Positions 1 through 64,000 of a stretch of 64,000 nt of DNA are shown one piece after another; within the stretch, counting starts at the first letter, position 1; every line of letters begins with the position of its first letter. The notes under the pieces were generated by a model. That model did not search any database. It saw nothing but the letters and a program-made list of their open reading frames with translations, and was not told the origin of the DNA. This DNA comes from Papaver somniferum. Lineage: Eukaryota > Streptophyta > Magnoliopsida > Ranunculales > Papaveraceae. The position numbers were made by a program, and so were the translations under genes. The stretch is taken from positions 66,589,911 through 66,653,910 of the forward strand of contig NC_039360.1 of the NCBI RefSeq assembly GCF_003573695.1, read 5' to 3'.

Positions 1-1713
1 ATTCTGCAGGGATTTGTATTAGTTACGGTACAAGCTCACTTACCCAAACTTAGACCCCCAACATGCAACATTCTCGATCCAGCTACTTCACAATTATGTG
101 TTAAAGTTGATGGGGGCAGTTCTGCACTTATGTGTGCTTCTATATACTTAATTGCTGCCGGCGCTGCCTGATTAAAAGCTTCATTACCAACCCATGGAGC
201 GGATCAGTTTGATGAGAATGACCCTAAAGAGGCCACACAAATGTCAAGTTTTTTTAACTGGCTCTTACTTGCTATTTGCATTGGTGGCGGTGTTAGTATC
301 ACTTTTATTGTTTATATTCAAGATAACAAAGGTTGGGATTGGGGTTTTGAGAGGTCTCCACAGTTGCAATAGTGTTGGCTATGATTGTCTTTAGCGCGGG
401 ATTACCACTATACCGGTATCACGTGATCAGTGGAACTGCAGCTATCACAGAAATCATCCAGGTAATCAAGCATATACATTCTTCGCAAGAATAAGATGTA
501 GGTGAGAAAACTGCAATGCATAAATGTTGCGGCTAACACCTTAAATCCGAATTTCTGGGATATTAATGGATAGAAAGGATTGAGGAGTACTAGTGACATT
601 ATCATCATTTTCTGTTTGCAGGTCTATGTAGCTTCCGTTCGAAACAGAAGACTTAAACTTCCGGAAGACTCTGACGACCTCTATGAGATTGACAGAGATA
701 AGGAGGCCGGTGTGCACATTGAATTTCTACCTCACAGAGATAATTTAAGGTGATCTTAACAGTTCTAGATATCTTAAAGATCAATAGCTTTAAGTTGCAT
801 GCTTTAATTAACTTTTTGTCTTGTGTTGTTCAGATTCTTAGATAAGGCAGCTATCCAAACATCACCAGACTTCGAAGATTCAAAATCAGCCAACCCATGG
901 AAACTTTGTAGGGTTACCCAAGTAGAGAATGCAAAGACAATCCTAGGAATGATTCCAATCTTTTGTTGTACCATTATAATGAGTACTTGTTTAGCCCAAC
1001 TTCAAACCTTTTCAGTTCAACAAGGAATAACAATGGACACAACCATTTCCCATAACTTTCACATACCACCTGCCTCACTCCCAATCATTCCTATCGCGTT
1101 CATGATCATAATAATCCCTCTTTACGATCAAATCGCTGTCCCATTCATAAGAAAATACACTGGTCATCCAACAGGAATAACCCATTTGCAAAGAATTGGT
1201 GTTGGTTTAGTTCTCTCTGCCATTTCCATGGGTACTGCCGCATTAATCGAGGTTAAGCGGAAAAACGCAGCTAGAAGTCACAATATGTTGAATGCTATCC
1301 CAGTACTCCAACCACTACCTATCAGTGTGTTTTGGCTATCGTTCCAATATTTCATATTTGGGATTGCCGATATGTTTACTTACGTCGGGTTGTTGGAGTT
1401 TTTCTACTCTGAAGCACCAAAAGGAATTAAATCCATCTCTACCTGTTTCCTTTGGAGTTCAATGGCATTAGGGTATTTCTTTAGCACTGTTTTGGTGCAA
1501 ATAGTGAATCAAGCCACTAAAGCGAATACCAAAAGTGGAGGTTGGCTGGCTGGAAACAATATTAACGTTAATCATGTGAATCTCTTTTATTGGTTACTTG
1601 CTATACTTAGTTTGATCAATTTCTTCTGTTACTTATTTTTCGCTACTAGATATCAGTACAGACATCAAACTACCGTTTCCAACAAAGAGATGAAGGAAGT
1701 TGTTAAAGATTAA
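1..1713 (+). pseudogene. NPF4-like (NRT1/PTR family) transporter, 3' part, disabled
   Basis: Exons at 1-461, 622-749 and 834-1713 (TAA at 1711-1713), with GT-AG introns at 462-621 and 750-833. The reading begins inside the window's first base, so the N-terminal transmembrane helices lie outside. Visible family marks are the HGADQFDE block (about 202-225), the FFNW segment after it, the [11 protein letters not shown] loop, and a last exon with SVQQGITMD, several hydrophobic spans and [13 protein letters not shown]. The family (12-TM proton-coupled carriers at membranes) moves nitrate, peptides or hormones; the match to the NPF4 branch, which includes ABA and nitrate carriers, is from remembered motifs. 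Two breaks: an in-frame TGA at 169-171 where the family has Gly, and a frameshift near 345-352 just after WGF. The rest of the frame and the splice sites are intact, so sequencing error is an alternative to true decay. The substrate cannot be told. Confidence 0.85.
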
Positions 1714-1921
1714 TTATCGGTATTAAAAGATTTGAAGAAGGTCATATACATATGTTGTTGTTCTTTTGGTTGCTGTTTCATTTCTTCATGTTGTAAGATC
1801 AGTATAATGCAAAGACTGACGTGCTAGTTTCTTGTACTTGCTCTAATTTTATGGTTTAATATATATCCCCTTTCTATCCTTAATATTTCCTTCCTGTGAA
1901 GTGATTCAAAGTTGGACAGTT
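1714..1921. other. Intergenic spacer between converging genes
   Basis: About 200 bp of AT-rich DNA holding the 3' flank of the NPF-like gene (plus) and of the F-box-type gene (minus). The genes converge here. No open frame of note and no repeat is seen. Confidence 0.6.
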
Positions 1922-3107
1922 TCAGGCAACAGAAAAAGGGCTTTCCGTGAAAGTTGTAAATACTTTCCTACTGTAGTGAAGAGGAAACAGAGAAACACCA
2001 TCGATCTCAATCTTGTTAAAAGTTTTTTTCTTGCGATCATAAGAATACAAAAAGACAAACTTTAAATTCCTCTGGGCATACTCAAAGACTATCTGATCAG
2101 TTCCCACAACTGCATGAAATTTGATAACTGGATCACAGCAAAAAGGTAGTTTAATAATCTCTGCGGTCCAACTCTTTCCGTTTCCGTGACAATTCTCTAA
2201 CTTTCTGCCGACCCCGTCATCTAGTACCCATAACTTCAGACTGTAAGGACTCATTCTATATGATAGAGCTACACGTCCATTTAACTCCAGAATAGCAATA
2301 GGCGAGGAGAACCTTTCACGAGGCTCGTCAAGGGTGAAACTAGGGATTGGGATAACTCTACACTTCTCACTTCCTACATCAAATGCAACTATGACCTTAG
2401 GATCAGGAATATATCCGTGACTCACGACATACTGCTGACAAAGAGATACGTGATTCATGGGATACCATAACCAATATATGGTACCATTTACATGCACATG
2501 CCAACTCCCCTTGTCCCAAGGAGGGACAACCTCATCAAGTTTCATTTGGTTGTCACTAGGAACCACATGGATTCTTCTCCATTTAGTGTCACGGCCTACA
2601 GTCAACGCCTCCCAAGCTGCATATGTTTGGGATCCAGAATGACGCCCAAGAAAAGATTGGGTTCTAGATAGTGTCCAAAAGCAGAAAACTTTATGTTCCA
2701 TAGTCGAAGGATCAAATCCAAGTTGAAAAACAGGAAACCTAAGACGATCTATCTTTATCTCAATTGTGTCATCTTCTTTCTCAAATCTACTTTTTTCCTC
2801 CGCTAACATGTTGATTTAATCCATGGAGTTACTTCTCGTGTACTTGCATTGTATATCCTGATAGCAGCTGCTTTCCAATCTACGAAGCCAATCAAACCAT
2901 TTACCGGTTTCAAAACTAAATCATGAACAAACCCGTCGCAGTCAATCGTCATCCTTACGTTATGGATAATGGCTTTTGCGGGCACTTTTTCCCCGCCGTC
3001 AATCATACTGCTGCTGCATACGACTGATGATGATATATCTGCTAAGAAAATACAATAACGAGGACTGAGTGGTCGATACCAATTACCATCCCCGCCGCAG
3101 ATTTTCT
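1922..3107 (-). pseudogene. F-box-associated-domain protein, 5'-truncated and frameshifted
   Basis: Reads leftward. The N-terminal piece (about 3107-2803) has the NGLIGFVDWKAAAIRIYNAS and STREVTPWIKS strings that open the C-terminal associated domain of plant F-box proteins. The frame then shifts near 2803-2809, and a second piece (2809-1922) continues with FPVFQLGFDP, IYWLWYP, IVAFDVGSEKCRVIPIP and LWVLDD, all typical of this domain. These proteins are SCF ubiquitin-ligase adaptors: the F-box binds SKP1 and the associated domain binds the substrate. No F-box is present. Immediately upstream the sequence turns into retrotransposon LTR at about 3108, and the first apparent codon of the open frame is a GTG inside the LTR. 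The gene therefore lost its start. The sequence beyond the far end of the retrotransposon (29924 on) does not supply an F-box on the minus strand, so a deletion probably accompanied the insertion. Confidence 0.8.
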
Positions 3108-3567
3108 TCTCCACTAAGAGAGAAGGTTTCGACCAATTCAGAGCAATTATAGGAGAATATAGGAGAGAGAAATATGAAGAGTAAGTAATCCCCCTACTTC
3201 CGCAGACCTATGTATACTCTAAAGTCATTCGACTATCTTTGTAACCATTCAATACATAGTGAAACACCAGCCCCGTGGATGTAGGCCTTAGTGTCGAACC
3301 ACGTAAATCTGTCTTATTTACATTTCAGCACCTTACATTCAGCGTTAAACTTCATATGCTTTACATTTATACTTGATTCTTGGTTTATTCCTTTATACGA
3401 ACATTATTTATGATAATATTCGACTAGACAATGACAAGCCCGAAGGCTTCGAGTCGATGAATCGATATAATCATCCCATTACGCATACGACGTACAATTC
3501 TAGAATCAGGATGTATGCGAATATTGTTTGTGAACACGTGGATGGCTTCGTGATTTATGTGTTCACA
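3108..3567 (+). repeat. Element A 5' LTR, truncated to its R-U5 side
   Basis: Matches 29466-29923 of the same element's 3' LTR, ending TTTATGTGTTCACA. The first ~495 bp (U3 with the TATA box) are missing. The break lies 12 bp downstream of the first base of the TATAAAT box of the full LTR, next to the truncated F-box-type gene. With U3 gone the element cannot start its own genomic transcript here. Confidence 0.85.
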
Positions 3568-3592
3568 ATTTGGCGCTAAAAACAGGGACTTT
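3568..3592 (+). other. Element A primer binding site region
   Basis: Directly after the LTR end comes ATTTGGCGCTAAAAACAGGG. The TGGCGC start placed 2 bp after the LTR fits the minus-strand primer site of plant Ty3/gypsy elements, which is complementary to a tRNA 3' end. Element B has the same site (TGGCGCTAGAAATAGGG on the minus strand) and C has TGGCGCTATAAACAGGG. Which tRNA it pairs with I cannot settle by eye. Confidence 0.65.
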
Positions 3593-3654
3593 GTCCCGGT
3601 AAAAGATTTATCTTATCCTGTGATTTCACCTTAAACGCGCATTATGGTTGTGCC

Positions 3655-3775
3655 CTATTCTGGGTTCAGCGTGCTTTCAAAACCTTTTTTATTTTGGGTT
3701 CAACATGCTTTCAAAACCTTTTTTATTCTGGGTTCAGCGTGCTTTCAAAACCTTTTTTATTCTGGGTTCATGGTC
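3655..3775 (+). repeat. Tandem 34-bp repeats in element A leader
   Basis: Three copies plus a partial fourth of a 34-bp unit starting TTCTGGGTTCAGCGTGCTTT, with small differences between units. It lies in the untranslated leader between PBS and gag. Element B has the same array on the other strand (26541-26646); element C lacks it. Short open frames through the array arise from its periodicity and are not genes. Confidence 0.9.
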
Positions 3776-4141
3776 TTCATTTTCACAAACACCATTTCAA
3801 AGCAGACAAATCCACGGCTATCTATCACAGATTTGCACGTAAGGCGTTTTTCTTTTAAAACTAAGACTTAATAATCCAGATTCATGAGTTCTCGCGACGG
3901 ATCTGCCTTTTCAAGAGTTTTCTTTTTCAAAAGTAGTCTGAAAATAAGGTCCATGATTGTTTATTAGAGGATTTGTATTGCAAAAACTAGACCGATGGAG
4001 TCTTTACACTTTTATTAAGGCCCTTGGGCAGCTCATTTCCTTATATTCCAATAATCTGGCGGATACGAATGGCAGTAACCCGATCCTCGTGGATATCTTT
4101 GGTTCTCTTTATTTATTCCCCTATGCAGAAAAATATTAAAA

Positions 4142-6054
4142 ATGGAAAAGATAGTAGAGGCAGGAAAAACCTAAGCCTCATCAAAGGAGACACCGAGGAT
4201 TACCCCGGTCATGACCCGAAGCAAGCAGAAAGGAGACAAAGCTAAAACAGCTACTCAAGAGGCAGGATGCTGCGGAAATCACCTCACCTATGAACACTAA
4301 CTCCATTGCAGCCGCGGCTCTCAAAGCAGCATCCACAAAGAACAACGCAACTGTTGCTGCCCTCCAGACTACAAAAGCTAACAAGACTTTGGTTTCAAAC
4401 CAAATCCATCAACAAAAAGAAGGGGTGGCAGAATCTACGACACATCAACCCGCACATCCACCAGTCTTCGGAATGCCATCAACCAACGGTCAGAATCAAA
4501 CCATACCAGTGGTTTTAGTACCGCGGGTGGAAGCTCAACCGAGGGGACCAAACTTGGAGATACCAACAATTGAAGCTGATCCTCGGCCACCCTTAATACA
4601 CACAGTAGACGAAGGGGGAACTATGGTCGTAGGGGTACAAGCCGGAACTCCCAATCAGGGATCAAACCAGTCCCACCGACTGATGGTAGAGCTTGAAGAA
4701 TTGAAAAAGAGCTAGCAGGTCTACGCAGATGCCGTAGCTCTTCTGGCCAGGGAGAATCAAGACTTGAAAGATAGGATTGCCCAAAGCACGAAGACTAGCC
4801 AACAAATGGACGAAGAAAATTCTAAAGCACCAGAGCCTAATCGAGACCGAAGAATCATCCTAGCAAACGCCGCCAGGGGAAGCAGTGCATCCGATCCGGA
4901 ATATGCCGCCGAAGACTTAGACTATTATGACAGTGAAGTTCGAAGAAAGAAACGCTCAACTGAGCATGAGAACGTGGGATATTACCGCGCAATGGAGGAG
5001 CTGCGTGATGAGATGATGGCTGAGATCAGGCAGTTAAAAGCCAGACAAAGCGGAGGAAAGGTTGAAGAGGTGATGAAAGAAGCTAACTCCACGCCCCTAA
5101 CTCATCGCCTGGCAAATACCCCCATTCTGTTAAAGTGCCCAGTCCCAACTTTTGAATGCTATGACGGATCCAGTGATCCCGCGGCACATATCCGGTATTA
5201 TAATCGTATCTTAGCCCTATGGAGTCAAAACGACGCCGTCCTCTGTAGATATTTCCCATCAAGTCTGAAGGGATCGACTTTGTCTTGGTTTGACAACCTG
5301 CCACCTGATTCCATCAACTCGCAGAGAAATTCTTGAGAACCTATATGTACAACAAAGCTGTCAACACCGGAATGAATAAACTTTTTTCTCTGGCAATTGG
5401 TTACAAGGAGAACACGAGGGAATACACCAACAGATAGCACAAGATCTGCCAAGCCATAGAGAGAGTGTGGATCCCGTAGTAAGTATCAACTGCTACAAGT
5501 GGGGATTAGACCGAATGAGTCCACTATTTGTTGAGATCCACGGAAGCGTACCTAAGACAGAAGGAGATCTTCGAATAATTATTGAGAAGTACGCTCGTCT
5601 TGAAGAAATCCAGCGTGAGAACCCGAGGGAACAAACGCAGAAGTCTCACCGTACCAATTCCGCAGAAAAAACCAGCGGGGCCAAAAGAAATAGCTCAGTG
5701 GAACGGCCTCACGAAGATAGGAAGGAACGAAGAGATGAACGACGAAAAGACGATCGAAAATTCGAAGATCAGGTTTACACGAAGCTCAATGCTAGCTACG
5801 CTCGGATCTTGCGAGAGATCAAAGGAAGGGAAAATTTGGAGTGGCCGTGGTCTAAGGGAAAACAGCCCCCAAGAACCGAGAAGTCTAAAGATTACTGTGA
5901 GTATCATTGCTTCAATGGACACCAGACCGAGAAATGCAAAAACCTCAAAATAATGATCCAAAAATTGATTGATGCTGGCGAACTCAAGCAATACATACGA
6001 AAGGAGGTCACCGAGGACAGATCCAAACGAACCAAGCAAGTCCAACTTCCATAG
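4142..6054 (+). pseudogene. Element A gag (capsid/nucleocapsid), broken
   Basis: Starts at ATG 4142, matching B's start. The order is a Lys/Ala-rich N-terminus, a linker, a coiled coil near RAMEELRDEMMAEIRQLK (about 4990-5040), the retrotransposon gag domain (YFPSSLKGSTLSWFDNLPP, about 5250-5310), a charged Arg/Lys/Glu-rich stretch and a zinc-binding CEYHCFNGHQTEKC (about 5893-5937). Gag packages the RNA in cytoplasmic virus-like particles. Breaks against copy B: TAA at 4172-4174; a frameshift near 4255-4270; TAG at 4713-4715 (CAG in B); a 13-bp deletion near 5315 between short ATCAACTC repeats; further shifts near 5455; and TAG at 6052-6054 (GAG in B) just after the zinc finger. In B gag runs on into protease in one frame, so gag-pol was probably a single polyprotein. 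Confidence 0.85.
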
Positions 6055-7059
6055 GGAAACCGCACAATCAACACCATCTCGTGTTCCGAAGCCGCATGGC
6101 CCTCACTTACAGCGCAGATAGGAAAGAGGCTACGGAAGCAATTCGAAGACCACTGCGAATTATATAAGATTGATGGCGTAGAGGTGGACGAGCACGAAGA
6201 GTGGATGGACGCACCTATCATCTTCGATACTGAAGATATCGAAGAATATATGGAAGACCATAACGATCCCTTGGTCCTCACACTACAAGTGGTCGGATGT
6301 AACCTCAAAAATATCCTCATCGACGGGGGAAGCTCAGTGAACGTTCTATTCTACGACGTCTTCAAACGGATGAAGCTCCATGATAAACAACTAATGACCT
6401 CTTATTACATCATCTACGGGTTCAACGGAGCGCCCACAAAGCCATTGGGAGACATCGTGTTGCAGGTGAACGCCGGGCCCATGAAAGTAGAAACACGATT
6501 CAGCGTGGTTGATGCCCCATCCACCTATAACGCCATTATTGGACGAAAGTGGGTACATAAACTCAAGGGAGTGGAAGCAACTTACTACCAATATCTCAGG
6601 TTCCCTACACCTGAGGGAGTGATGGAAATCAAGGGAGATCGGGTCTCTGCAAAAGAGTGCCAGAACACTCAGGATCGTATCAACAACGAACAGGAAGAGC
6701 AGCGAAAAACCCAAAGGATCAAAAATAAAGAAGCTGCGAAAGAAAAGGCCATAGACCTATTCCTCAAGGAAACCACAAGGAAGGGCTTGACAAAGGATGA
6801 TAATGTCCTTAACACAGAGGCAAGTACTTCAGCAGCCAACGAAGGACAAAAACATACCAAATATCAATTAAAGAACATCCCAGTCCTTGGGGACCCGAAG
6901 CCGGTGTTCACACCAGTGGAGCTCGTAAAAGAAATCAACATAGGAACAGAAGAAAACCCGAAGATGATCAAAGTAGGGACCATAATGGAAGAAAAAAGAG
7001 AAGATTCCTCAACCAAATTACTTAAAGAATACGCGGATGTATTCGCTTGGAAGTTATGA
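6055..7059 (+). pseudogene. Element A aspartic protease and linker
   Basis: The protease active site is LIDGGSSVNVLFYDVFKRM (about 6319-6375). The D-G-G form replaces the usual D-[ST]-G and is common in Tat-type plant elements. The flap/core continues through FSVVDAPSTYNAIIGRKW. A Lys/Glu-rich linker follows (about 6660-6900), then the run-up to reverse transcriptase, EYADVFAWK. A single substitution turns Gly (GGA in B) into TGA at 7057-7059 and ends the frame. The next frame resumes at once with DMPGIDP, so this is one point mutation rather than a gene boundary. Confidence 0.85.
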
Positions 7060-8985
7060 GACATGCCGGGGATTGATCCGAAAATAATCCAACACGAGAT
7101 GCGCATCAAACCAGGCACGCCACCTTTCAGGCAGAAAATAAGAAAAGTTGCACCAGAGTATCATAAGGCAGTAGAAAAAGAACTTCGGAAACTACTAGAA
7201 GCAGGCTTCATCAAGGAAGTCAAATACCCTACATGTATCTCCAACATGGTCTTCGTTCCTAAGAAAAATGGAGGGGTTAGGATATGCATCGACTTTACTA
7301 ACCTCAACAAGGCATGTCCAAAGGACAGCTATCCCCTGCCGAGCATAGATCAACTGGTTGAAGCAGTGGAAGGATACGAAGAGCTGTCATTCATGGACGG
7401 ATATTCTGGTTACAACCAAGTATCCCTGGCAGAAGAAGATCAACTACACACAACATTCTACACCCCGCATGGCCTTTATTGCTACACTAGAATGCCCTTT
7501 GGACTTCGAAACGCAGGGGCAACGTACCAAAGAATGGTCGATGCCATCTTCAGGCCATGGATTGGTAGTACCCTAGAAGTCTACGTTGATGACATGCTCG
7601 TCAAAAGTAGGCTGCGCAAAGATCACCACCAGGACCTGGGAGATATTTTCGAAGCAATGAGGAAACATCACATGAAAGTAAATCCAGAAAAATGCACTTT
7701 CGGTGTCACCTCAGGGAAATTCCTCGGATATCTGGTAACAAAAAGGGGTATTGAGGTAGATCCCGTGAAGATTCAGGCCATAGTGGAAATGCTATTTCCG
7801 AATAATTTAAAAGAAGTGCAAAAGCTCAATGGGTCCTTAGCAGCCTTGGGCAGATTTATTGCCCGATCCTCGGACAAATGCAAACATTTTTTCAATATTC
7901 TCAAAAAAGGGAGTAAGTTTGAATGTACCGCAGAATGCGAAGAAGCCTTCCAAAGAATCAAGGAACACCTGGCTTCAATTCCAATCCTGCAGAAGCCTGA
8001 TCCTGATGAAGTTTTGGCATTGTACATAGAAGCGACAGAAGACGCAGTTAGCGCAGTGTTGGTCAAAACCAATACGAAGATAGAACAGCCTATCTATTAT
8101 GTCAGTAAGACCCTCAATTCTGCGGAACGGAATTACACGAAGATCGAACAACTCATCCTGGCATTGGTATGGGCTACTCAAAAGCTGAGAACATATTTCC
8201 TAACTCACTTCATCCGCGTCCCATGCAAAGCACCACTGGAAGCAGTCCTCAAAAGCGCGGGAAAAGTAGGTAGAATAGCCAAGTGGAACACCCACCTGGA
8301 CCAATTCAACATCATTCATGAAATTCAACATTCCCAAAAATCCCAAGTTTTGGCGGATTTCTTAGCAGACCTCCCCCTGGACAACGATGAAGAGATTAGG
8401 GGAATACCAGAAGCCGACGAGGAAAGCAAGGATCCAGTTGATGTCCTCGAACCCGCGAGTCAAAGACAATGGGAAGTCTTCGTTGATGGTTCCAAAAATA
8501 AGGAAGGGGCAGGATAGGCATTGTCATCACCACCCCAAATGGAGAAAGGATCATACAGGCACTCAGGTTAGAATTCAAAGAGCATACTAACAACATCGTC
8601 GAATACGAGGCAGTCGTACATGCCCTCCGCTTAATAATAGAGATGGGGGTAACTGATGTAAGACTGACAAGTGATTCGCAGCTTGTCATACGACAAATAG
8701 GGCTCGAATACAATGTGTACGACGACACCCTCTCAGCTTACATGGCCTTGGTCCAAACATTGGCATCACGAATTCCGAACATCAATTTCCGACACTTATG
8801 CAGAAGGGATCTCAGGCACGCGGATGCCCTAGCATATATATCATCCATGCTGAAGGACAAGAGTATCGAAGCTATCAAAATAACAAGGGTATACGAGCCT
8901 TCGATTGCATCACAATTTTCCTTTGCTACAAATCAAGGTACAGTAGAAGAAAATATCGAAGATCAGGTGGGAAGACATCCGTGAC
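7060..8985 (+). pseudogene. Element A reverse transcriptase, RNase H and archaeal-type RNase H
   Basis: The main open piece is 7063-8517. RT blocks seen: KKNGGVRICIDFTNLNKACP, SFMDGYSGYNQV, MPFGLRNAGATYQRMVD, and the catalytic YVDD at 7582-7593. The connection and first RNase H follow (FLGYLVTKRGIEVDP to ADFLADLPLD); its first acidic position reads as EATEDAVSAVLV, a weak match to the canonical site. The archaeal-type RNase H begins FVDGSKNKEGAG at about 8480 and continues after a 1-bp deletion at about 8514 to SDSQLV and HADALA (8643-8984). A further indel near 8970 ends the frame. RT copies the RNA, and the RNases H remove it. The double RNase H is a known acquisition of the Tat lineage. 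Confidence 0.9.
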
Positions 8986-10270
8986 GTTTTTGACGAAGAA
9001 GATATCCTGTCAAGAGCAAATCAAGACGAAGATTTCAACAACGAAGATGATTGGAGAATGATGATCCATGCGTTTCTCAAGGATGGAACCTTACCGGAGG
9101 ATCACAAACAAACCAGGAAAATACTCTCCAAATTAGGAAGATATGATCTTCGGGATGGGATCCTGTACAAGAAATCTTTCCTCGGACCGTTACTACGTTG
9201 CTTATCCAGGAAAGAGGGGCATCGAATTCTAAATGACATCCATTATGGTGACGCAGGGAATCATAGCGGCATGAAATCACTAGCCGACAAAGCAAAAATG
9301 CAAGGATATTACTGGCCCACAATGATACAAGATGCTGCAAGAATGTCCCGACGATGTGAAGAATGTCAGCGTTTCGCCAAAAAGATACACGCACCAGCAA
9401 CAACGTTGAATTCTGTGGGTAGTCCGTGGCCATTTGCAAAATGGGGCATAGATATCGTTGGGCCTTTCATCGAAGGATCAGGGAAAAGACGATTTTTGAT
9501 AGTAGCCACGGACTACTTCAGTAAATGGGTGGAAGCCAAAGCCTTAGCCAGGATCAGAGACGTGGACGTGTTTACTTTCATATTCCAAAACATTATTTAC
9601 AGGTTCGGCATACCAGCGGAAATCATGTCCGATAATGGTAAACAATTACAGGGGAAAAACATAGACATGCTCTTCTACACTTTCAAAATAAGAAAAAACA
9701 AGTCCACCCCCATATACCCTCAGAGCAACAGACAAGCGGAAGCTACTAACAAGACCCTCACCCTTATCCTCAAAAATCAATTAGACGAACACAAGGGGCG
9801 ATGGTGTGAACAACTACACAATGTATTATGGGCATACAGGACAACACGAAGATCTGCCACTGGGGAGTCCCCATTTCTCCTCACTTATGGAGCTGAAGCA
9901 GTCATCCCAACGGAGATCCTCATGCCAACCACAAAGACCGAAGCATGGGAGAAAAATCTCACAACAGACATGATGTTAAAGAGACTGGACGACCTGGAAG
10001 GAAGGAGGGAAGCAGCATTGCAAAAGATGGAAAATTATCAACGGAGACTAGCGAGAGAGTACAACAAAAAGGTTAAGCTTCGAAATTTGTAGAAGGGAAG
10101 TATGTGCTAAGAACAATCCCGCAGTATCAACGAGAGAAGAAATGGGGAAAGTTAGCACCTACATGGGGAGGACCTTTTATAATACATGACATTGCGGGAA
10201 ACGGTTCCTACTATCTTCGCAATCTGAAAGGAGAGGTCCTCCGGCACCATTGGAATGCAAATAAGATAAA
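8986..10270 (+). pseudogene. Element A integrase, 3' end deleted
   Basis: The open piece 9058-10092 holds a zinc-binding HHCC (H62, H69, C100, C103 of that frame) and the D,D35E core (WGIDIVGPF D132, SDNGKQ D192, AEATNK E228). The core is complete, although the usual Gly before QAEA is Arg (NRQAEA). Integrase inserts the cDNA into chromosomes. TAG at 10090-10092 interrupts LRN-[F]-VEG. The C-terminal part (YQREKKWGKLAPTWGGPF) follows in another frame. Compared with B, the last few codons plus about 640 bp of spacer are missing after about 10256, joined at a short TGC/AAAT homology, so pol runs almost directly into the 3' end of the antisense extra gene. No chromodomain is present, as expected for Tat. 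Confidence 0.88.
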
Positions 10271-10346
10271 TCAGGAAACACATCAAAAAATGATCCGAAA
10301 TTATATAATCAACAAGGATCAACTTTCTATAACTAATAAAAGAAAT

Positions 10347-13300
10347 CTACTTGGACGATACAGCTCCATCAACAGGGTTGTCTCTGCGAGATGAAGGTAC
10401 GCTACCACCTGAAGAGGGCCCAGAAGAACCAGGCAAGGGCGTGGGAAGGGGACGACGCGAATAATTCTTGACAAGACCATGTTCGACTTTAAGATCAAGT
10501 TCAATCTTATCTAGGACTTTGTTGGTCTCTTCAGCCAACTGACATCGAGCTTTATAAGTGATAACAGCGGTCCGCTGGTTGGCCTGAGACAGCAGTGCAG
10601 ATAGGCGTTCCGCCTCTTTGGAGGAAATCTCCGCTGCTTCCTCACGAGACGCGGCCAACCCTTTGAAATAGTTGGATTATCCTTCCTGCTGCACTAAGGC
10701 AGATTGAGTCTTTTTAAGCTCATAATTTGTTGCGTGAAGCTGTCCCTCGAGTGCTGAAAACAAGAAATACCAAGGGGTTAAAACAAAGAAATAACAGAAT
10801 CACACTCGATAAAACGAGGTTATACGTTCGACATTAGCTGAAGCCTCTTCATACTCATTGACAACTGCGTCCCGAGCCTCATCAAGAAAGTCATATTCGT
10901 TGGATAGTTTCTTATAATCCGTTTGAAGGTTCGTAAGAGCAAATTGACTCGCGTCTAAGTCTACCTGCTTCATTGAATCCAAGTGACGAAGATGGTTGAC
11001 TTCGTCATTCATCTCCCACATCCTTTTATGGAGTCGATACACATTCACTTCAAGATCTTTTTCAGACTCCACTTGGCGAGAAATATCAGATCGAGACGCT
11101 GCTAGGGCTTTACTAAGAGCACCAACCTCGGCCCTAGCATTATCTCTTTCCTCGGAAAGACGCAACATACTATCCCTAACCCAGGGGCCTAAGAAAGAAC
11201 GATCCTTTTGTAACTCTCCTTCCAAAAAGCGCACTCTAGCCTCTAAGTCCGAAGCATGTTCTCGAGCATCATGCAGGTTGTCACGCATCCATAGCAGCGT
11301 ACCATTAACCAGACAACGGTCATGATTGTACTTATTTTCATATCAACCATCATTGTTCGCTTTTCACGCCACTCAGCTGTTAAGGCGTTGTGCTCATCAG
11401 CACGAGCATTCCACTTTACGGCTTCGCTTTTCAACTTACCCACCAACTCTGTAATACGGGATTTCTGTCGTTCCCTTTCTTTCCGAAGCCATATCAGCTC
11501 GGGGACTCCACCCACTGAAGATAGGGTGGGGAGACTCAGACAGAACAACAAAATACATATAGGGAATCACGAGGAGTGAAAGATACGTAAACAGTTCAAC
11601 CAAAATACAGATAGCAGGTTCTGAACGAAGACTCTCCTCAGCATTACCCATCTGTTCTTTTTCCTTCAGACGGCCCCTCAGTTCATTTATTTCCACTTCA
11701 GCCGCAGACAGTTCCTCTTCTCTATGACGAAGCTTGGCCTCCAACTTTAAAGACTTTTCTTTGAAGAATTGGTATAGAACATGGTTACAATGTTCGCTCC
11801 TCATCATCTATGTCACAAATAACAAACATTATTATACCAAAGGGATCAGATATCACGAAGAATACAATGTTCGGATATCATGAAGAAAAAAAGTACAAGG
11901 ATTCACCTCTAAGACACGCTGCTGGGGAAAACCGTATTGGTACCCATCAGCTATGGCCATCATATCAGTGACAGAGGAGGGAGGGTCAACCACTAGGTTA
12001 GCTTCCGAAGCTCTCAGATTCTTCTCCCACATCTCAGCAACGCGGTCTTCAGAAGACAATTGCATTATCCGACGAGTATAAGCGTCGGAATTCTTCTCAC
12101 CAGTGACCATTGGGGCAGGGTTAGGGACGAACATCAGGTTCTTCTTCTTAATCCAAGCCAAAATGGCATCTTCACCTTCAGGCGTTAGCGAGTAAGGTAA
12201 ATCCTCTGAAGGAGACTCAACCGCAGACTTCCCCTTGGCGGTTATCTCCTCACCCGCGCAAGTCTCGACATTACAACCCTCAGCATGACCACCTGCGTTC
12301 TCAGCTTGCTGATCAGTGGTACCTTCTTTTCCAAGATTCCCAAGCACATCCCAATCATCATTTGGGGAAAGGAATGAGAAGTATTCGGCAAGACCCATGG
12401 AAGCATTCACATCAAAGGATTCCCCCGCGGAATATATCCTACCGAAAAAAAATTCAGGGGAAATAATGGGAAGAGTACCCACACCAACAATATCATCGCC
12501 AACAGGGGCAGATCCACCCCCACCAGTACCACCAACGGTAATATTACCCTCATCATAACCACCCGCGGCAACTTCTTCTTCACCATTACCACCTTCGTCA
12601 TCAGGGTGAGAAGTCTCGGTACGCTCTTCTCCATCGGACATTTCTTCATCCTCACCATACCCTTCGTTTACGGGACTTGTAACCTCCTCATAAACCTCAG
12701 CCTCACCGGTAACCGCAGTAGAAGATTGTTTGGGTCCAAGTTTCTTCTTATTCGACACCTACAAACCAGTATACATCCCACGAAGGCTCATTTTTTTCCT
12801 CACTTCAAAAATGAAAATTATTTCAAGCAAGGAAAAAGGGGCAAATAAAATAGAGAATATAAGAAGAAACTATACCTTGGCAGCATCACCACTCTTCGTT
12901 GGATGGGTAGCACCAGAACCCTCCTCCTCATCTCCATCAACGACATCAAGAGCATAAGGAAAATTCATGCCCACGAAATTCGGACGCCAAGGACAGAAAT
13001 CTCTGTAACGAGCAGGAGGAGTTTCACGAGGCTTGCTATTTTCAGAAGGACGCCAACCGCGTGGACCCGGAATCCATCCATAAGCCCAAGGACCAACTAC
13101 CTCAATAACAGTAGCATGCCATTCATAATCATGGTCACGCTTAATCCTTTCACGAGCAGGAAAGAGTTTCCGTTTAGTAGATCCCTCAGTACCAGGAACA
13201 TATTTCAGCTTGGCATCACTCACCTCACTCAAAAGACGAAATTCACCACGGGGAGAAGCAATATTACGAAGAGTAACAGTCCACGGCTTACGGTTTCTTC

Positions 13301-13693
13301 TATTGACATAATCCCCAAAAGAACTGTTAAAATTCTGAGGAGTATACCACTCTCTCTCAGCAGGATTTGGAACATAGAAGGTCATCATAGTCTCTCCCTT
13401 GCTTCGCAGGTAACATTCCTTCAGTGAACGAAGATCATTCCCAGATAGTTGTGACACGGAACGATTATGAGTGTTCGTGGAAGAGCCTTCACGACTAGAC
13501 AACACGTCATAATAAAAGGAGTCACCCGACTTATATAGGGGAAACATGAGATCCGCCTCGAAGGCTCCAACCGTAGTCAACAGATGAAACTCGTCAAACT
13601 GATACTTATCAAGGAGCTCGTAAGTGATATCATCTTCAGGGGCATAGAAGCGAACCTCAAAAGCTTGAAGTTCATGTTTTTCCTTGAACATAT
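10347..13693 (-). pseudogene. Element A antisense extra gene (aORF), 3' exons
   Basis: Reads leftward from the B insertion point (13693) through exons homologous to B's gene: MFKEKHELQAFEV to GDAAKV (13691-12870); the acidic SNKKKLGPKQSS part (about 12755-11910); the RSEHCNHVLYQF coiled coil (about 11807-11560); PELIWLRKERERQ to DAVVNEYEEA (about 11500-10820); and a last exon ending NPVDGAVSSK (about 10750-10347). Long heptad-like Glu/Lys/Leu runs predict coiled coils in the C-terminal half. Donor and acceptor sites match those in B. Here the acidic exon keeps the two codons (CTPEGE and FPQQRV contexts) that are stops in B. Function is unknown. Extra genes 3' of pol, often antisense, are a recognised feature of Tat-type plant elements. 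Confidence 0.75.
13689..13693. other. Left target-site duplication of element B
   Basis: CATAT here against CATCT at 27693-27697: a 5-bp duplication with one mismatch, flanking B exactly at its LTR ends. The undisturbed target in A would read CTTGAACATCTCAAGATC, which B's own gene copy confirms on the other strand (15920-15937). Confidence 0.85.
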
Positions 13694-14651
13694 TTTGAAC
13701 ACATAAATCACGAAGCCATCCACGTGTTCACAAATAATATTCGCATACATCCTGATTCTAGAATTGTACGTCGTATGCGTAAAGGGGATGATTATATCGA
13801 TTCATCGACTCGAAGCCTTCGGGCTTGTCATTGTATAGTCGAATATTATCATAAATAATGTTCGTATAGAGGAATAAACCAAGAATCAAGTATAAATGTA
13901 AAGCATATGAAGTTTAACGCTGAATCTAAGGTGCTGAAATGTAAATAAGACAGATTTACGTGGTTCGACACTAAGGCCTACATCCACGGGGCTGGTGTTT
14001 CACTATGTATTGAATGGTTACAAAGATAGTCGAATGACTTTAGAGTATACATAGGTCTGCGGAAGTAGGGGGATTACTTACTCTTCCTATTTCTCTCTCC
14101 TATATTCTCCTTTAATTGCTCTGAATTGGTCGACCCCTTCTCTCTTAGTGGAGAGGGGTATTTATAGGGTTGGAAAGATGGTCTCATTTCTGAGGCGTCG
14201 TTGTAATCTTATCTTCTTGTGCTTTGCGCCTATTACGCAGAGGTCTTCGGCATATGCCGTGACCTGAGCTTGAATACGAAGGATTATCCTAGCCTCTTTC
14301 ACGAGATGATTGACACGTGTATATCTCTTTGGTATTTAATGCGGGTAGATAGATGTCTACTCGTGTCATACAAGTGTCTCTTTATCTGGTCACATCTGTG
14401 TCAGCCAAACTTCCTCTCGGCCGTTGATCTGGGATCTTCCTCGGGATTGGGTGTGATAACACCCAAGGGGTATTATCTGGTGCTCCTCTGAGCCATCATA
14501 CCTCTGTGATCCTCTGTCCCTGATCATCAGATCTGCTGACCGGTGGCATCTTCTGATGAGATGCTTGCTATCATGTTTTGATATCTTGTTTTGCATACCT
14601 TCCACGTGTCTCTTTATGTACACGTGGTGGATGATGAAAGGTGTACATACA
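13694..14651 (-). repeat. Element B 3' LTR
   Basis: 958 bp. Read on the minus strand it runs TGTATGTACACC to GTGTTCAAA, the final ACA of the family end being mutated to AAA at 13694-13696. A TATAAAT box lies at 14160-14166 (minus). It is nearly collinear with B's 5' LTR (957 bp), with scattered substitutions. Confidence 0.9.
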
Positions 14652-14652
14652 A

Positions 14653-14669
14653 TTTTCCCCTCTTCTTCT
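14653..14669 (-). other. Element B polypurine tract
   Basis: On the minus strand AGAAGAAGAGGGGAAAA ends one base before the 3' LTR. This purine run primes plus-strand DNA synthesis. A has the same tract at 28951-28967. Confidence 0.85.
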
Positions 14670-15332
14670 GACTTGGGCGTATTTTGCAATTTTGAAGAAG
14701 AAAGGTCGTCCTACACGTTTCCCACTTTGCATTAACTTTCCCCGTAACTGCTCCTTGGTACGAGGAGCAGTTATTGTCTTCTCTAGCTTCATAAATAGGA
14801 AAGAGAATGTGAAAAAAACTTTTATCCTCTTCTTGTCAGTGTTCATCCTCTTCTTGTTTTCTATTCTTGTTCTTTAGTCATTTATTATCATCATTCTTGT
14901 GAGGAAGATAACAACATTCAATTTTCTGTTTCTTTCGCTCTCGATTGTTGTTTCCCCTGTATCTTTTGATATCTCCGATCCTCCTTTCTTCGACTGTGGT
15001 TGGTGCTTGTCGTCCTCTTCTATACAGGTATGGGGTTTTTCATTAGCTGTTCATCATTGATTTATCTATGTATCTACCCGTTTATCTCATGCTGCTGTAT
15101 TCTTGGTTTTGTGATGAAGAACATACATGTCGAAGCATATATGCTTGCCCCTGTTCTTTGTTACAACGTCTGTGAATCCGTATCTAAGTATTATCCATGG
15201 AGTTGGATGGAGTACTTTTTAGTTCTTAGGGTTTTTAATGTTTATCCGGATGAACCATCAATTATGGGTTTTTTGATCTTTAGTGATCTCCTCGTATTCT
15301 TCTCTAAACTGTTTTTGTGTTTCCTTGTAGAT
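14670..15332 (+). promoter_or_regulatory. Promoter and 5' leader of the element B extra gene
   Basis: Between the PPT and the ATG at 15333. It holds a TATA-like CATAAATAGG near 14790, a T/C-rich leader, and a likely 5'-UTR intron with donor CAG|GTATGG at about 15028 and acceptor CTTGTAG at 15330, three bases before the ATG. The region is collinear in A (about 28287-28950, minus), which supports a functional leader rather than chance. An open frame runs through part of it in the same phase as the gene, but the splice signals argue against it being coding. Confidence 0.55.
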
Positions 15333-18300
15333 ATGTCTGATCGTCCGTGGGCTCCTTACCAAAACTCGCCGTCTAGTCCGCCAATATCCCCTCCGCGTCG
15401 AGATTCTGACAGATCTCCACTTGGGAAAGGTCCTTACAAGTCTTCGCAATCGGATCCTCGGGGTCATAGGGTTTCATCTTCCTCCGGTGCGAAGGTTGTG
15501 CGTACTAAGAAAGGGGATGTGCCGAAGGGTCCTTCTGGATCTAGGTATGCTGTTAACCGCGCCCCTTCTCATCCTCGTGAAGATTCTAGGAGTACGCAGG
15601 CTCCTCCTCGTGATGACTCTAGGAGTACGCGGGATCCTTCTCCTCGTACTGAAATAGTGGATGTTCCGCCCCTTCGTTCAATGGCTCCTCCTTCAGTGCC
15701 TCCGCAGAAGTCTTTGCCGCCTCCTCCCGCGGTTTCTTTCAAAGGGAAGTACTCCAAGGGTACTATGTCGAGAGCTGATCCGTCTAAAAGTCTTCCTTCT
15801 AAAAGGAAAGCTTCGGAATTGAGTCCTACTTCTGATTCCGCAGACGAAGAAGAAACTGTCCCCGTGATACGCAGCATTTCAGTTGGTAAGAAGAAGGTCA
15901 CTTTCAAGCATATTGATCTTGAGATGTTCAAGGAAAAACATGAACTTCAAGCTTTTGAGGTTTGCTTCTATTCCCCTGACGATGATATCACTTACGAGCT
16001 CCTTGCTAAGTATCAGTTTGATGAGTTTCATCTGTTGACTACGGTTGGAGCTTTCGAGGAGGGTCTCATGTTGACCCTATATAAGTCGGGTGACTCCTTT
16101 TATTATGACGTGTTGTCTAGTCGCGAAGGCTCTTCCACGAACACTCATAATCGTTCTGTGTCACAACTATCTGGGAATTATCTTCGTTCACTGAAGGAAT
16201 GTTACCTGCGAAGCAAGGGAGAGACTATGATGACCTGCTATGTTCCAAATCCTGCTGAGAGAGAGTGGTACACTCCTCAGAATTTTAACAGTTCTTTTGG
16301 GGATTATATCAACAGCAGAAACCGTAAGCCGTGGAGTGTTAGTCTTCGTAATATTGCTACTCCCCGTGGTGAAATTCGTCTTTTGAGTGAGGTGAGTGAT
16401 GCCAAGTTGAAGTATGTTCCTGGTACTGAGGGATCTGCTAAACAGAAACTCTTTCTTGTTCGTGAAAGGATTAAGCGTGACCATGATTATAAATGGCATG
16501 CTACTGTTATTGAGGTAGTTGGTCCTTGGGCTTATGGATGGATTCCGGGTCCACGCGGTTGGCGTCCTCGTGAAACTCCTCCTGCTCGTTATGGAGATTT
16601 CTGTCCTTGGCGTCCGAATTTCGCGGGCATGAATTTTCCTTATGCTCTTGATGTCGTTGATGGAGATGAGGAGGAGGGTTCTGGTGCTACCCATCCAACG
16701 AAGAGTGGTGATGCTGCCAAGGTATAGTTTCTTCTTATATTTTCTATTCTATTTTCCCCTTTTTCCTTGCTTGAAATAATTTTCATTTTTGAAGTGAGGG
16801 AAAAAATGAGCCTTTGTGGGATGTATACTGGTTTGTAGGTGTCAAAGAAGAAGAAACTTGGACCCAAACAATCTTCTACTGCGGTTACCGGTGAGGCTGA
16901 GGTTTATGAGGAGGTTACGAGTCCCGTAAACGAAGGGTATGGTGAGGATGAAGAAATGTCCGATGGAGAAGAGCGTACCGACACTTCTCACCCTGATGAC
17001 GAAGGTGGTAATGGTGAAGAAGAAGTTGCCGCGGGTGGTGATGGTGAGTCTGAGGGTAATATTACCGTTGGTGGTACTGACGGGGGTGGATCTGCCCCTG
17101 TTGGCGATGATATTGTTGGTGTGGGTACTCTGGCCGTTATTTCCCCTGAATTTTCTTTCGGTAGGATATACTCCGCGGGGGAATCCTTTGATGTGAATGC
17201 TGCCATGGGTCTTGCCGAAGACTTCTCCTTGCTTTCCCCAAATTTTTATTGGGATGTGCTTGGGAATCTTGAAAAACAAGGTACAACTGATCAACAAGCT
17301 GAGAACGAAGGTGGTCATGATGAGGGTGGTAATTTCGAGACTTGCACGGGTGAGGAGATAACCGCCAAGGAGAAGTCTGCGGTTGAGTCTCCTTCAGAGG
17401 ATTTCCCTTACTCGCTAACGTCTTAAGGTGAAGATGCCATTTTGGCTTGGTTTAAGAAGAAGAACCTGATGTTCGTCCCTAACCCTGCCCCAGTGGTCAC
17501 TGGTGAGAAGAATTCTGACGCTTATACTCGTCGGATGATGCAATTGTCTTCTGAAGCCCGCGTTGCTGAGATGTGGGAGAAGAATCTGAGAGCTTCGGAA
17601 GCTAACCTAGTGGTTGACCATCCCTCCTCTGTCGCTGATATGATGGCCATAGCTGATGGGTACCAATACGGTTTTCCCCAGTAGCGTGTATTAGAGGTGA
17701 ATCCTTGTACTTTTTTCTTCTTCATGATATCCGAACATTGTATTCTTCGTGATATCTGATCCCTTTGGTATAATAATGTTTGTTGTTTTTGACATAGATG
17801 ATGAGGAGCGAACATTGTAACCATTTTCTATACCAATTCTTCAAAGCAAAGTCTTTAAAGTTGGAGGCCAAGCTTCGTCATAGAGAAGAGGAACTGTCTG
17901 CGGCTGAAGTGGAAATAAATGAACTGAGGGGTCGTCTGAAGGAAAAAGAACAGATGGGTAACGCTGAGGAGAGTCTTCGTTCAGAACTTGCTATAGTCCG
18001 CAACGAATTGGAGCAGACTCTTAGAAATGTCTCGTCCTTCACAGGTTCGTATTTTACGGATCTTTCACTCCTCGTGATTCCCTATCTGCATTTTGGTGTT
18101 ATGTCTGAGTCTCCCCACTCTATCTTCAGTGGGTGGAGTCCCCGAGTTGATATGGCTTCGGAAAGAAAGGGAACGACAGAAATCCCGTATTGCAGAGTTG
18201 GTGGGTAAGTTGAAGAGCGTAGCCGTAAAGTGGAATGCTCGTGCTGATGAGCACAACGCCTTAACAGCTGAGTGGCGCGAAAATCGAACACTGATGGTTG

Positions 18301-19292
18301 ATATGCAAAATAAGTACAATCATGACCGTTGTTTGTTTAATGGTACGCTGCTATGGACGCGTGACAACCTGCGTGATGCTCGAGAACATGCTTCAGACTT
18401 AGAGGCTAGAGTGCGCTTTTTAGAAGGAGAGTTACCACAGGCTCATTCTTTCTTAGGCCCCGGGGTTAGGGATAGTATGTTGCGTCTTTCCGAGGAAAGA
18501 GATAATGCTAGGGCCGAGGTTGGTGCTCTTAGTAAAGCCCTATCAGCGTCTCGAGCTGATGTTGCTTGCCAAGTGGAGTCTGAAATAGATCTTGAAGTGA
18601 ATGTGTATCGAGTCCATAAAAGGATGGGGGAGATGAATGACGAAGTCAACCATCTTCGTCACTTGGATTCAATGAAGCAGGTAGACTTAGACGCGAGTCA
18701 ATTTTCTCATACGAACCTTCAAACGGATTATAAGAAACTATCCAACAAATATGACTTTCTTGATGAGGCTCGGGACGCAGTTGTCAATGAGTATAAAGAG
18801 GCTTTGGCTAATGTCGAAGGTATAACCTCGTTTTATCGAGTGTGATTCTATTATTTCTTCGTTTTAACCCCTTGGTATTTCTTGTTTTCAGCACTCGAGG
18901 GACAGCTTCACGCAACAAATGATGAGCTTAATAAGACTCAATCTGCCTTAGTGCAGCATGAAGGATAAGCCAACTATTTCAAAGGGTTGGCCGCGTCTCG
19001 TGAGGAAGCAGCGGAGATTGCCTCCAAAGAGGCGGAACGCCTATCTGCATTGCCGTCTCAGGCCAACCAGCGGACCGCTGTTATCACTTATAAAGCTCGA
19101 TGTCAGTTGGCTGAAGAGACCAACAAATTCCTAGATTGAACTTGATCTTAAAGTCGAACATGGTCTTGTCAAGAATTATCCGCGTCGTCCCCTTCCCGCG
19201 CCCTTGCCTGGTTCTTCTGGGCCCTCTTCAGGTGGTAGCGTACCTTCATCTCGCAGAGACAACCCTGTTGATGGAGCTGTATCGTCCAAGTA
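15333..19292 (+). pseudogene. Element B antisense extra gene, spliced, coiled-coil protein of unknown function
   Basis: Proposed coding exons: 15333-16721, 16839-17696, 17798-18044, 18130-18819, 18892-19292. All introns are GT-AG and the phases agree (0, 0, 1, 1). Exon 1 encodes a Ser/Pro/Arg-rich N-terminus (MSDRPWAPYQ), a basic stretch, then a globular part (MFKEKHELQAFEV, WAYGWIPGPRGW, FCPWRPNF). Exon 2 is strongly acidic and Gly-rich. Exons 3-5 are long coiled coil, ending in a Pro/Ser tail (NPVDGAVSSK). Stops in exon 2, TAA at 17424-17426 and TAG at 17682-17684, are absent from copy A, so they are damage. TAA at 18966-18968 in exon 5 is shared by A and may be the true end or an old mutation. 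No known domain is recognised. The gene lies convergent to pol, with a ~700-bp spacer. Confidence 0.72.
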
Positions 19293-19998
19293 GATTTCTT
19301 TTATTAGTTATAGAAAGTTGATCCTTGTTGATTATATAATTTCGGATCATTTTTTGATGTGTTTCCTGCTTTATCTTATTTGCTGAATCTTGTAATCAAC
19401 TCTTTATGAAATGGATCATCCTTTTGGCATACCTGCGTTATCAATTCATCTTTTTATTTTAAGTATTGTGAAGTGTTAAACTAGAAATAACTTGATTTGT
19501 AAAAAGTTGAGAGTGTTTGGGTGCGACACCGAAGGTAAATACCTTCGTGATCGTCTTGTGACCTGTCACCCCGCTGGCGAATCCTGGGCCAGAGGATTCC
19601 CAAACGGTGGGGGCCGAGGCAGCGTTCTAGGATATGGAATGCTTATTTGAAAATATTTACATGCACCCATTCCGTCGACCCGCTGCCTTAAAATTGGTTG
19701 GGTATCTCTTTCGGCTGGGTGCCTTCTCCCTGGTCTTACACTCATAGACACTGATAGGGGAACCCTGAGAGATTGTAGATTAACTACTTTCCCCAATATT
19801 GTTAATTTATTATGTAATGTACATGCGTTCATCCAGCGGGCCTTTTGACCATTTCGTTTGCTTGAAGATTTCCCAAAAATTTTGTTTGATTGATAGGTTG
19901 AGGCCTGTTACTCCTCGTCCAGAGATAGAAACATGTAAAGCGGTTACGCTGCCTTCTTCTTCTGGTATTCTTCACGCAGATGCAAAGCTGCGCTGCTC
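19293..19998. other. Spacer between converging extra gene and pol in element B
   Basis: About 700 bp with no convincing open frame. It presumably carries the 3' ends of both the extra gene (plus) and pol (minus). In A most of this spacer is deleted. No tandem repeat is obvious. Confidence 0.5.
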
Positions 19999-21627
19999 CT
20001 ATGGGTAGTACGGTTTGAGCCATTTAGCACTCCAAGGGTGCCGGAGGACCTCGCCTTTCAGATTGCGAAGATAGTAGGAACCGTTTCCCGCAATGTCGTG
20101 TATTATAAAAGGTCCTCCCCATGTAGGTGCTAACTTTCCCCATTTCTTCTCTCGTTGATACTGCGGGATTATTCTTAGCACATAATTCCCTTCTACAAAA
20201 TTTCGAAGCTTAACCTTTTTGTTGAACTCTCTCGCTAGTCTCCGTTGATAATTTTCCATCTTTTGCAATGTTGCTTCCCTCCTTCCTTCCAGGTCGTCCA
20301 GTCTCTCTAACATCATGTCTGTTGTGAGATTTTTCTCCTATGCTTCGGTCTTTGTGGTTGGCATGAGGATATCTGTTGGGATGACTGCTTCAGCTCCATA
20401 AGTGAGGAGAAATGGGGACTCCCCAGTGGAAGATCTTCGTGTTGTCTTGTATGCCCATAATGCATTGTGTACTTGTTCACACCATCGCCCCTTGTGTTCT
20501 TCTAATTGCTTTTTGAGGATAAGGGCGAGGGTCTTGTTAGTAGCTTCCGCTTGTCCGTTTCTTTGAGGGTATATGGGGGTGGACTTGTTTTTTATTATTT
20601 TGAATGTGTCGAAGAGCATGTCTATGTTTTTCCCCTGTAATTGTTTACCATTATCGGACACGATTTCCGCTGGTATGCCGAACCTGCAAATAATGTTTTG
20701 GAATATGAAACTAAACACGTCCACGTCTCTGATCCTGGCTAAGGCTTTGGCTTCCACCCATTTACTGAAGTAGTTCGTGGCTACTATCAAAAATCCTCTT
20801 TTTCCTGATCCTTCGATGAAAGGCCCAACGATATCTATGCCCCATTTTACATATGGCCACGGAATATCCACAGAATTCAACGTTTTTTCTGGTGCGTGTA
20901 TCTTTTTGGCGAAACGCTGACATTCTTCACATCGTCGGGACATTCTTGCAGCATCTTGTATCATTGTGGGCCAGTAATATCCTTGCATTTTTTCTTTGTC
21001 GGCTAGTGATCTCATGCCACTATGATTCCATGCGTCACCATAATGGATGTCGTTTGGAATTCGATGCCCCTCTTTCCTGGATAAGCAACGTAGTAACGGT
21101 CCGAGGAAAGATTTCTTGTACAGGATCTCATCCCGAAGATCATATCTTCCTACTTTGGAGAGTATTTTCCTGGTTTGTTTGTGATCCGCCGGTAAAGTTC
21201 CATCCTTGAGAAACGCATGGATCATCATTCTCCAATCATCTTCGTTGTTGAAATCTTCGTCTTGATTTGCTCTTGACAGGATATCTTCTTCGTCAAAATC
21301 GTCACGGATGTCTTCTCCCACCTGATCTTCGATATTTTCTTCCACTGTATCTTGATTTGTAGCAAAGGAAAATTGTGATGCAATCGAAGGCTCGTATACC
21401 CTTGTTATTTTGATAGCTTCGATACTTTTGTCCTTCAGCATGGATGATATATATGCTAGGGAATCCGCGTGTCTGAGATCCCTTCTGCATAAGTGTCGGA
21501 ACTTGATGTTCGGAATTTGTGATGCCAATGTTTGGACCAAGGCCATGTAAGCTGAGAGGGTGTCATCGTACACATTGTATTCGAGCCCTATTTGCCGTAT
21601 GACAAGCTACGAATCACTTGTCAGTCA
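19999..21627 (-). pseudogene. Element B archaeal RNase H end and integrase
   Basis: Reads leftward. After TGA at 21625-21627 (AGA in A) and TAG at 21607-21609 (CAG in A) the archaeal-type RNase H resumes and ends HADSLAYIS. Integrase follows with HHCC zinc-binding residues, WGIDIVGPF (about 20825-20851), SDNGKQ and NGQAEATNK, so the D,D35E triad is intact and here has the canonical Gly that A lost. TAG at 20338-20340 replaces Trp (TGG in A). The C-terminal part ends KWLKPYYP at 19999-20025 without a chromodomain. Three substitutions are the only clear breaks in this part. Confidence 0.88.
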
Positions 21628-24600
21628 TACATCAGTTACCCCCATATCTATTATTAAGCGGAGGGCATGTACGACTGCCTCGTATTTGACGATGTTGTTA
21701 GTATGCTCTTTGAATTCTAACCTGAGTGCATGTACGATCCTTTCTCCAGTTGGGGTGGTGATGACAATGCCTATTCCTGCCCCTTCTTTATTTTTGGAAC
21801 CATCAACGAAGACTTCCCATTGTCTTTGACTCGCGGGTTCGAGGACATCAACTGGATCCTTGCTTTCCTCGTCGGCTTCTGGTATTCCCCTAATCTCTTC
21901 ATCGTTGTCCAAGGGGAGGTCTGCTAAGAAATCCGCCAAAACTTGGGATTTTTGGGAATGTTGAATTTCATGAATGATGTTGAATTGGTCCAGGTGGGTG
22001 TTCCACTTGGCTATTCTACCTACTTTTCCCGCGCTTTTGAGGACTTCTTCCAGTGGTGCTTTGCATGGGACGCGGATGAAGTGAGTTAGGAAATATTTTC
22101 TCAGCTTTTGAGTATCCCATACCAATGCCAGGATGAGTTGTTCGATCTTCGTGTAATTCCTTTCCGCAGAATTGAGGGTCTTACTGAAATAATAGATAGG
22201 TTGTTCTATCTTCGTATTGGTTTTGACCAACACTGCGCTAACTGCGTCTTCTGTCGCTGCTATGTACAATGCCAAAACTTCATCAGGATCAGGCTTCTGC
22301 AGGATTGGAATTGAAGCCAGGTGTTCCTTGATTCTTTGGAAGGCTTCTTCGCATTCTGCGGTCCATTCAAATTTACTCCCTTTTTTGAGAATATTGAAAA
22401 AATGTTTGCATTTGTCCGAGGATCGGGCAATAAATCTGCCCAAGGCTGCTAAGGACCCATTGAGCTTTTGCACTTCTTTTAAATTCTTCGGAGATGGCAT
22501 TTCCACTATGGCCTGAATATTCGCGGGGTCTACCTCAATACCCCTTTTTTTTACCAGATATCCGAGGAATTTCCCTGAGGTGACACTGAAAGTGCATTTT
22601 TCTTGATTTACTTTCATGTGTTGTTTCCTCATTGCTTCGAAAATATCTCTCAGGTCCTGGTGGTGATCTTTGCGCAGCCTACTTTTGACGAGCATGTCAT
22701 CAACGTAGACTTCTAGGGTACTACCAATCCATGGCCTGAAGATAGCATCGACCATTCTTTGGTACGTTGCCCCTGCGTTTCGAAGTCCAAAGGGAATTAT
22801 AGTGTAGCAATAAAGGCCATGCGGGGTGTATAATGCTGTGTGTAGTTGATCTTCTTCTGCCAGGGCTACTTGGTTGTAACCAGAATATCCGTCCATGAAT
22901 GACAGCTCTTCGTATCCTTCCATTGCTTCAACCAGTTGATCTATGCTCGGCAGGGGATAGCTTTCCTTTGGACATGCCTTGTTGAGGTTAGTAAAGTCGA
23001 TGCATATCCTAACCCCTCCATTTTTCTTAGGAACGACGACCATGTTGGAGATCCATGTAGGGTATTTGACTTCCTTGATGAAGCCTGCTTCTAGTAGTTT
23101 CCGAAGTTCTTTTTCTACTGCCTTATGATACTCTGGTGCAACTTTTCTTATTTTCTTCCTGAAAGGTGGCGTGCCTGGTTTGATGCGCAGCTCGTGTTGG
23201 ATTATTTTCGGATCAATCCCCGGCATGTCTCCTAACTTCCAAGCAAATACATCCGCGTATTCTTTAAGTAATTTGGTTAAGGAATCTTCTCTTTTTTCGT
23301 CCATTATGGTCCTTACTTTGATCATCTTCGGGTTTTCTTCTGTTCCTATGTTGATTTCTTTTACGGGCTCCACTGGTGTGAACACCGGCTTCGGGTCCTC
23401 AAGGACTGGGATGTTCTTTAATTGATATTTGGTATGTTTTTGTCCTTCGTTGGCTGCTGAAGTACTTGCCTCTGTGTTAAGGACATTATCATCCTTTGTC
23501 AAGCCCTTACTTGTGGTTTCATTGAGGAACAGGTCTATGGCCTTTTCTTTCGCAGCTTCTTTATTTTTGATCCTTTGGGTTTTTCGCTGCTCTTCCTGTT
23601 CGTTGTTGATAGGATCCTGAGTGGTCTGGCACTCTTTTGCAGAGACCCGATCTCCCTTGATTTCCATCACTCCCTCAGGTGTAGGGAACCTGAGATATTG
23701 GTAGTAAGTTGCTGCCACTCCCTTGAGTTTATGTACCCACTTTCGTCCAATAATGGCGTTATAGGTGGATGGGGCGTCAACCACGCTGAATCGTGTTTCT
23801 ACTTTCATGGGCCCGGCGTTCACCTGCAACACGATGTCTCCCAATGGATTTGTGGGCGCTCCGTTGAACCCGTAGATGATGTAATAAGAGGTCATTAGTT
23901 TTTCATAATGGAGCTTCATCCGTTTGAAGACGTTGTAGAATAGAACGTTCACTGAGCTTCCCCCGTCGATGAGGATCTTTTTGAGGTTACATCCGGCCAC
24001 TGGTAGTGTGAGGACCAAGGGATCGTTATGGTCTTCCATATCTTCTTCGATATCTTCAGTATCGAAGATGATAGGTGCGTTCATCCACTCTTCGTGCTCG
24101 TCCACCTCTACGCCATCAATCTTATATAATTCGCAGTGGTCTTCGAATTGCTTCTGTAGCCTCTTTCCTATCTGCGCTGTAAGTGAGGGCCCTGCGGCTT
24201 CGGAACACGAGATGGTGTTGATTGTGCGGTTTCCCTCTAAAAGTTGGACTTGCTTAGTTCGTCTGGATCTGTCCTCGGTGACCTCCTTTCGTATGTATTG
24301 CTTGAGTTCGCCAGCATCAATCAATTTTTGGATCATTATTTTGAGGTTTTTGCATTTCTCGGTCTGGTGTCCATTGAAGCAATGATACTCACAGTAATCT
24401 TTAGACTTCTCGGTTCTTGGGGGCTGTTTTCCCTTAGACCACAGCCACTCCAAATTTTCCCTTCCTTTGATCTCTCGTAAGATCCGAGCGTAGGTACCAT
24501 TGAGCTTCGTGTAAACCTGATCATCGAATTTTCGATCGTCTTTTCGTCGTTCATCTCTTCGTTCCTTACTATCTTCGTGAGGCCGTTTCACTGAGCTATT

Positions 24601-26156
24601 TCTTTTGGCCCCGCTGGTTTGTTCTGCGGAATTGGTACGGTGAGACTTCTGCGGTTTTGCCCTCGGGTTCTCACGCTGGATTTCTTCAAGACGAGCGTAC
24701 TTCTCAATAATTTTTCGAAGATCTCCTTCTGTCTTAGGTACGCTTCCGTGGATCTCAATAAATAGTGGACTCATTCGGTCTAATCCCCACTTGTAGCAGT
24801 TGATACTACTACGGGATCCACACTCCCTATGGCTTGGAAGATCTTGTGCCATCTGTTGGTGTATTCCCTCGTATTCTCCTTGTAACCAATTGCCAAAGAA
24901 AAAAGTTTATCCATTCCGGTGTTGACAGCTTTGTTATACATGTAGGTTCTCAAGAATTTCTCTGCGAGTTGATCGTAGGAGTTGATGGAATCAGGTGGCA
25001 GGTTGTCAAACCAAGACAAAGCCGATACCTTCAGACTTGATGGGAAATATCTACAGAGGACGGCGTCGTTTTGACTCCATCGGTCTAAGATACGATTATA
25101 ATAGCGTATATGTTCCGCGGGATCACTTGATCCGTCATAGCATTCAAAAGTTGGGACATGGCACTTTAACAGAATGGGGGTATTTTCCAGGCGATGAGTT
25201 AGGGGCGTGGAGTTAGCTTCTTTCATCACCTCTTCAAGCCTTCCTCCGCTTTGTCTGGTTTTTAACTGCCTGATCTCAGCCATCATCTCATCACGCAGCT
25301 CCTCCATTGCGCGTTAATATCCCACGTTCTCATGCTCAGTAGAGCGTTTCTTTCTTCGAACTTCACTGTCATAATAGTCTAAGTCTTCGGCGGCATAATC
25401 CGTATCGGATGCACTGCTTCCCCTGGCGGCGTTTGCTAGGATGATTCTTCGGTCTCGATTAGGCTCCGGTGCTTTAGAATTTTCTTCGTCCATTTGTTGG
25501 CTAGTCTTCGTGCTTTGGGAAATCCTATCTTTCAAGTCTTGGTTCTCCCTGGCCAGAAGAGCTACGGCATCTGCGTAGACCTGCTGGCTCTTTTTCAATT
25601 CTTCAAGCTCTACCATCAGTCGGTGGGACTGGTTTGATCCCTGATTGGGAGTTCCGGCTTGTACCCCTACGGCCATAGTTCCCCCTTCGTCTATTGTGTG
25701 TATTAAGGGTGGCCTAGGATCAGCTTCAATTGTTGGTATCTCCAAGTTTGGTCCCCTCGGTTGAGCTTCCACCCGCGGTACTAAAACCACTGGTATGGTT
25801 TGATTCTGACCGTTGGTTGACGACATTCCGAAGACTGGTGGATGTGCGGGTTGATGTGTCATAGATTCTGCTACCCCTTCTTTTTGTTGACGGATTTGGT
25901 TTGAAACCAAAGTCTTGTTAGCTTCTGTATCCTGGAGAGCCGCAACAGTTGCGTTGTTCTTTGTGGCTACTGCTTTGAGAGCCGCGGCTGCAATGGAGTT
26001 AGTGTTCATAGGTGAGGTGATTTCCGCAGCATCCTTCCTCTGAGTAGCTATTTTAGCTTTGTCTCCTTTCTGCTTGCTTCGGGTCATGACCGGGGTAATC
26101 CTCGGTGTCTCCTTTGATGAGGCTTTGGTTTTTCCTGCCTCTAGTATCTTTTCCAT
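21625..26156 (-). pseudogene. Element B gag-protease-RT-RNase H polyprotein
   Basis: Starts at ATG 26156 (MEKILEAG). Gag runs to TAA at 25314-25316 (TAC in A), continues in the same frame, then shifts by one base near 24810. From there a single open frame runs to 21625. It covers the gag zinc finger CEYHCFNGHQTEKC (about 24360-24405), protease LIDGGSSVNVLFY (about 23940-23980), RT with YVDD at 22696-22707, RNase H, and archaeal RNase H VDGSKNKEGAG (about 21775-21810). The open run shows that gag and pol are one frame in this family, with no programmed shift. It would make a particle-forming polyprotein cut by its own protease. Confidence 0.9.
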
Positions 26157-26540
26157 TTTTAATCTTTTTCTGCATAGGGGAATAAATAAAGAGAACCAAA
26201 GATATCCACGAGGATCGGGTTAGAGCCATTCGTATCTGCCGGATTATTGGAATAGAAGGAAATGAGCTGCCCAAGGGCCTTAATAAAAGAGAAATGTAAA
26301 GACTCCATCGGTCTAGTTTTTGCAATACAAATCCTCTAATAAACAATCATGGACCTTGTTTTCATACTACTTTTGAAAAAGAAAACTCTTGAAAAGGCAG
26401 ATCCGTCGCGAGAACTCATGAATCTGGATTTTTAAGTCTTAGTTTTAAAAGAAAAACGCCTTACGTGCAAATCTGTGATAGATAGTCGTGGATTTGTCTG
26501 CTTTGAAATGGTGTTTGTGAAAATGAAGACCATGAACCCA

Positions 26541-26646
26541 GAATAAAAAAGGTTTTGAAAGCACGCTGAACCCAGAATAAAAAAGGTTTTGAAAGCACGC
26601 TGAACCCAGAATAAAAAAGGTTTTGAAAGCACGCTGAACCCAGAAT
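26541..26646 (-). repeat. Tandem 34-bp repeats in element B leader
   Basis: Three near-identical copies of the same 34-bp unit found in A's leader, plus a partial one, between PBS and gag on the minus strand. B's copies are more uniform than A's. Confidence 0.9.
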
Positions 26647-26715
26647 AGGGCACAACCATAATGTGCGTTTAAGGTGAAATCACAGGATAAGATAAATCTT
26701 TTACCGGGACAAAGT

Positions 26716-26735
26716 CCCTATTTCTAGCGCCAAAT
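26716..26735 (-). other. Element B primer binding site region
   Basis: On the minus strand ATTTGGCGCTAGAAATAGGG follows the 5' LTR end directly, with TGGCGC 2 bp inside as in A and C. Confidence 0.65.
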
Positions 26736-27692
26736 TGTGAGCACATAAATCACGAATCCATCCACGTGTTCACAAACAATATTCGCATACATCCTGATTC
26801 TAGAATTGTACGTCGTATGCGTAAAGGGGATGATTATATCGATTCATCGACTCGAAGTCTTCGGGCTTGTCATTTTCTAGTCGAATATTATCATAAATAA
26901 TGTTCGTATAAAGGAATAAACCAAGAATCAAGTATAAATGTAAAGCATATGAAGTTTAACGCTGAATGTAAGGTGCTGAAATATAAATAAGACAGATTTA
27001 CGTGGTTCGGCACTAAGGCCTACATCCACGGGGCTGGTGTTTCACTATGTATTGAATGGTTACAAAGATAGTCGAATGACTTTAGAGTATACATAGGTAT
27101 GAGGAAGTAGGGGGATTACTTACTCTTCCTATTTATCTCTCCTATATTCTCCTATAATTTCTCTGAATTGGTCGACCCCTTCTCTCTTAGTGGAGAGGGG
27201 TATTTATAGGGTTGGAACGTGGGTCCCATTTCTGAGGCGCCGTTGTAATCTTATCTTTTTGTTCTTTGTGCCTATTACGCAGAGGTCTTCGGCATATGCC
27301 GAGGCCTGAGCTTGAATACGAAGGATTATCCTCGCCTCTTTCACGAGATGATTGACACGTGTATATATCTTTGGTATTTAGTGCGGGTAGATGGATGTAT
27401 GCTCGTGTCAGACAAGTGTCTCTTTGTCTGGTCACATCTGTGTCAGCCAAACTTCCTCTCGGCCGTTGATCTGGGATCTTCCTCGGGATTGGGTGTGATA
27501 ACACCCAAGGGGTATTATCTGGTGATCCTTTGAGCCATCATACCTCTGTGATCCTCTGTCCCTGACTGTCAGATCTGCTGACCGGTGGCATCTTCTGATG
27601 AGATGCTTGCTATCATGTTTGATATCTTGTTTTGCATGCCTTCCACGTGTCTCTTTCTGTACACGTGGTGGATGATGAAAGGTGTACATACA
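26736..27692 (-). repeat. Element B 5' LTR
   Basis: 957 bp. On the minus strand it starts TGTATGTACACC and ends GTGCTCACA. TATAAAT at 27202-27208 (minus) would drive B's genomic transcript leftward. It is nearly collinear with the 3' LTR at 13694-14651. Confidence 0.92.
27202..27208 (-). promoter_or_regulatory. TATA box in element B 5' LTR
   Basis: TATAAAT on the minus strand in the context CCCTATAAATACCCC. The same box is present in A's 3' LTR (29454-29460), B's 3' LTR (14160-14166) and C's LTR (58927-58933). Confidence 0.7.
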
Positions 27693-28286
27693 CATCTCAA
27701 GATCAATATGCTTGAAAGTGACCTTCTTCTTACCAACTGAAATGCTGCATATCACGGGGGCAGTTTCTTCTTCGTCTGCGGAATCAGAAGTAGGACTCAA
27801 TTCCGAAGCTTTCCTTTTAGAAGGAATATTTTTATACGGATCAGCTCTCGACATAGTACCCTTGGAGTACTTCCCTTTGAAAGAAACCGCGGGAGGAGGC
27901 GTCAAAGATTTCTGCGGAGGCACTGAAGGAGGAGCCATTGAACGAAGGGGTGGAACATCCACTATTTCAGTACGAGGAGGAGGAACCCGCTTACTCCTAG
28001 AGTCATCACGAGGAGGAGCCTGCGTACTCCTACAATATTCACGAGGACGAGAAGGGGCGCGGTTAACAGCATACCTAGATCCAGAAGGACCGTTCGGCAC
28101 ATCCCCTTTCTTAGTAGGCACAACCTTCGCACCGGAGGAAGATGAAACCCAATGACCCCGAGGATCCGATTGCGAAGACTTGTAAGGACCTTCCCCAAGT
28201 GGAGATCTGTCAGAATCTCGACGCGGAGGGGATCTTGGCGGACTAGACGGCGGGGTTTGGTAAGGAGCCCGCGGACGATCATACAT
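27693..28286 (-). pseudogene. Element A antisense extra gene, first coding exon 5' part
   Basis: Begins at ATG 28286 (MYDRPRAPYQ), matching B's MSDRPWAPYQ, and runs to HIDLE at the B insertion junction. The rest of the gene resumes at 13693. It has the same Ser/Pro/Arg-rich composition and the same intron acceptor just upstream. The gene is split by a 14-kb insertion and cannot give a full product. An apparent longer open frame continuing left past 27693 reads into B's LTR and is not real. Confidence 0.8.
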
Positions 28287-28950
28287 ATCTACAAGGAAAC
28301 ACAAAAACAGTTTAGAGAAGAATACGAGGAGATCACTAAAGATCAAAAAACCCATAATTGATGGTTCATCCGGATAAACATTAAAAACCCTAAGAACTAA
28401 AAAAATACTCCATCCAACTCCAGGGATAATACTTAGATACGGACTCACAGACGTTGTAACTAAGAACAGGGGCAAGCATATATGCTTCGACATGTATGTT
28501 CTTCATCACAAAACCAAAAATACAGCAGCAGGAGACAAACGGGTAGATACATAGATAAATCAATGATGAAAAGTTAATGAAAAACCCCATACCTTTATAG
28601 AAGAGGACGACAAGCACCAACCACGGTCGAAGAAAGGAGGATCGGAGATATCAAAAGATACAGGGGCAACAACAATCGAGAGCGAAAGAAACATAAAATT
28701 GAATGATGTTATCTTCCTCACAAGAATGATGATAATAAATGACTAAAGAACAAGAATAGAAAACAAGAAGAGGATGAACACTGACAAGAATAGGATAAAA
28801 GTTTTTTTCACATTCTCTTTCCTATTTATGAAGCTAGAGAAGACAATAACTGCTCCTCGTACCAAGGAGCAGTTACGGGGAAAGTTAATGCAAAGTGGGA
28901 AACGTGTAGGACGACCTTTCTTCTTCAAAATTGCAAAATACGCCCAAGTC

Positions 28951-28967
28951 AGAAGAAGAGGGGAAAA
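28951..28967 (+). other. Element A polypurine tract
   Basis: AGAAGAAGAGGGGAAAA ends one base before the 3' LTR at 28969. Confidence 0.85.
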
Positions 28968-28968
28968 T

Positions 28969-29923
28969 TGTATGTACACCTTTCATCATCCACCACGTGT
29001 ACAGAAAGAGACACGTGGAAGGCATGCAAAACAAGATATAAAAACATGATAGCAAGCATCTCATCAGAAGATGCCACCGGTCAGCAGATCCGACGATCAG
29101 GGACAGAGGATCACAGAGGTATGATGGCTCAGAGGAGCACCAGATAATACCCCTTGGGTGTTATCATACCCAATCCCGATGAAGATCCCAGATCAACGGC
29201 CGAGAGGAAGTTTGGCTGACACAGATGTGACCAGACAAAGAGACACTTGTCTGACACGAGCAGACATCCATCTACCCGCATTAAATACCAAAGAGATATA
29301 CACGTGTCAATCATCTCGTGAAAGAGGCGAGGATAATCCTTCGTATTCAAGCTCAGGCCGCGGCATATGGCGAAGACCTCTGCGTAATAGGCACAAAGCA
29401 CAAGAAGATAAGATTACAACGGCGCCTCAGAAATGGGACCCACGTTCCAACCCTATAAATACCCCTCTCCACTAAGAGAGAAGGGGTCGACCAATTCAGA
29501 GCAATTATAGGAGAATATAGGAGAGAAATAGGAAGAGTAAGTAATCCCCCTACTTCCGCAGACCTATGTATACTCTAAAGTCATTCGACTATCTTTGTAA
29601 CCATTCAATACATAGTGAAACACCAGCCCCGTGGATGTAGGCCTTAGTGCCGAACCACGTAAATCTTTCTTATTTACATTTCAGCACCTTACATTCAGCG
29701 TTAAACTTCATATGCTTTACATTTATACTTGATTCTTGGTTTATTCCTTTATACGAACATTATTTATGATAATATTCGACTAGACAATGACAAGCCCGAA
29801 GGCTTCGAGTCGATGAATCGATATAATCATCCCCTTTACGCATACGACGTACAATTCTAGAATCAGGATGTATGTGAATATTGTTGTGAACACGTGGATG
29901 GCTTCGTGATTTATGTGTTCACA
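28969..29923 (+). repeat. Element A 3' LTR
   Basis: 955 bp, TGTATGTACACC to TTTATGTGTTCACA, TATAAAT at 29454-29460. It is the only full LTR of A, and the reference for the truncated left copy. Confidence 0.92.
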
Positions 29924-30679
29924 ATCCCATCTTGAAACTTTGCCACCCCTCCTCCTTAATTCCCTTGTTGAATTCAGTGACTGGCTACAAAGGTTACTTG
30001 AAACTTCACCACCACTACTGGTCTCCCTATTTTCTCTTCACTGGTCTTGCATACAGAAACCACCAAGACGAATTAAGACGCAGTATCAAACGAATCAATA
30101 AGAAATTCTACTTTAATTTTTCTTCCAAATCTATGTTAAAGATATGAAGCATATCAGAAATATCAAATCAAAATTGAAAACTAACCTAATAATGATTTCC
30201 CCAAAAATAAAAATTGATCTACTAACAGAATTATGGAGCGTGCAATCCCTCCTCCTTGTTGTTCTTTCTCGACCCTTTTATTTATGTATATCAACCGCTC
30301 GGAATTATTTGGTTTTCCTGAACAGGGAAGTTTCTGAATTCCAGTAAAACCCATATTCAACTATTTTGGGGTGTTCCTTTACATACCCCCTAAAAATGTT
30401 AACTGTACCCCGTTTGTTAGTTATGTAACTTATGTTAGCTTAATTCCGTTAAAAAAATCATGATTTTTTAAAATTATTTTTGATATCAGTACCCCTATAT
30501 ATAAGCAGTTTAGAAAATATACATATAACACAAATTTAATCATGATCGGAAGAACACAGAATAATCCTAGACAACTCGAATAGTTAGAATCTCGTTTTGA
30601 AAGTTTAAAGATTTGGACCATGTCAACATATTCAAATTGGATATTAAAAAGGTATCTTTAGGATCTTTGGATATTTAAA
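29924..30679. other. AT-rich spacer between element A and the MULE
   Basis: About 750 bp. Two short overlapping frames at 29913-30147 are not convincing. No F-box is encoded on the minus strand, although this side should carry the start of the interrupted F-box-type gene if the insertion had been clean. The last 8 bases (TATTTAAA, 30672-30679) are the left target duplication of the MULE. Confidence 0.5.
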
Positions 30680-30713
30680 CCTGGCGAGATTAGGGTATAC
30701 CCAGATTAATTGT
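30680..30713 (+). repeat. MULE left terminal inverted repeat
   Basis: CCTGGCGAGATTAGGGTATA pairs with the minus strand of 52548-52581. It carries a GGGTATACCC palindrome. Confidence 0.6.
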
Positions 30714-30987
30714 ATATAACCAAATTTAAATGAACTAGTGCCCTTACTAAGGGGAGGCCAAAACGTGGTAAAGTTACTTTAGTACCCTGCACTAATTAAC
30801 CTAAAACTAAACCCTAAACTTAAAAACTAAAAACTGTTTAATCTTCCTCTAATCTATCTTCTCTAATCCCTCTCCTCTTCTCCTTCCATCATCTTATTCC
30901 ATCCAACCAAAAATTTTGATTTTGATTTTTTACAAAAAAATGGTTGATTCTGAAAGATCCAGTCGCTAGAGAGATTCAATAGGTAAC

Positions 30988-32022
30988 ATGAAAAGATCCA
31001 AATCAGAGGGAAAAGGTAAGGGAAAAGTTGGAACGAGTAAACCCAAGAATGCAATCCTTGAAGATGCTGAAAAGAAACCTCTACAGGCGAAAAGAAGATT
31101 GTAAGTGATTTCTAAACTCAAACCTGTTATTCTGATGTGTTGTATGATTGTTATATTAGGTTAGATTATCAAAAATTAGGATTTATGTGTTTTCTGTTGG
31201 TAAGGTCGATAATTTAAAACCACGCTGATTGTTGATATTTTGTAAGAGCCGGCATGGTCTCAGGATGAATAACCTTCCGACTTTTCGTAACAGCCATGGA
31301 GACCGTTAGACAATAACCAGGGACGGCAGGGTATAATAACCAACCTTGCCGACTTACGTCTAGTCGGCATTGTCTTAGACTTGTACCTTTCCGAATTTAT
31401 GTCACAGAAACCTTAATTTCCTTAGTTAACCGTCGACATCTTTCTTGTGTAGGACCTTACCGACTGTGTGTTGGTCGGCTTGGTATATGATTACAACCTT
31501 GCCGAGTAAGTATTAGTCGGCGATGTATAGATTCTCGACCTTGCCGACCATATGACCAGAACCATGTTTAAATGTGTAAAAATTTCATATCTTTTATTTG
31601 TGCATTTTTTAGGTTCCCAGAGGAAAAAAAAAAGAGCTACCTTGTCTTGTTAACAATGCAGAAGAGCTATTAGAATTTACTGACGGAATTTATCCCAATT
31701 TAGAAGATCCTAAAGATGAAACTGAAGAGAATTTCCCGGTAAGAAAGTTATGTTTGATGGGTAAGGAAAATCCTGAAGAATTTCTAAGGTTTATGAACAG
31801 TCCTAGCAATCCCCTCAACTATGAAGAATGCACATCATCAGATAAGGAAGAAGAGGAGGTTGATCCAAGAACTTTTTTAGGGCATGTGACTTTTCTGGAG
31901 TGAACCCCTATTACAATGAGGCCGGTGACTACATAGGTCCAGATAAGGGAAAAACAAAAGCTGATGCTGGTGAAAAAGCTAGTGATGTGGAGGAAGATAA
32001 CAACAACAAGAAGGATCCATGA
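30988..32022 (+). pseudogene. MULE accessory gene 1: small charged protein, two exons
   Basis: Exon 1 30988-31100 encodes a Lys-rich start (MKRSKSEGKGKGKV). A strong donor GTAAGT at 31101 and acceptor TTTTTTAG at 31611-31612 bound an intron that contains a palindrome cluster. Exon 2 (31613-32022) encodes an acidic protein (NNAEELLEFTDG, EECTSSDKEEEEVDP, KASDVEEDNNNKKDP, TGA at 32020-32022). Two shifts break it: one at the A10 run (31623-31632), which is one base off, and one near 31880. Function unknown; the mixed basic-acidic composition suggests a nucleic-acid or protein-binding accessory factor. Lack of a homologue in view keeps confidence low. Confidence 0.4.
31248..31555. repeat. TCGGCA palindrome cluster 1 (intron of accessory gene 1)
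   Basis: About eleven copies of TCGGCATGGT-like and ACCTTGCCGA-like sequences alternate, for example at 31248, 31343-31353, 31362, 31454-31464, 31473 and 31537-31548. Forward and reverse copies alternate with 10-30 bp gaps, so many pairs can form hairpins. The cluster lies wholly inside the predicted intron 31101-31612. Confidence 0.8.
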
Positions 32023-32213
32023 AATTCTTAAATTTTATTATGTTTCACTTGGTTTAGAAACTTAGATTGTGGTTTGAACTCGTACATTATGTTTTGAACT
32101 TTTAAATTGTGGTTTTAGACTTGTTAAACCTGACTTATGTTAATTTTCAGTTTCAGTTGCTTTAGAACTTATTCTTTTTTGTGCAGTTTTAGACAATATT
32201 AGAGTTTTACTAA

Positions 32214-32325
32214 GTCGGCATGGTGTGTAAGCTCGACCTTGCCGACCATCCCATGCTTTATGTTATAGTTCTGTCAGGGATATTTAGTCGGCATGGTTTA
32301 ATTCTCTACCTTGCCGACTAGAATG
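32214..32325. repeat. TCGGCA palindrome cluster 2 (upstream of zinc-knuckle gene)
   Basis: Two forward-reverse pairs: AGTCGGCATGGT (about 32214) with ACCTTGCCGAC (about 32238), and AGTCGGCATGGT (about 32286) with ACCTTGCCGAC (about 32308). Each pair could fold into a stem with a short loop. It is in the spacer between accessory genes 1 and 2. Confidence 0.8.
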
Positions 32326-32466
32326 TTAGTAGTATAAAAATATTACTTTTTAGGTACAAAGTACAAGCCATTGAATGCTCAACGGCTATAAATTTCAAAA
32401 TCAATACATTAGGTGTGTTGTTATTATAAAATCATTCTCAACTTCATCTTCAACCTTGCATAAAGA

Positions 32467-32803
32467 ATGGAAGTTTCAAGTGCAACACAACCAAATATTT
32501 GTAGTCTTTGTACACTAAGTGGTCATTTTGCAAACGATTGTCCCTTTGAAGGAATCAAATGTACTATTGAAGGTTGTAAGGGATTCTTATTTCTCATGAA
32601 AGCTGCAGTAGGAGATGTATATCAGCCGTATGCTTCAAAATGCACTTGTTGTGGGTTTTTCTATTGGATAGATGAGCGCCTAGCTCCGTATGAAGATGAA
32701 GTTGCTAAAATCAACCTTCTACCATGCACAGATTCATGTTGCGACGGTAAGATGAAGCTAATTACCTCTCCTAAGAAATTGTGTACCGGAAAAAGATACT
32801 ATA
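32467..32803 (+). pseudogene. MULE accessory gene 2: zinc-knuckle/GRF-like protein, split by the copia insertion
   Basis: ATG 32467. Residues 12-25 form a perfect CX2CX4HX4C zinc knuckle (C12, C15, H20, C25). A Cys-rich segment follows (C32, C37) and KCTCCGFFYWID at about 58-69, which resembles the CGFF.W core of GRF-type zinc fingers, then further Cys (LLPCTDSCC). The copia element enters at 32804 within the codons after KRYY. The natural 3' end lies at 48005-48057, where the frame continues CPKC and stops at TAA 48055-48057, completing a CX2C pair. Such fingers bind single-stranded nucleic acid; the role here is unknown. The open frame past 32803 into the LTR is an artefact. Confidence 0.7.
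32799..32803. other. Left target-site duplication of the copia element
   Basis: CTATA, against CTATC at 48000-48004; 5 bp, one mismatch, exactly at the TG...CA ends of the copia LTRs. Confidence 0.8.
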
Positions 32804-32858
32804 TGTTAGAGCACTGCTCGGTCAAACTCGCATGTGTTACTATCTCAAGCATGTTTGT

Positions 32859-34477
32859 TGATGATACTCAATAATGTTGTAGTAAGATGATTCGTTCACT
32901 CAGACTTGTTGAAATTGTTTTTAGGATTAATAAAGGAAAAACACTAAAAATATACAAATTATGTCACAAGATGAAGAGACGCTGAGACGCGGGATTCCAC
33001 TACTTTTCATATTGTTATGGTTCAATCATTAACTCTAGACAATATAGCTCAAACAAAATAAGTTGTGACTCTAGTTCTTTGCCAAAAATAGATTTCGTAA
33101 AATATTATTTGTAAGTTAAAAGCATGACGCATCTAAAGTATTTAGAACTAAGCATGCGACATCTAACAAAATAACAAATAATTAATAGAAATCATAAAGC
33201 AATTAAATATATGCAAAAAGTCAATAAAAGAATTAATTCATTTACCACAATCATGAAAAGTTGCTTCCTCCGTTGTCCCAGTGATGGGGTCTAGCTCCGC
33301 ATGGTGAAAACACACTCAAAGGATTTTTTCATTGCTCAAAAAGTTGTTTACAACGAGGAAATGGAGAAATAATTCAAAATCGGATTTGTAACAATTATAT
33401 TTGTTACAAACCAGAGAACTACGACCCTCGGATGTGGGTCGTATCGCTGTAGCATATAAGACTGTCCGGCGACTGTTCTATACACTGTAGCATAAACGAC
33501 TGCTTCAATGGCAGCAACAGAGACAATCATTGCAACTCCCGATTCTCTGTTGTATTCTCACCCCTAACTCTCCATCCCCTTCTCTACTTCCACAACTCCC
33601 TTTTTATGCCCAGCAGCGACAAGGAAACACTATAATTACTCCAGAATAATATGCTTTTACTCTTCATGCAAGATACGGGAATTTCTTCCCTCTTTTAATT
33701 CCTCATGCAGCCAGCTTGTGTTTACACCTCCAAACACGTACAATGCAGGGTCGAAGGTCATCGAACTCTTGACAACTCGCCACAACTTCTGTTAACAACA
33801 CAGTAACCCCGGGAGGATTCCCGATATTTTTGTGCCCTGACTTATCCAAACTCGGCGAACAACCTCCCTTCTTTTTCGAATGTAAAGCCATTACCATCTT
33901 CATTTGATCACGACAGGTCATCCTCCAAGAAAAACAACGAGAAAATCTCAAGGAAATCTCTTGTAATCACTTCCAGATATTTGCGTATTTTGCACGTCCC
34001 TGTTTACTAATGATTTTTCCTATTTCTTCGAGTCTAAGACGTGTATCAGTCTGTCTAGCCTTAACAAGCCCAAATACATCCAAATCAGCGACTGAATCTC
34101 AACAAACCACGTACAATTCTGCTCTGGAAAATATCGCAGTGCAAAGAAAACTTCCCGCCAAAATCCATGTTTAAATGGTGAAGATGGATTCCCCCTAACC
34201 AGAGTAGGGGTGCACATAGCCTTGTGTGTAACTAGCTCAGCTGGGGTGAAAATAACAATAAGGTGCCCCTTAGTAATTGAAGTACCCCTTATCCAAACCG
34301 AGAGTCCGAATAGTAGGCGTCCTCCGAGTGCCTTTATCAACTTTTCGAGCCGATTTCTCCAAAAACATTTATTTCCCAAAAATACCTACAAACACATAAA
34401 ACACCGTAATAATTACAAAATCGAGTGCCAACAATATATAGTATTGAGAACAAATTAGACACAAAATGTGTCTATCA
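32859..34477 (-). repeat. Element D 3' LTR
   Basis: 1,619 bp; on the minus strand TGATAGACACATTTTGTGTC to GAGTATCATCA. Compared with the other LTR it has about 50 bp extra near 32965-33010 and lacks about 27 bp near 33500. Confidence 0.9.
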
Positions 34478-35910
34478 AATACCCCCAAACTTATTATTTG
34501 CTAGTCCTCGAGCAAAATTAATCTAGAAAATAAAATCGAGTTATTCTCGAGAGGGTTTACCAGAGGTGTACCCACAAAACCTTGACTTCTAATTGGTCAC
34601 AAGTATCCAAAGAGCTATGAGGACATACATATTCTCAACCTATCTCCAAGTAACAAGAATGCCAGAGAAATTAAAGGTGCCAGCTCTAAAGCTGACTAAA
34701 GAAAAGGGGAGACACATCCGCAACACTGCTAGATAAAGAGATATCCGCTACACAGCTAGATAAACATTGTAAGATGCGTCCGCTGATTTACAACCGGATA
34801 AGATTAGGAGAGAGATAAAGATGAGAGGGACATCTGCTACACAGCTGGACTAGTTACGTGTGATGAGTTAAACCATTGCTAGAAAGATCTTGTGCCAGAT
34901 TGAAAGCGGACTAACAAAGCAACCAAATGTATCTTTCTTCGACTCTCTCATAGTGCTCAGTAGAAACAACGTCTTCTTCGGTCTTCAACTGTTGATGATA
35001 AACTATCGAACCTCATAGAACCTTGACAATTAACTCTTCTCTTCGATTTCTTTCTTGACTTAAAAATTTCTACTTCCCTATGGCCTTATTGAACAAAAAA
35101 CTAATTATAGAACAAAAAGAACGTAATGATGATTTTTTTTTCATTTTTTTTTTCTATTTTGTTTTTCTTCATTTTTTTTTTTTTTTACACAAAAATTTAC
35201 ATGGCCATGAGAGAAGGACTTTAAAAACTTGGATCTTCGCAACTTGTGATGTCTTGGTATCATGAATTCCAACAACTTATATCATTTTCTCTTATAACTT
35301 CTTGTAACTTAGTCTTCAACTTTGATTTTTGAATTATATTTTTTATTGTTGCTTCTAAACCTTAAACGTCTTCAACTTTCTTCATAGATTTTAATATCGC
35401 TCCGCTTGTTGATGATGATAAGTTTCTACTGAGAGAGAGTCGTAATCCAGTAACTAAGACTACATTGTGAGGTTGTTTTGTCTTTCTGGCATTTCTTGAC
35501 CTACTTGCCTTTCCATCATGGATGGTTAGGTCCATCACGGTTACCCTCTAAAAGGAATAAGTTCTCTCCTGAATTTCAAGGATCTCAATGTCTTTTTCTC
35601 AAATGTCTCAATAGATTATTATCTCTAGCATTCCAATTTCTATCTTTTCGGTGAGAAACAGTATGTAAACTTAGCTAACCGGATACCATGTGACGCTAGA
35701 AGTTTCAAAAATGCGACTAAAATACCCCCAAACTTAAATCTAACATTGTCCTCAATTTCTAAAGATAAAATTAAAAGCATGAACAAGGAGAAATTGTTAC
35801 CACTTGAAGCAAAAGAGATAAGGAAACATATTACCGTGTCGCAAGAATATTGGGTTACCTCCCAAGAAGTGCTAAGTTTAAAGTCTTCAGCCAGACATTG
35901 GAAGAATTAG
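34478..35910 (-). other. Element D non-coding 3' region with polypurine tracts
   Basis: Starts at the PPT (minus-strand GTTTGGGGGT, 34481-34490) next to the 3' LTR. A second identical-type tract, minus-strand AGTTTGGGGGTATTTT, lies at about 35720-35736, as seen in elements with duplicated PPTs. A T-rich low-complexity run spans about 35128-35188. Imperfect CACATCCGC...ACAGCTAGAT repeats occur at 34710-34850. No gene is seen. Confidence 0.7.
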
Positions 35911-37650
35911 TCACCTCATAGAATCATATATAAGTAGACGGAATAACTGTGGGTCATCTGGATCAAAAAGTATTACCCACAAGAAAAGGAAACTCCAACA
36001 GACCAAAAAGATACCGAACATACCCTTGTTTAAGACAACTACATCTAGTTGTGGCTCAGGTTCAGGTTCAATAACTGGGTCTAGATAACAGGTTTTCATC
36101 GGTTGGATTTCCTCAAAGCTAAGATCCGGTTCAGGTATTAGAGTCTGGAAAAACTCAACTAAGAACTTAGAAGCACATAACAACAACCTGAATAATTGGG
36201 GATCCTCTAAGTCAATTAGATTTTACTCACACAGTTGACCACGATGAAAGAGGTGGTCTTCCTTAAGAAAATGTGTCGACCCTAATATCCTAAAGTGATT
36301 AGGTTTAGTCTCAAAACTTAATAACCGACACATCTTAAAATCAAAAGTTCCCACAATTGGAAGAAAAATTTTTGGTGGGAAAACAAAGTCAATCTTGGTA
36401 TCATAGCCTAGGTTAACCACATCAACCAGAGGATGGGATTCTAACAACTAAGCTTCTTTCTGGACATCATTAGGTTCGGGAAAATGTGTATGAAGATAAT
36501 CTTGTAAGATTGTTGAGGCACAAATGTCAAGTCCTACAGGAGGGTACTTTCTAAGAGTTAAAGCACACGGAGAATGATAATCACCCCCAAACTTAGAGTT
36601 TTCTGTGTCTCTAGAAAGACTAGTCACAACTTCCCTAATTTCTAGGTCATCAGATTCCTGAAAATGGTCAATTGCTTCTTCTAAGTCTGGTTCATCCTCA
36701 CTCATCTCTACGAGTTTATCTTCTTCTAAGACTAGTGTTTCTAAATCGCTAGATTCTAAAACAGTATTCTCAGGGTAAACTCTTTCCTCTAAACCATCAT
36801 CACAATCATATAAAGGATTATCAGAGAAAGTTTCATATAAAGGCTCATCAACTAAGGTTTTAATCATAGTTACCTCCTCCGATTCACTGATAGGCACATC
36901 AAATAATGGATTATCCAACATATTGCAGGCTAAAGTATCATGAACTACATCGTCTAAAACGGTGGTATCTCTAGTCAAATCCACATCCTTTTGAATAGGT
37001 GAATAATTATTAAAATTATTTGGATTTGTACTAGAAATAACACGATCATTATAAAGCTCAACCGGAGTAACAAATTCCTGATCACTATGCCTACATATTT
37101 CATGTTCTTCATCAATACTATCCTCATCATAATAATCACTATAATAACATGAAAATGATCGAACCTTATCAAAACAAGTAGTGTTACCAATTCTAACCTC
37201 GTCATCTTGATTATGTGAATAAAAACTATCCTTATTTTCGAGGGTGGTATTGGGAAAACTACACTGGAAATTAAGACTATCCTGAGCAAGTTTTTCCACA
37301 ATCTTATTTGTATTCTCAGTAAATTGCTTGAGGGTCTCTTCTAGAGATAACTTAGTTGACCGCTCTACGGACTCTTCTGGGAGAAGAATATTATAAGTAT
37401 CTTTCATAAATAACTTCCGTGCTGACTCATTGAAACTCTTGAGAGACTCTTCTAGAGAAATAGAAGGATTGTTTTGCTCGTATGACCTGTGGGTATGTGG
37501 ATAGTAATTGGGCTCAAAATGGTATGGACCATAACCTTCAAAGGTTTCGCGTTCCCAATCACTATTCACACTATGGTCATAAAAAGGATAATGTCTAAGC
37601 TGCTCAGTCGGATACTCATTGTATTGGCTATTATAATACCAGTTGGACAT
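35911..37650 (-). pseudogene. Element D long open frame of unknown function, two in-frame stops
   Basis: ATG at 37650 (MSNWYYNSQYNEYPTEQL). The first open piece is 400 codons to TAG at 36448-36450, continuing in the same frame to TAA near 36230 and on to 35911, about 580 codons in all. The N-terminal half is Tyr/Asn-rich, with two related stretches SLEESLKSFNESARKLF and SLEETLKQFTENTNKI (an internal repeat). The middle is very acidic. The C-terminal part has a hydrophobic span (FGIFLVCWSFLFLWVILF) and the phrase DPQLFRLL twice. No known gag or pol motif. It may be a gag derivative or an env-like relic. That the same frame is kept across both stops shows it was once a single coding sequence. 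Confidence 0.55.
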
Positions 37651-38700
37651 CCTAACTGCAAGGGAATTCTAAACAAACACAAAGAAGGCTGAGTCGACCA
37701 CAACAAGCCTATTTTATCTAGAAAACAAAAAAGCATGATGGCTCCACTTAGATTGTTTCTAGACCAGCTTCTAATCCTTCGAAAGGGAATTCGTTACAAT
37801 TTGAGCAAACCCCTCTGGAATCAATCCGAGTCAAAGTAAGTTGAATAGAGGCGAGGGAAGCTGCGTAGAGCTTTGATACCCAAGTCCTCATCGTATTACA
37901 AGGCGGCGCAGTCACGCATTCAACTCACAGAAACCATCATGAACTTTGAAGTATGCTTAAAAGAGTAACCAATATTTTTTGAATGACTTTCCTATTAAGC
38001 TCGTTACCCTATCAGTCTCGTTCTAGTCAAAATTTTAGGCTTAGGTTCGCGTAGGTTACGTGTTCCTAAGGCGGGCAAGAAGGAAACGGTGATGAAATCC
38101 GAGTCCTTTTCTTGATTTGGCCAAGCCTTGCCCTTTACTAGAAAATTAAATCCGATTTCAGGTCCTCAACATATAGGCATACAAAATCATCCAGTAAACC
38201 CGCTGACAGGGGATTCGCGGGTGTTTAGAATTCTTACCTCCCGTTCCAGACGGGGGATGAACCGCTGAAGTCGACTCGGGCCACAACTCCAATGTCGTGT
38301 ACGAACCCGAGGGGCCGAGGTGGTATCGTAATCACCGTCCTTCTCTGCAAACAGTTTATTTAAAAGTACCCTTCTGTAGGGTTTTAAAAAAAATAATAAT
38401 AAATAAAAATGTCCAATGTCCAAAAATAAAAATTAATTACAGTTTCTAAAAAAATAAAATAAATAAAAAATAAAATAGAATATATATATACAAAAAATTT
38501 CTTCTTCACTCCTTTTGGATTCCTCCTTTTTTTTTTCTTTGGCTTCGCTTTTGTTTTCAGCACTTTCTCCCCTTTTCTTTAGCTCAGTTCTAAATCTGAA
38601 AGCAAACAAGAAATACCAAAAGGCGTAAAAAGGAACAAATAAAAAAAAAAAAAAACTAAAAACAAATTTATACACAAATCCACGTCGGCGGCGCCTAAAT
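37651..38700 (-). other. Element D leader and primer binding site
   Basis: About 1 kb of leader. Beside the 5' LTR, minus-strand ATTTAGGCGCCGCCGACGTG (38681-38700) resembles the TGGCGCCGTTGCCGGGGA-type primer site of Athila/Tat elements, with several mismatches. A/T-rich low-complexity runs occur at 38380-38480 and 38636-38655. No gene is seen. Confidence 0.6.
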
Positions 38701-40299
38701 TGATGATACTCAATAATGTTGTAGTAAGATGATTCGTTCACTCAGACTTGTTGAAATTGTTTTTAGGATTAATAAAGGAAAAACACTAAAAATATACAAA
38801 TTGTTATGGTTCAGTCATTAACTCTAGACAATATAGCTCAAACAAAATAAGTTGTGACTCTAGTTCTTTGCCAAAAATAAATTTCGTAAAATATTATTTG
38901 TAAGTTAAAAGCATGACGCATCTAAAGTATTTAGAACTAAGCATGCGGCATCTAACAAAATAACAAATAATTAATAGAAATCATAAAGCAATTAAATCTA
39001 TGCAAAAAGTCAACAAAAGAATTAATTCATTTACCACAATCATGAAAAAGTTGCTTCCTCCGTTGTCCCCGTGATGGGGTCTAGCTCCGCATGGTGAAAA
39101 CACACTCAAAGGAATTTTTCATTGCTCAAAAAGGTGTTTACAAGGAGAAAATGGAGAAATAATTCAAAATCGGATTTGTAACAATTATATTTGTTACAAA
39201 CCAGAGAACTACGACCCTCGGCTGTGGGTCGTATCACTGTAGCATATAAGACTGTCCGGCGACTGTTATATACACTGTAGCATAAACGACTGCTTCTTGT
39301 AGTCTTATGTTCTTTGTATGTTCTTCAATGGCAGCAGCAGAGACAATCTCTGCAACTCCCGATTCTCTGCTGTATTCTCACCCCTAAGTCTCCATCCCCT
39401 TCTCTACTTCCACAACTCCCTTTTTATACCCATCAGCAACAAGGAAACATTGTAATAACTCTGGAATAATATGCTTTTACTCTTCATGCAAGATACGGGA
39501 ATTTCTTCCCTCTTTTAATTCCTCATGCAGCCAACTTGTGTTTACACGCTCCAAACACGTACAATGCAGGGTCGAAGGCCATCGAACTCTTGACAACTCA
39601 CCACAACTTCTGTTAACAACACAGTAACCCCGGGAGAATTCCCGATATTTTTGTGCCCTGACTTATCCAAACTCGGCGAACAACCTCCCTTCTTTTTCGA
39701 ATCTAAAGCCATTACCATCTTCAATTGATCACGACAGGTCATCCTCCAAGAAAAACAACGAGAAAATCTCAAGGAAATCTCTTGTAATCACTTCCAGATA
39801 TTTGCGTATTTTGCACGTCCCTGTTTACTAATGATTTTTCCTATTTCTTCGAGTCTAAGACGTGTATCAGTCTGTCTAGCCTTAACAGGCCCAAATACAT
39901 CCAACTCAGCGACTGAATATCAACAAACCACGTCTAATTCTGCTCTGGAAAATATCGCAGTGCAAAGAAAACTTCCCGCCAAAATCCATGTTTAAATGGT
40001 GAAGATGGATTGCCCCCTAACCAGAGTAGGGGTGCACATAGCCTTGGGTGTAACTAGCTCAGCTGGGGTGAAAATAGCAGTAAGGTTCCCCATAGTAATT
40101 GAAGTACCCCTAATCCAAACCGAGAGTCTGAATAGTAGGCGTCCTCCGAGTGCCTTTATCAACTTTTCGAGTCGATTTCTCCAAAAACATTTATTTCCCA
40201 AAAATACCTACAAACACATAAAACACCGTAATAAGTACAAAATCGAGTGCCAACAATATATAGTATTGAGAACAAATTAGACAAAAAATGTGTCTATAA
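38701..40299 (-). repeat. Element D 5' LTR
   Basis: 1,599 bp, on the minus strand TTATAGACAC (second base mutated from TG) to GAGTATCATCA. A TATAAAAA box at 39421-39428 (minus) is intact here and reads CATAAAAA in the other LTR. Confidence 0.9.
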
Positions 40300-42581
40300 T
40301 TTGTCAATGTTAGTGATCAAAATTATAAGTCTTGATTTCTAGTCTCTTATAGCTAAGTCTCGGACTAGGATAGTAAGTGTAGTTGAGCTCAAGGACTTCA
40401 TGGCGATTCATCACACAAGTAGAAGGACTACTCAAGGAACCGGTGGAACTTCTCGACAAAAAGGTATGTGGAGACTTGAACTTATCTGTCACTCAAAAGT
40501 CTATCTATTCTATTTCCTACTCTTTCAGACAAAAGTCGTATGCTATATATATAGACTATACTATACACATTTGGTATTTTGAGCCGAATATACCTCGCCT
40601 ATATATATCTCGAAATATGTGTTCATAAGCTTTTCGCTTCGACCAAGTTTGTCTTTACCTAGTGACGAAAGTCATGAATGTTTCAATCACTTTGAAAATT
40701 GCTTTGACGAGAAGTGGTGTAACAACTATATAACGTCCTCTAAGAATGTTTCAATGATTGGAATGAGAGTTTAGATTAGATAACCAATGTATTCCTTGAA
40801 CCGAAGTTCTCGAACTTTGTTGATCAAGATAACCGGAAGTATGGCAAGTGCCAAGTCCGCGAACTCAGTCCGCGAACCGGCGAAGTTATCAAACTCGAGA
40901 ATTTCTGCTGGAGTTTGCAAACTCTGTCCGGTGTCTTAAGTCCGCGAACCTAGTCTGCGAACTTGAAAAGGTTTTATATCTAAAGATGATCTCTGAACTT
41001 AATCTTAAAATACTAAGGAACGCTTTTGCAAACCGTGGCTATTAAAGTTCATGAACTGATTCTTGTGAATCGAATCATCTTTGCTTCAATTGTGTCTTGT
41101 GTAGTTACATAAGATTTCCTTACAATTGAACAACTCTCTTAACTAGTTCATTTGAGTCATTTGAATTAGTTATGGTGAAGAAGAATATGGTTGGTATGAA
41201 ATGCTCTTATGGTTAACCTTTTTGGTTAGACTATTGTTGAACCAACAATGTACATGTTTGGGTGCGGTTTACAAACCTAGAAGCGATCAGTCATTTGTGT
41301 ATGACAACCTATGTTTTCGATCTAATGGTTGAGAAATATTATCTTGAATCTAAATCAGGTTTTTATCTAACGGTGGATATTGATTGCTTTGTAACTAAGG
41401 CAAAACCCTGATTTGAAAGACTATATAAGGGGGCATCTAGCAACTCTGCAAAACTAATCCCCACACCTTACGTGTGCTACTAGTTTGCGTGCTAGAGTCG
41501 GTTCTCCTTTAACCTTTGGTTTTCTTCTTCTAAAACCAGGTTAACGACTTGAAGACTTCATTGGGATTGTGAAGCCAGACCGATACTACTTTTATCGTAG
41601 TTGTGTGATCTGATCTTGCACCTTCTATCGTAATAGTACAATCATATTGATTGGCTAGATATTGTTTGATTTCTCTGATAGGCAAGATATAAAAATTAAT
41701 CACAAACACCTTCGTCTCATTGTTATTGATTCCATGACATCTTGTTTCGCTACCATACGATTAAGATTGTTGTGAGTTGATTGATTAATCTAGGTTGTTC
41801 TTCGGGAATATAAGACCGGATTATCAATTGGTTCCTGTTCACCTTGATTATTATCAAAAGACGGAACAAAGACTTTAGGGTTTTTCTGTGGGAGACAGAT
41901 TGATCCTTTGATAGACTTATCTGTGTGAGACAGATTTGTTTATTGTTAAAGCCTGTGATTTTGGGTCTTAGCAACTCTTAGTTGTGGGTGAGATCAGCTA
42001 AGGGAATCAAGTGTGCAGTATCCTGTTGGGATCAAAGGCGTAGGGAGTACAATTGTACCTTGTATCAGTGGGAGACTGATTGGGGTTCAACTATAGTCCA
42101 GTCCGAAGTTAGATTGAAGTAGGCTAGTGTCTGTAGCGGCTTAATACAGTGTGTATTCAATATGGACTAGGTCCCGGGGTTTTTCTGCATTTGTGGTTTC
42201 CTCGTTAACAAAATTTCTGGTGTTTGTGTTATTTCAGTTTCCGCATTATATTGCTTATCTTTATAATTGAAATAATACAGGTTGTGCGTGTAGATCATCA
42301 ATTGGTATAATCCAACCTTTGGTTGTTTGATTGTCATTGATTGATCCTTGGACATTGGTCTTTGGTACCGTCCAAGTTATTCCTTGTATTTGATTAGGAC
42401 TCGCTGATTTCTATTAGCTTGAGTAAATAAAAACAAGAGAGAGATATTAACTCCTCGAGATACTTTTACCTAGATTGAGTCTGACTGTCTAGTTGATTCT
42501 CTAAAAAGTATCCCGGAGTTAGTCCATACAGATTGTTAAGCGAAATATTGGGTGGTGTTGTTAGACCCCCGCTTTTTCAAT

Positions 42582-42593
42582 TGGTATCAGAGC
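42582..42593 (+). other. Copia primer binding site
   Basis: TGGTATCAGAGC lies 2 bp after the 5' LTR end and is the standard complement of plant initiator-Met tRNA used by Ty1/copia elements. Confidence 0.92.
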
Positions 42594-42643
42594 AGGCAAG
42601 CACATTCAAGACATCAAAAGTCTGTGTTTGTGGCGATCTGAGA

Positions 42644-43257
42644 ATGGACGATTTTATCTCTAAGAACGCAACATCAGTTCAGAATCACTTTGATGTGTTT
42701 CAAAGTCCTGAAACCTCTAAGAGAAACTCTGTCTCTTGTCCCTTGTCTGAATCTGCATTCGATTGGGAAAAATCTCTTGATGAACAATTGGATGATTTTT
42801 CAGACGATAGTGATTCAGAAGAAGGGAAAAGTGTTGATGAGGAAGTTGCTCAGTATATCAAGTTGTTTGATCGTGCTTTGAAAGAGAAGAAGTCAATAAC
42901 TTTCTTGAGAAAATACATGGCTCCTCTTTGTCAAGAAAACAGAAAGTTGAGAAAACTCTTTAAAGGATATGATGGTGGGTATAGACTCCTAAAATCTATC
43001 GTTAAAGATCGTGATGAATATTTACGCACAAAAAGGTCTGAATTTGATAATCTTCTCCGAAATCTCTGTTTGTTGAAAGAAAGACTTGTAGATGCTGATG
43101 CAAGATATGACTCTCAACAAAAATGTTTTAATGACAAAGAACTCAGTCTCCTTGCCAAAGAGAAATCTTTGGAAACTGATCTTGCTGCGGCTCTTGATAA
43201 AGTAAAATCACTGGAAGATAATCTGAGAAGGTTCAATTCGAGCTCTATCAAATAATC
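42644..43257 (+). CDS. Copia element gag-like frame, N-terminal part
   Basis: The likely start is ATG 42644 (MDDFISKNATS); the open frame extends upstream into the LTR, but that part is not coding. It has an acidic stretch (FSDDSDSEEGKSVDEEV), then a long helical region with heptad-like Leu/Lys spacing (EKSLETDLAAALDKVKSLEDNL), ending at TAA just before the next frame. This is like the coiled-coil N-terminal part of Sirevirus-type gag. A stop then separates it from the nucleocapsid-like frame 43262-44035, which is probably one original gene. Confidence 0.55.
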
Positions 43258-43261
43258 TTAT

Positions 43262-44035
43262 ATGATTGGAGCATGTAAAGAACATCGTGACATACGTGGT
43301 CTGGGATATAAAGTAATAGATGCTCCAAGAACAAGTAAGATCAATTTCATTAAAGCTATCGAAAATTCCTCATGTGAAAAACTGCTCGCAGCATGCAATA
43401 TATCTAAAGGCAAGGATTTTTCTCCCTCTAAATCGACTCGCATAAAAACAGGCAAACCCTTGAACTGCTATTACTGCGGAAACAAAAGATATCTTGAGCA
43501 GAAATGTCGTTATCGGATTAGGAATGAAAAACTTCACACCATTCTTGCATGGTTGTCTAAGGAAGTTATTAAACCTGTCCCTCATGTTGTTGGGCCAAAT
43601 ACCAGTTTCTACAATCAAACAAGACACCATAATAAGTGTTTTCTTAATTGTGATGTTGGATCAAAAAACGCCAACAAAGGTAGGAGGAAGAACAACAGCA
43701 GAGCTACTGACTTCCTAAATAACTCTGAAAAGATAAAAAGGCATAGAAAAAGAAGGGTAAAATCCTTGTCTCGTCCTGAAAAAGAATGTGATTCCAAGAC
43801 TGATCTAAACTTTATGCATATTAATAATCGAGTTACAGAACTTAAGGTCAGCGTAAACAAACTCAAACGGGGCATCAAAAAGACTTGGATAGCAACTGGC
43901 TCACGTATTTCGAGTTCCTCTCTTGTTAAACCTTCTTCAAATATGATGTGTTATTCCTCTCTAGATTCCCTTAAAGGAGAAGAAGTCAATGATGATGAGC
44001 CAAATGCTCATCTTAAGGTTGCATCCCTCTTTTAA
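43262..44035 (+). CDS. Copia element gag-like frame, nucleocapsid part with altered zinc knuckle
   Basis: Lys/Arg-rich protein of 257 codons. CYYCGNKRYLEQKC (about residues 69-82) has the spacing of the gag CX2CX4HX4C knuckle, but His is Tyr, so zinc binding is doubtful. Basic clusters follow (KGRRKNNSRATD, KIKRHRKRRVKSLSR). A second coiled-coil-like part is RVTELKVSVNKLKRGIKKTW, which is where pol-encoded integrase would normally begin in an autonomous element. No integrase residues are present. Confidence 0.55.
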   Translation: MIGACKEHRDIRGLGYKVIDAPRTSKINFIKAIENSSCEKLLAACNISKGKDFSPSKSTRIKTGKPLNCYYCGNKRYLEQKCRYRIRNEKLHTILAWLSKEVIKPVPHVVGPNTSFYNQTRHHNKCFLNCDVGSKNANKGRRKNNSRATDFLNNSEKIKRHRKRRVKSLSRPEKECDSKTDLNFMHINNRVTELKVSVNKLKRGIKKTWIATGSRISSSSLVKPSSNMMCYSSLDSLKGEEVNDDEPNAHLKVASLF

Positions 44036-46112
44036 ATAAGAAGGATGCTCTTTGTTCTCAAGATGCGTTTCTTGAGAAAGTTGGCAGAAGTGTATTATTT
44101 TTTTTTGGGGTTTATTCTTCTCGAGTCTCTTGTCCATTCCCTTCATCCCTTCGTACACGCACCGGACCCATGCGAACGCCTTGGTTCCTAGGGTTTTTAG
44201 AATTCTCTATGAATTTTATGTTCCATATAGTCAAAAGATTCTATTGAATTCTTTTTGTGGGTGAACAATGGATGGAAGCAACAAGGTTGATGAATTCAAG
44301 CAGGACAAGACCAGCGAATTAATTGATGTCTCCATAACATGCTTTCATGTTGTTGATCATGAGAACAAACTACCAGTTCAAATGTCTTCACAACTGGTAG
44401 GAAATCTTCTTCATGACTTTGAAGTTGTTCGTGAGCATCTCGGGATTGCAATAAGGAATCTTGACTTTCTAAAAAACGAACTAAAGAAGGAAACTGATGA
44501 ACTTATCCATGTTCAATCTCTAGTTGTTGACAGTGTTTAAGAAGTCTTAAATCAAGTGTCTTGTGTTTACTTTTGTTGCCTAGTATGTCTTATTTTTGGC
44601 TTAGTTGGAAGAATAACTAACGCTTTGAATAGCAATGATTGTGACTACACATAGCTATTATTTTTCATCTTCTTGTTTTTAGGTTTTTTTATTTAAATTC
44701 TAAAACTTTTTGGAGGATGATGTTTTGCAGTATTTAATCTTTATGATTTGTTATATTGCAATTTGATATGGGATATTGGTGTTTACGTCCGTGAACTATG
44801 TTGTCCCATATTTTTTCAAAAGTAGAGTCGTTCATGATCGGTATTTGTTTATTGGTTTAAGAATGAATAGACTTTTGACATATACAAAAGTTAAGCCTAT
44901 ATTGTCAATCTTTGACGGAAGATAGGTTAAAATCTTTTGTATCCAAGGATTATTGCTATTGTATATGCTTGTGAAAAAGAATGAATCCTTGTGTATTACA
45001 CGGTATTGATCTTCATTGATCCATCCTTTTTGTATTACCGTGAGGCTCCGTAATGTGTCTTATGTTGAGCATGATACGACAAAGTTGATTATATTTTATT
45101 AGCCTTGTTGGTTGTTCCGTAATACTTTATGTTGAGCATATTAGAACTAAATTAATCATCTTGTTGGTTATTTAGTTATTACTCCACAAGTTTCTCTTGT
45201 GTTGAGTATATGAACGATTAAGCCAATCACTCTTTTGTATGATTAACTTAGTCGTTGCTCCGTAAGTTTACTTATGTTGAGCACAATGAATTAAATTGAT
45301 CACTTTTGTGTTTAATTTGATTATGTATTCCAATTAAATTAATCATGGGTTTACTTATGATTAATTTGATTGAGTTTTGGATATAAAAATCATTCTCATG
45401 GTTTTGGTGTCCAATAAAAATCATTCTTTTCTCTTGAAATTAAGGTCGCTCATTGTTGTTCTTTCGAGAATGACATCAAATGGGGGAGAGTTCTTTTGAA
45501 CTTGTGTTTAATGGTCATATCTTGAGGGGTGTGTGGCTGTGGAATTTTAGAGGGGTTATCTTATATCTTTAAACTCCTTGACGAATGTTGTTATCTTCGG
45601 CTATATGATTGCATCTAAATAAGATGGTGTGTGTTTCTTTCTCTCAGTCATGAAATGTCTCTTACGGAAATTTCATTGTGAACCCGTTCTTGTACCTTTG
45701 CCAATTTTGTTGACAAAAAGGGGGAGAATTAATATTTAGTTCACACTGCAAATACATATGATTTTCAGATCACTGTGTAAGGGGGAGTGGTTTTCATGTG
45801 AGATGGAGTATTGACTAAGGGGGAGTGATACATATCACCATAATATTATTGTTGAAGTTGTGATACAATTGAGCTTTGACATTGTGTAATAATATTATGG
45901 CACTGTATAACAATGATCGAGACCGATGCTTTCTCATTGTTATAGCTACGGATCTTCAACAACGATGGTGCTAAACTTACAACCTTTGGGATCATTGGAG
46001 TACTTGGAAGTGACGAAGATTTCGAGGAATGTTGAAGATTAGACATGTGGAATAGGAGCTACTAAAGTTTCATTATCTTTTTTGTATTACATATGTATTG
46101 ATAGTTTTTGAC
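44036..46112 (+). other. Copia element non-coding region with multiplied polypurine tracts
   Basis: About 2 kb without pol. A 90-codon frame at 44268-44540 (MDGSNKVDEFKQ) shows no recognised motif. From 45470 on, AAGGGGGAG-like tracts recur: about 45479, 45718, 45778 and 45817, before the functional one at 46113. Such multiplication is a described Sirevirus trait. Repeats of TTATGTTGAGCA-type phrases occur at 45060-45300. Confidence 0.65.
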
Positions 46113-46124
46113 AAAGGGGGAGAT
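46113..46124 (+). other. Copia polypurine tract
   Basis: AAAGGGGGAGAT directly abuts the 3' LTR start TGTTAG at 46125. Confidence 0.9.
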
Positions 46125-47999
46125 TGTTAGAGCACTGCTCGGTCAAACTCGCATGCGTTGCTATCTCAAGCATGTTTTTCAATGTTAGTGATCAAAACTA
46201 TAAATCTTGATTTCTAGTCTCTTATATCTAAGTCTCGGACAAGGATAATAAGTGTAGTTGAGCTCAAGGACTTTATGGTGATTCATCATACAAGTAAAAG
46301 GACTACTCAAGGAACCGGTGGAACTTCTCGACAAAAAGGTATGTGGAAACTTGAACTTATTTATCACTCAAAAGTCTATCTATTCTATCTCCTACTCTTT
46401 GAGACGAAAGTCGTATGCTATATATATAGACTAGATCATACACATTTGGTATTTCGAGCCGAGTATACCTCGCCTATCTATATCTCGAAATATGTGTTGG
46501 TAAGATTTTCGCTTCGACCAAGTTTATCTTTACCCAGTGACGAAAGTCATGAATGTTTCAATCACTTTGAAAATTGCTTTGACGAGAAATGGTGTAACAA
46601 CTATATAACGTCCTCTAAGAATGTTTCAATTATTGGAATGAGATTTTAGATTACATAACCAATGTATTCCTTGAAACGAAGTTCTCGAACTTTGTTGATC
46701 AAGAGAACCGGAAGTATAGCAAGTTCCAAGTCCGCGAACTCAGTCCGCGAACTGCCGAAGTTCTCAAACCCGAGAATTTCTGCTGGAGTTGACAAACTAC
46801 TTGCGTGAGCCAAGTCCGCGAACCCAGTCCACGAACCCAGTCCGTGAACCGGCGAAGTTCTCAAACCCGAGAATTTCTGCTGGAGTTTGTAAACTCTGTC
46901 CGGTGTCTTAAGTCCGCGAACCTAGTCTGCGAACTTGAGAAGGTTTTATATCTAAAGATGATCTATGAACTTAATCTTAAACTATTAAGGAATGCTTTTG
47001 CAAACCGTGGCTATTGAAGTTCATGAACTGATTCTTGTGAATCAAATCATCTTTGCTTCAATTGTGTCTTGTGTAGTTACATAAGATTTCCTTGCAATTG
47101 AACAACTCTCTTAACTAGTTCATTTGAGTCATTTGAATTAGTTAAGGTGAAGAAGAATATGGTTGGTATGAAATGCTCTTATGGTTAACCTTTTTGGTTA
47201 ACCTAGAAGCGATCAGTCATTTGTGTATGACAAGCTAAGTTTTCGATCTAAATGTTGAGAAATATTAGCTTGAATCTAAATCAGGTTTTTATCTAACGGT
47301 GGATATTGATTGCTTTGTAACTAAGGAAAAACCCTGATTTGAAAGACTATATAAGGGGACATCTAGCAAATCTGCAAAACTAATCCCCACACCTTACGTG
47401 TGCTACTAGTTTGCGTGCTAGAGTCGGTTCTCCTTTAACCTTTGGTTTTCTTCTTCTAAAACCAGGTTAACGACTTGAAGACTTCATTGGGATTGTGAAG
47501 CCAGACCGATACTACATTTATCGTAGTTGTGTGATCTGATCTTGCATCTTCTATCGTAATAGTACAATCATATTGATTGGCTAGAGATTGTTTGATTTCT
47601 CTGATAGGCAAGATATAAAAAGTAATCACAAACACCTTCGTATCATTGTTATTTCAGTTTCCGCATTATATTGTTTATCTTTATAATTGAAATAATACAG
47701 GTTGTGCGTGTAGATCATCAATTGGTATAATCCAACCTTTGGTTGTTTGATTGTCATTGATTGATCCTTGGACATTTGTCTTTGGTACCGTCCAAGTTAT
47801 TCCTTGTGTTTGATTAGGACTCGCTGATTTCTATTAGCTTGAGTAAATCAAAACAAATGAAAGATATTAACTCCTTGAGATACTTTTACCTAGATTGAGT
47901 CTGGCTGTCAAGTTGATTCTCTAGAAAGTATTTCGGAGTTAGTCCATATAGATTACTAAGCGAAATATTGGGTGGTGTTGTTAGACCCCCGCTTTTTCA
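46125..47999 (+). repeat. Copia 3' LTR
   Basis: 1,875 bp. Against the 5' LTR it lacks about 505 bp near 47655 (joined within GTTATT) and about 45 bp near 47199. It also has a tandem duplication of about 125 bp at 46725-46870, which multiplies the AGTCCGCGAAC motif. Confidence 0.9.
46728..46935 (+). repeat. AGTCCGCGAAC repeats in the copia LTR
   Basis: At least six copies of AGTCC(G/A)CGAAC with GGCGAAGTTCTCAAACCCGA spacers, plus TGTCCGGTG. The 5' LTR has fewer (40853-40955). This is a CpG-rich island in an AT-rich LTR. Sirevirus LTRs of grasses are known to hold conserved CCGG-type palindromes; whether this is the same motif class is inference. Confidence 0.7.
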
Positions 48000-48004
48000 C
48001 TATC

Positions 48005-48057
48005 TATGTCCCAAATGTGTTAGGGTTAAGTTTTTAACGTTTGTATGCTTTAATTAA
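48005..48057 (+). pseudogene. MULE accessory gene 2, 3' end after the copia insertion
   Basis: Continues the frame of 32467-32803 with CPKC and ends at TAA 48055-48057. The joint across the 5-bp duplication keeps the frame, which supports both the insertion model and the gene model. Confidence 0.6.
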
Positions 48058-48122
48058 GGTTTGTATGCTCTAATTAAGTTTCAAAAGTTTTTTAAGTTTT
48101 TAAGAATCCTTGTATTCAATGT

Positions 48123-48480
48123 TAGTCGGCATCATACTAAATTCAAAGTGTGTCTAGTAGTCGGTAAGCAGAAGTCTATTAACACTGCTGGCGTACGTAT
48201 AGTCGGCATGGTTTTCCTCATCAACCCAGCCGACTACAATGGGTGAGGAACATCCAGGAACAAATTTTTTTGTTCTGTTTTGATCGGCATGGTTGTCCTC
48301 ATAAACCATGCCGACTAAAAAGAAGCCGACATTGTAGGAGGGAAACAACCTTGTCGACCGTTCCAGGCCTTTTTCCCTGTGCTGTCATGCAGTGCAGCCG
48401 ACAACCAGACAAATTTATAACTTTCCGACTCTTGGAAGGTCGGCAGGGTCGTGTGATAAATACAATGCCGACCAAAGGAG
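48123..48480. repeat. TCGGCA palindrome cluster 3 (between accessory gene 2 and the transposase 3' end)
   Basis: About a dozen forward and reverse copies, for example 48131 (GTCGGCATCATA), 48211 (GTCGGCATGGTT), 48283 (ATCGGCATGGTT) with 48306 (ACCATGCCGAC), and 48448 (GGTCGGCAGGGT) with 48465 (AATGCCGACC). It sits between the converging genes. Confidence 0.8.
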
Positions 48481-48598
48481 TATACACCAAAAAAATCACA
48501 TCCATTTTATTCACTTATAGTACTCCAAAGTACATTACACAAAACACGAATGCGATTACAAAAGTACTCCAAAAAGATTCCTTAGTTCCTAACCATAA

Positions 48599-51500
48599 TC
48601 AATCATCACTCAAATCTATTGGAGGGAGTTCATTCAAATCTATTAAACCTGCTTTAGTCAAATCTATGGGACATTCCCTAAACTCATCTAAAACATTCCA
48701 AAGGTACATGTTGTCCTCATAAAGTTCCACCCATTCCTTGCTCTTGTTGTTTATGAACTTCTCTCAAAAACTAAACCTACAAAGAGGAGGTAATGGACAT
48801 TCCTTATTGAGTTGTAGACCAATAAAATGATTTTTATCCACCAAAGCCATAACAATTCTTCTATTCTTGAGTTTTTCCACACAAACCGCATGTTTCGGTG
48901 CAAATGATATAGATAGTCCTTTACTAAAAAAATGTACCACGCATGACCACGTATCCGCCAATAGATGGCCACACTCCGACATTCTCATCCAATGCTCCCA
49001 TTTGATCGGTGCATTTCCCTCCGGGCCTTTAACACTAGTAAGAAATTCTTTAAAAGCGCTTTTTTGTCCTCCATCGAACCTTCTAGCATCATTGAGATAT
49101 GAAACTCCTTGTCTTTTTCTAGTCGGGCGGCCATCTTCTTTCTTATGTATTGGAATTGGGTGAGATTCTCCTCAACCGCTCTACTTAGGTGTCCCAATTG
49201 TTGCGAGACAACGTGAAACCCACAATTTCCATATTTTGGATGTCGTCGGTACCAGTAACGAACTCTTGAATAATTTGAGGGAGTTGTATGCGATACTCTT
49301 GCAATACCGGTTGTACTACCTTCCTTGGACGACCTCTTTTCTTCGCAACATCTCCTTGGCTTGCTTGACTCTCAAGAGGTAGAGTGCCATTTGGATTCAA
49401 GTTTGATACCGTTGGTGTAGTTGAATCCTTCCTTGGCCGACCCCTTTTCTTTCCAAAAAATTCCACACTTTCTTGACTCTCAAGAAGTGGAGTGCTATTT
49501 GGATTCAAGTTTGAAACCGTTGGTGTAATTGTTTCTTTCTTCGGACGACATCTTTTCTTTTTAGCCGGCTCCTCCTTGTATTGCGCCTCGGTATAAACAT
49601 GTTCGGATTGACTGCATTTTGTACTCAAATACACTTTAATTTGTTCCTTTTCTTTCGCCCTCGTCTTTGTGGTAGGTGGTCTACCACAAGGATCTTGTTT
49701 CGCCGGTTCTTGAAGTTCTTCCATAAAAGGGTAAACAATCGGCATCAACTTGTGCTTCATAGTTTGTTTTTCCAACCTATTCAACTTGGGGTACTTTTCG
49801 AGGATTATTCTCCCAAGTTCCATGTCGCCAAACTCTTCGCCGGGATCTTCTCTTGGAGCCGGTTTGAAAGATAGTTGCTTCCAATACAGATTGATATCTT
49901 CAAGAGGAATGGGAGTTTTATACCTACCAAGCATATGACGACATGGAAGTCCGATAGCCTTGATTATCCTACACTTACAAGGAGTGCTCGGCTTGTCATA
50001 CTTTTGATACAACTTGAGATGTTTCATCATAAAACGTATTTCCCAATGCGAGACGTTGCAATGTATACCAACAAGCAACCAATTATCCTCCTTAAACTCC
50101 CTCAACTTCCGGAAGCTACTTTCTTGGAATTTCTTTTTTATCTTGTTGATATCATTATTAGTGTACTCATGGATAGCATGTTGCACCGTCACAATCCCAT
50201 TTTGACTTTTGAAAAGTAGACCTTTTAGTCTCCCATGAGCTTGCTCTACCATACTTTTGGATTCAAGTTTGAAATGTTTATAGTCGTAAATTAAAGCATA
50301 CACAAACCTCTCTTTGTGTGGCCTCAACCATTGTTTCTTGCAATATTCCTCTACTTTGGGGTAATTAGTCCCCCACTCATCCTCGAACTCCTTCAAGTTT
50401 ATCTCGTATCTTGCAACACTCATCGACCAAACCACCTTATCCCACGTTTTCATGAATAACCCAAACTTGATCTCACCTTCTTTCCATTCTTCGTCTTCTT
50501 TCTTTTTCTCTTTCTCTCTCTCCTCTTTAGTTAGTTTACTAAGACGTTCATCTTCCTCCTTTTCACGTTTAATGCCTTTCTTTGCCTTTGGCTTTTGGAT
50601 ATGATTCCTACAATTCTTTCTAAGATTGCATTTTATATGCCAAGCGCAAAGAAAATTTTGTGCATTTGGAAAGCTATCCTCACGGTGTTCATTACTGCTT
50701 GCTCATTGTCGGTCACTATAACCCTGGGAGTCTCGTCTTCGTAGTGGAGAAGCTTCAAAGTTTCCAATGCCCAAATATATCCATCATCCTTCTCACGATC
50801 CATAAAACACCATGCCACCGTGAACGATTGCTTATCCGAGGTTTTTCCTACAATGTTCAACAAAGGCATGTTGTACCTATTCGTCTTATAAGTACAATCC
50901 ATGAACAAAACTTGGTAAAAGCAACGCGCCAATTGAATCATATCGGGATGCGCAAGAAAAATACGATCCACCAAGCCCTCCGATGACTCACGGTGTCTCA
51001 CTGTGTAGTTGTATTTGTGTACTAACCATTGTGGTTCTTCCATCACCTTTCTTCCATCCCATTCAATTCTTTTGATAGTTGCCTTGGCCGCATAAATTGT
51101 ATACAATGAAGAGAGGTTATTCTTGTCATCCCTCTTGAACTTATTAAGGAGCTTGCTTGGTTTAATTCCCCAACTTATTCTTACTTGTTCGAACTCGTGC
51201 GGTTTCAACTTGGAAAATTGACAATGCCCAACAAGAGTTTCCGGATCTTTATGGTGATGCCAACCAACATCAAATCTATTCATTCTCCACACGTTATCGG
51301 TTTATTTGTTCCTCCAAAATATAATCTTGAATAGGAATCCACACTTCTTTGACTTCGTCTTGTACATCCTAGTTGTCTTCTTATCATACACATAAGCCTT
51401 TCTCTTGTGACTTGCGTCCGGCGAACCATAACACTCGAATACCATTTCAAACCGCGTATCTTTTTGTTGGGTATTTTTCAGTAGAGCGCACATCTTCTCT

Positions 51501-52280
51501 TTTGCTTTCTCAACAATCCAATTGACCGCGTCGTTTTTTTCCTCCCATTCCAAATCATTAGCGAAGTGTGCGGAAGTATCAGGACCCCTAATATTGTGAG
51601 ATTGAGGTTGATCCGTCATCGGTACCAATGCAACAATCTACAAAACATCAAAAGTTAGTTGATATGTATTACCAAAGTCGGCAGGGTCGACATATAAAAC
51701 AATACCGACTACAAAATACTCGGCATGGTAGAAAAATTAAACAGTTCCGACCGAACTATACTCGGCAGGGTCTACGTATCCACTACAATGCCGGCGTAAG
51801 CATTTTCAAATCACGACTCCTGTGTTGCAAAAAAAAAAACTGGACGTCGGCAGGGTTCAAATTTTCTACCTTGCCGATACGGGTACTGCTCATGAAAAGT
51901 CGGCACGTTGTTCAAATATAAACCAAGCCGGCGCTTAAGGTCAGCATGATCGACAAGCGTCGATCTTGCCGACCCTGGGAAGCAAAAGTGAAAAAAAAAA
52001 CAAAATCGATTATTTGCATGGAAAAATCACAATCTTCACCACGTAGGTTGTCTACCTGATTACTTGCAGCTCCATTCTCTTCTTCTGGTTCATTGGATTC
52101 TACGTTTGGCTCAAGATATTCATCACTTCCATAGCCATCTTGAGTTCGAGGAAAATAAAAGTGAGGATCATGCATGTAATCCATTTGATCATGATTTGGT
52201 AGGTCATTATACAAGTACTCATCTGTAGGAGGAAAGTTAGAAGACTCCCCCACTTCAAAATCAGGATTAGAATCACTCAT
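48599..52280 (-). pseudogene. MULE transposase with FAR1-like, MULE, SWIM, AT-hook and OTU-like protease parts
   Basis: Exon 1 52280-52056 (acidic, MSDSNPDFEVGESS), intron 52055-51638, main exon 51637-48599. Domain order: FAR1-like zinc region (KAYVYDKKTTRMYKTKSKKCGF, about 51420-51330); MULE catalytic core with FMDCTYKTN and VTDNEQA (about 50910-50695) and the CxWHIK block (about 50650); a charged insert; SWIM finger PCKCRIIKAIGLPCRHM (about 49982-49934); three AT-hook-like motifs (KKRCRPKK, KKRGRPRK twice, 49562-49320); OTU-like protease with GNCGFH (Cys codon 49222-49224) and NHF (His codon 48827-48829). Breaks: TAA at 51302-51304, a 1-bp deletion near 50670, a frameshift near 49235 just before GNCGFH, and TGA at 48764-48766. 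It would bind the terminal repeats and cut the element out; the protease role is unknown. Confidence 0.88.
51652..51990. repeat. TCGGCA palindrome cluster 4 (intron 1 of the transposase)
   Basis: About twelve copies, for example AGTCGGCAGGGTCGAC (51677), CTCGGCATGGT (51719), CTCGGCAGGGT (51760), CGTCGGCAGGGT (51846) with ACCTTGCCGA (51868), and GATCTTGCCGACC (51963). All lie inside the intron 51638-52055. The variant TCGGCAGGGTC is commoner here than in cluster 1. Confidence 0.8.
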
Positions 52281-52307
52281 ATCACAAATTTCACAAAAAC
52301 CCTAATT

Positions 52308-52326
52308 CCCCCCCCCCCCCCCCCCC
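52308..52326 (-). repeat. 19-base C run (G run on the transposase strand)
   Basis: An uninterrupted homopolymer 27 bp upstream of the transposase ATG, in its 5' untranslated region or promoter. The true length may differ because such runs are hard to sequence. Confidence 0.85.
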
Positions 52327-52547
52327 AAAACTTCCTCTACTACTTCATTCTCTTTCTTACTCTCAATTATTTCCAAATCCACTCATATAAATCAACTAAC
52401 TAATCTAATTAATTTAACTAATCTAATCATTTCAATTAAATTAGTGTTAATCATTACATGGGCAATTTTGCCATTTAGAAAATACAAGGATAAGGGGTGG
52501 CTTCTTTTACTTCATAATGACTTAGCTTTTGTCTCATTAGGTATACC

Positions 52548-52581
52548 CCAATTAATTTGGACATACCCCAATCAAACCAGG
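52548..52581 (-). repeat. MULE right terminal inverted repeat
   Basis: On the minus strand CCTGGTTTGATTGGGGTATG, followed by a second GGGGTATACC-type block further in. It pairs with 30680-30713. Confidence 0.6.
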
Positions 52582-53583
52582 TATTTAATCAATATTTTTT
52601 TTGCTTGTCTTTTATACCCATAAAAAAGAATTTGAGGTATTATTGAACCAATTTTCTCTTAAATGAATCCATTCTCAAGTTGTTGCTGCCTTCTTCAACT
52701 TCTTCAAAGATGATTCTTTCTGAGTCTTTTCACCCTACAAAACAACATTGATATTTGGTGGAACACAACCACTAGCAAGTAGCAACAGATGCCTTCGTAT
52801 AATTCTTGGTCATTACTTATGGCTAAAACACCCAACAACAAAACATTCGTACAATGAGATCAACAGTAAAATATTGCTCCAAAACCAAAAAGAACCTCCG
52901 TGTATTAGACGGGCAGAGAGGGAAGATGTGGTGTTGAACATCAGATTGCTCAATTGTCTGTTAATATACCTTGCAGCAACAAAATAACATCCATCAACAC
53001 ACACAAAAAAATATATATATATATCAATTCACGGCAACAAAGAATTATAAGAGATGGATTGTTAAGTTTTCACCTGGTCTACTTCATTGCTCCTTCACTA
53101 TCATCAAAGTAAACAAAACTACCAACCCCAATGCCTAAATCACACAACGGTTACCAACAGAACCGATCACCATTGATCAAAACCTTAGGTCAAGCTTCTC
53201 TAACCCTAGGAAAAAAAGACAACACAATCAAAGTATGATTTCAAAATATTTAAAAATTAATTAGGCTTTTCCAGAGTTTATTTTGTTTGGATCAGAGAAG
53301 AGAAAAAACTTCATAGTTTAGTCGGATTTCAAACGAAGGTGAAGATGTTTTTAATATGTCGGGGTATAAAATTTTATAAACTAGTTTATCACCCGTGCTT
53401 TGTTTTTTGCTTATGAAAAAGAGTAATTTCGTTATAAACAATTTAAGTTTCAGAAAATAGTAGTAGAACTAATAAAAGTCGAATAAAATGAATATTCAAT
53501 ATATTTATAAAAAACATTGTAAAAACAACAACTGAAAAGTTGGGCACGCAAGGCAACGTCTACAGAATACCTATTCCAACTTC
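52582..53583. other. Non-coding AT-rich spacer
   Basis: Begins with the right MULE target duplication TATTTAAT. No gene or clear repeat beyond a short (AT)n run at 53013-53025. Confidence 0.5.
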
Positions 53584-53585
53584 AT

Positions 53586-53760
53586 TAATTATTAAAAAAG
53601 TTATGCTCCTCCTGTCTTTTTTCAAATTTTAGTATTCTTTCCAGAATTCATGTTTTTGTTTATTTTTCTGGAATAATTATTAAAAATTTATGCTCCTCCA
53701 ATCTTTGTCAAATTTTGATATTCTTTTTAGAGCCCATGTTTTTGCTTATTTTTTTGGAAT
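53586..53760. repeat. Two-copy tandem duplication, ~88 bp unit
   Basis: Copy 1 about 53586-53670 and copy 2 about 53672-53760 share TTATGCTCCTCC, TCAAATTTT, TATTCTTT and CATGTTTTTG in order, with several substitutions and small indels. Confidence 0.75.
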
Positions 53761-54121
53761 TTTGACACTTTGGTCCACCAATCATTATATGCCCTCTTTT
53801 GCGATACATCATAATCTCGGTAAAACCTCTTTTATGGTAAAATTGATATTGCACAATGATGTTATTCGGTAGATTAGTAATCTTCTTTTGATTTTCCCTT
53901 TTTTACATAAATCAGAAAATATTGTACATTCACACGGATATTCCCCCTTTGGTCCTGATGTAACTCCTAACCAATCGCCGATGGACCATATTATCATCAT
54001 GAGTTATATAGTTATCAAATATATATATATACATGCAACATATATTGATATTATGAATTATGTTGGCTATAAATATCAAGAAACAACACAAAAAACTAAT
54101 TATCTCCGTCTTCTTTGTTAC

Positions 54122-54199
54122 AGTGGAGCCGAAAATATGTTGCATGCACCTAGAGTCATCCCTCTGTCGAGCATTTCTTTGTATCTCGAAGAAAGACTC
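54122..54199 (-). other. Possible exon fragment, unknown gene
   Basis: On the minus strand a frame reading KEMLDRGMTLGACNIFSAPL ends at a GTAACA donor-like site. Another frame over the same bases is also open. Weak evidence; listed because two similar exon-like pieces lie upstream on the same strand (54338-54417 and 55753-55807). Confidence 0.2.
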
Positions 54200-54337
54200 C
54201 ATTAATGCTTCAAATAGATAGTGCCCTATTTAAAAAATAAGAAAAATATTTTAGTAACAACTACAGTATCTCTTCGGGTTTTCCAACCTATAAACTTCTT
54301 GAGAAGTACAACAATGAATAAAGGAGAAATTTATTAC

Positions 54338-54417
54338 CAATTACTTGAGCAACGCCAGCTGTGAAATTTGTAACTTCTTTGACAGCACCAGACACCCAAC
54401 TTACCCAAGCTGATTCC
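54338..54417 (-). other. Possible exon, unknown gene
   Basis: On the minus strand, about 80 bp reading EESAWVSWVSGAVKEVTNF, then TAGVAQVIG, between a TATGAG acceptor-like and a GTAATA donor-like site. The amino-acid pattern looks protein-like, but the family is not recognised and the phase does not join cleanly to the other candidates. Confidence 0.3.
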
Positions 54418-55097
54418 TCATAGAGGTGAAACTTAAACCTTATGTTTTTTTTAGTAAAGTTTGATCATTTTCTTGCTTTCTAATCTCAATTACCTGGGTA
54501 CGACAACGATAACATTACTTATCTAACTAATATTATCTTTGTTTTAAAAAAGTGATACTTTCACTTTTTTATTTGGTTTATAATATTTTGTGGATTTTCC
54601 ACGTTCCTTTCATATATTTCACATGCATTTAAAGTTATAAGTTTTTGATGAACACACTCGTTCTTGTGTAACTTGCCACTTGGTAACTAAAGAGTATGTC
54701 TAATCTTAGGCTAATGATCTTCTGTATTTGAGGCTAAAATGACGAATGAAGGAAAAAGAGTATTAGAAGACCATATTACAAAAAGTTTAAATTGAATATT
54801 CATTGCCATTTGAGTCACTTGAGGAAAAAAAATGAGGGGAAATTGTAAGTATAAACTCTCCTTAACTTTATCAACACATCTCCCCCAGCTCCCTAGTATA
54901 AACTCTCTCCGGCTCCCTAGTATATTCTTCAACTTGTGCTTTGTACAATTAATAAATTTATTATCTCTGGTTGTTCAGTACAGTTGGTGGTGTAAGTTTT
55001 ACACAAAATTGGTTAAAAGGACCAAAATCAACAATTTTTGAGTGAAATGGACAGTTAGATTTTGATACTGTTTAAATGGACAAAAATGTAAACATAG

Positions 55098-55232
55098 GCA
55101 GGATGTAACCAGTTTCATCGTGCCCATTTTCAAATATTTTTTCTTATTTTTAATTTACACAGGATGTATCCAGTTTCATCCTTGCTATTTTTTAAATTTA
55201 AGCTAGGATGAAACCAGTTTCATCTTTACTAT
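55098..55232. repeat. Three copies of a GATGAAACCAGTTTCATC-type palindrome
   Basis: CAGGATGTAACCAGTTTCATC (about 55099), AGGATGTATCCAGTTTCATCC (about 55161) and AGGATGAAACCAGTTTCATC (about 55204), each followed by T/A-rich spacer. The third copy is a nearly perfect inverted repeat around CA; the first two have lost symmetry in the left arm. Confidence 0.75.
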
Positions 55233-55752
55233 TTTTATTTTTTTGACCATTTCACCCAAACTATTTTTTACTCGTCCATTTGAACCGTGATTTAAAAATA
55301 TTTGGACAAATGACCCATTTCCCGTAAGTTTTACATTTATGATCATGCAAAATTGCAAATAGTAGATCTAGACTTTAGTAAGAATATCTAAAGGACATGG
55401 ATATATATGCTTCATGCATAAAATCCTTGCATAAATCTTGGCAGCGTTCGCATATCATGCCTCATCGTTGTAACTTGTAGCCAATCTATGGAGGATGAAT
55501 TTGTTTTTAGTGTAACGGATTATATGTTTTGACAGATTTAATTTTTATTAATGACGTGACTTAATTTACAGCTCCATATGAATTCTTGTAGTAGTTTGTG
55601 AATCTTCCATTCACTCTTTAACAACATGTATTTTCTTGCAAAGTCACGAGGGTTTTAACACGGGTCCATGACTGCTTCTTTAAAATAGTGGGTTCCATTA
55701 ATTATTAATGGCATAGCATAACAGTACAAATATGTAAAAATGAAGTATATAC

Positions 55753-55807
55753 CCTGCTTGGGAAGGCCCCGCATCCAAGAGACTTCATCTTTCACTTTTT
55801 GTACTTC
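55753..55807 (-). other. Possible exon, unknown gene
   Basis: On the minus strand, 55 bp reading EVQKVKDEVSWMRGLPKQ, between a good acceptor (TTTCTACAG) and a GTATAT donor. The codon pattern and splice sites make a real but unrecognised exon possible. Confidence 0.3.
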
Positions 55808-57772
55808 CTGTAGAAATTCTGAAATGATTTTATTCTGCTTTTTTTTTTTTTTTTTAATTTTAACATTAAGATATTTATATTTATACACATAATATGTCAT
55901 AAAATAATTAAAAAATAATTTGAACTGAAAATAAAATTTCTGAATATTTGATACTACACACTTATTTTAGAAATTTAAAGTTAATTTTGGTATGTTTCGA
56001 TAACTTATTAATTTATCGATAAATTAATACTTCGCTAAACTGATAGAATTTACCAGTCTCAATATTATTAATTTATCGAAATTTTACTGTATACTTCGCC
56101 ACTTGAGCTGCCACATTAGATCATTTCCATAAATGGTAGCACGATAGCATACTTGAAATTCTCATACTCTGATCATGTTTTTTTTTTTTTTTTTGTGAAG
56201 CATTTGCTCACATTATCCAATAATCAAAGTATCACTTTGCAGGAAGAGTAATTAAAAATGCCAACAAGTTGTGGTATGTAGTAAAAAAAAATATTTTAGC
56301 TACATTCTAAACTAACGGTATGTAGGGTTTTTGAAATTTGGGATTAAGAGATGTCAATCTTCACTAATTGAAAATACCTAGTGTATTTGAAATTTGCGAT
56401 TAAGAGATGACATCTTATCCACTAAATCCTAATTAAAGAACACTATATTTGTGCCGTGCTACGCACCGGGCATTTTTCTTTCTCTTAACTTGGTGTGAGC
56501 GGGGTTTCGTCACTCGTAGCGATGCATATTCGATTTGGTGTGTGGGGTTTTACCTCGCCATGCGGCAATGTATTTTTAATTTTGTGTAGCGAGGCGAATA
56601 CATTAAATAGGTGGAGAAAAGATAAGAAATATATATTCGATGATATTTATGTTTTTTCTTTTATTTTCGGAAAAAATATGTTGGTTTATTTTTCTTTTTT
56701 GTATATATTAATTTGGAAAAAAAGAATGCTAAAATGAAAATATATTACTATAAACAAAAACGACCTGAAAGGCAAGAATATTAAGATGTTGCAGCAGTTC
56801 ATGCTAAGCTGGACACATCAGTTATCTTATAAAACTATCCGAGCATATAATCTCCAAAGATTAATAGAATAACAAAGAAGGTAAAATGTCCAAACAGTAG
56901 CAAGTGTGCTAGGAAATGTTTGTTTACACCCGTCCACGACATCCTATGCAAGAAATATTTGTACCACTGAATCCAGCGAGCTGCATGGTTTACGACCCAT
57001 GTACGGCATTCTACCCAGCACATAAATTGATCATATATCAATCAATAGTACAAACACAATGTTGACTTTGTCTTATGATAAGTCAAAGGACGGATGAGAT
57101 TAGCCGGTTGAGTCGAAGGACGGATGAGATTGTTAACATTGTGCATTGTCTTATTCTTAACATTGTGCATAGTTCCATTGGCAAGATGCGCAATACGCTG
57201 CAATACTGACTTAAAATCCATCTTACCAATGAGATTGTTTGAGATCCAGAGTGGCCCAAGATGTTAAAGAACCTTGCAGCGACACCTCCCAAATTAAAGA
57301 TAATGAAGCACTGGACGAAACTTTATAGCCAACGAACAATTTTATCAAGCAATGTTGAACACTTTCCTCCACATGACAAAATCCAATCAAGCATGATATT
57401 AATATTACTTGGAAAACTTGGCAATCGAGCATGATGAACACTTTCCTTTCCTGAGGACAGCAGCACCAAAAGTGTTTTCAAAGTCGCGAGCAAACTTGGC
57501 AACGGATTTCATACAATCTTCAACCAACTAAAGCATTGACTAAATATTACTGCTCCTAGTTGTTGGATGTTGCCAGTCCAAAAGCATCAGCAACCTTAGG
57601 AGCTTCAAGTTCCAAAATACAAAAAAACAAACTACCAACCAAATATTATTTTTTCCGCTGTGATATACCAGCTTCGGCACAACTAACTAACGATAGCCTC
57701 ATCCAGCATGTTTATTCCTTCACGTCTATCTATTATCGGAATAACACAAAATGATATCTTTTAATTATTTTA
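55808..57772. other. Non-coding AT-rich region
   Basis: T runs at about 55840-55855 and 56179-56194. A small duplication AAGGACGGATGAGATT occurs at about 57086 and 57116, and TTAACATTGTGCAT at about 57132 and 57155. Short frames on the minus strand at 57083-57441 are not convincing. Nothing else is seen. Confidence 0.45.
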
Positions 57773-58192
57773 GAGGAAGATCCCTCACACTTCTATTATT
57801 ACACTATCTCACACATTGGACGTCATTTTTGCAAATAAAAATCAAACGGTAACGAATTTAAAACTAATATTTTGAGGATATGGTCCTCTTACCAAGTTTT
57901 ACATGCCTACCAAAAAGGAGCACATTCCGAAATATAAAACCTCACAATCTACCGGTCTTAATTTCGATGGCCAGAAATCCGTTGATTTTCAACGGCTCAT
58001 ATTCAAAGTAGTAGATGGTGGTGTTATGCGTGTCGGAATACGCTCATTTTTGGTAGGCATGTAGAATTTAGTAAGAGGAACATATCCTCAAAATGTGAGA
58101 TTCAAATCCTTTACGGTTTGGTTTTTATTCGCAAAAATGATGTCCAACGTGTGAGATAGTGTGATAATAAAAGTGTAAAGGGATCCCTCCTT
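57773..58192. mobile_element. Mutator-type MITE, 420 bp
   Basis: Long terminal inverted repeats of roughly 155-165 bp: GAGGAAGATCCCTCACACTT at the left and, on the minus strand, AAGGAGGGATCCCTTTACAC at the right, both continuing through ACACTATCTCACAC and on to CCTACCAAAAA near the middle. The flanks are ATTATTTTA (57764-57772) and ATTATTCTA (58193-58201), a 9-bp duplication with one mismatch. Long TIRs plus 9-bp duplication fit Mutator-derived MITEs. No coding capacity. The ends do not resemble the CCTGG ends of the nearby MULE, so another transposase moved it. Confidence 0.85.
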
Positions 58193-58201
58193 ATTATTCT
58201 A

Positions 58202-58533
58202 TAGTAGAATTTTCCTGGGGGTGCTTATTCAAATTAGTCTTTATGCAACGGATGGAGGATAAAAAAAAAGTGGATGAAGTCATGATCAATGGGTGCATAG
58301 GAAGTACAATGAATTACACTGTTTGAAATGATGGCAATAGGTAGACCTGTCTTCTATTCAAAATCTCTGTTATATCAGTTGAGCTTGGCCGCTAAGTGTT
58401 TGCTGTTGTTGGAGCAACTTGAGGTCCAAATTGGGTGAGGACTGAAAGATAAAAACAAATCCGACCTAGAACTTAGGCATGCTGCTGCAAGTCTTTGTAG
58501 CAATCCGAGATCATGCATGGTTTTCGATAGGGG
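58202..58533. other. Spacer between MITE and element C
   Basis: About 330 bp, AT-rich, no gene or repeat recognised apart from an A run at 58261-58269. Confidence 0.5.
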
Positions 58534-59382
58534 TGTGTATACATATATCTCACCATCAGACACGTGTATATAGAAAAATACGTGGAAAGCATGCAGGCCA
58601 AGACATCAAAATACGATGCACTACGGAACACCAAATAAATCCAAGGAGTTACTTTATCTCATCCCAAAAGAAGCTAAGATCAATGGTGGAGAGAAAGTTA
58701 GCTGACACGGACGTGACAGGGGCAGAAGACACTTGTCTGACACGAGCAGGCATCTCAACCACCCTCATTAAACACTCTGAGCAGTATACGTGTCGATCAA
58801 CCCGTGGAACGAGCGAGGATGTCTCTGCGTGATCAAGTGGCAAACGCAGACCTCTGCGTAATGGACACAAGACACTAGAAGATAAGGTTCCAACGGCCTT
58901 CAGGGATGGGTCCCACACTCTAACCCTATAAATACCCCCTCTCCACCAAGAGGAAGGGGGATCGGAAAAATCAGGAAGGGAAGGAGAGAGAGATTACGAG
59001 TGTAAGTTAATCCTTTAGAAGAGAAAATACATGTAAACCCAAAAGTCATTCGACTACTCTTGTAACTGTGAAGAACATAGTGAAACAACAAACCCCGTGG
59101 ATGTAGGCCTTAGTGCTGAACCACGTAAACCTCGGTCTTGTTTACATTTCAACACTTTATATCTGTCTAACCCCATGGATCTTTACTTGTACGCTTTGCT
59201 TTCTTTGTTTTTACCTATATCTCGTGCGCAAACGCCCCGCATGGAGTTGTTAGATGAGGCTGTGATAAACCCGAAGGTTTTGAGCCAAGGAATCAACACT
59301 AAGATTTCATCATCACAAATCACTCTAGACTACGATGATTGGTTGTGAGCATTCGGATGCCTTCGTGATTTGAGTGTTCACA
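58534..59382 (+). repeat. Element C 5' LTR
   Basis: About 849 bp, TGTGTATACATATATCTC to GTGATTTGAGTGTTCACA; the start may be 58536. It shares blocks with the A/B LTR: the ACACGTG...ACGTGGAAAGCATGC start, TATAAAT at 58927-58933, and the CCCCGTGGATGTAGGCCTTAGTG block. It is clearly a different subfamily. Confidence 0.82.
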
Positions 59383-59410
59383 ATTTGGCGCTATAAACAG
59401 GGACTTCGTC
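59383..59410 (+). other. Element C primer binding site region
   Basis: ATTTGGCGCTATAAACAGGG directly follows the LTR, as in A and B. Confidence 0.65.
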
Positions 59411-59857
59411 CCGGTAAAAGATTTATCTTGTCCTGTGATTTCATCTTAAACTGGGATATTATTGCTCTGATTTATTATCTCGGACCGTATAGATCATTTG
59501 TTAACTTCATTATATTCAAAAACGCACCCATTATCTTCGATAAGATTTATTGTTTTGATCCATGGATTTACGTTTTTCTTCAGATCTCGTGCGAACCTGT
59601 CTCTCAGGGGGGTTTTCGTAGTTTTTTAAAGGATCTACTTGCATTTTTAAAAGGATCTCTTTTAATAAAACTTTAACCCGTGTATTGTAACTCGTATGTA
59701 TTAATCCTCTCCTGGAAGAAGATATTTCGCAAACTAACCCGATTCACGCGGATATTCCCGTTTTTCGCTGTTTGAAATTCCCTTGTGCAGAAAGAACGGA
59801 TTGTGAGTAAGGAAGGCGAGTTTCTGCGAGATCTCATTGTCGACAAAAGGAACCGTG

Positions 59858-61832
59858 ATGGAAAAGACGCAGGAAGCAGGAAAATCCAAAGCTTTGTCAA
59901 AGGAAACACCCAGGACAACCCCGGTCATCACCCGAAGCAAGAAGAAAGGAGACAAAGCTAAAGTGACCAGTCAAAGGCAAGATACTGCGGAAATCACTTC
60001 ACCTATGAACGCTAATTCAGTTGCAGAGCAGCGGCGACAAAGTACGGTGCGGCTGCGGTAGTCCCGAAGGCTGCAGAGGCTAGCAAAACTTGTGCTATGA
60101 ATCAATTTCATCAACCAAGAGAAAGGGTGGATGAATCCAGAACATACCAACCCGTGCACCTTCCAACTTTCGGAATGCCACCAACAAATGATCAAAATCA
60201 AACCATACCGGCGGCTCTAGCACCGCAGAGGGGCACTCACCCCGATTTGGAAATGCCAGCAACCGAAGCTGAACCTCTGCCACCTTTAGTGCAGACCGTA
60301 GAGGAAGGCGGCACCATGGCCGTAGTGGCACGCGCTGGGACTCCCAATCAGGGGTCCAACCAATCACATCGACTGATGGCTGAGCTTGAGGAATGAAGAA
60401 GAGCCAGCAGGTTTACGCAGATGTTAGCCTGTTGGCCAGAGAAAATCAAGATTTAAAGGAGCGGATTGCTCTAAGCACGAAGACCAGCCAACAACTTGAT
60501 GAAGCAAATTCCAAAGCACCAGAGCCAAACCGAGACGTAGAGTCGTCATAGCGGCTAATGGAGACGCGACTAGGGGAAGTAGCGTATCCGACCCGGATTA
60601 TGACGACGGAGAATCAGACGGTAACGAGCAGAAGAACTTAGGGCACCACCGCGCGATGGAAGAGCTACGAGATGAGATGATGGCCGAGATCAGGCAATTA
60701 AAAAATAGACAAGGCGGGGGGAGGTTAGAAGAGGTCATGAGAGAAGCTAACTCTACGCCCTTAACTCATCGCTTGGCCAACACCCCTATTCCACTGAAAT
60801 GCCCTGTCCCAACGTTCGAATGCTATGATGGATCCAGCGACCCTGCTGCACATATTCGGTATTACTACACCGTGTCTTAGCTAGATGGGGTCAGAACGAC
60901 GCCGTACTCTGCAGATACTTCCCGTCAAGCCTGAAGGGATCGGCATTATCATGGTTTGATAATCTGCCACCAACTCCATCCACTCATACGACCAACTCGC
61001 AGAGAAATTCTTAAGAACATACATGTACAACAAGACTGTAAACACCGGAATGGATAAGCTCTTTTCACTAGCGATTGGCTACAAGGAAACCACGAGGGAG
61101 TACACTAACAGATGGCACAAGATCTGCCAAGCCATAGGGAGCGTGGACCCAGTGGTAAGCATCAATTGCTACAAATGGGGATTAGACCGAATGAGTCCCC
61201 TATTTGTTGAATTCATGGAAGCGTGCCTAAGACAGAGGGAGATCTTCGAATAATTATGAAAAGCACGCTCGACTTGAAGAAATTCAACGGGAAAACCCGA
61301 GGGCATATCCGCAGAGATCTCACCGCACCAATTCAGCGGAACAAACCAATGGGGCCAAAAGGAGTTGCTCAGTGGAGAGACCTCACGAAGATAGGAAGGA
61401 ACGAAGGGATGAACGAAGAACAGGTGACCGAAAATTCGAAGATCAAGTTTACACGAAACTCAACGCTAGCTATGCTCGTATCCTACGAGAGATCAAAGGG
61501 AGGGAAAACCTGGAGTGGCCATGGTCTAAGGGAAAGCAGCCCCCGAGATCCGAGAAGTCTAAAGATTACTGTGAATATCATTGTTTCAACGGACACCAGA
61601 CCGAAAAGTGCAAGAACCTTAAAATAATGATCCAAAAATTAATTGATGCGGGAGAGCTCAAACATTACGTACGAAAGGATGTTACCGAGGATAGATCCAA
61701 GCGAACCAAACCAGTCCAACTTCCGGAAGGAAACCGAAAATCAACACCATCTCGTGTTCCGAAGCCACAGGGCCCTCACTTACAGCGCAGATAGGAAAGA
61801 GGTTACGGAAGCAATTCGAAGACCGCTGCGAA
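59858..61832 (+). pseudogene. Element C gag, many small frameshifts
   Basis: ATG 59858 (MEKTQEAGKSKALSK) matches the A/B start. Recognisable parts: THRLANTPIPLKCPVPTFEC (about 60765-60825), the gag domain in pieces (60880-61140), the charged region and the zinc finger CEYHCFNGHQTEKC (about 61570-61611). At least five frame changes occur, near 60060, 60395, 60540, 60870 and 61240, mostly single-base losses. No full product is possible as read. Confidence 0.82.
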
Positions 61833-62540
61833 TTGTATAAGGTCGATGGGATAGTGGTGGACGAGCACGAAGAGTGGATGGAATCTCCTATCATCTTCGA
61901 TGCCGAGGATATCGAAGAAGATATGGAAGACCATAACGATCCCTTGGTCCTAACACTACCAGTAGCTGGATGTAACCTCAAAAAGATCCTCATAGACGGG
62001 GGAAGCTCCGTAAACGTCCTATTTTACGATGCATTCAAACGGATGAAGCTCCATGATGAACAGTTAATGACCTCTTATTACACCATCTACGGATTCAATG
62101 GAGCAGCCACGAAGCCCTTGGGAGACATCGTGTTGCAGGTTAACGCAGGGCCCATGAAACTGAAACCCGATTCAGTGTGGTGGACACCCCTTCCCCCTAC
62201 AACGCCATTATTGGACGAAAATGGATACATAAACTCAAAGGAGTTGCGGCAACGTACCACCAATATCTCAGATTCCAACACCTGAGGGAGTAATGGAAAT
62301 CAAGGGAGATCGGGTCACTACGAGAGAGTGCCAGGCCACTCAGGATCATATCAACAACGAGCAAGAAGAGCAGCGAAAAATCCGAAGAGTAAAAAATAAA
62401 GAAACCGCGAAAGAGAAGGCCATAGACCTGTTCCTCAAGGAAACTACAGGGAAGGGCTTGACGAAAGATGATAATGTCCTAAGCACAGAGACAAGTACTT
62501 CAACAACCAGCGAAGAACAGAAACACGCTAAATAGCAATT
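61833..62540 (+). pseudogene. Element C protease and linker
   Basis: LIDGGSSVNVLFYDAFKRM (about 61990-62046) gives the active site. A 1-bp loss near 62162 shifts the frame just after GPMK, and the protein match continues in the next frame. The linker resumes at MEIKGDRV (62293) and ends at TAG 62533-62535. Confidence 0.82.
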
Positions 62541-64000
62541 AAAGAACGTCCCAGTCCTCGGAAATCCGAAGCCTGTGTTCACACCAGTGGAGCCCGTAAA
62601 AGAAATCAACATAGGAACGGAAGAAAACCCGAAGATGATCAAAATAGGGACCATAATGGACGAAGGAAGGGAAGATTCTTTAACCAAATTACTTAAGGAA
62701 TACGCGGATGTGTTCGCCTGGAAGCTAGGAGATATGCCGGGGATTGACCCAAAAGTAATCCAACACGAGCTACGCATCAAACCGGGCACGCCCCCGTTCA
62801 GGCAGAAAATACGAAAAGTAGCTCCAGAGTATCATGAGGCAGTAGAAACAGAACTTCGGAAACTACTAGACGCAGGATTTATCAAGGAAGTCAAGTACCC
62901 TACCTGGATCTCCAACATGGTCATTGTTCCTAAGAAAAATGGAGGGGTTAGAATATGCATCGACTTTACTAATCTCAACAAGGCATGTCCAAAGGACAGC
63001 TATCCCCTGCCGAGCATAGACAGCTGGTAGAAGCAGTAGAAGGATATGAAGAACTGTCATTCATGGATGGACATTCTGGCTACAACCAAGTGCCCTGGCA
63101 GAAGAAGATCAGCCACACACAGCGTTCTACACCCCACATGGCCTTTATTGCTACACTAGAATGCCCTTCGGACTTCGAAACGCAGGGGCAACATACCAAA
63201 GATGGTCGATGCTATCTTCAAGCCATGGATTGGAGGAACCTTAGAAGTCTACGTTGACGACATGCTCGTCAAAAGCAAGCTGCGTAAAGATCACCACCAG
63301 GATCTGAGGAATATCTTCGAAGCAATGAGAAAACATCACATGAAAGTGAATCCGGAGAAATGTACTTTCGGTGTCACCTCGGGGAAATTCCTCGGGTATC
63401 TGGTAACAAAAAGGGGCATCGAGGTAGACCCAGCAAAGATTCAAGCCATAGTAGAGATGCCGTCCCCAAGAATTTAAAGGAAGTACAGAAACTCAATGGA
63501 TCCATAGCAGCTTTGGGCAGATTTATTGCCCGGTCCTCGGACAAATGCAAACATTTCTTCAATATTCTCAAAAAAGGGAGCAGGTTCGAATGGACCGTGA
63601 ATGCGAGGAAGCATTCCAAAAAATCAAAGAACACCTAGCCTCAATCCCGATCCTGCAGAAGCCAGATCCTGATGAGGTTTTGGCATTGTACATAGCAGCA
63701 ACAGAAGACGCAGTCAGCGCAGTGTTGGTCAAAACCAATACAAAGATAGAACAACCTATCTATTACGTCAGCAAGACCCTCAATTCTGCGGAAAGGAACT
63801 ATACTAAGATTGAACAGCTCATCCTCCATTGGTATGGGACTCAAAAACTGAGAACCTACTTCCTAACTCACCTCGTCAGGGTCCCATGCAAAGCACCATT
63901 GGAAGCAGTCCTCAAAAGCACGGGAAAAGTGGGCCGAATAGCCAAATGGAACACCCATCTGGACCAATTCAACATCATTCATGAAATTCAACATTCTCGG
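62541..64000 (+). pseudogene. Element C reverse transcriptase and RNase H start, broken and cut by window end
   Basis: Blocks in order: EYADVFAWKLGDMPGIDP (62698-62751), KKNGGVRICIDFTNLNKACP (about 62935-62994), GYNQV, ECPSDFETQG (shifted), YVDD at 63250-63261, CTFGVTSGKFLGYL and SSDKCKHFFNILKKGS. The first RNase H runs off the window. Single-base losses occur near 63020, 63092, 63200, 63465, 63597 and 63825, almost every one removing exactly one base relative to A and B. Confidence 0.85.

Follow-up and report, generated by a model that had tools for sequence, protein, structure and literature searches.

Arrays of inverted 14-bp half-sites in the non-coding DNA of a poppy MULE: a possible docking platform for an anti-silencing protein

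A MULE of Papaver somniferum carries 36 copies of a 14-bp half-site, RGTCGGCAWGGTNK, identified with a 14-mer matrix and gathered in four clusters. The pattern is genuine and, within the window (the whole 64-kb stretch of DNA analysed here), confined to the non-coding DNA of the MULE. An earlier note had described 35-40 copies of a motif of about 11 bp in four places; the copy number and the four clusters hold, but the unit proves to be an inverted pair of 14-bp half-sites. Very probably, to judge from their sequence, the arrays are bound by a protein, and there is a near-even chance that they form a docking platform that keeps the element from being silenced, by analogy with the VANC system of Arabidopsis. 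This description of the arrays is based on one copy of the element.

The host element and the distribution of half-sites

The MULE holds a transposase with PF10551 and two accessory genes having relatives, an autonomous-type gene set whose reading frames are damaged. Its protein relatives come from Papaver. The features, in window coordinates, are as follows.

30673..52589, no strand assigned: host MULE, ends approximate, from end-versus-end BLAST with a MULE transposase domain inside
30988..31903, + strand: accessory gene 1, two exons, from a splice test and the relative P0006
31247..31549, no strand assigned: array 1, with 11 half-sites, inside the accessory gene 1 intron
32213..32319, no strand assigned: array 2, whose 4 half-sites make 2 dyads, upstream of gene 2
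32467..32804, + strand: 5' part of gene 2, an ORF with the relative P0001 and a zinc-knuckle profile match
32804..47999, no strand assigned: nested LTR retrotransposon, from self-BLAST repeats, edges read from the sequence
48201..48473, no strand assigned: array 3, with 9 half-sites, in the spacer that separates gene 2 from the converging transposase gene
48764..52280, - strand: transposase gene, from ORFs with Pfam PF10551 and PF21056 above cut-off
51676..51974, no strand assigned: array 4, whose 12 half-sites make 6 dyads, within intron 1 of the transposase gene (51638-52055)

The two ends of the MULE form a weak terminal inverted repeat (30673-30712 and 52549-52589; 32 of 41 positions match in a BLAST of the two ends), placing the right end at about 52589. 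Accessory gene 1 encodes a short protein with a basic start and an acidic end, 131 aa long on the splice tested, and P0006, from Papaver somniferum, is 71% identical to it over 70% of the query. Its intron (31101-31620) has GT..AG borders and is the only tested splice that leaves more than 100 aa open. The product of gene 2 is small and cysteine-rich with a CCHC zinc knuckle that profile comparison matches weakly to the zinc knuckles in solved structures; P0001 (126 aa) shares 86% identity with it. Gene 2 is cut by the nested LTR retrotransposon, which spans 15,195 bp and is itself split by another LTR element. The transposase reading frame is broken into several ORFs that encode a MULE/ZSWIM RNase H-like domain, a SWIM-like cysteine motif recognised by eye, and a tail of AT-hook-like repeats for which the Pfam AT_hook model scores just under cut-off. 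An OTU-like protease domain suspected at the end of the transposase received no support from Pfam. Structure prediction gave a mean pLDDT of 32 for the gene 2 relative and of 43 for the transposase relative P0003, which makes both models unusable.

The half-sites lie in the four locations proposed by the earlier note and avoid exons and nested elements as it had stated. At a threshold of at least 12 bits, the MULE has 35 hits in its non-coding DNA (2,638 bp) and none in its coding DNA (3,867 bp); the 15,195-bp insert (taken as 32805-47999) contains none, and the 42,077 bp of the window outside the MULE contain 3. These compartment counts leave out about 220 bp of uncertain status, set the right end of the MULE at 52596, and begin the insert at 32805, one base inside the edge read from the sequence. 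No half-site lies inside the terminal inverted repeats. Because the original matrix had been trained on the same 36 sites, it was rebuilt with one cluster left out at a time. At 11 bits or more, these matrices recovered 33 of the 36 half-sites (10/11, 4/4, 8/9, and 11/12 in arrays 1 to 4), against a chance expectation of about 0.11 derived from the hit rate of the same matrices elsewhere in the window.

The dyad pattern was also sought in other sequence collections, where it matched 9 stretches in viral_contigs and 71 in genome_contigs. Across these 80 loci (612,805 bases), the phased alternating runs of hits at 12 bits or more number 52, all of length two, compared with a longest run of 6 in the window; we read the loci as chance single dyads. 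In viral_contigs, 24 stretches matched the pattern for gene 2 relatives and 1 matched that for transposase-core relatives, and no relative was confirmed in either search.

Dyad geometry, spacers, and folding

The unit of the arrays is a dyad of about 35 bp in which two inverted half-sites stand about two helix turns apart, the 36 half-sites resolving into 17 pairs and two lone copies. The alternation of orientation that had been claimed is borne out at 30 of 32 within-cluster steps, a value equalled by 1 of 200,000 permutations. Spacing is similarly regular, with 25 of the 32 steps measuring 19-23 bp (sixteen of 21, five of 22, two of 20, and one each of 23 and 19) and a mode of 21. The longer gaps show modest phasing at 10.5 bp (R 0.60), and higher values at 10 and 9.5 bp.

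Such regularity could also be left behind by an old tandem or satellite-like repeat that has since diverged and has no function. The units at 48201 and 48282 do have an inner spacer in common, inner-spacer similarity reaches 70% or more in 4 of 136 unit pairs, and stretches of 18-42 bp match between clusters. Against this, the half-sites have been kept (72-73% identical) while the spacers of the 21-bp pairs resemble each other no more than their composition predicts: identity is 0.353 versus a predicted 0.322 for the '+-' pairs (n=9) and 0.259 versus 0.304 for the '-+' pairs (n=7). A satellite would repeat head to tail with its spacer included, but Tandem Repeats Finder (TRF) reports no array at the four clusters at a score of at least 30, in agreement with the earlier statement that this is no microsatellite. 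The motif moreover recurs in four separate non-coding compartments and is missing from coding DNA, and a functionless by-product is a highly improbable account.

The alternating half-sites also create many short inverted repeats, which might form functional hairpins or cruciforms, or give rise to small RNA that silences or serves as a decoy. When the clusters were folded, as the earlier note had advised, all eight array segments folded better than shuffled sequences (z -2.6 to -6.0), but coupling from arm to arm was absent. In the 17 pairs, true partner arms pair at 9.41 of 12 positions versus 9.56 for shuffled partners (p 0.84), and at 8.82 versus 8.92 when Watson-Crick pairs only are counted (p 0.76). 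Folding of the arrays thus follows from the repetition of one motif, and the idea of hairpins as a selected feature finds no support; a structural role is the least probable of the explanations considered. No Rfam family reaches its gathering cut-off in 30300-53000. Mostly unrelated spacers, the lack of a TRF array, and uncoupled partner arms point instead to a protein, perhaps a dimer, that reads duplex DNA.

A putative docking platform and the VANDAL analogy

Binding sites for a protein, one of the readings offered previously, are thus the best account of the arrays. The four arrays would give a sequence-specific DNA-binding protein a platform with many docking sites. Most likely it would bind as a dimer, with the two half-sites of a head-to-head pair about two helical turns from each other on the same face of the DNA. 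The sequence suggests that this binder is probably encoded by the MULE itself, the candidates being the zinc-knuckle protein of gene 2, accessory protein 1, and the transposase. This explanation is favored because the motif is predictable from one cluster to another, is lacking in exons and insert, alternates with a 21-bp mode, and combines diverged spacers with arms that do not compensate each other. The modest 10.5-bp phasing of the longer gaps and the unusable structure prediction for the relative of gene 2 count against it.

Loaded in numbers on the introns, the upstream region of gene 2, and the intergenic DNA, such dimers may keep silent marks off the non-coding DNA of the MULE and so allow its genes continued expression, in the manner of VANC in VANDAL elements. 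The earlier note knew of no named feature resembling the arrays, yet a close analogue exists in the VANC target-motif arrays of Arabidopsis VANDAL MULEs, where VANC acts as an anti-silencing protein and both binding and demethylation have been demonstrated (PMC5735166). VANC21 sites occur at high density in the introns and the intergenic and terminal non-coding DNA of a VANDAL MULE that carries two genes besides its transposase (PMC5735166), and the non-coding regions of VANDAL elements are a target of RNA-directed DNA methylation (PMC10398659). Anti-silencing is proposed because the placement of the poppy arrays matches that of the VANC21 sites and because of this targeting; as the purpose of the arrays it falls only a little short of an even chance.

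The likeness to VANDAL21 and VANDAL6 extends to gene content (a transposase and two further genes), to dense short motifs in introns, intergenic DNA, and upstream DNA, and to their rarity or absence in exons; GC-poor spacers set aside, the poppy motif is also element-specific within the DNA examined here. It does not extend to the motif itself, which is YAGTATTAY for VANC21 and AGTTGTCC/AGTTGTAC for VANC6 (PMC5735166). Nor is the geometry shared, as VANC21 motifs have one orientation within tandem repeats (PMC5735166) whereas the poppy half-sites are strict inverted pairs with a 21-bp mode, mostly unrelated spacers, and no TRF array. Provided the library holds both models, no Pfam-A match to DUF1985 or DUF287 (VANC) was found among the ORF pieces and relatives scanned (sets of 10, 8, and 3). 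The missing VANC domain in these pieces, and the alternation of half-sites in place of a tandem array, count against an anti-silencing role.

In the literature found, MULE anti-silencing through short target-motif arrays is described for Arabidopsis VANDALs; the open-access papers listed for VANC-type or MULE motif arrays include no case in poppy, and those matches listed for letter forms of the half-site look like chance, judging by titles and abstract openings. The poppy MULE might hold a second, independently evolved anti-silencing system in which an element-encoded dimer with no kinship to VANC, for which the zinc-knuckle protein of gene 2 is a candidate, reads the dyad of about 35 bp, a tentative and somewhat unlikely proposal. 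If a comparable array of other geometry does serve this end in an element where no VANC domain was found, it would suggest that transposons evolve non-coding self-recognition codes more than once, and such a code would let an element evade silencing without waking others. Both the dyad and the 21-bp spacing open the way to direct tests and could provide a new sequence-specific tool for the removal of DNA methylation.

Host factors and transposition as alternative roles

The binder could instead be a host transcription factor. The reverse strand of the half-site, ACCWTGCCGACY, contains the CCGAC core of CRT/DRE elements, and TTGCCGACAT is the reported preference of barley HvCBF1 (PMC5609105), so that recruitment of CBF/DREB might make the element stress-responsive. 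The exact RCCGAC core is present in 20 of the 36 half-sites, and some have the TTGCCGAC context (PMC5609105), but 16 lack that exact core, and the GGT end, which lies outside the CRT core, is equally conserved (exact in 24 of 36, its T in all 36). The poppy motif is also longer, with dyad symmetry and an array form, and CBF/DREB binding leaves the fixed-spacing dyad and the placement in introns and between converging genes unexplained, making it an improbable function.

Binding by an element-encoded protein might alternatively serve transposition, if the arrays were occupied by the transposase or by a helper resembling TnpA that pairs the ends of the element. CACTA elements such as En/Spm and Tgmt* have subterminal units of 10-20 bp, direct and inverted, that are capable of forming palindromes (4 + 24 repeats giving 14 possible palindromes in soybean Tgmt*) and are the presumed targets of a protein that the element itself encodes (PMC2613891, PMC8978399). 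TnpA is reported to bind these repeats and to be required for transposition, and the activation of Spm by TnpA goes along with demethylation; as TnpA is tied to both processes (PMC10398659), a double role may be envisaged here as well. The poppy units are likewise inverted, and the nearer MULE end is about 570 bp from array 1 and 615 bp from array 4. However, arrays 2 and 3 are internal, beside the insert and between genes, and the terminal inverted repeats hold no half-site. A role in transposition is unlikely, if less so than host-factor binding. By its transposase domain the element is a MULE and not a CACTA transposon, the ends found by BLAST do not start with CACTA, and its half-sites occupy introns and internal spacers besides positions near the ends.

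Inverted motif pairs in the non-coding DNA of one MULE

All of the motif evidence comes from one element copy, whose layout is as follows.

~30673-52589: host MULE, with weak terminal inverted repeats (32/41 positions)
~32804-47999: nested LTR insert that splits the MULE
31247-31549: array 1, 11 half-sites, in the intron of accessory gene 1 (GT..AG borders)
32213-32319: array 2, 4 half-sites, upstream of gene 2
48201-48473: array 3, 9 half-sites, between the converging genes
51676-51974: array 4, 12 half-sites, in transposase intron 1 (GT..AG borders)

The earlier note had described an alternating motif of ~11 bp in four places of this MULE. The copies, here termed half-sites, are captured by a 14-bp matrix (consensus RGTCGGCAWGGTNK) built from 36 sites that fall into these four clusters. 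Position 4 is C and position 12 is T in 36/36 sites, and position 5 is G in 35/36. At a threshold of at least 14 bits, 29 matches lie inside the clusters and 0 in the rest of the window; simulated sequence yields 0.75 matches per 64 kb. As the matrix was trained on the 36 sites themselves, it was rebuilt four times, each time without one cluster, and at ≥11 bits these matrices regained 33/36 sites versus ~0.11 expected. At ≥12 bits, MULE non-coding DNA contains 35 matches in 2,638 bp and MULE coding DNA 0 in 3,867 bp (~220 bp of uncertain status being excluded from both classes), while the nested insert contains 0 in 15,195 bp and the window outside the MULE 3 in 42,077 bp. The motif is thus absent at this threshold from the exons and nested elements, as first claimed. 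The 5-mer TCGGC/GCCGA alone displays a like contrast (9.9 per kb versus 0.7-0.9).

Orientation switches at 30/32 neighbour steps within clusters, bearing out the alternation seen at first, and this was matched by 1/200,000 permutations. Read as '+ then -', 34/36 half-sites form 17 head-to-head pairs, and the unit of the arrays is therefore a dyad of ~35 bp; the two unpaired half-sites are both '-' and lie 69 and 71 bp past a preceding '-' site. Steps of at most 23 bp make up 25/32 (16 of 21 bp, 5 of 22, 2 of 20, 1 of 19 and 1 of 23). Since 21 bp corresponds to two helical turns, both half-sites lie on the same side. Longer gaps show only modest phasing, with an R of 0.60 for a period of 10.5 bp, 0.77 for 10 bp and 0.84 for 9.5 bp, so long-range phasing is not claimed. 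TRF found no array at the clusters, in agreement with the view that they are not a microsatellite. A pattern scan of prokaryotic and viral contigs, uninformative for plants, returned 80 loci with phased runs of at most one pair.

Of the four array regions, only the two introns are CpG-rich, with observed/expected ratios of 1.08 and 1.35 versus 0.64 for the region upstream of gene 2 and 0.87 for the one between the converging genes; the ratio is 0.20-0.80 in coding pieces, 0.77 in the window and 0.66 in within-array spacers. The half-site CG is retained in 35/36 copies, and sites without it are harder to detect. The CpG pattern is given little weight as evidence.

Half-sites, spacers and hairpins

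Half-sites are 72-73% identical, while the inner spacers of the 16 pairs at exactly 21 bp are no closer than composition predicts: their likeness is 0.353 versus 0.322 from composition in the nine '+-' pairs, and 0.259 versus 0.304 in the seven '-+' pairs. Sequence matches of 18-42 bp link the clusters, with one more inside cluster 3. Some local duplication within the arrays is likely, because inner spacers are ≥70% alike in 4/136 unit pairs and units 48201 and 48282 have the whole inner spacer in common.

Hairpins had also been proposed, and the arrays do fold (8/8 segments, z -2.6 to -6.0). Inverted copies of one motif necessarily fold, however, and true partner arms pair at 9.41/12 positions versus 9.56/12 for shuffled partners (p 0.84). 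This comparison gives no sign of compensatory change between partner arms, and the proposal is not upheld. The missing arm-to-arm match, together with unlike spacers between similar half-sites, fits a protein that would read each half-site in duplex DNA, with selection acting on the half-site and not on the spacer or hairpin.

The half-sites could instead serve a host factor, as the motif's other strand is partly a CRT/DRE site. The exact RCCGAC core occurs in 20/36 half-sites, and the reported preference of the barley factor HvCBF1 is for TTGCCGACAT (excerpt of PMC5609105), but 16/36 half-sites have no exact core, and a set of host-factor sites appears quite improbable. The GGT end is exact in 24/36 half-sites.

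Proposed anti-silencing role and comparison with VANDAL and CACTA elements

By analogy, the arrays most likely serve a putative protein that would dock as dimers on the dyads, and the docked dimers would keep the non-coding parts of the MULE unsilenced. In the open-access literature searched, the nearest tested precedent for such an arrangement is VANDAL21/VANC21 in Arabidopsis. VANC21 recognises YAGTATTAY in vitro; it is located on introns, on intergenic DNA and on terminal non-coding DNA, targets dense motifs and strips methylation. VANC6 has other motifs, and VANC proteins contain variable regions with tandem peptides (PMC5735166). The poppy MULE is laid out similarly: besides its transposase it has two small genes, and its arrays occupy four non-coding compartments. 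Its transposase tail contains tandem peptides that differ in number from those of the relative P0002 (by eye, for one peptide distinct from the AT-hook-like units, 1 copy in the window versus 4). RNA-directed methylation targets the non-coding parts of VANDAL elements (excerpt of PMC10398659), which would explain the non-coding placement of the arrays. VANDAL-clade elements are found in Brassicaceae, with terminal repeats that may be short or absent (excerpt of a MULE survey, PMC6446971). Assignment to a VANDAL/VANC system is not made, as DUF1985 and DUF287 gave no match in the ORF pieces scanned and the motifs, one-directional there, alternate in the poppy MULE.

In their inverted-pair form the arrays resemble the repeats of CACTA elements, among them soybean Tgmt* with 28 repeats and 14 palindromes (excerpts of PMC2613891 and PMC8978399). 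Assignment to CACTA subterminal repeats is not made, since the transposon belongs to the MULEs and arrays 2 and 3 lie in its interior. TnpA serves transposition and is also linked to demethylation (excerpt of PMC10398659). Given this dual activity and the distance of arrays 1 and 4 from the MULE ends (~570 and ~615 bp), a double role in transposition and anti-silencing is possible by analogy.

Genes of the MULE and neighbouring repeats

Four protein relatives of the transposase piece were found, 4/4 named Papaver somniferum. P0002 is 87% identical over 37% of the query and P0003 38% over 85%; P0004 and P0005 match short transposase parts only and contain other domains. Accessory protein 1 has a relative in P. 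somniferum (P0006, 71% identity over 70%). These matches suggest a poppy, or a plant close to it, as the host. Gene 2 (32467-32804) is truncated by the nested insert, and its relative P0001 from an ENA contig (86% identity) is uninterrupted at 126 aa. Gene 2 displays a CCHC zinc-knuckle pattern (by eye) with additional cysteines, and its profile resembles zinc-knuckle chains weakly (best E 0.0013). The transposase tail carries AT-hook-like repeats slightly below the Pfam cut-off; a 108-bp tandem repeat there (49319-49560; 1.9 copies by TRF, 81% by self-BLAST) codes for AT-hook-like units, of which P0002 has three. The gene 2 knuckle and these tail repeats are candidate features for the putative binder. 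The transposase end (48764-49371) may resemble an OTU-type protease domain; Pfam scans did not support one, and the quality of the predicted P0003 model was too low to decide.

The retrotransposon that cuts gene 2 has a second LTR element (32858-40297, repeats ~32858-34475 and ~38700-40297) inside its own left LTR, so that three layers are nested. Its right LTR contains short tandem 13-bp units of the AGTCCGCGAACNC kind (46729-46850), and similar units are visible in its left LTR (~40850-40970). Elsewhere in the window, 3108-10262 and 20022-27196 (~7.2 kb each, 96.5% identical, inverted) are probably two facing copies of one element.
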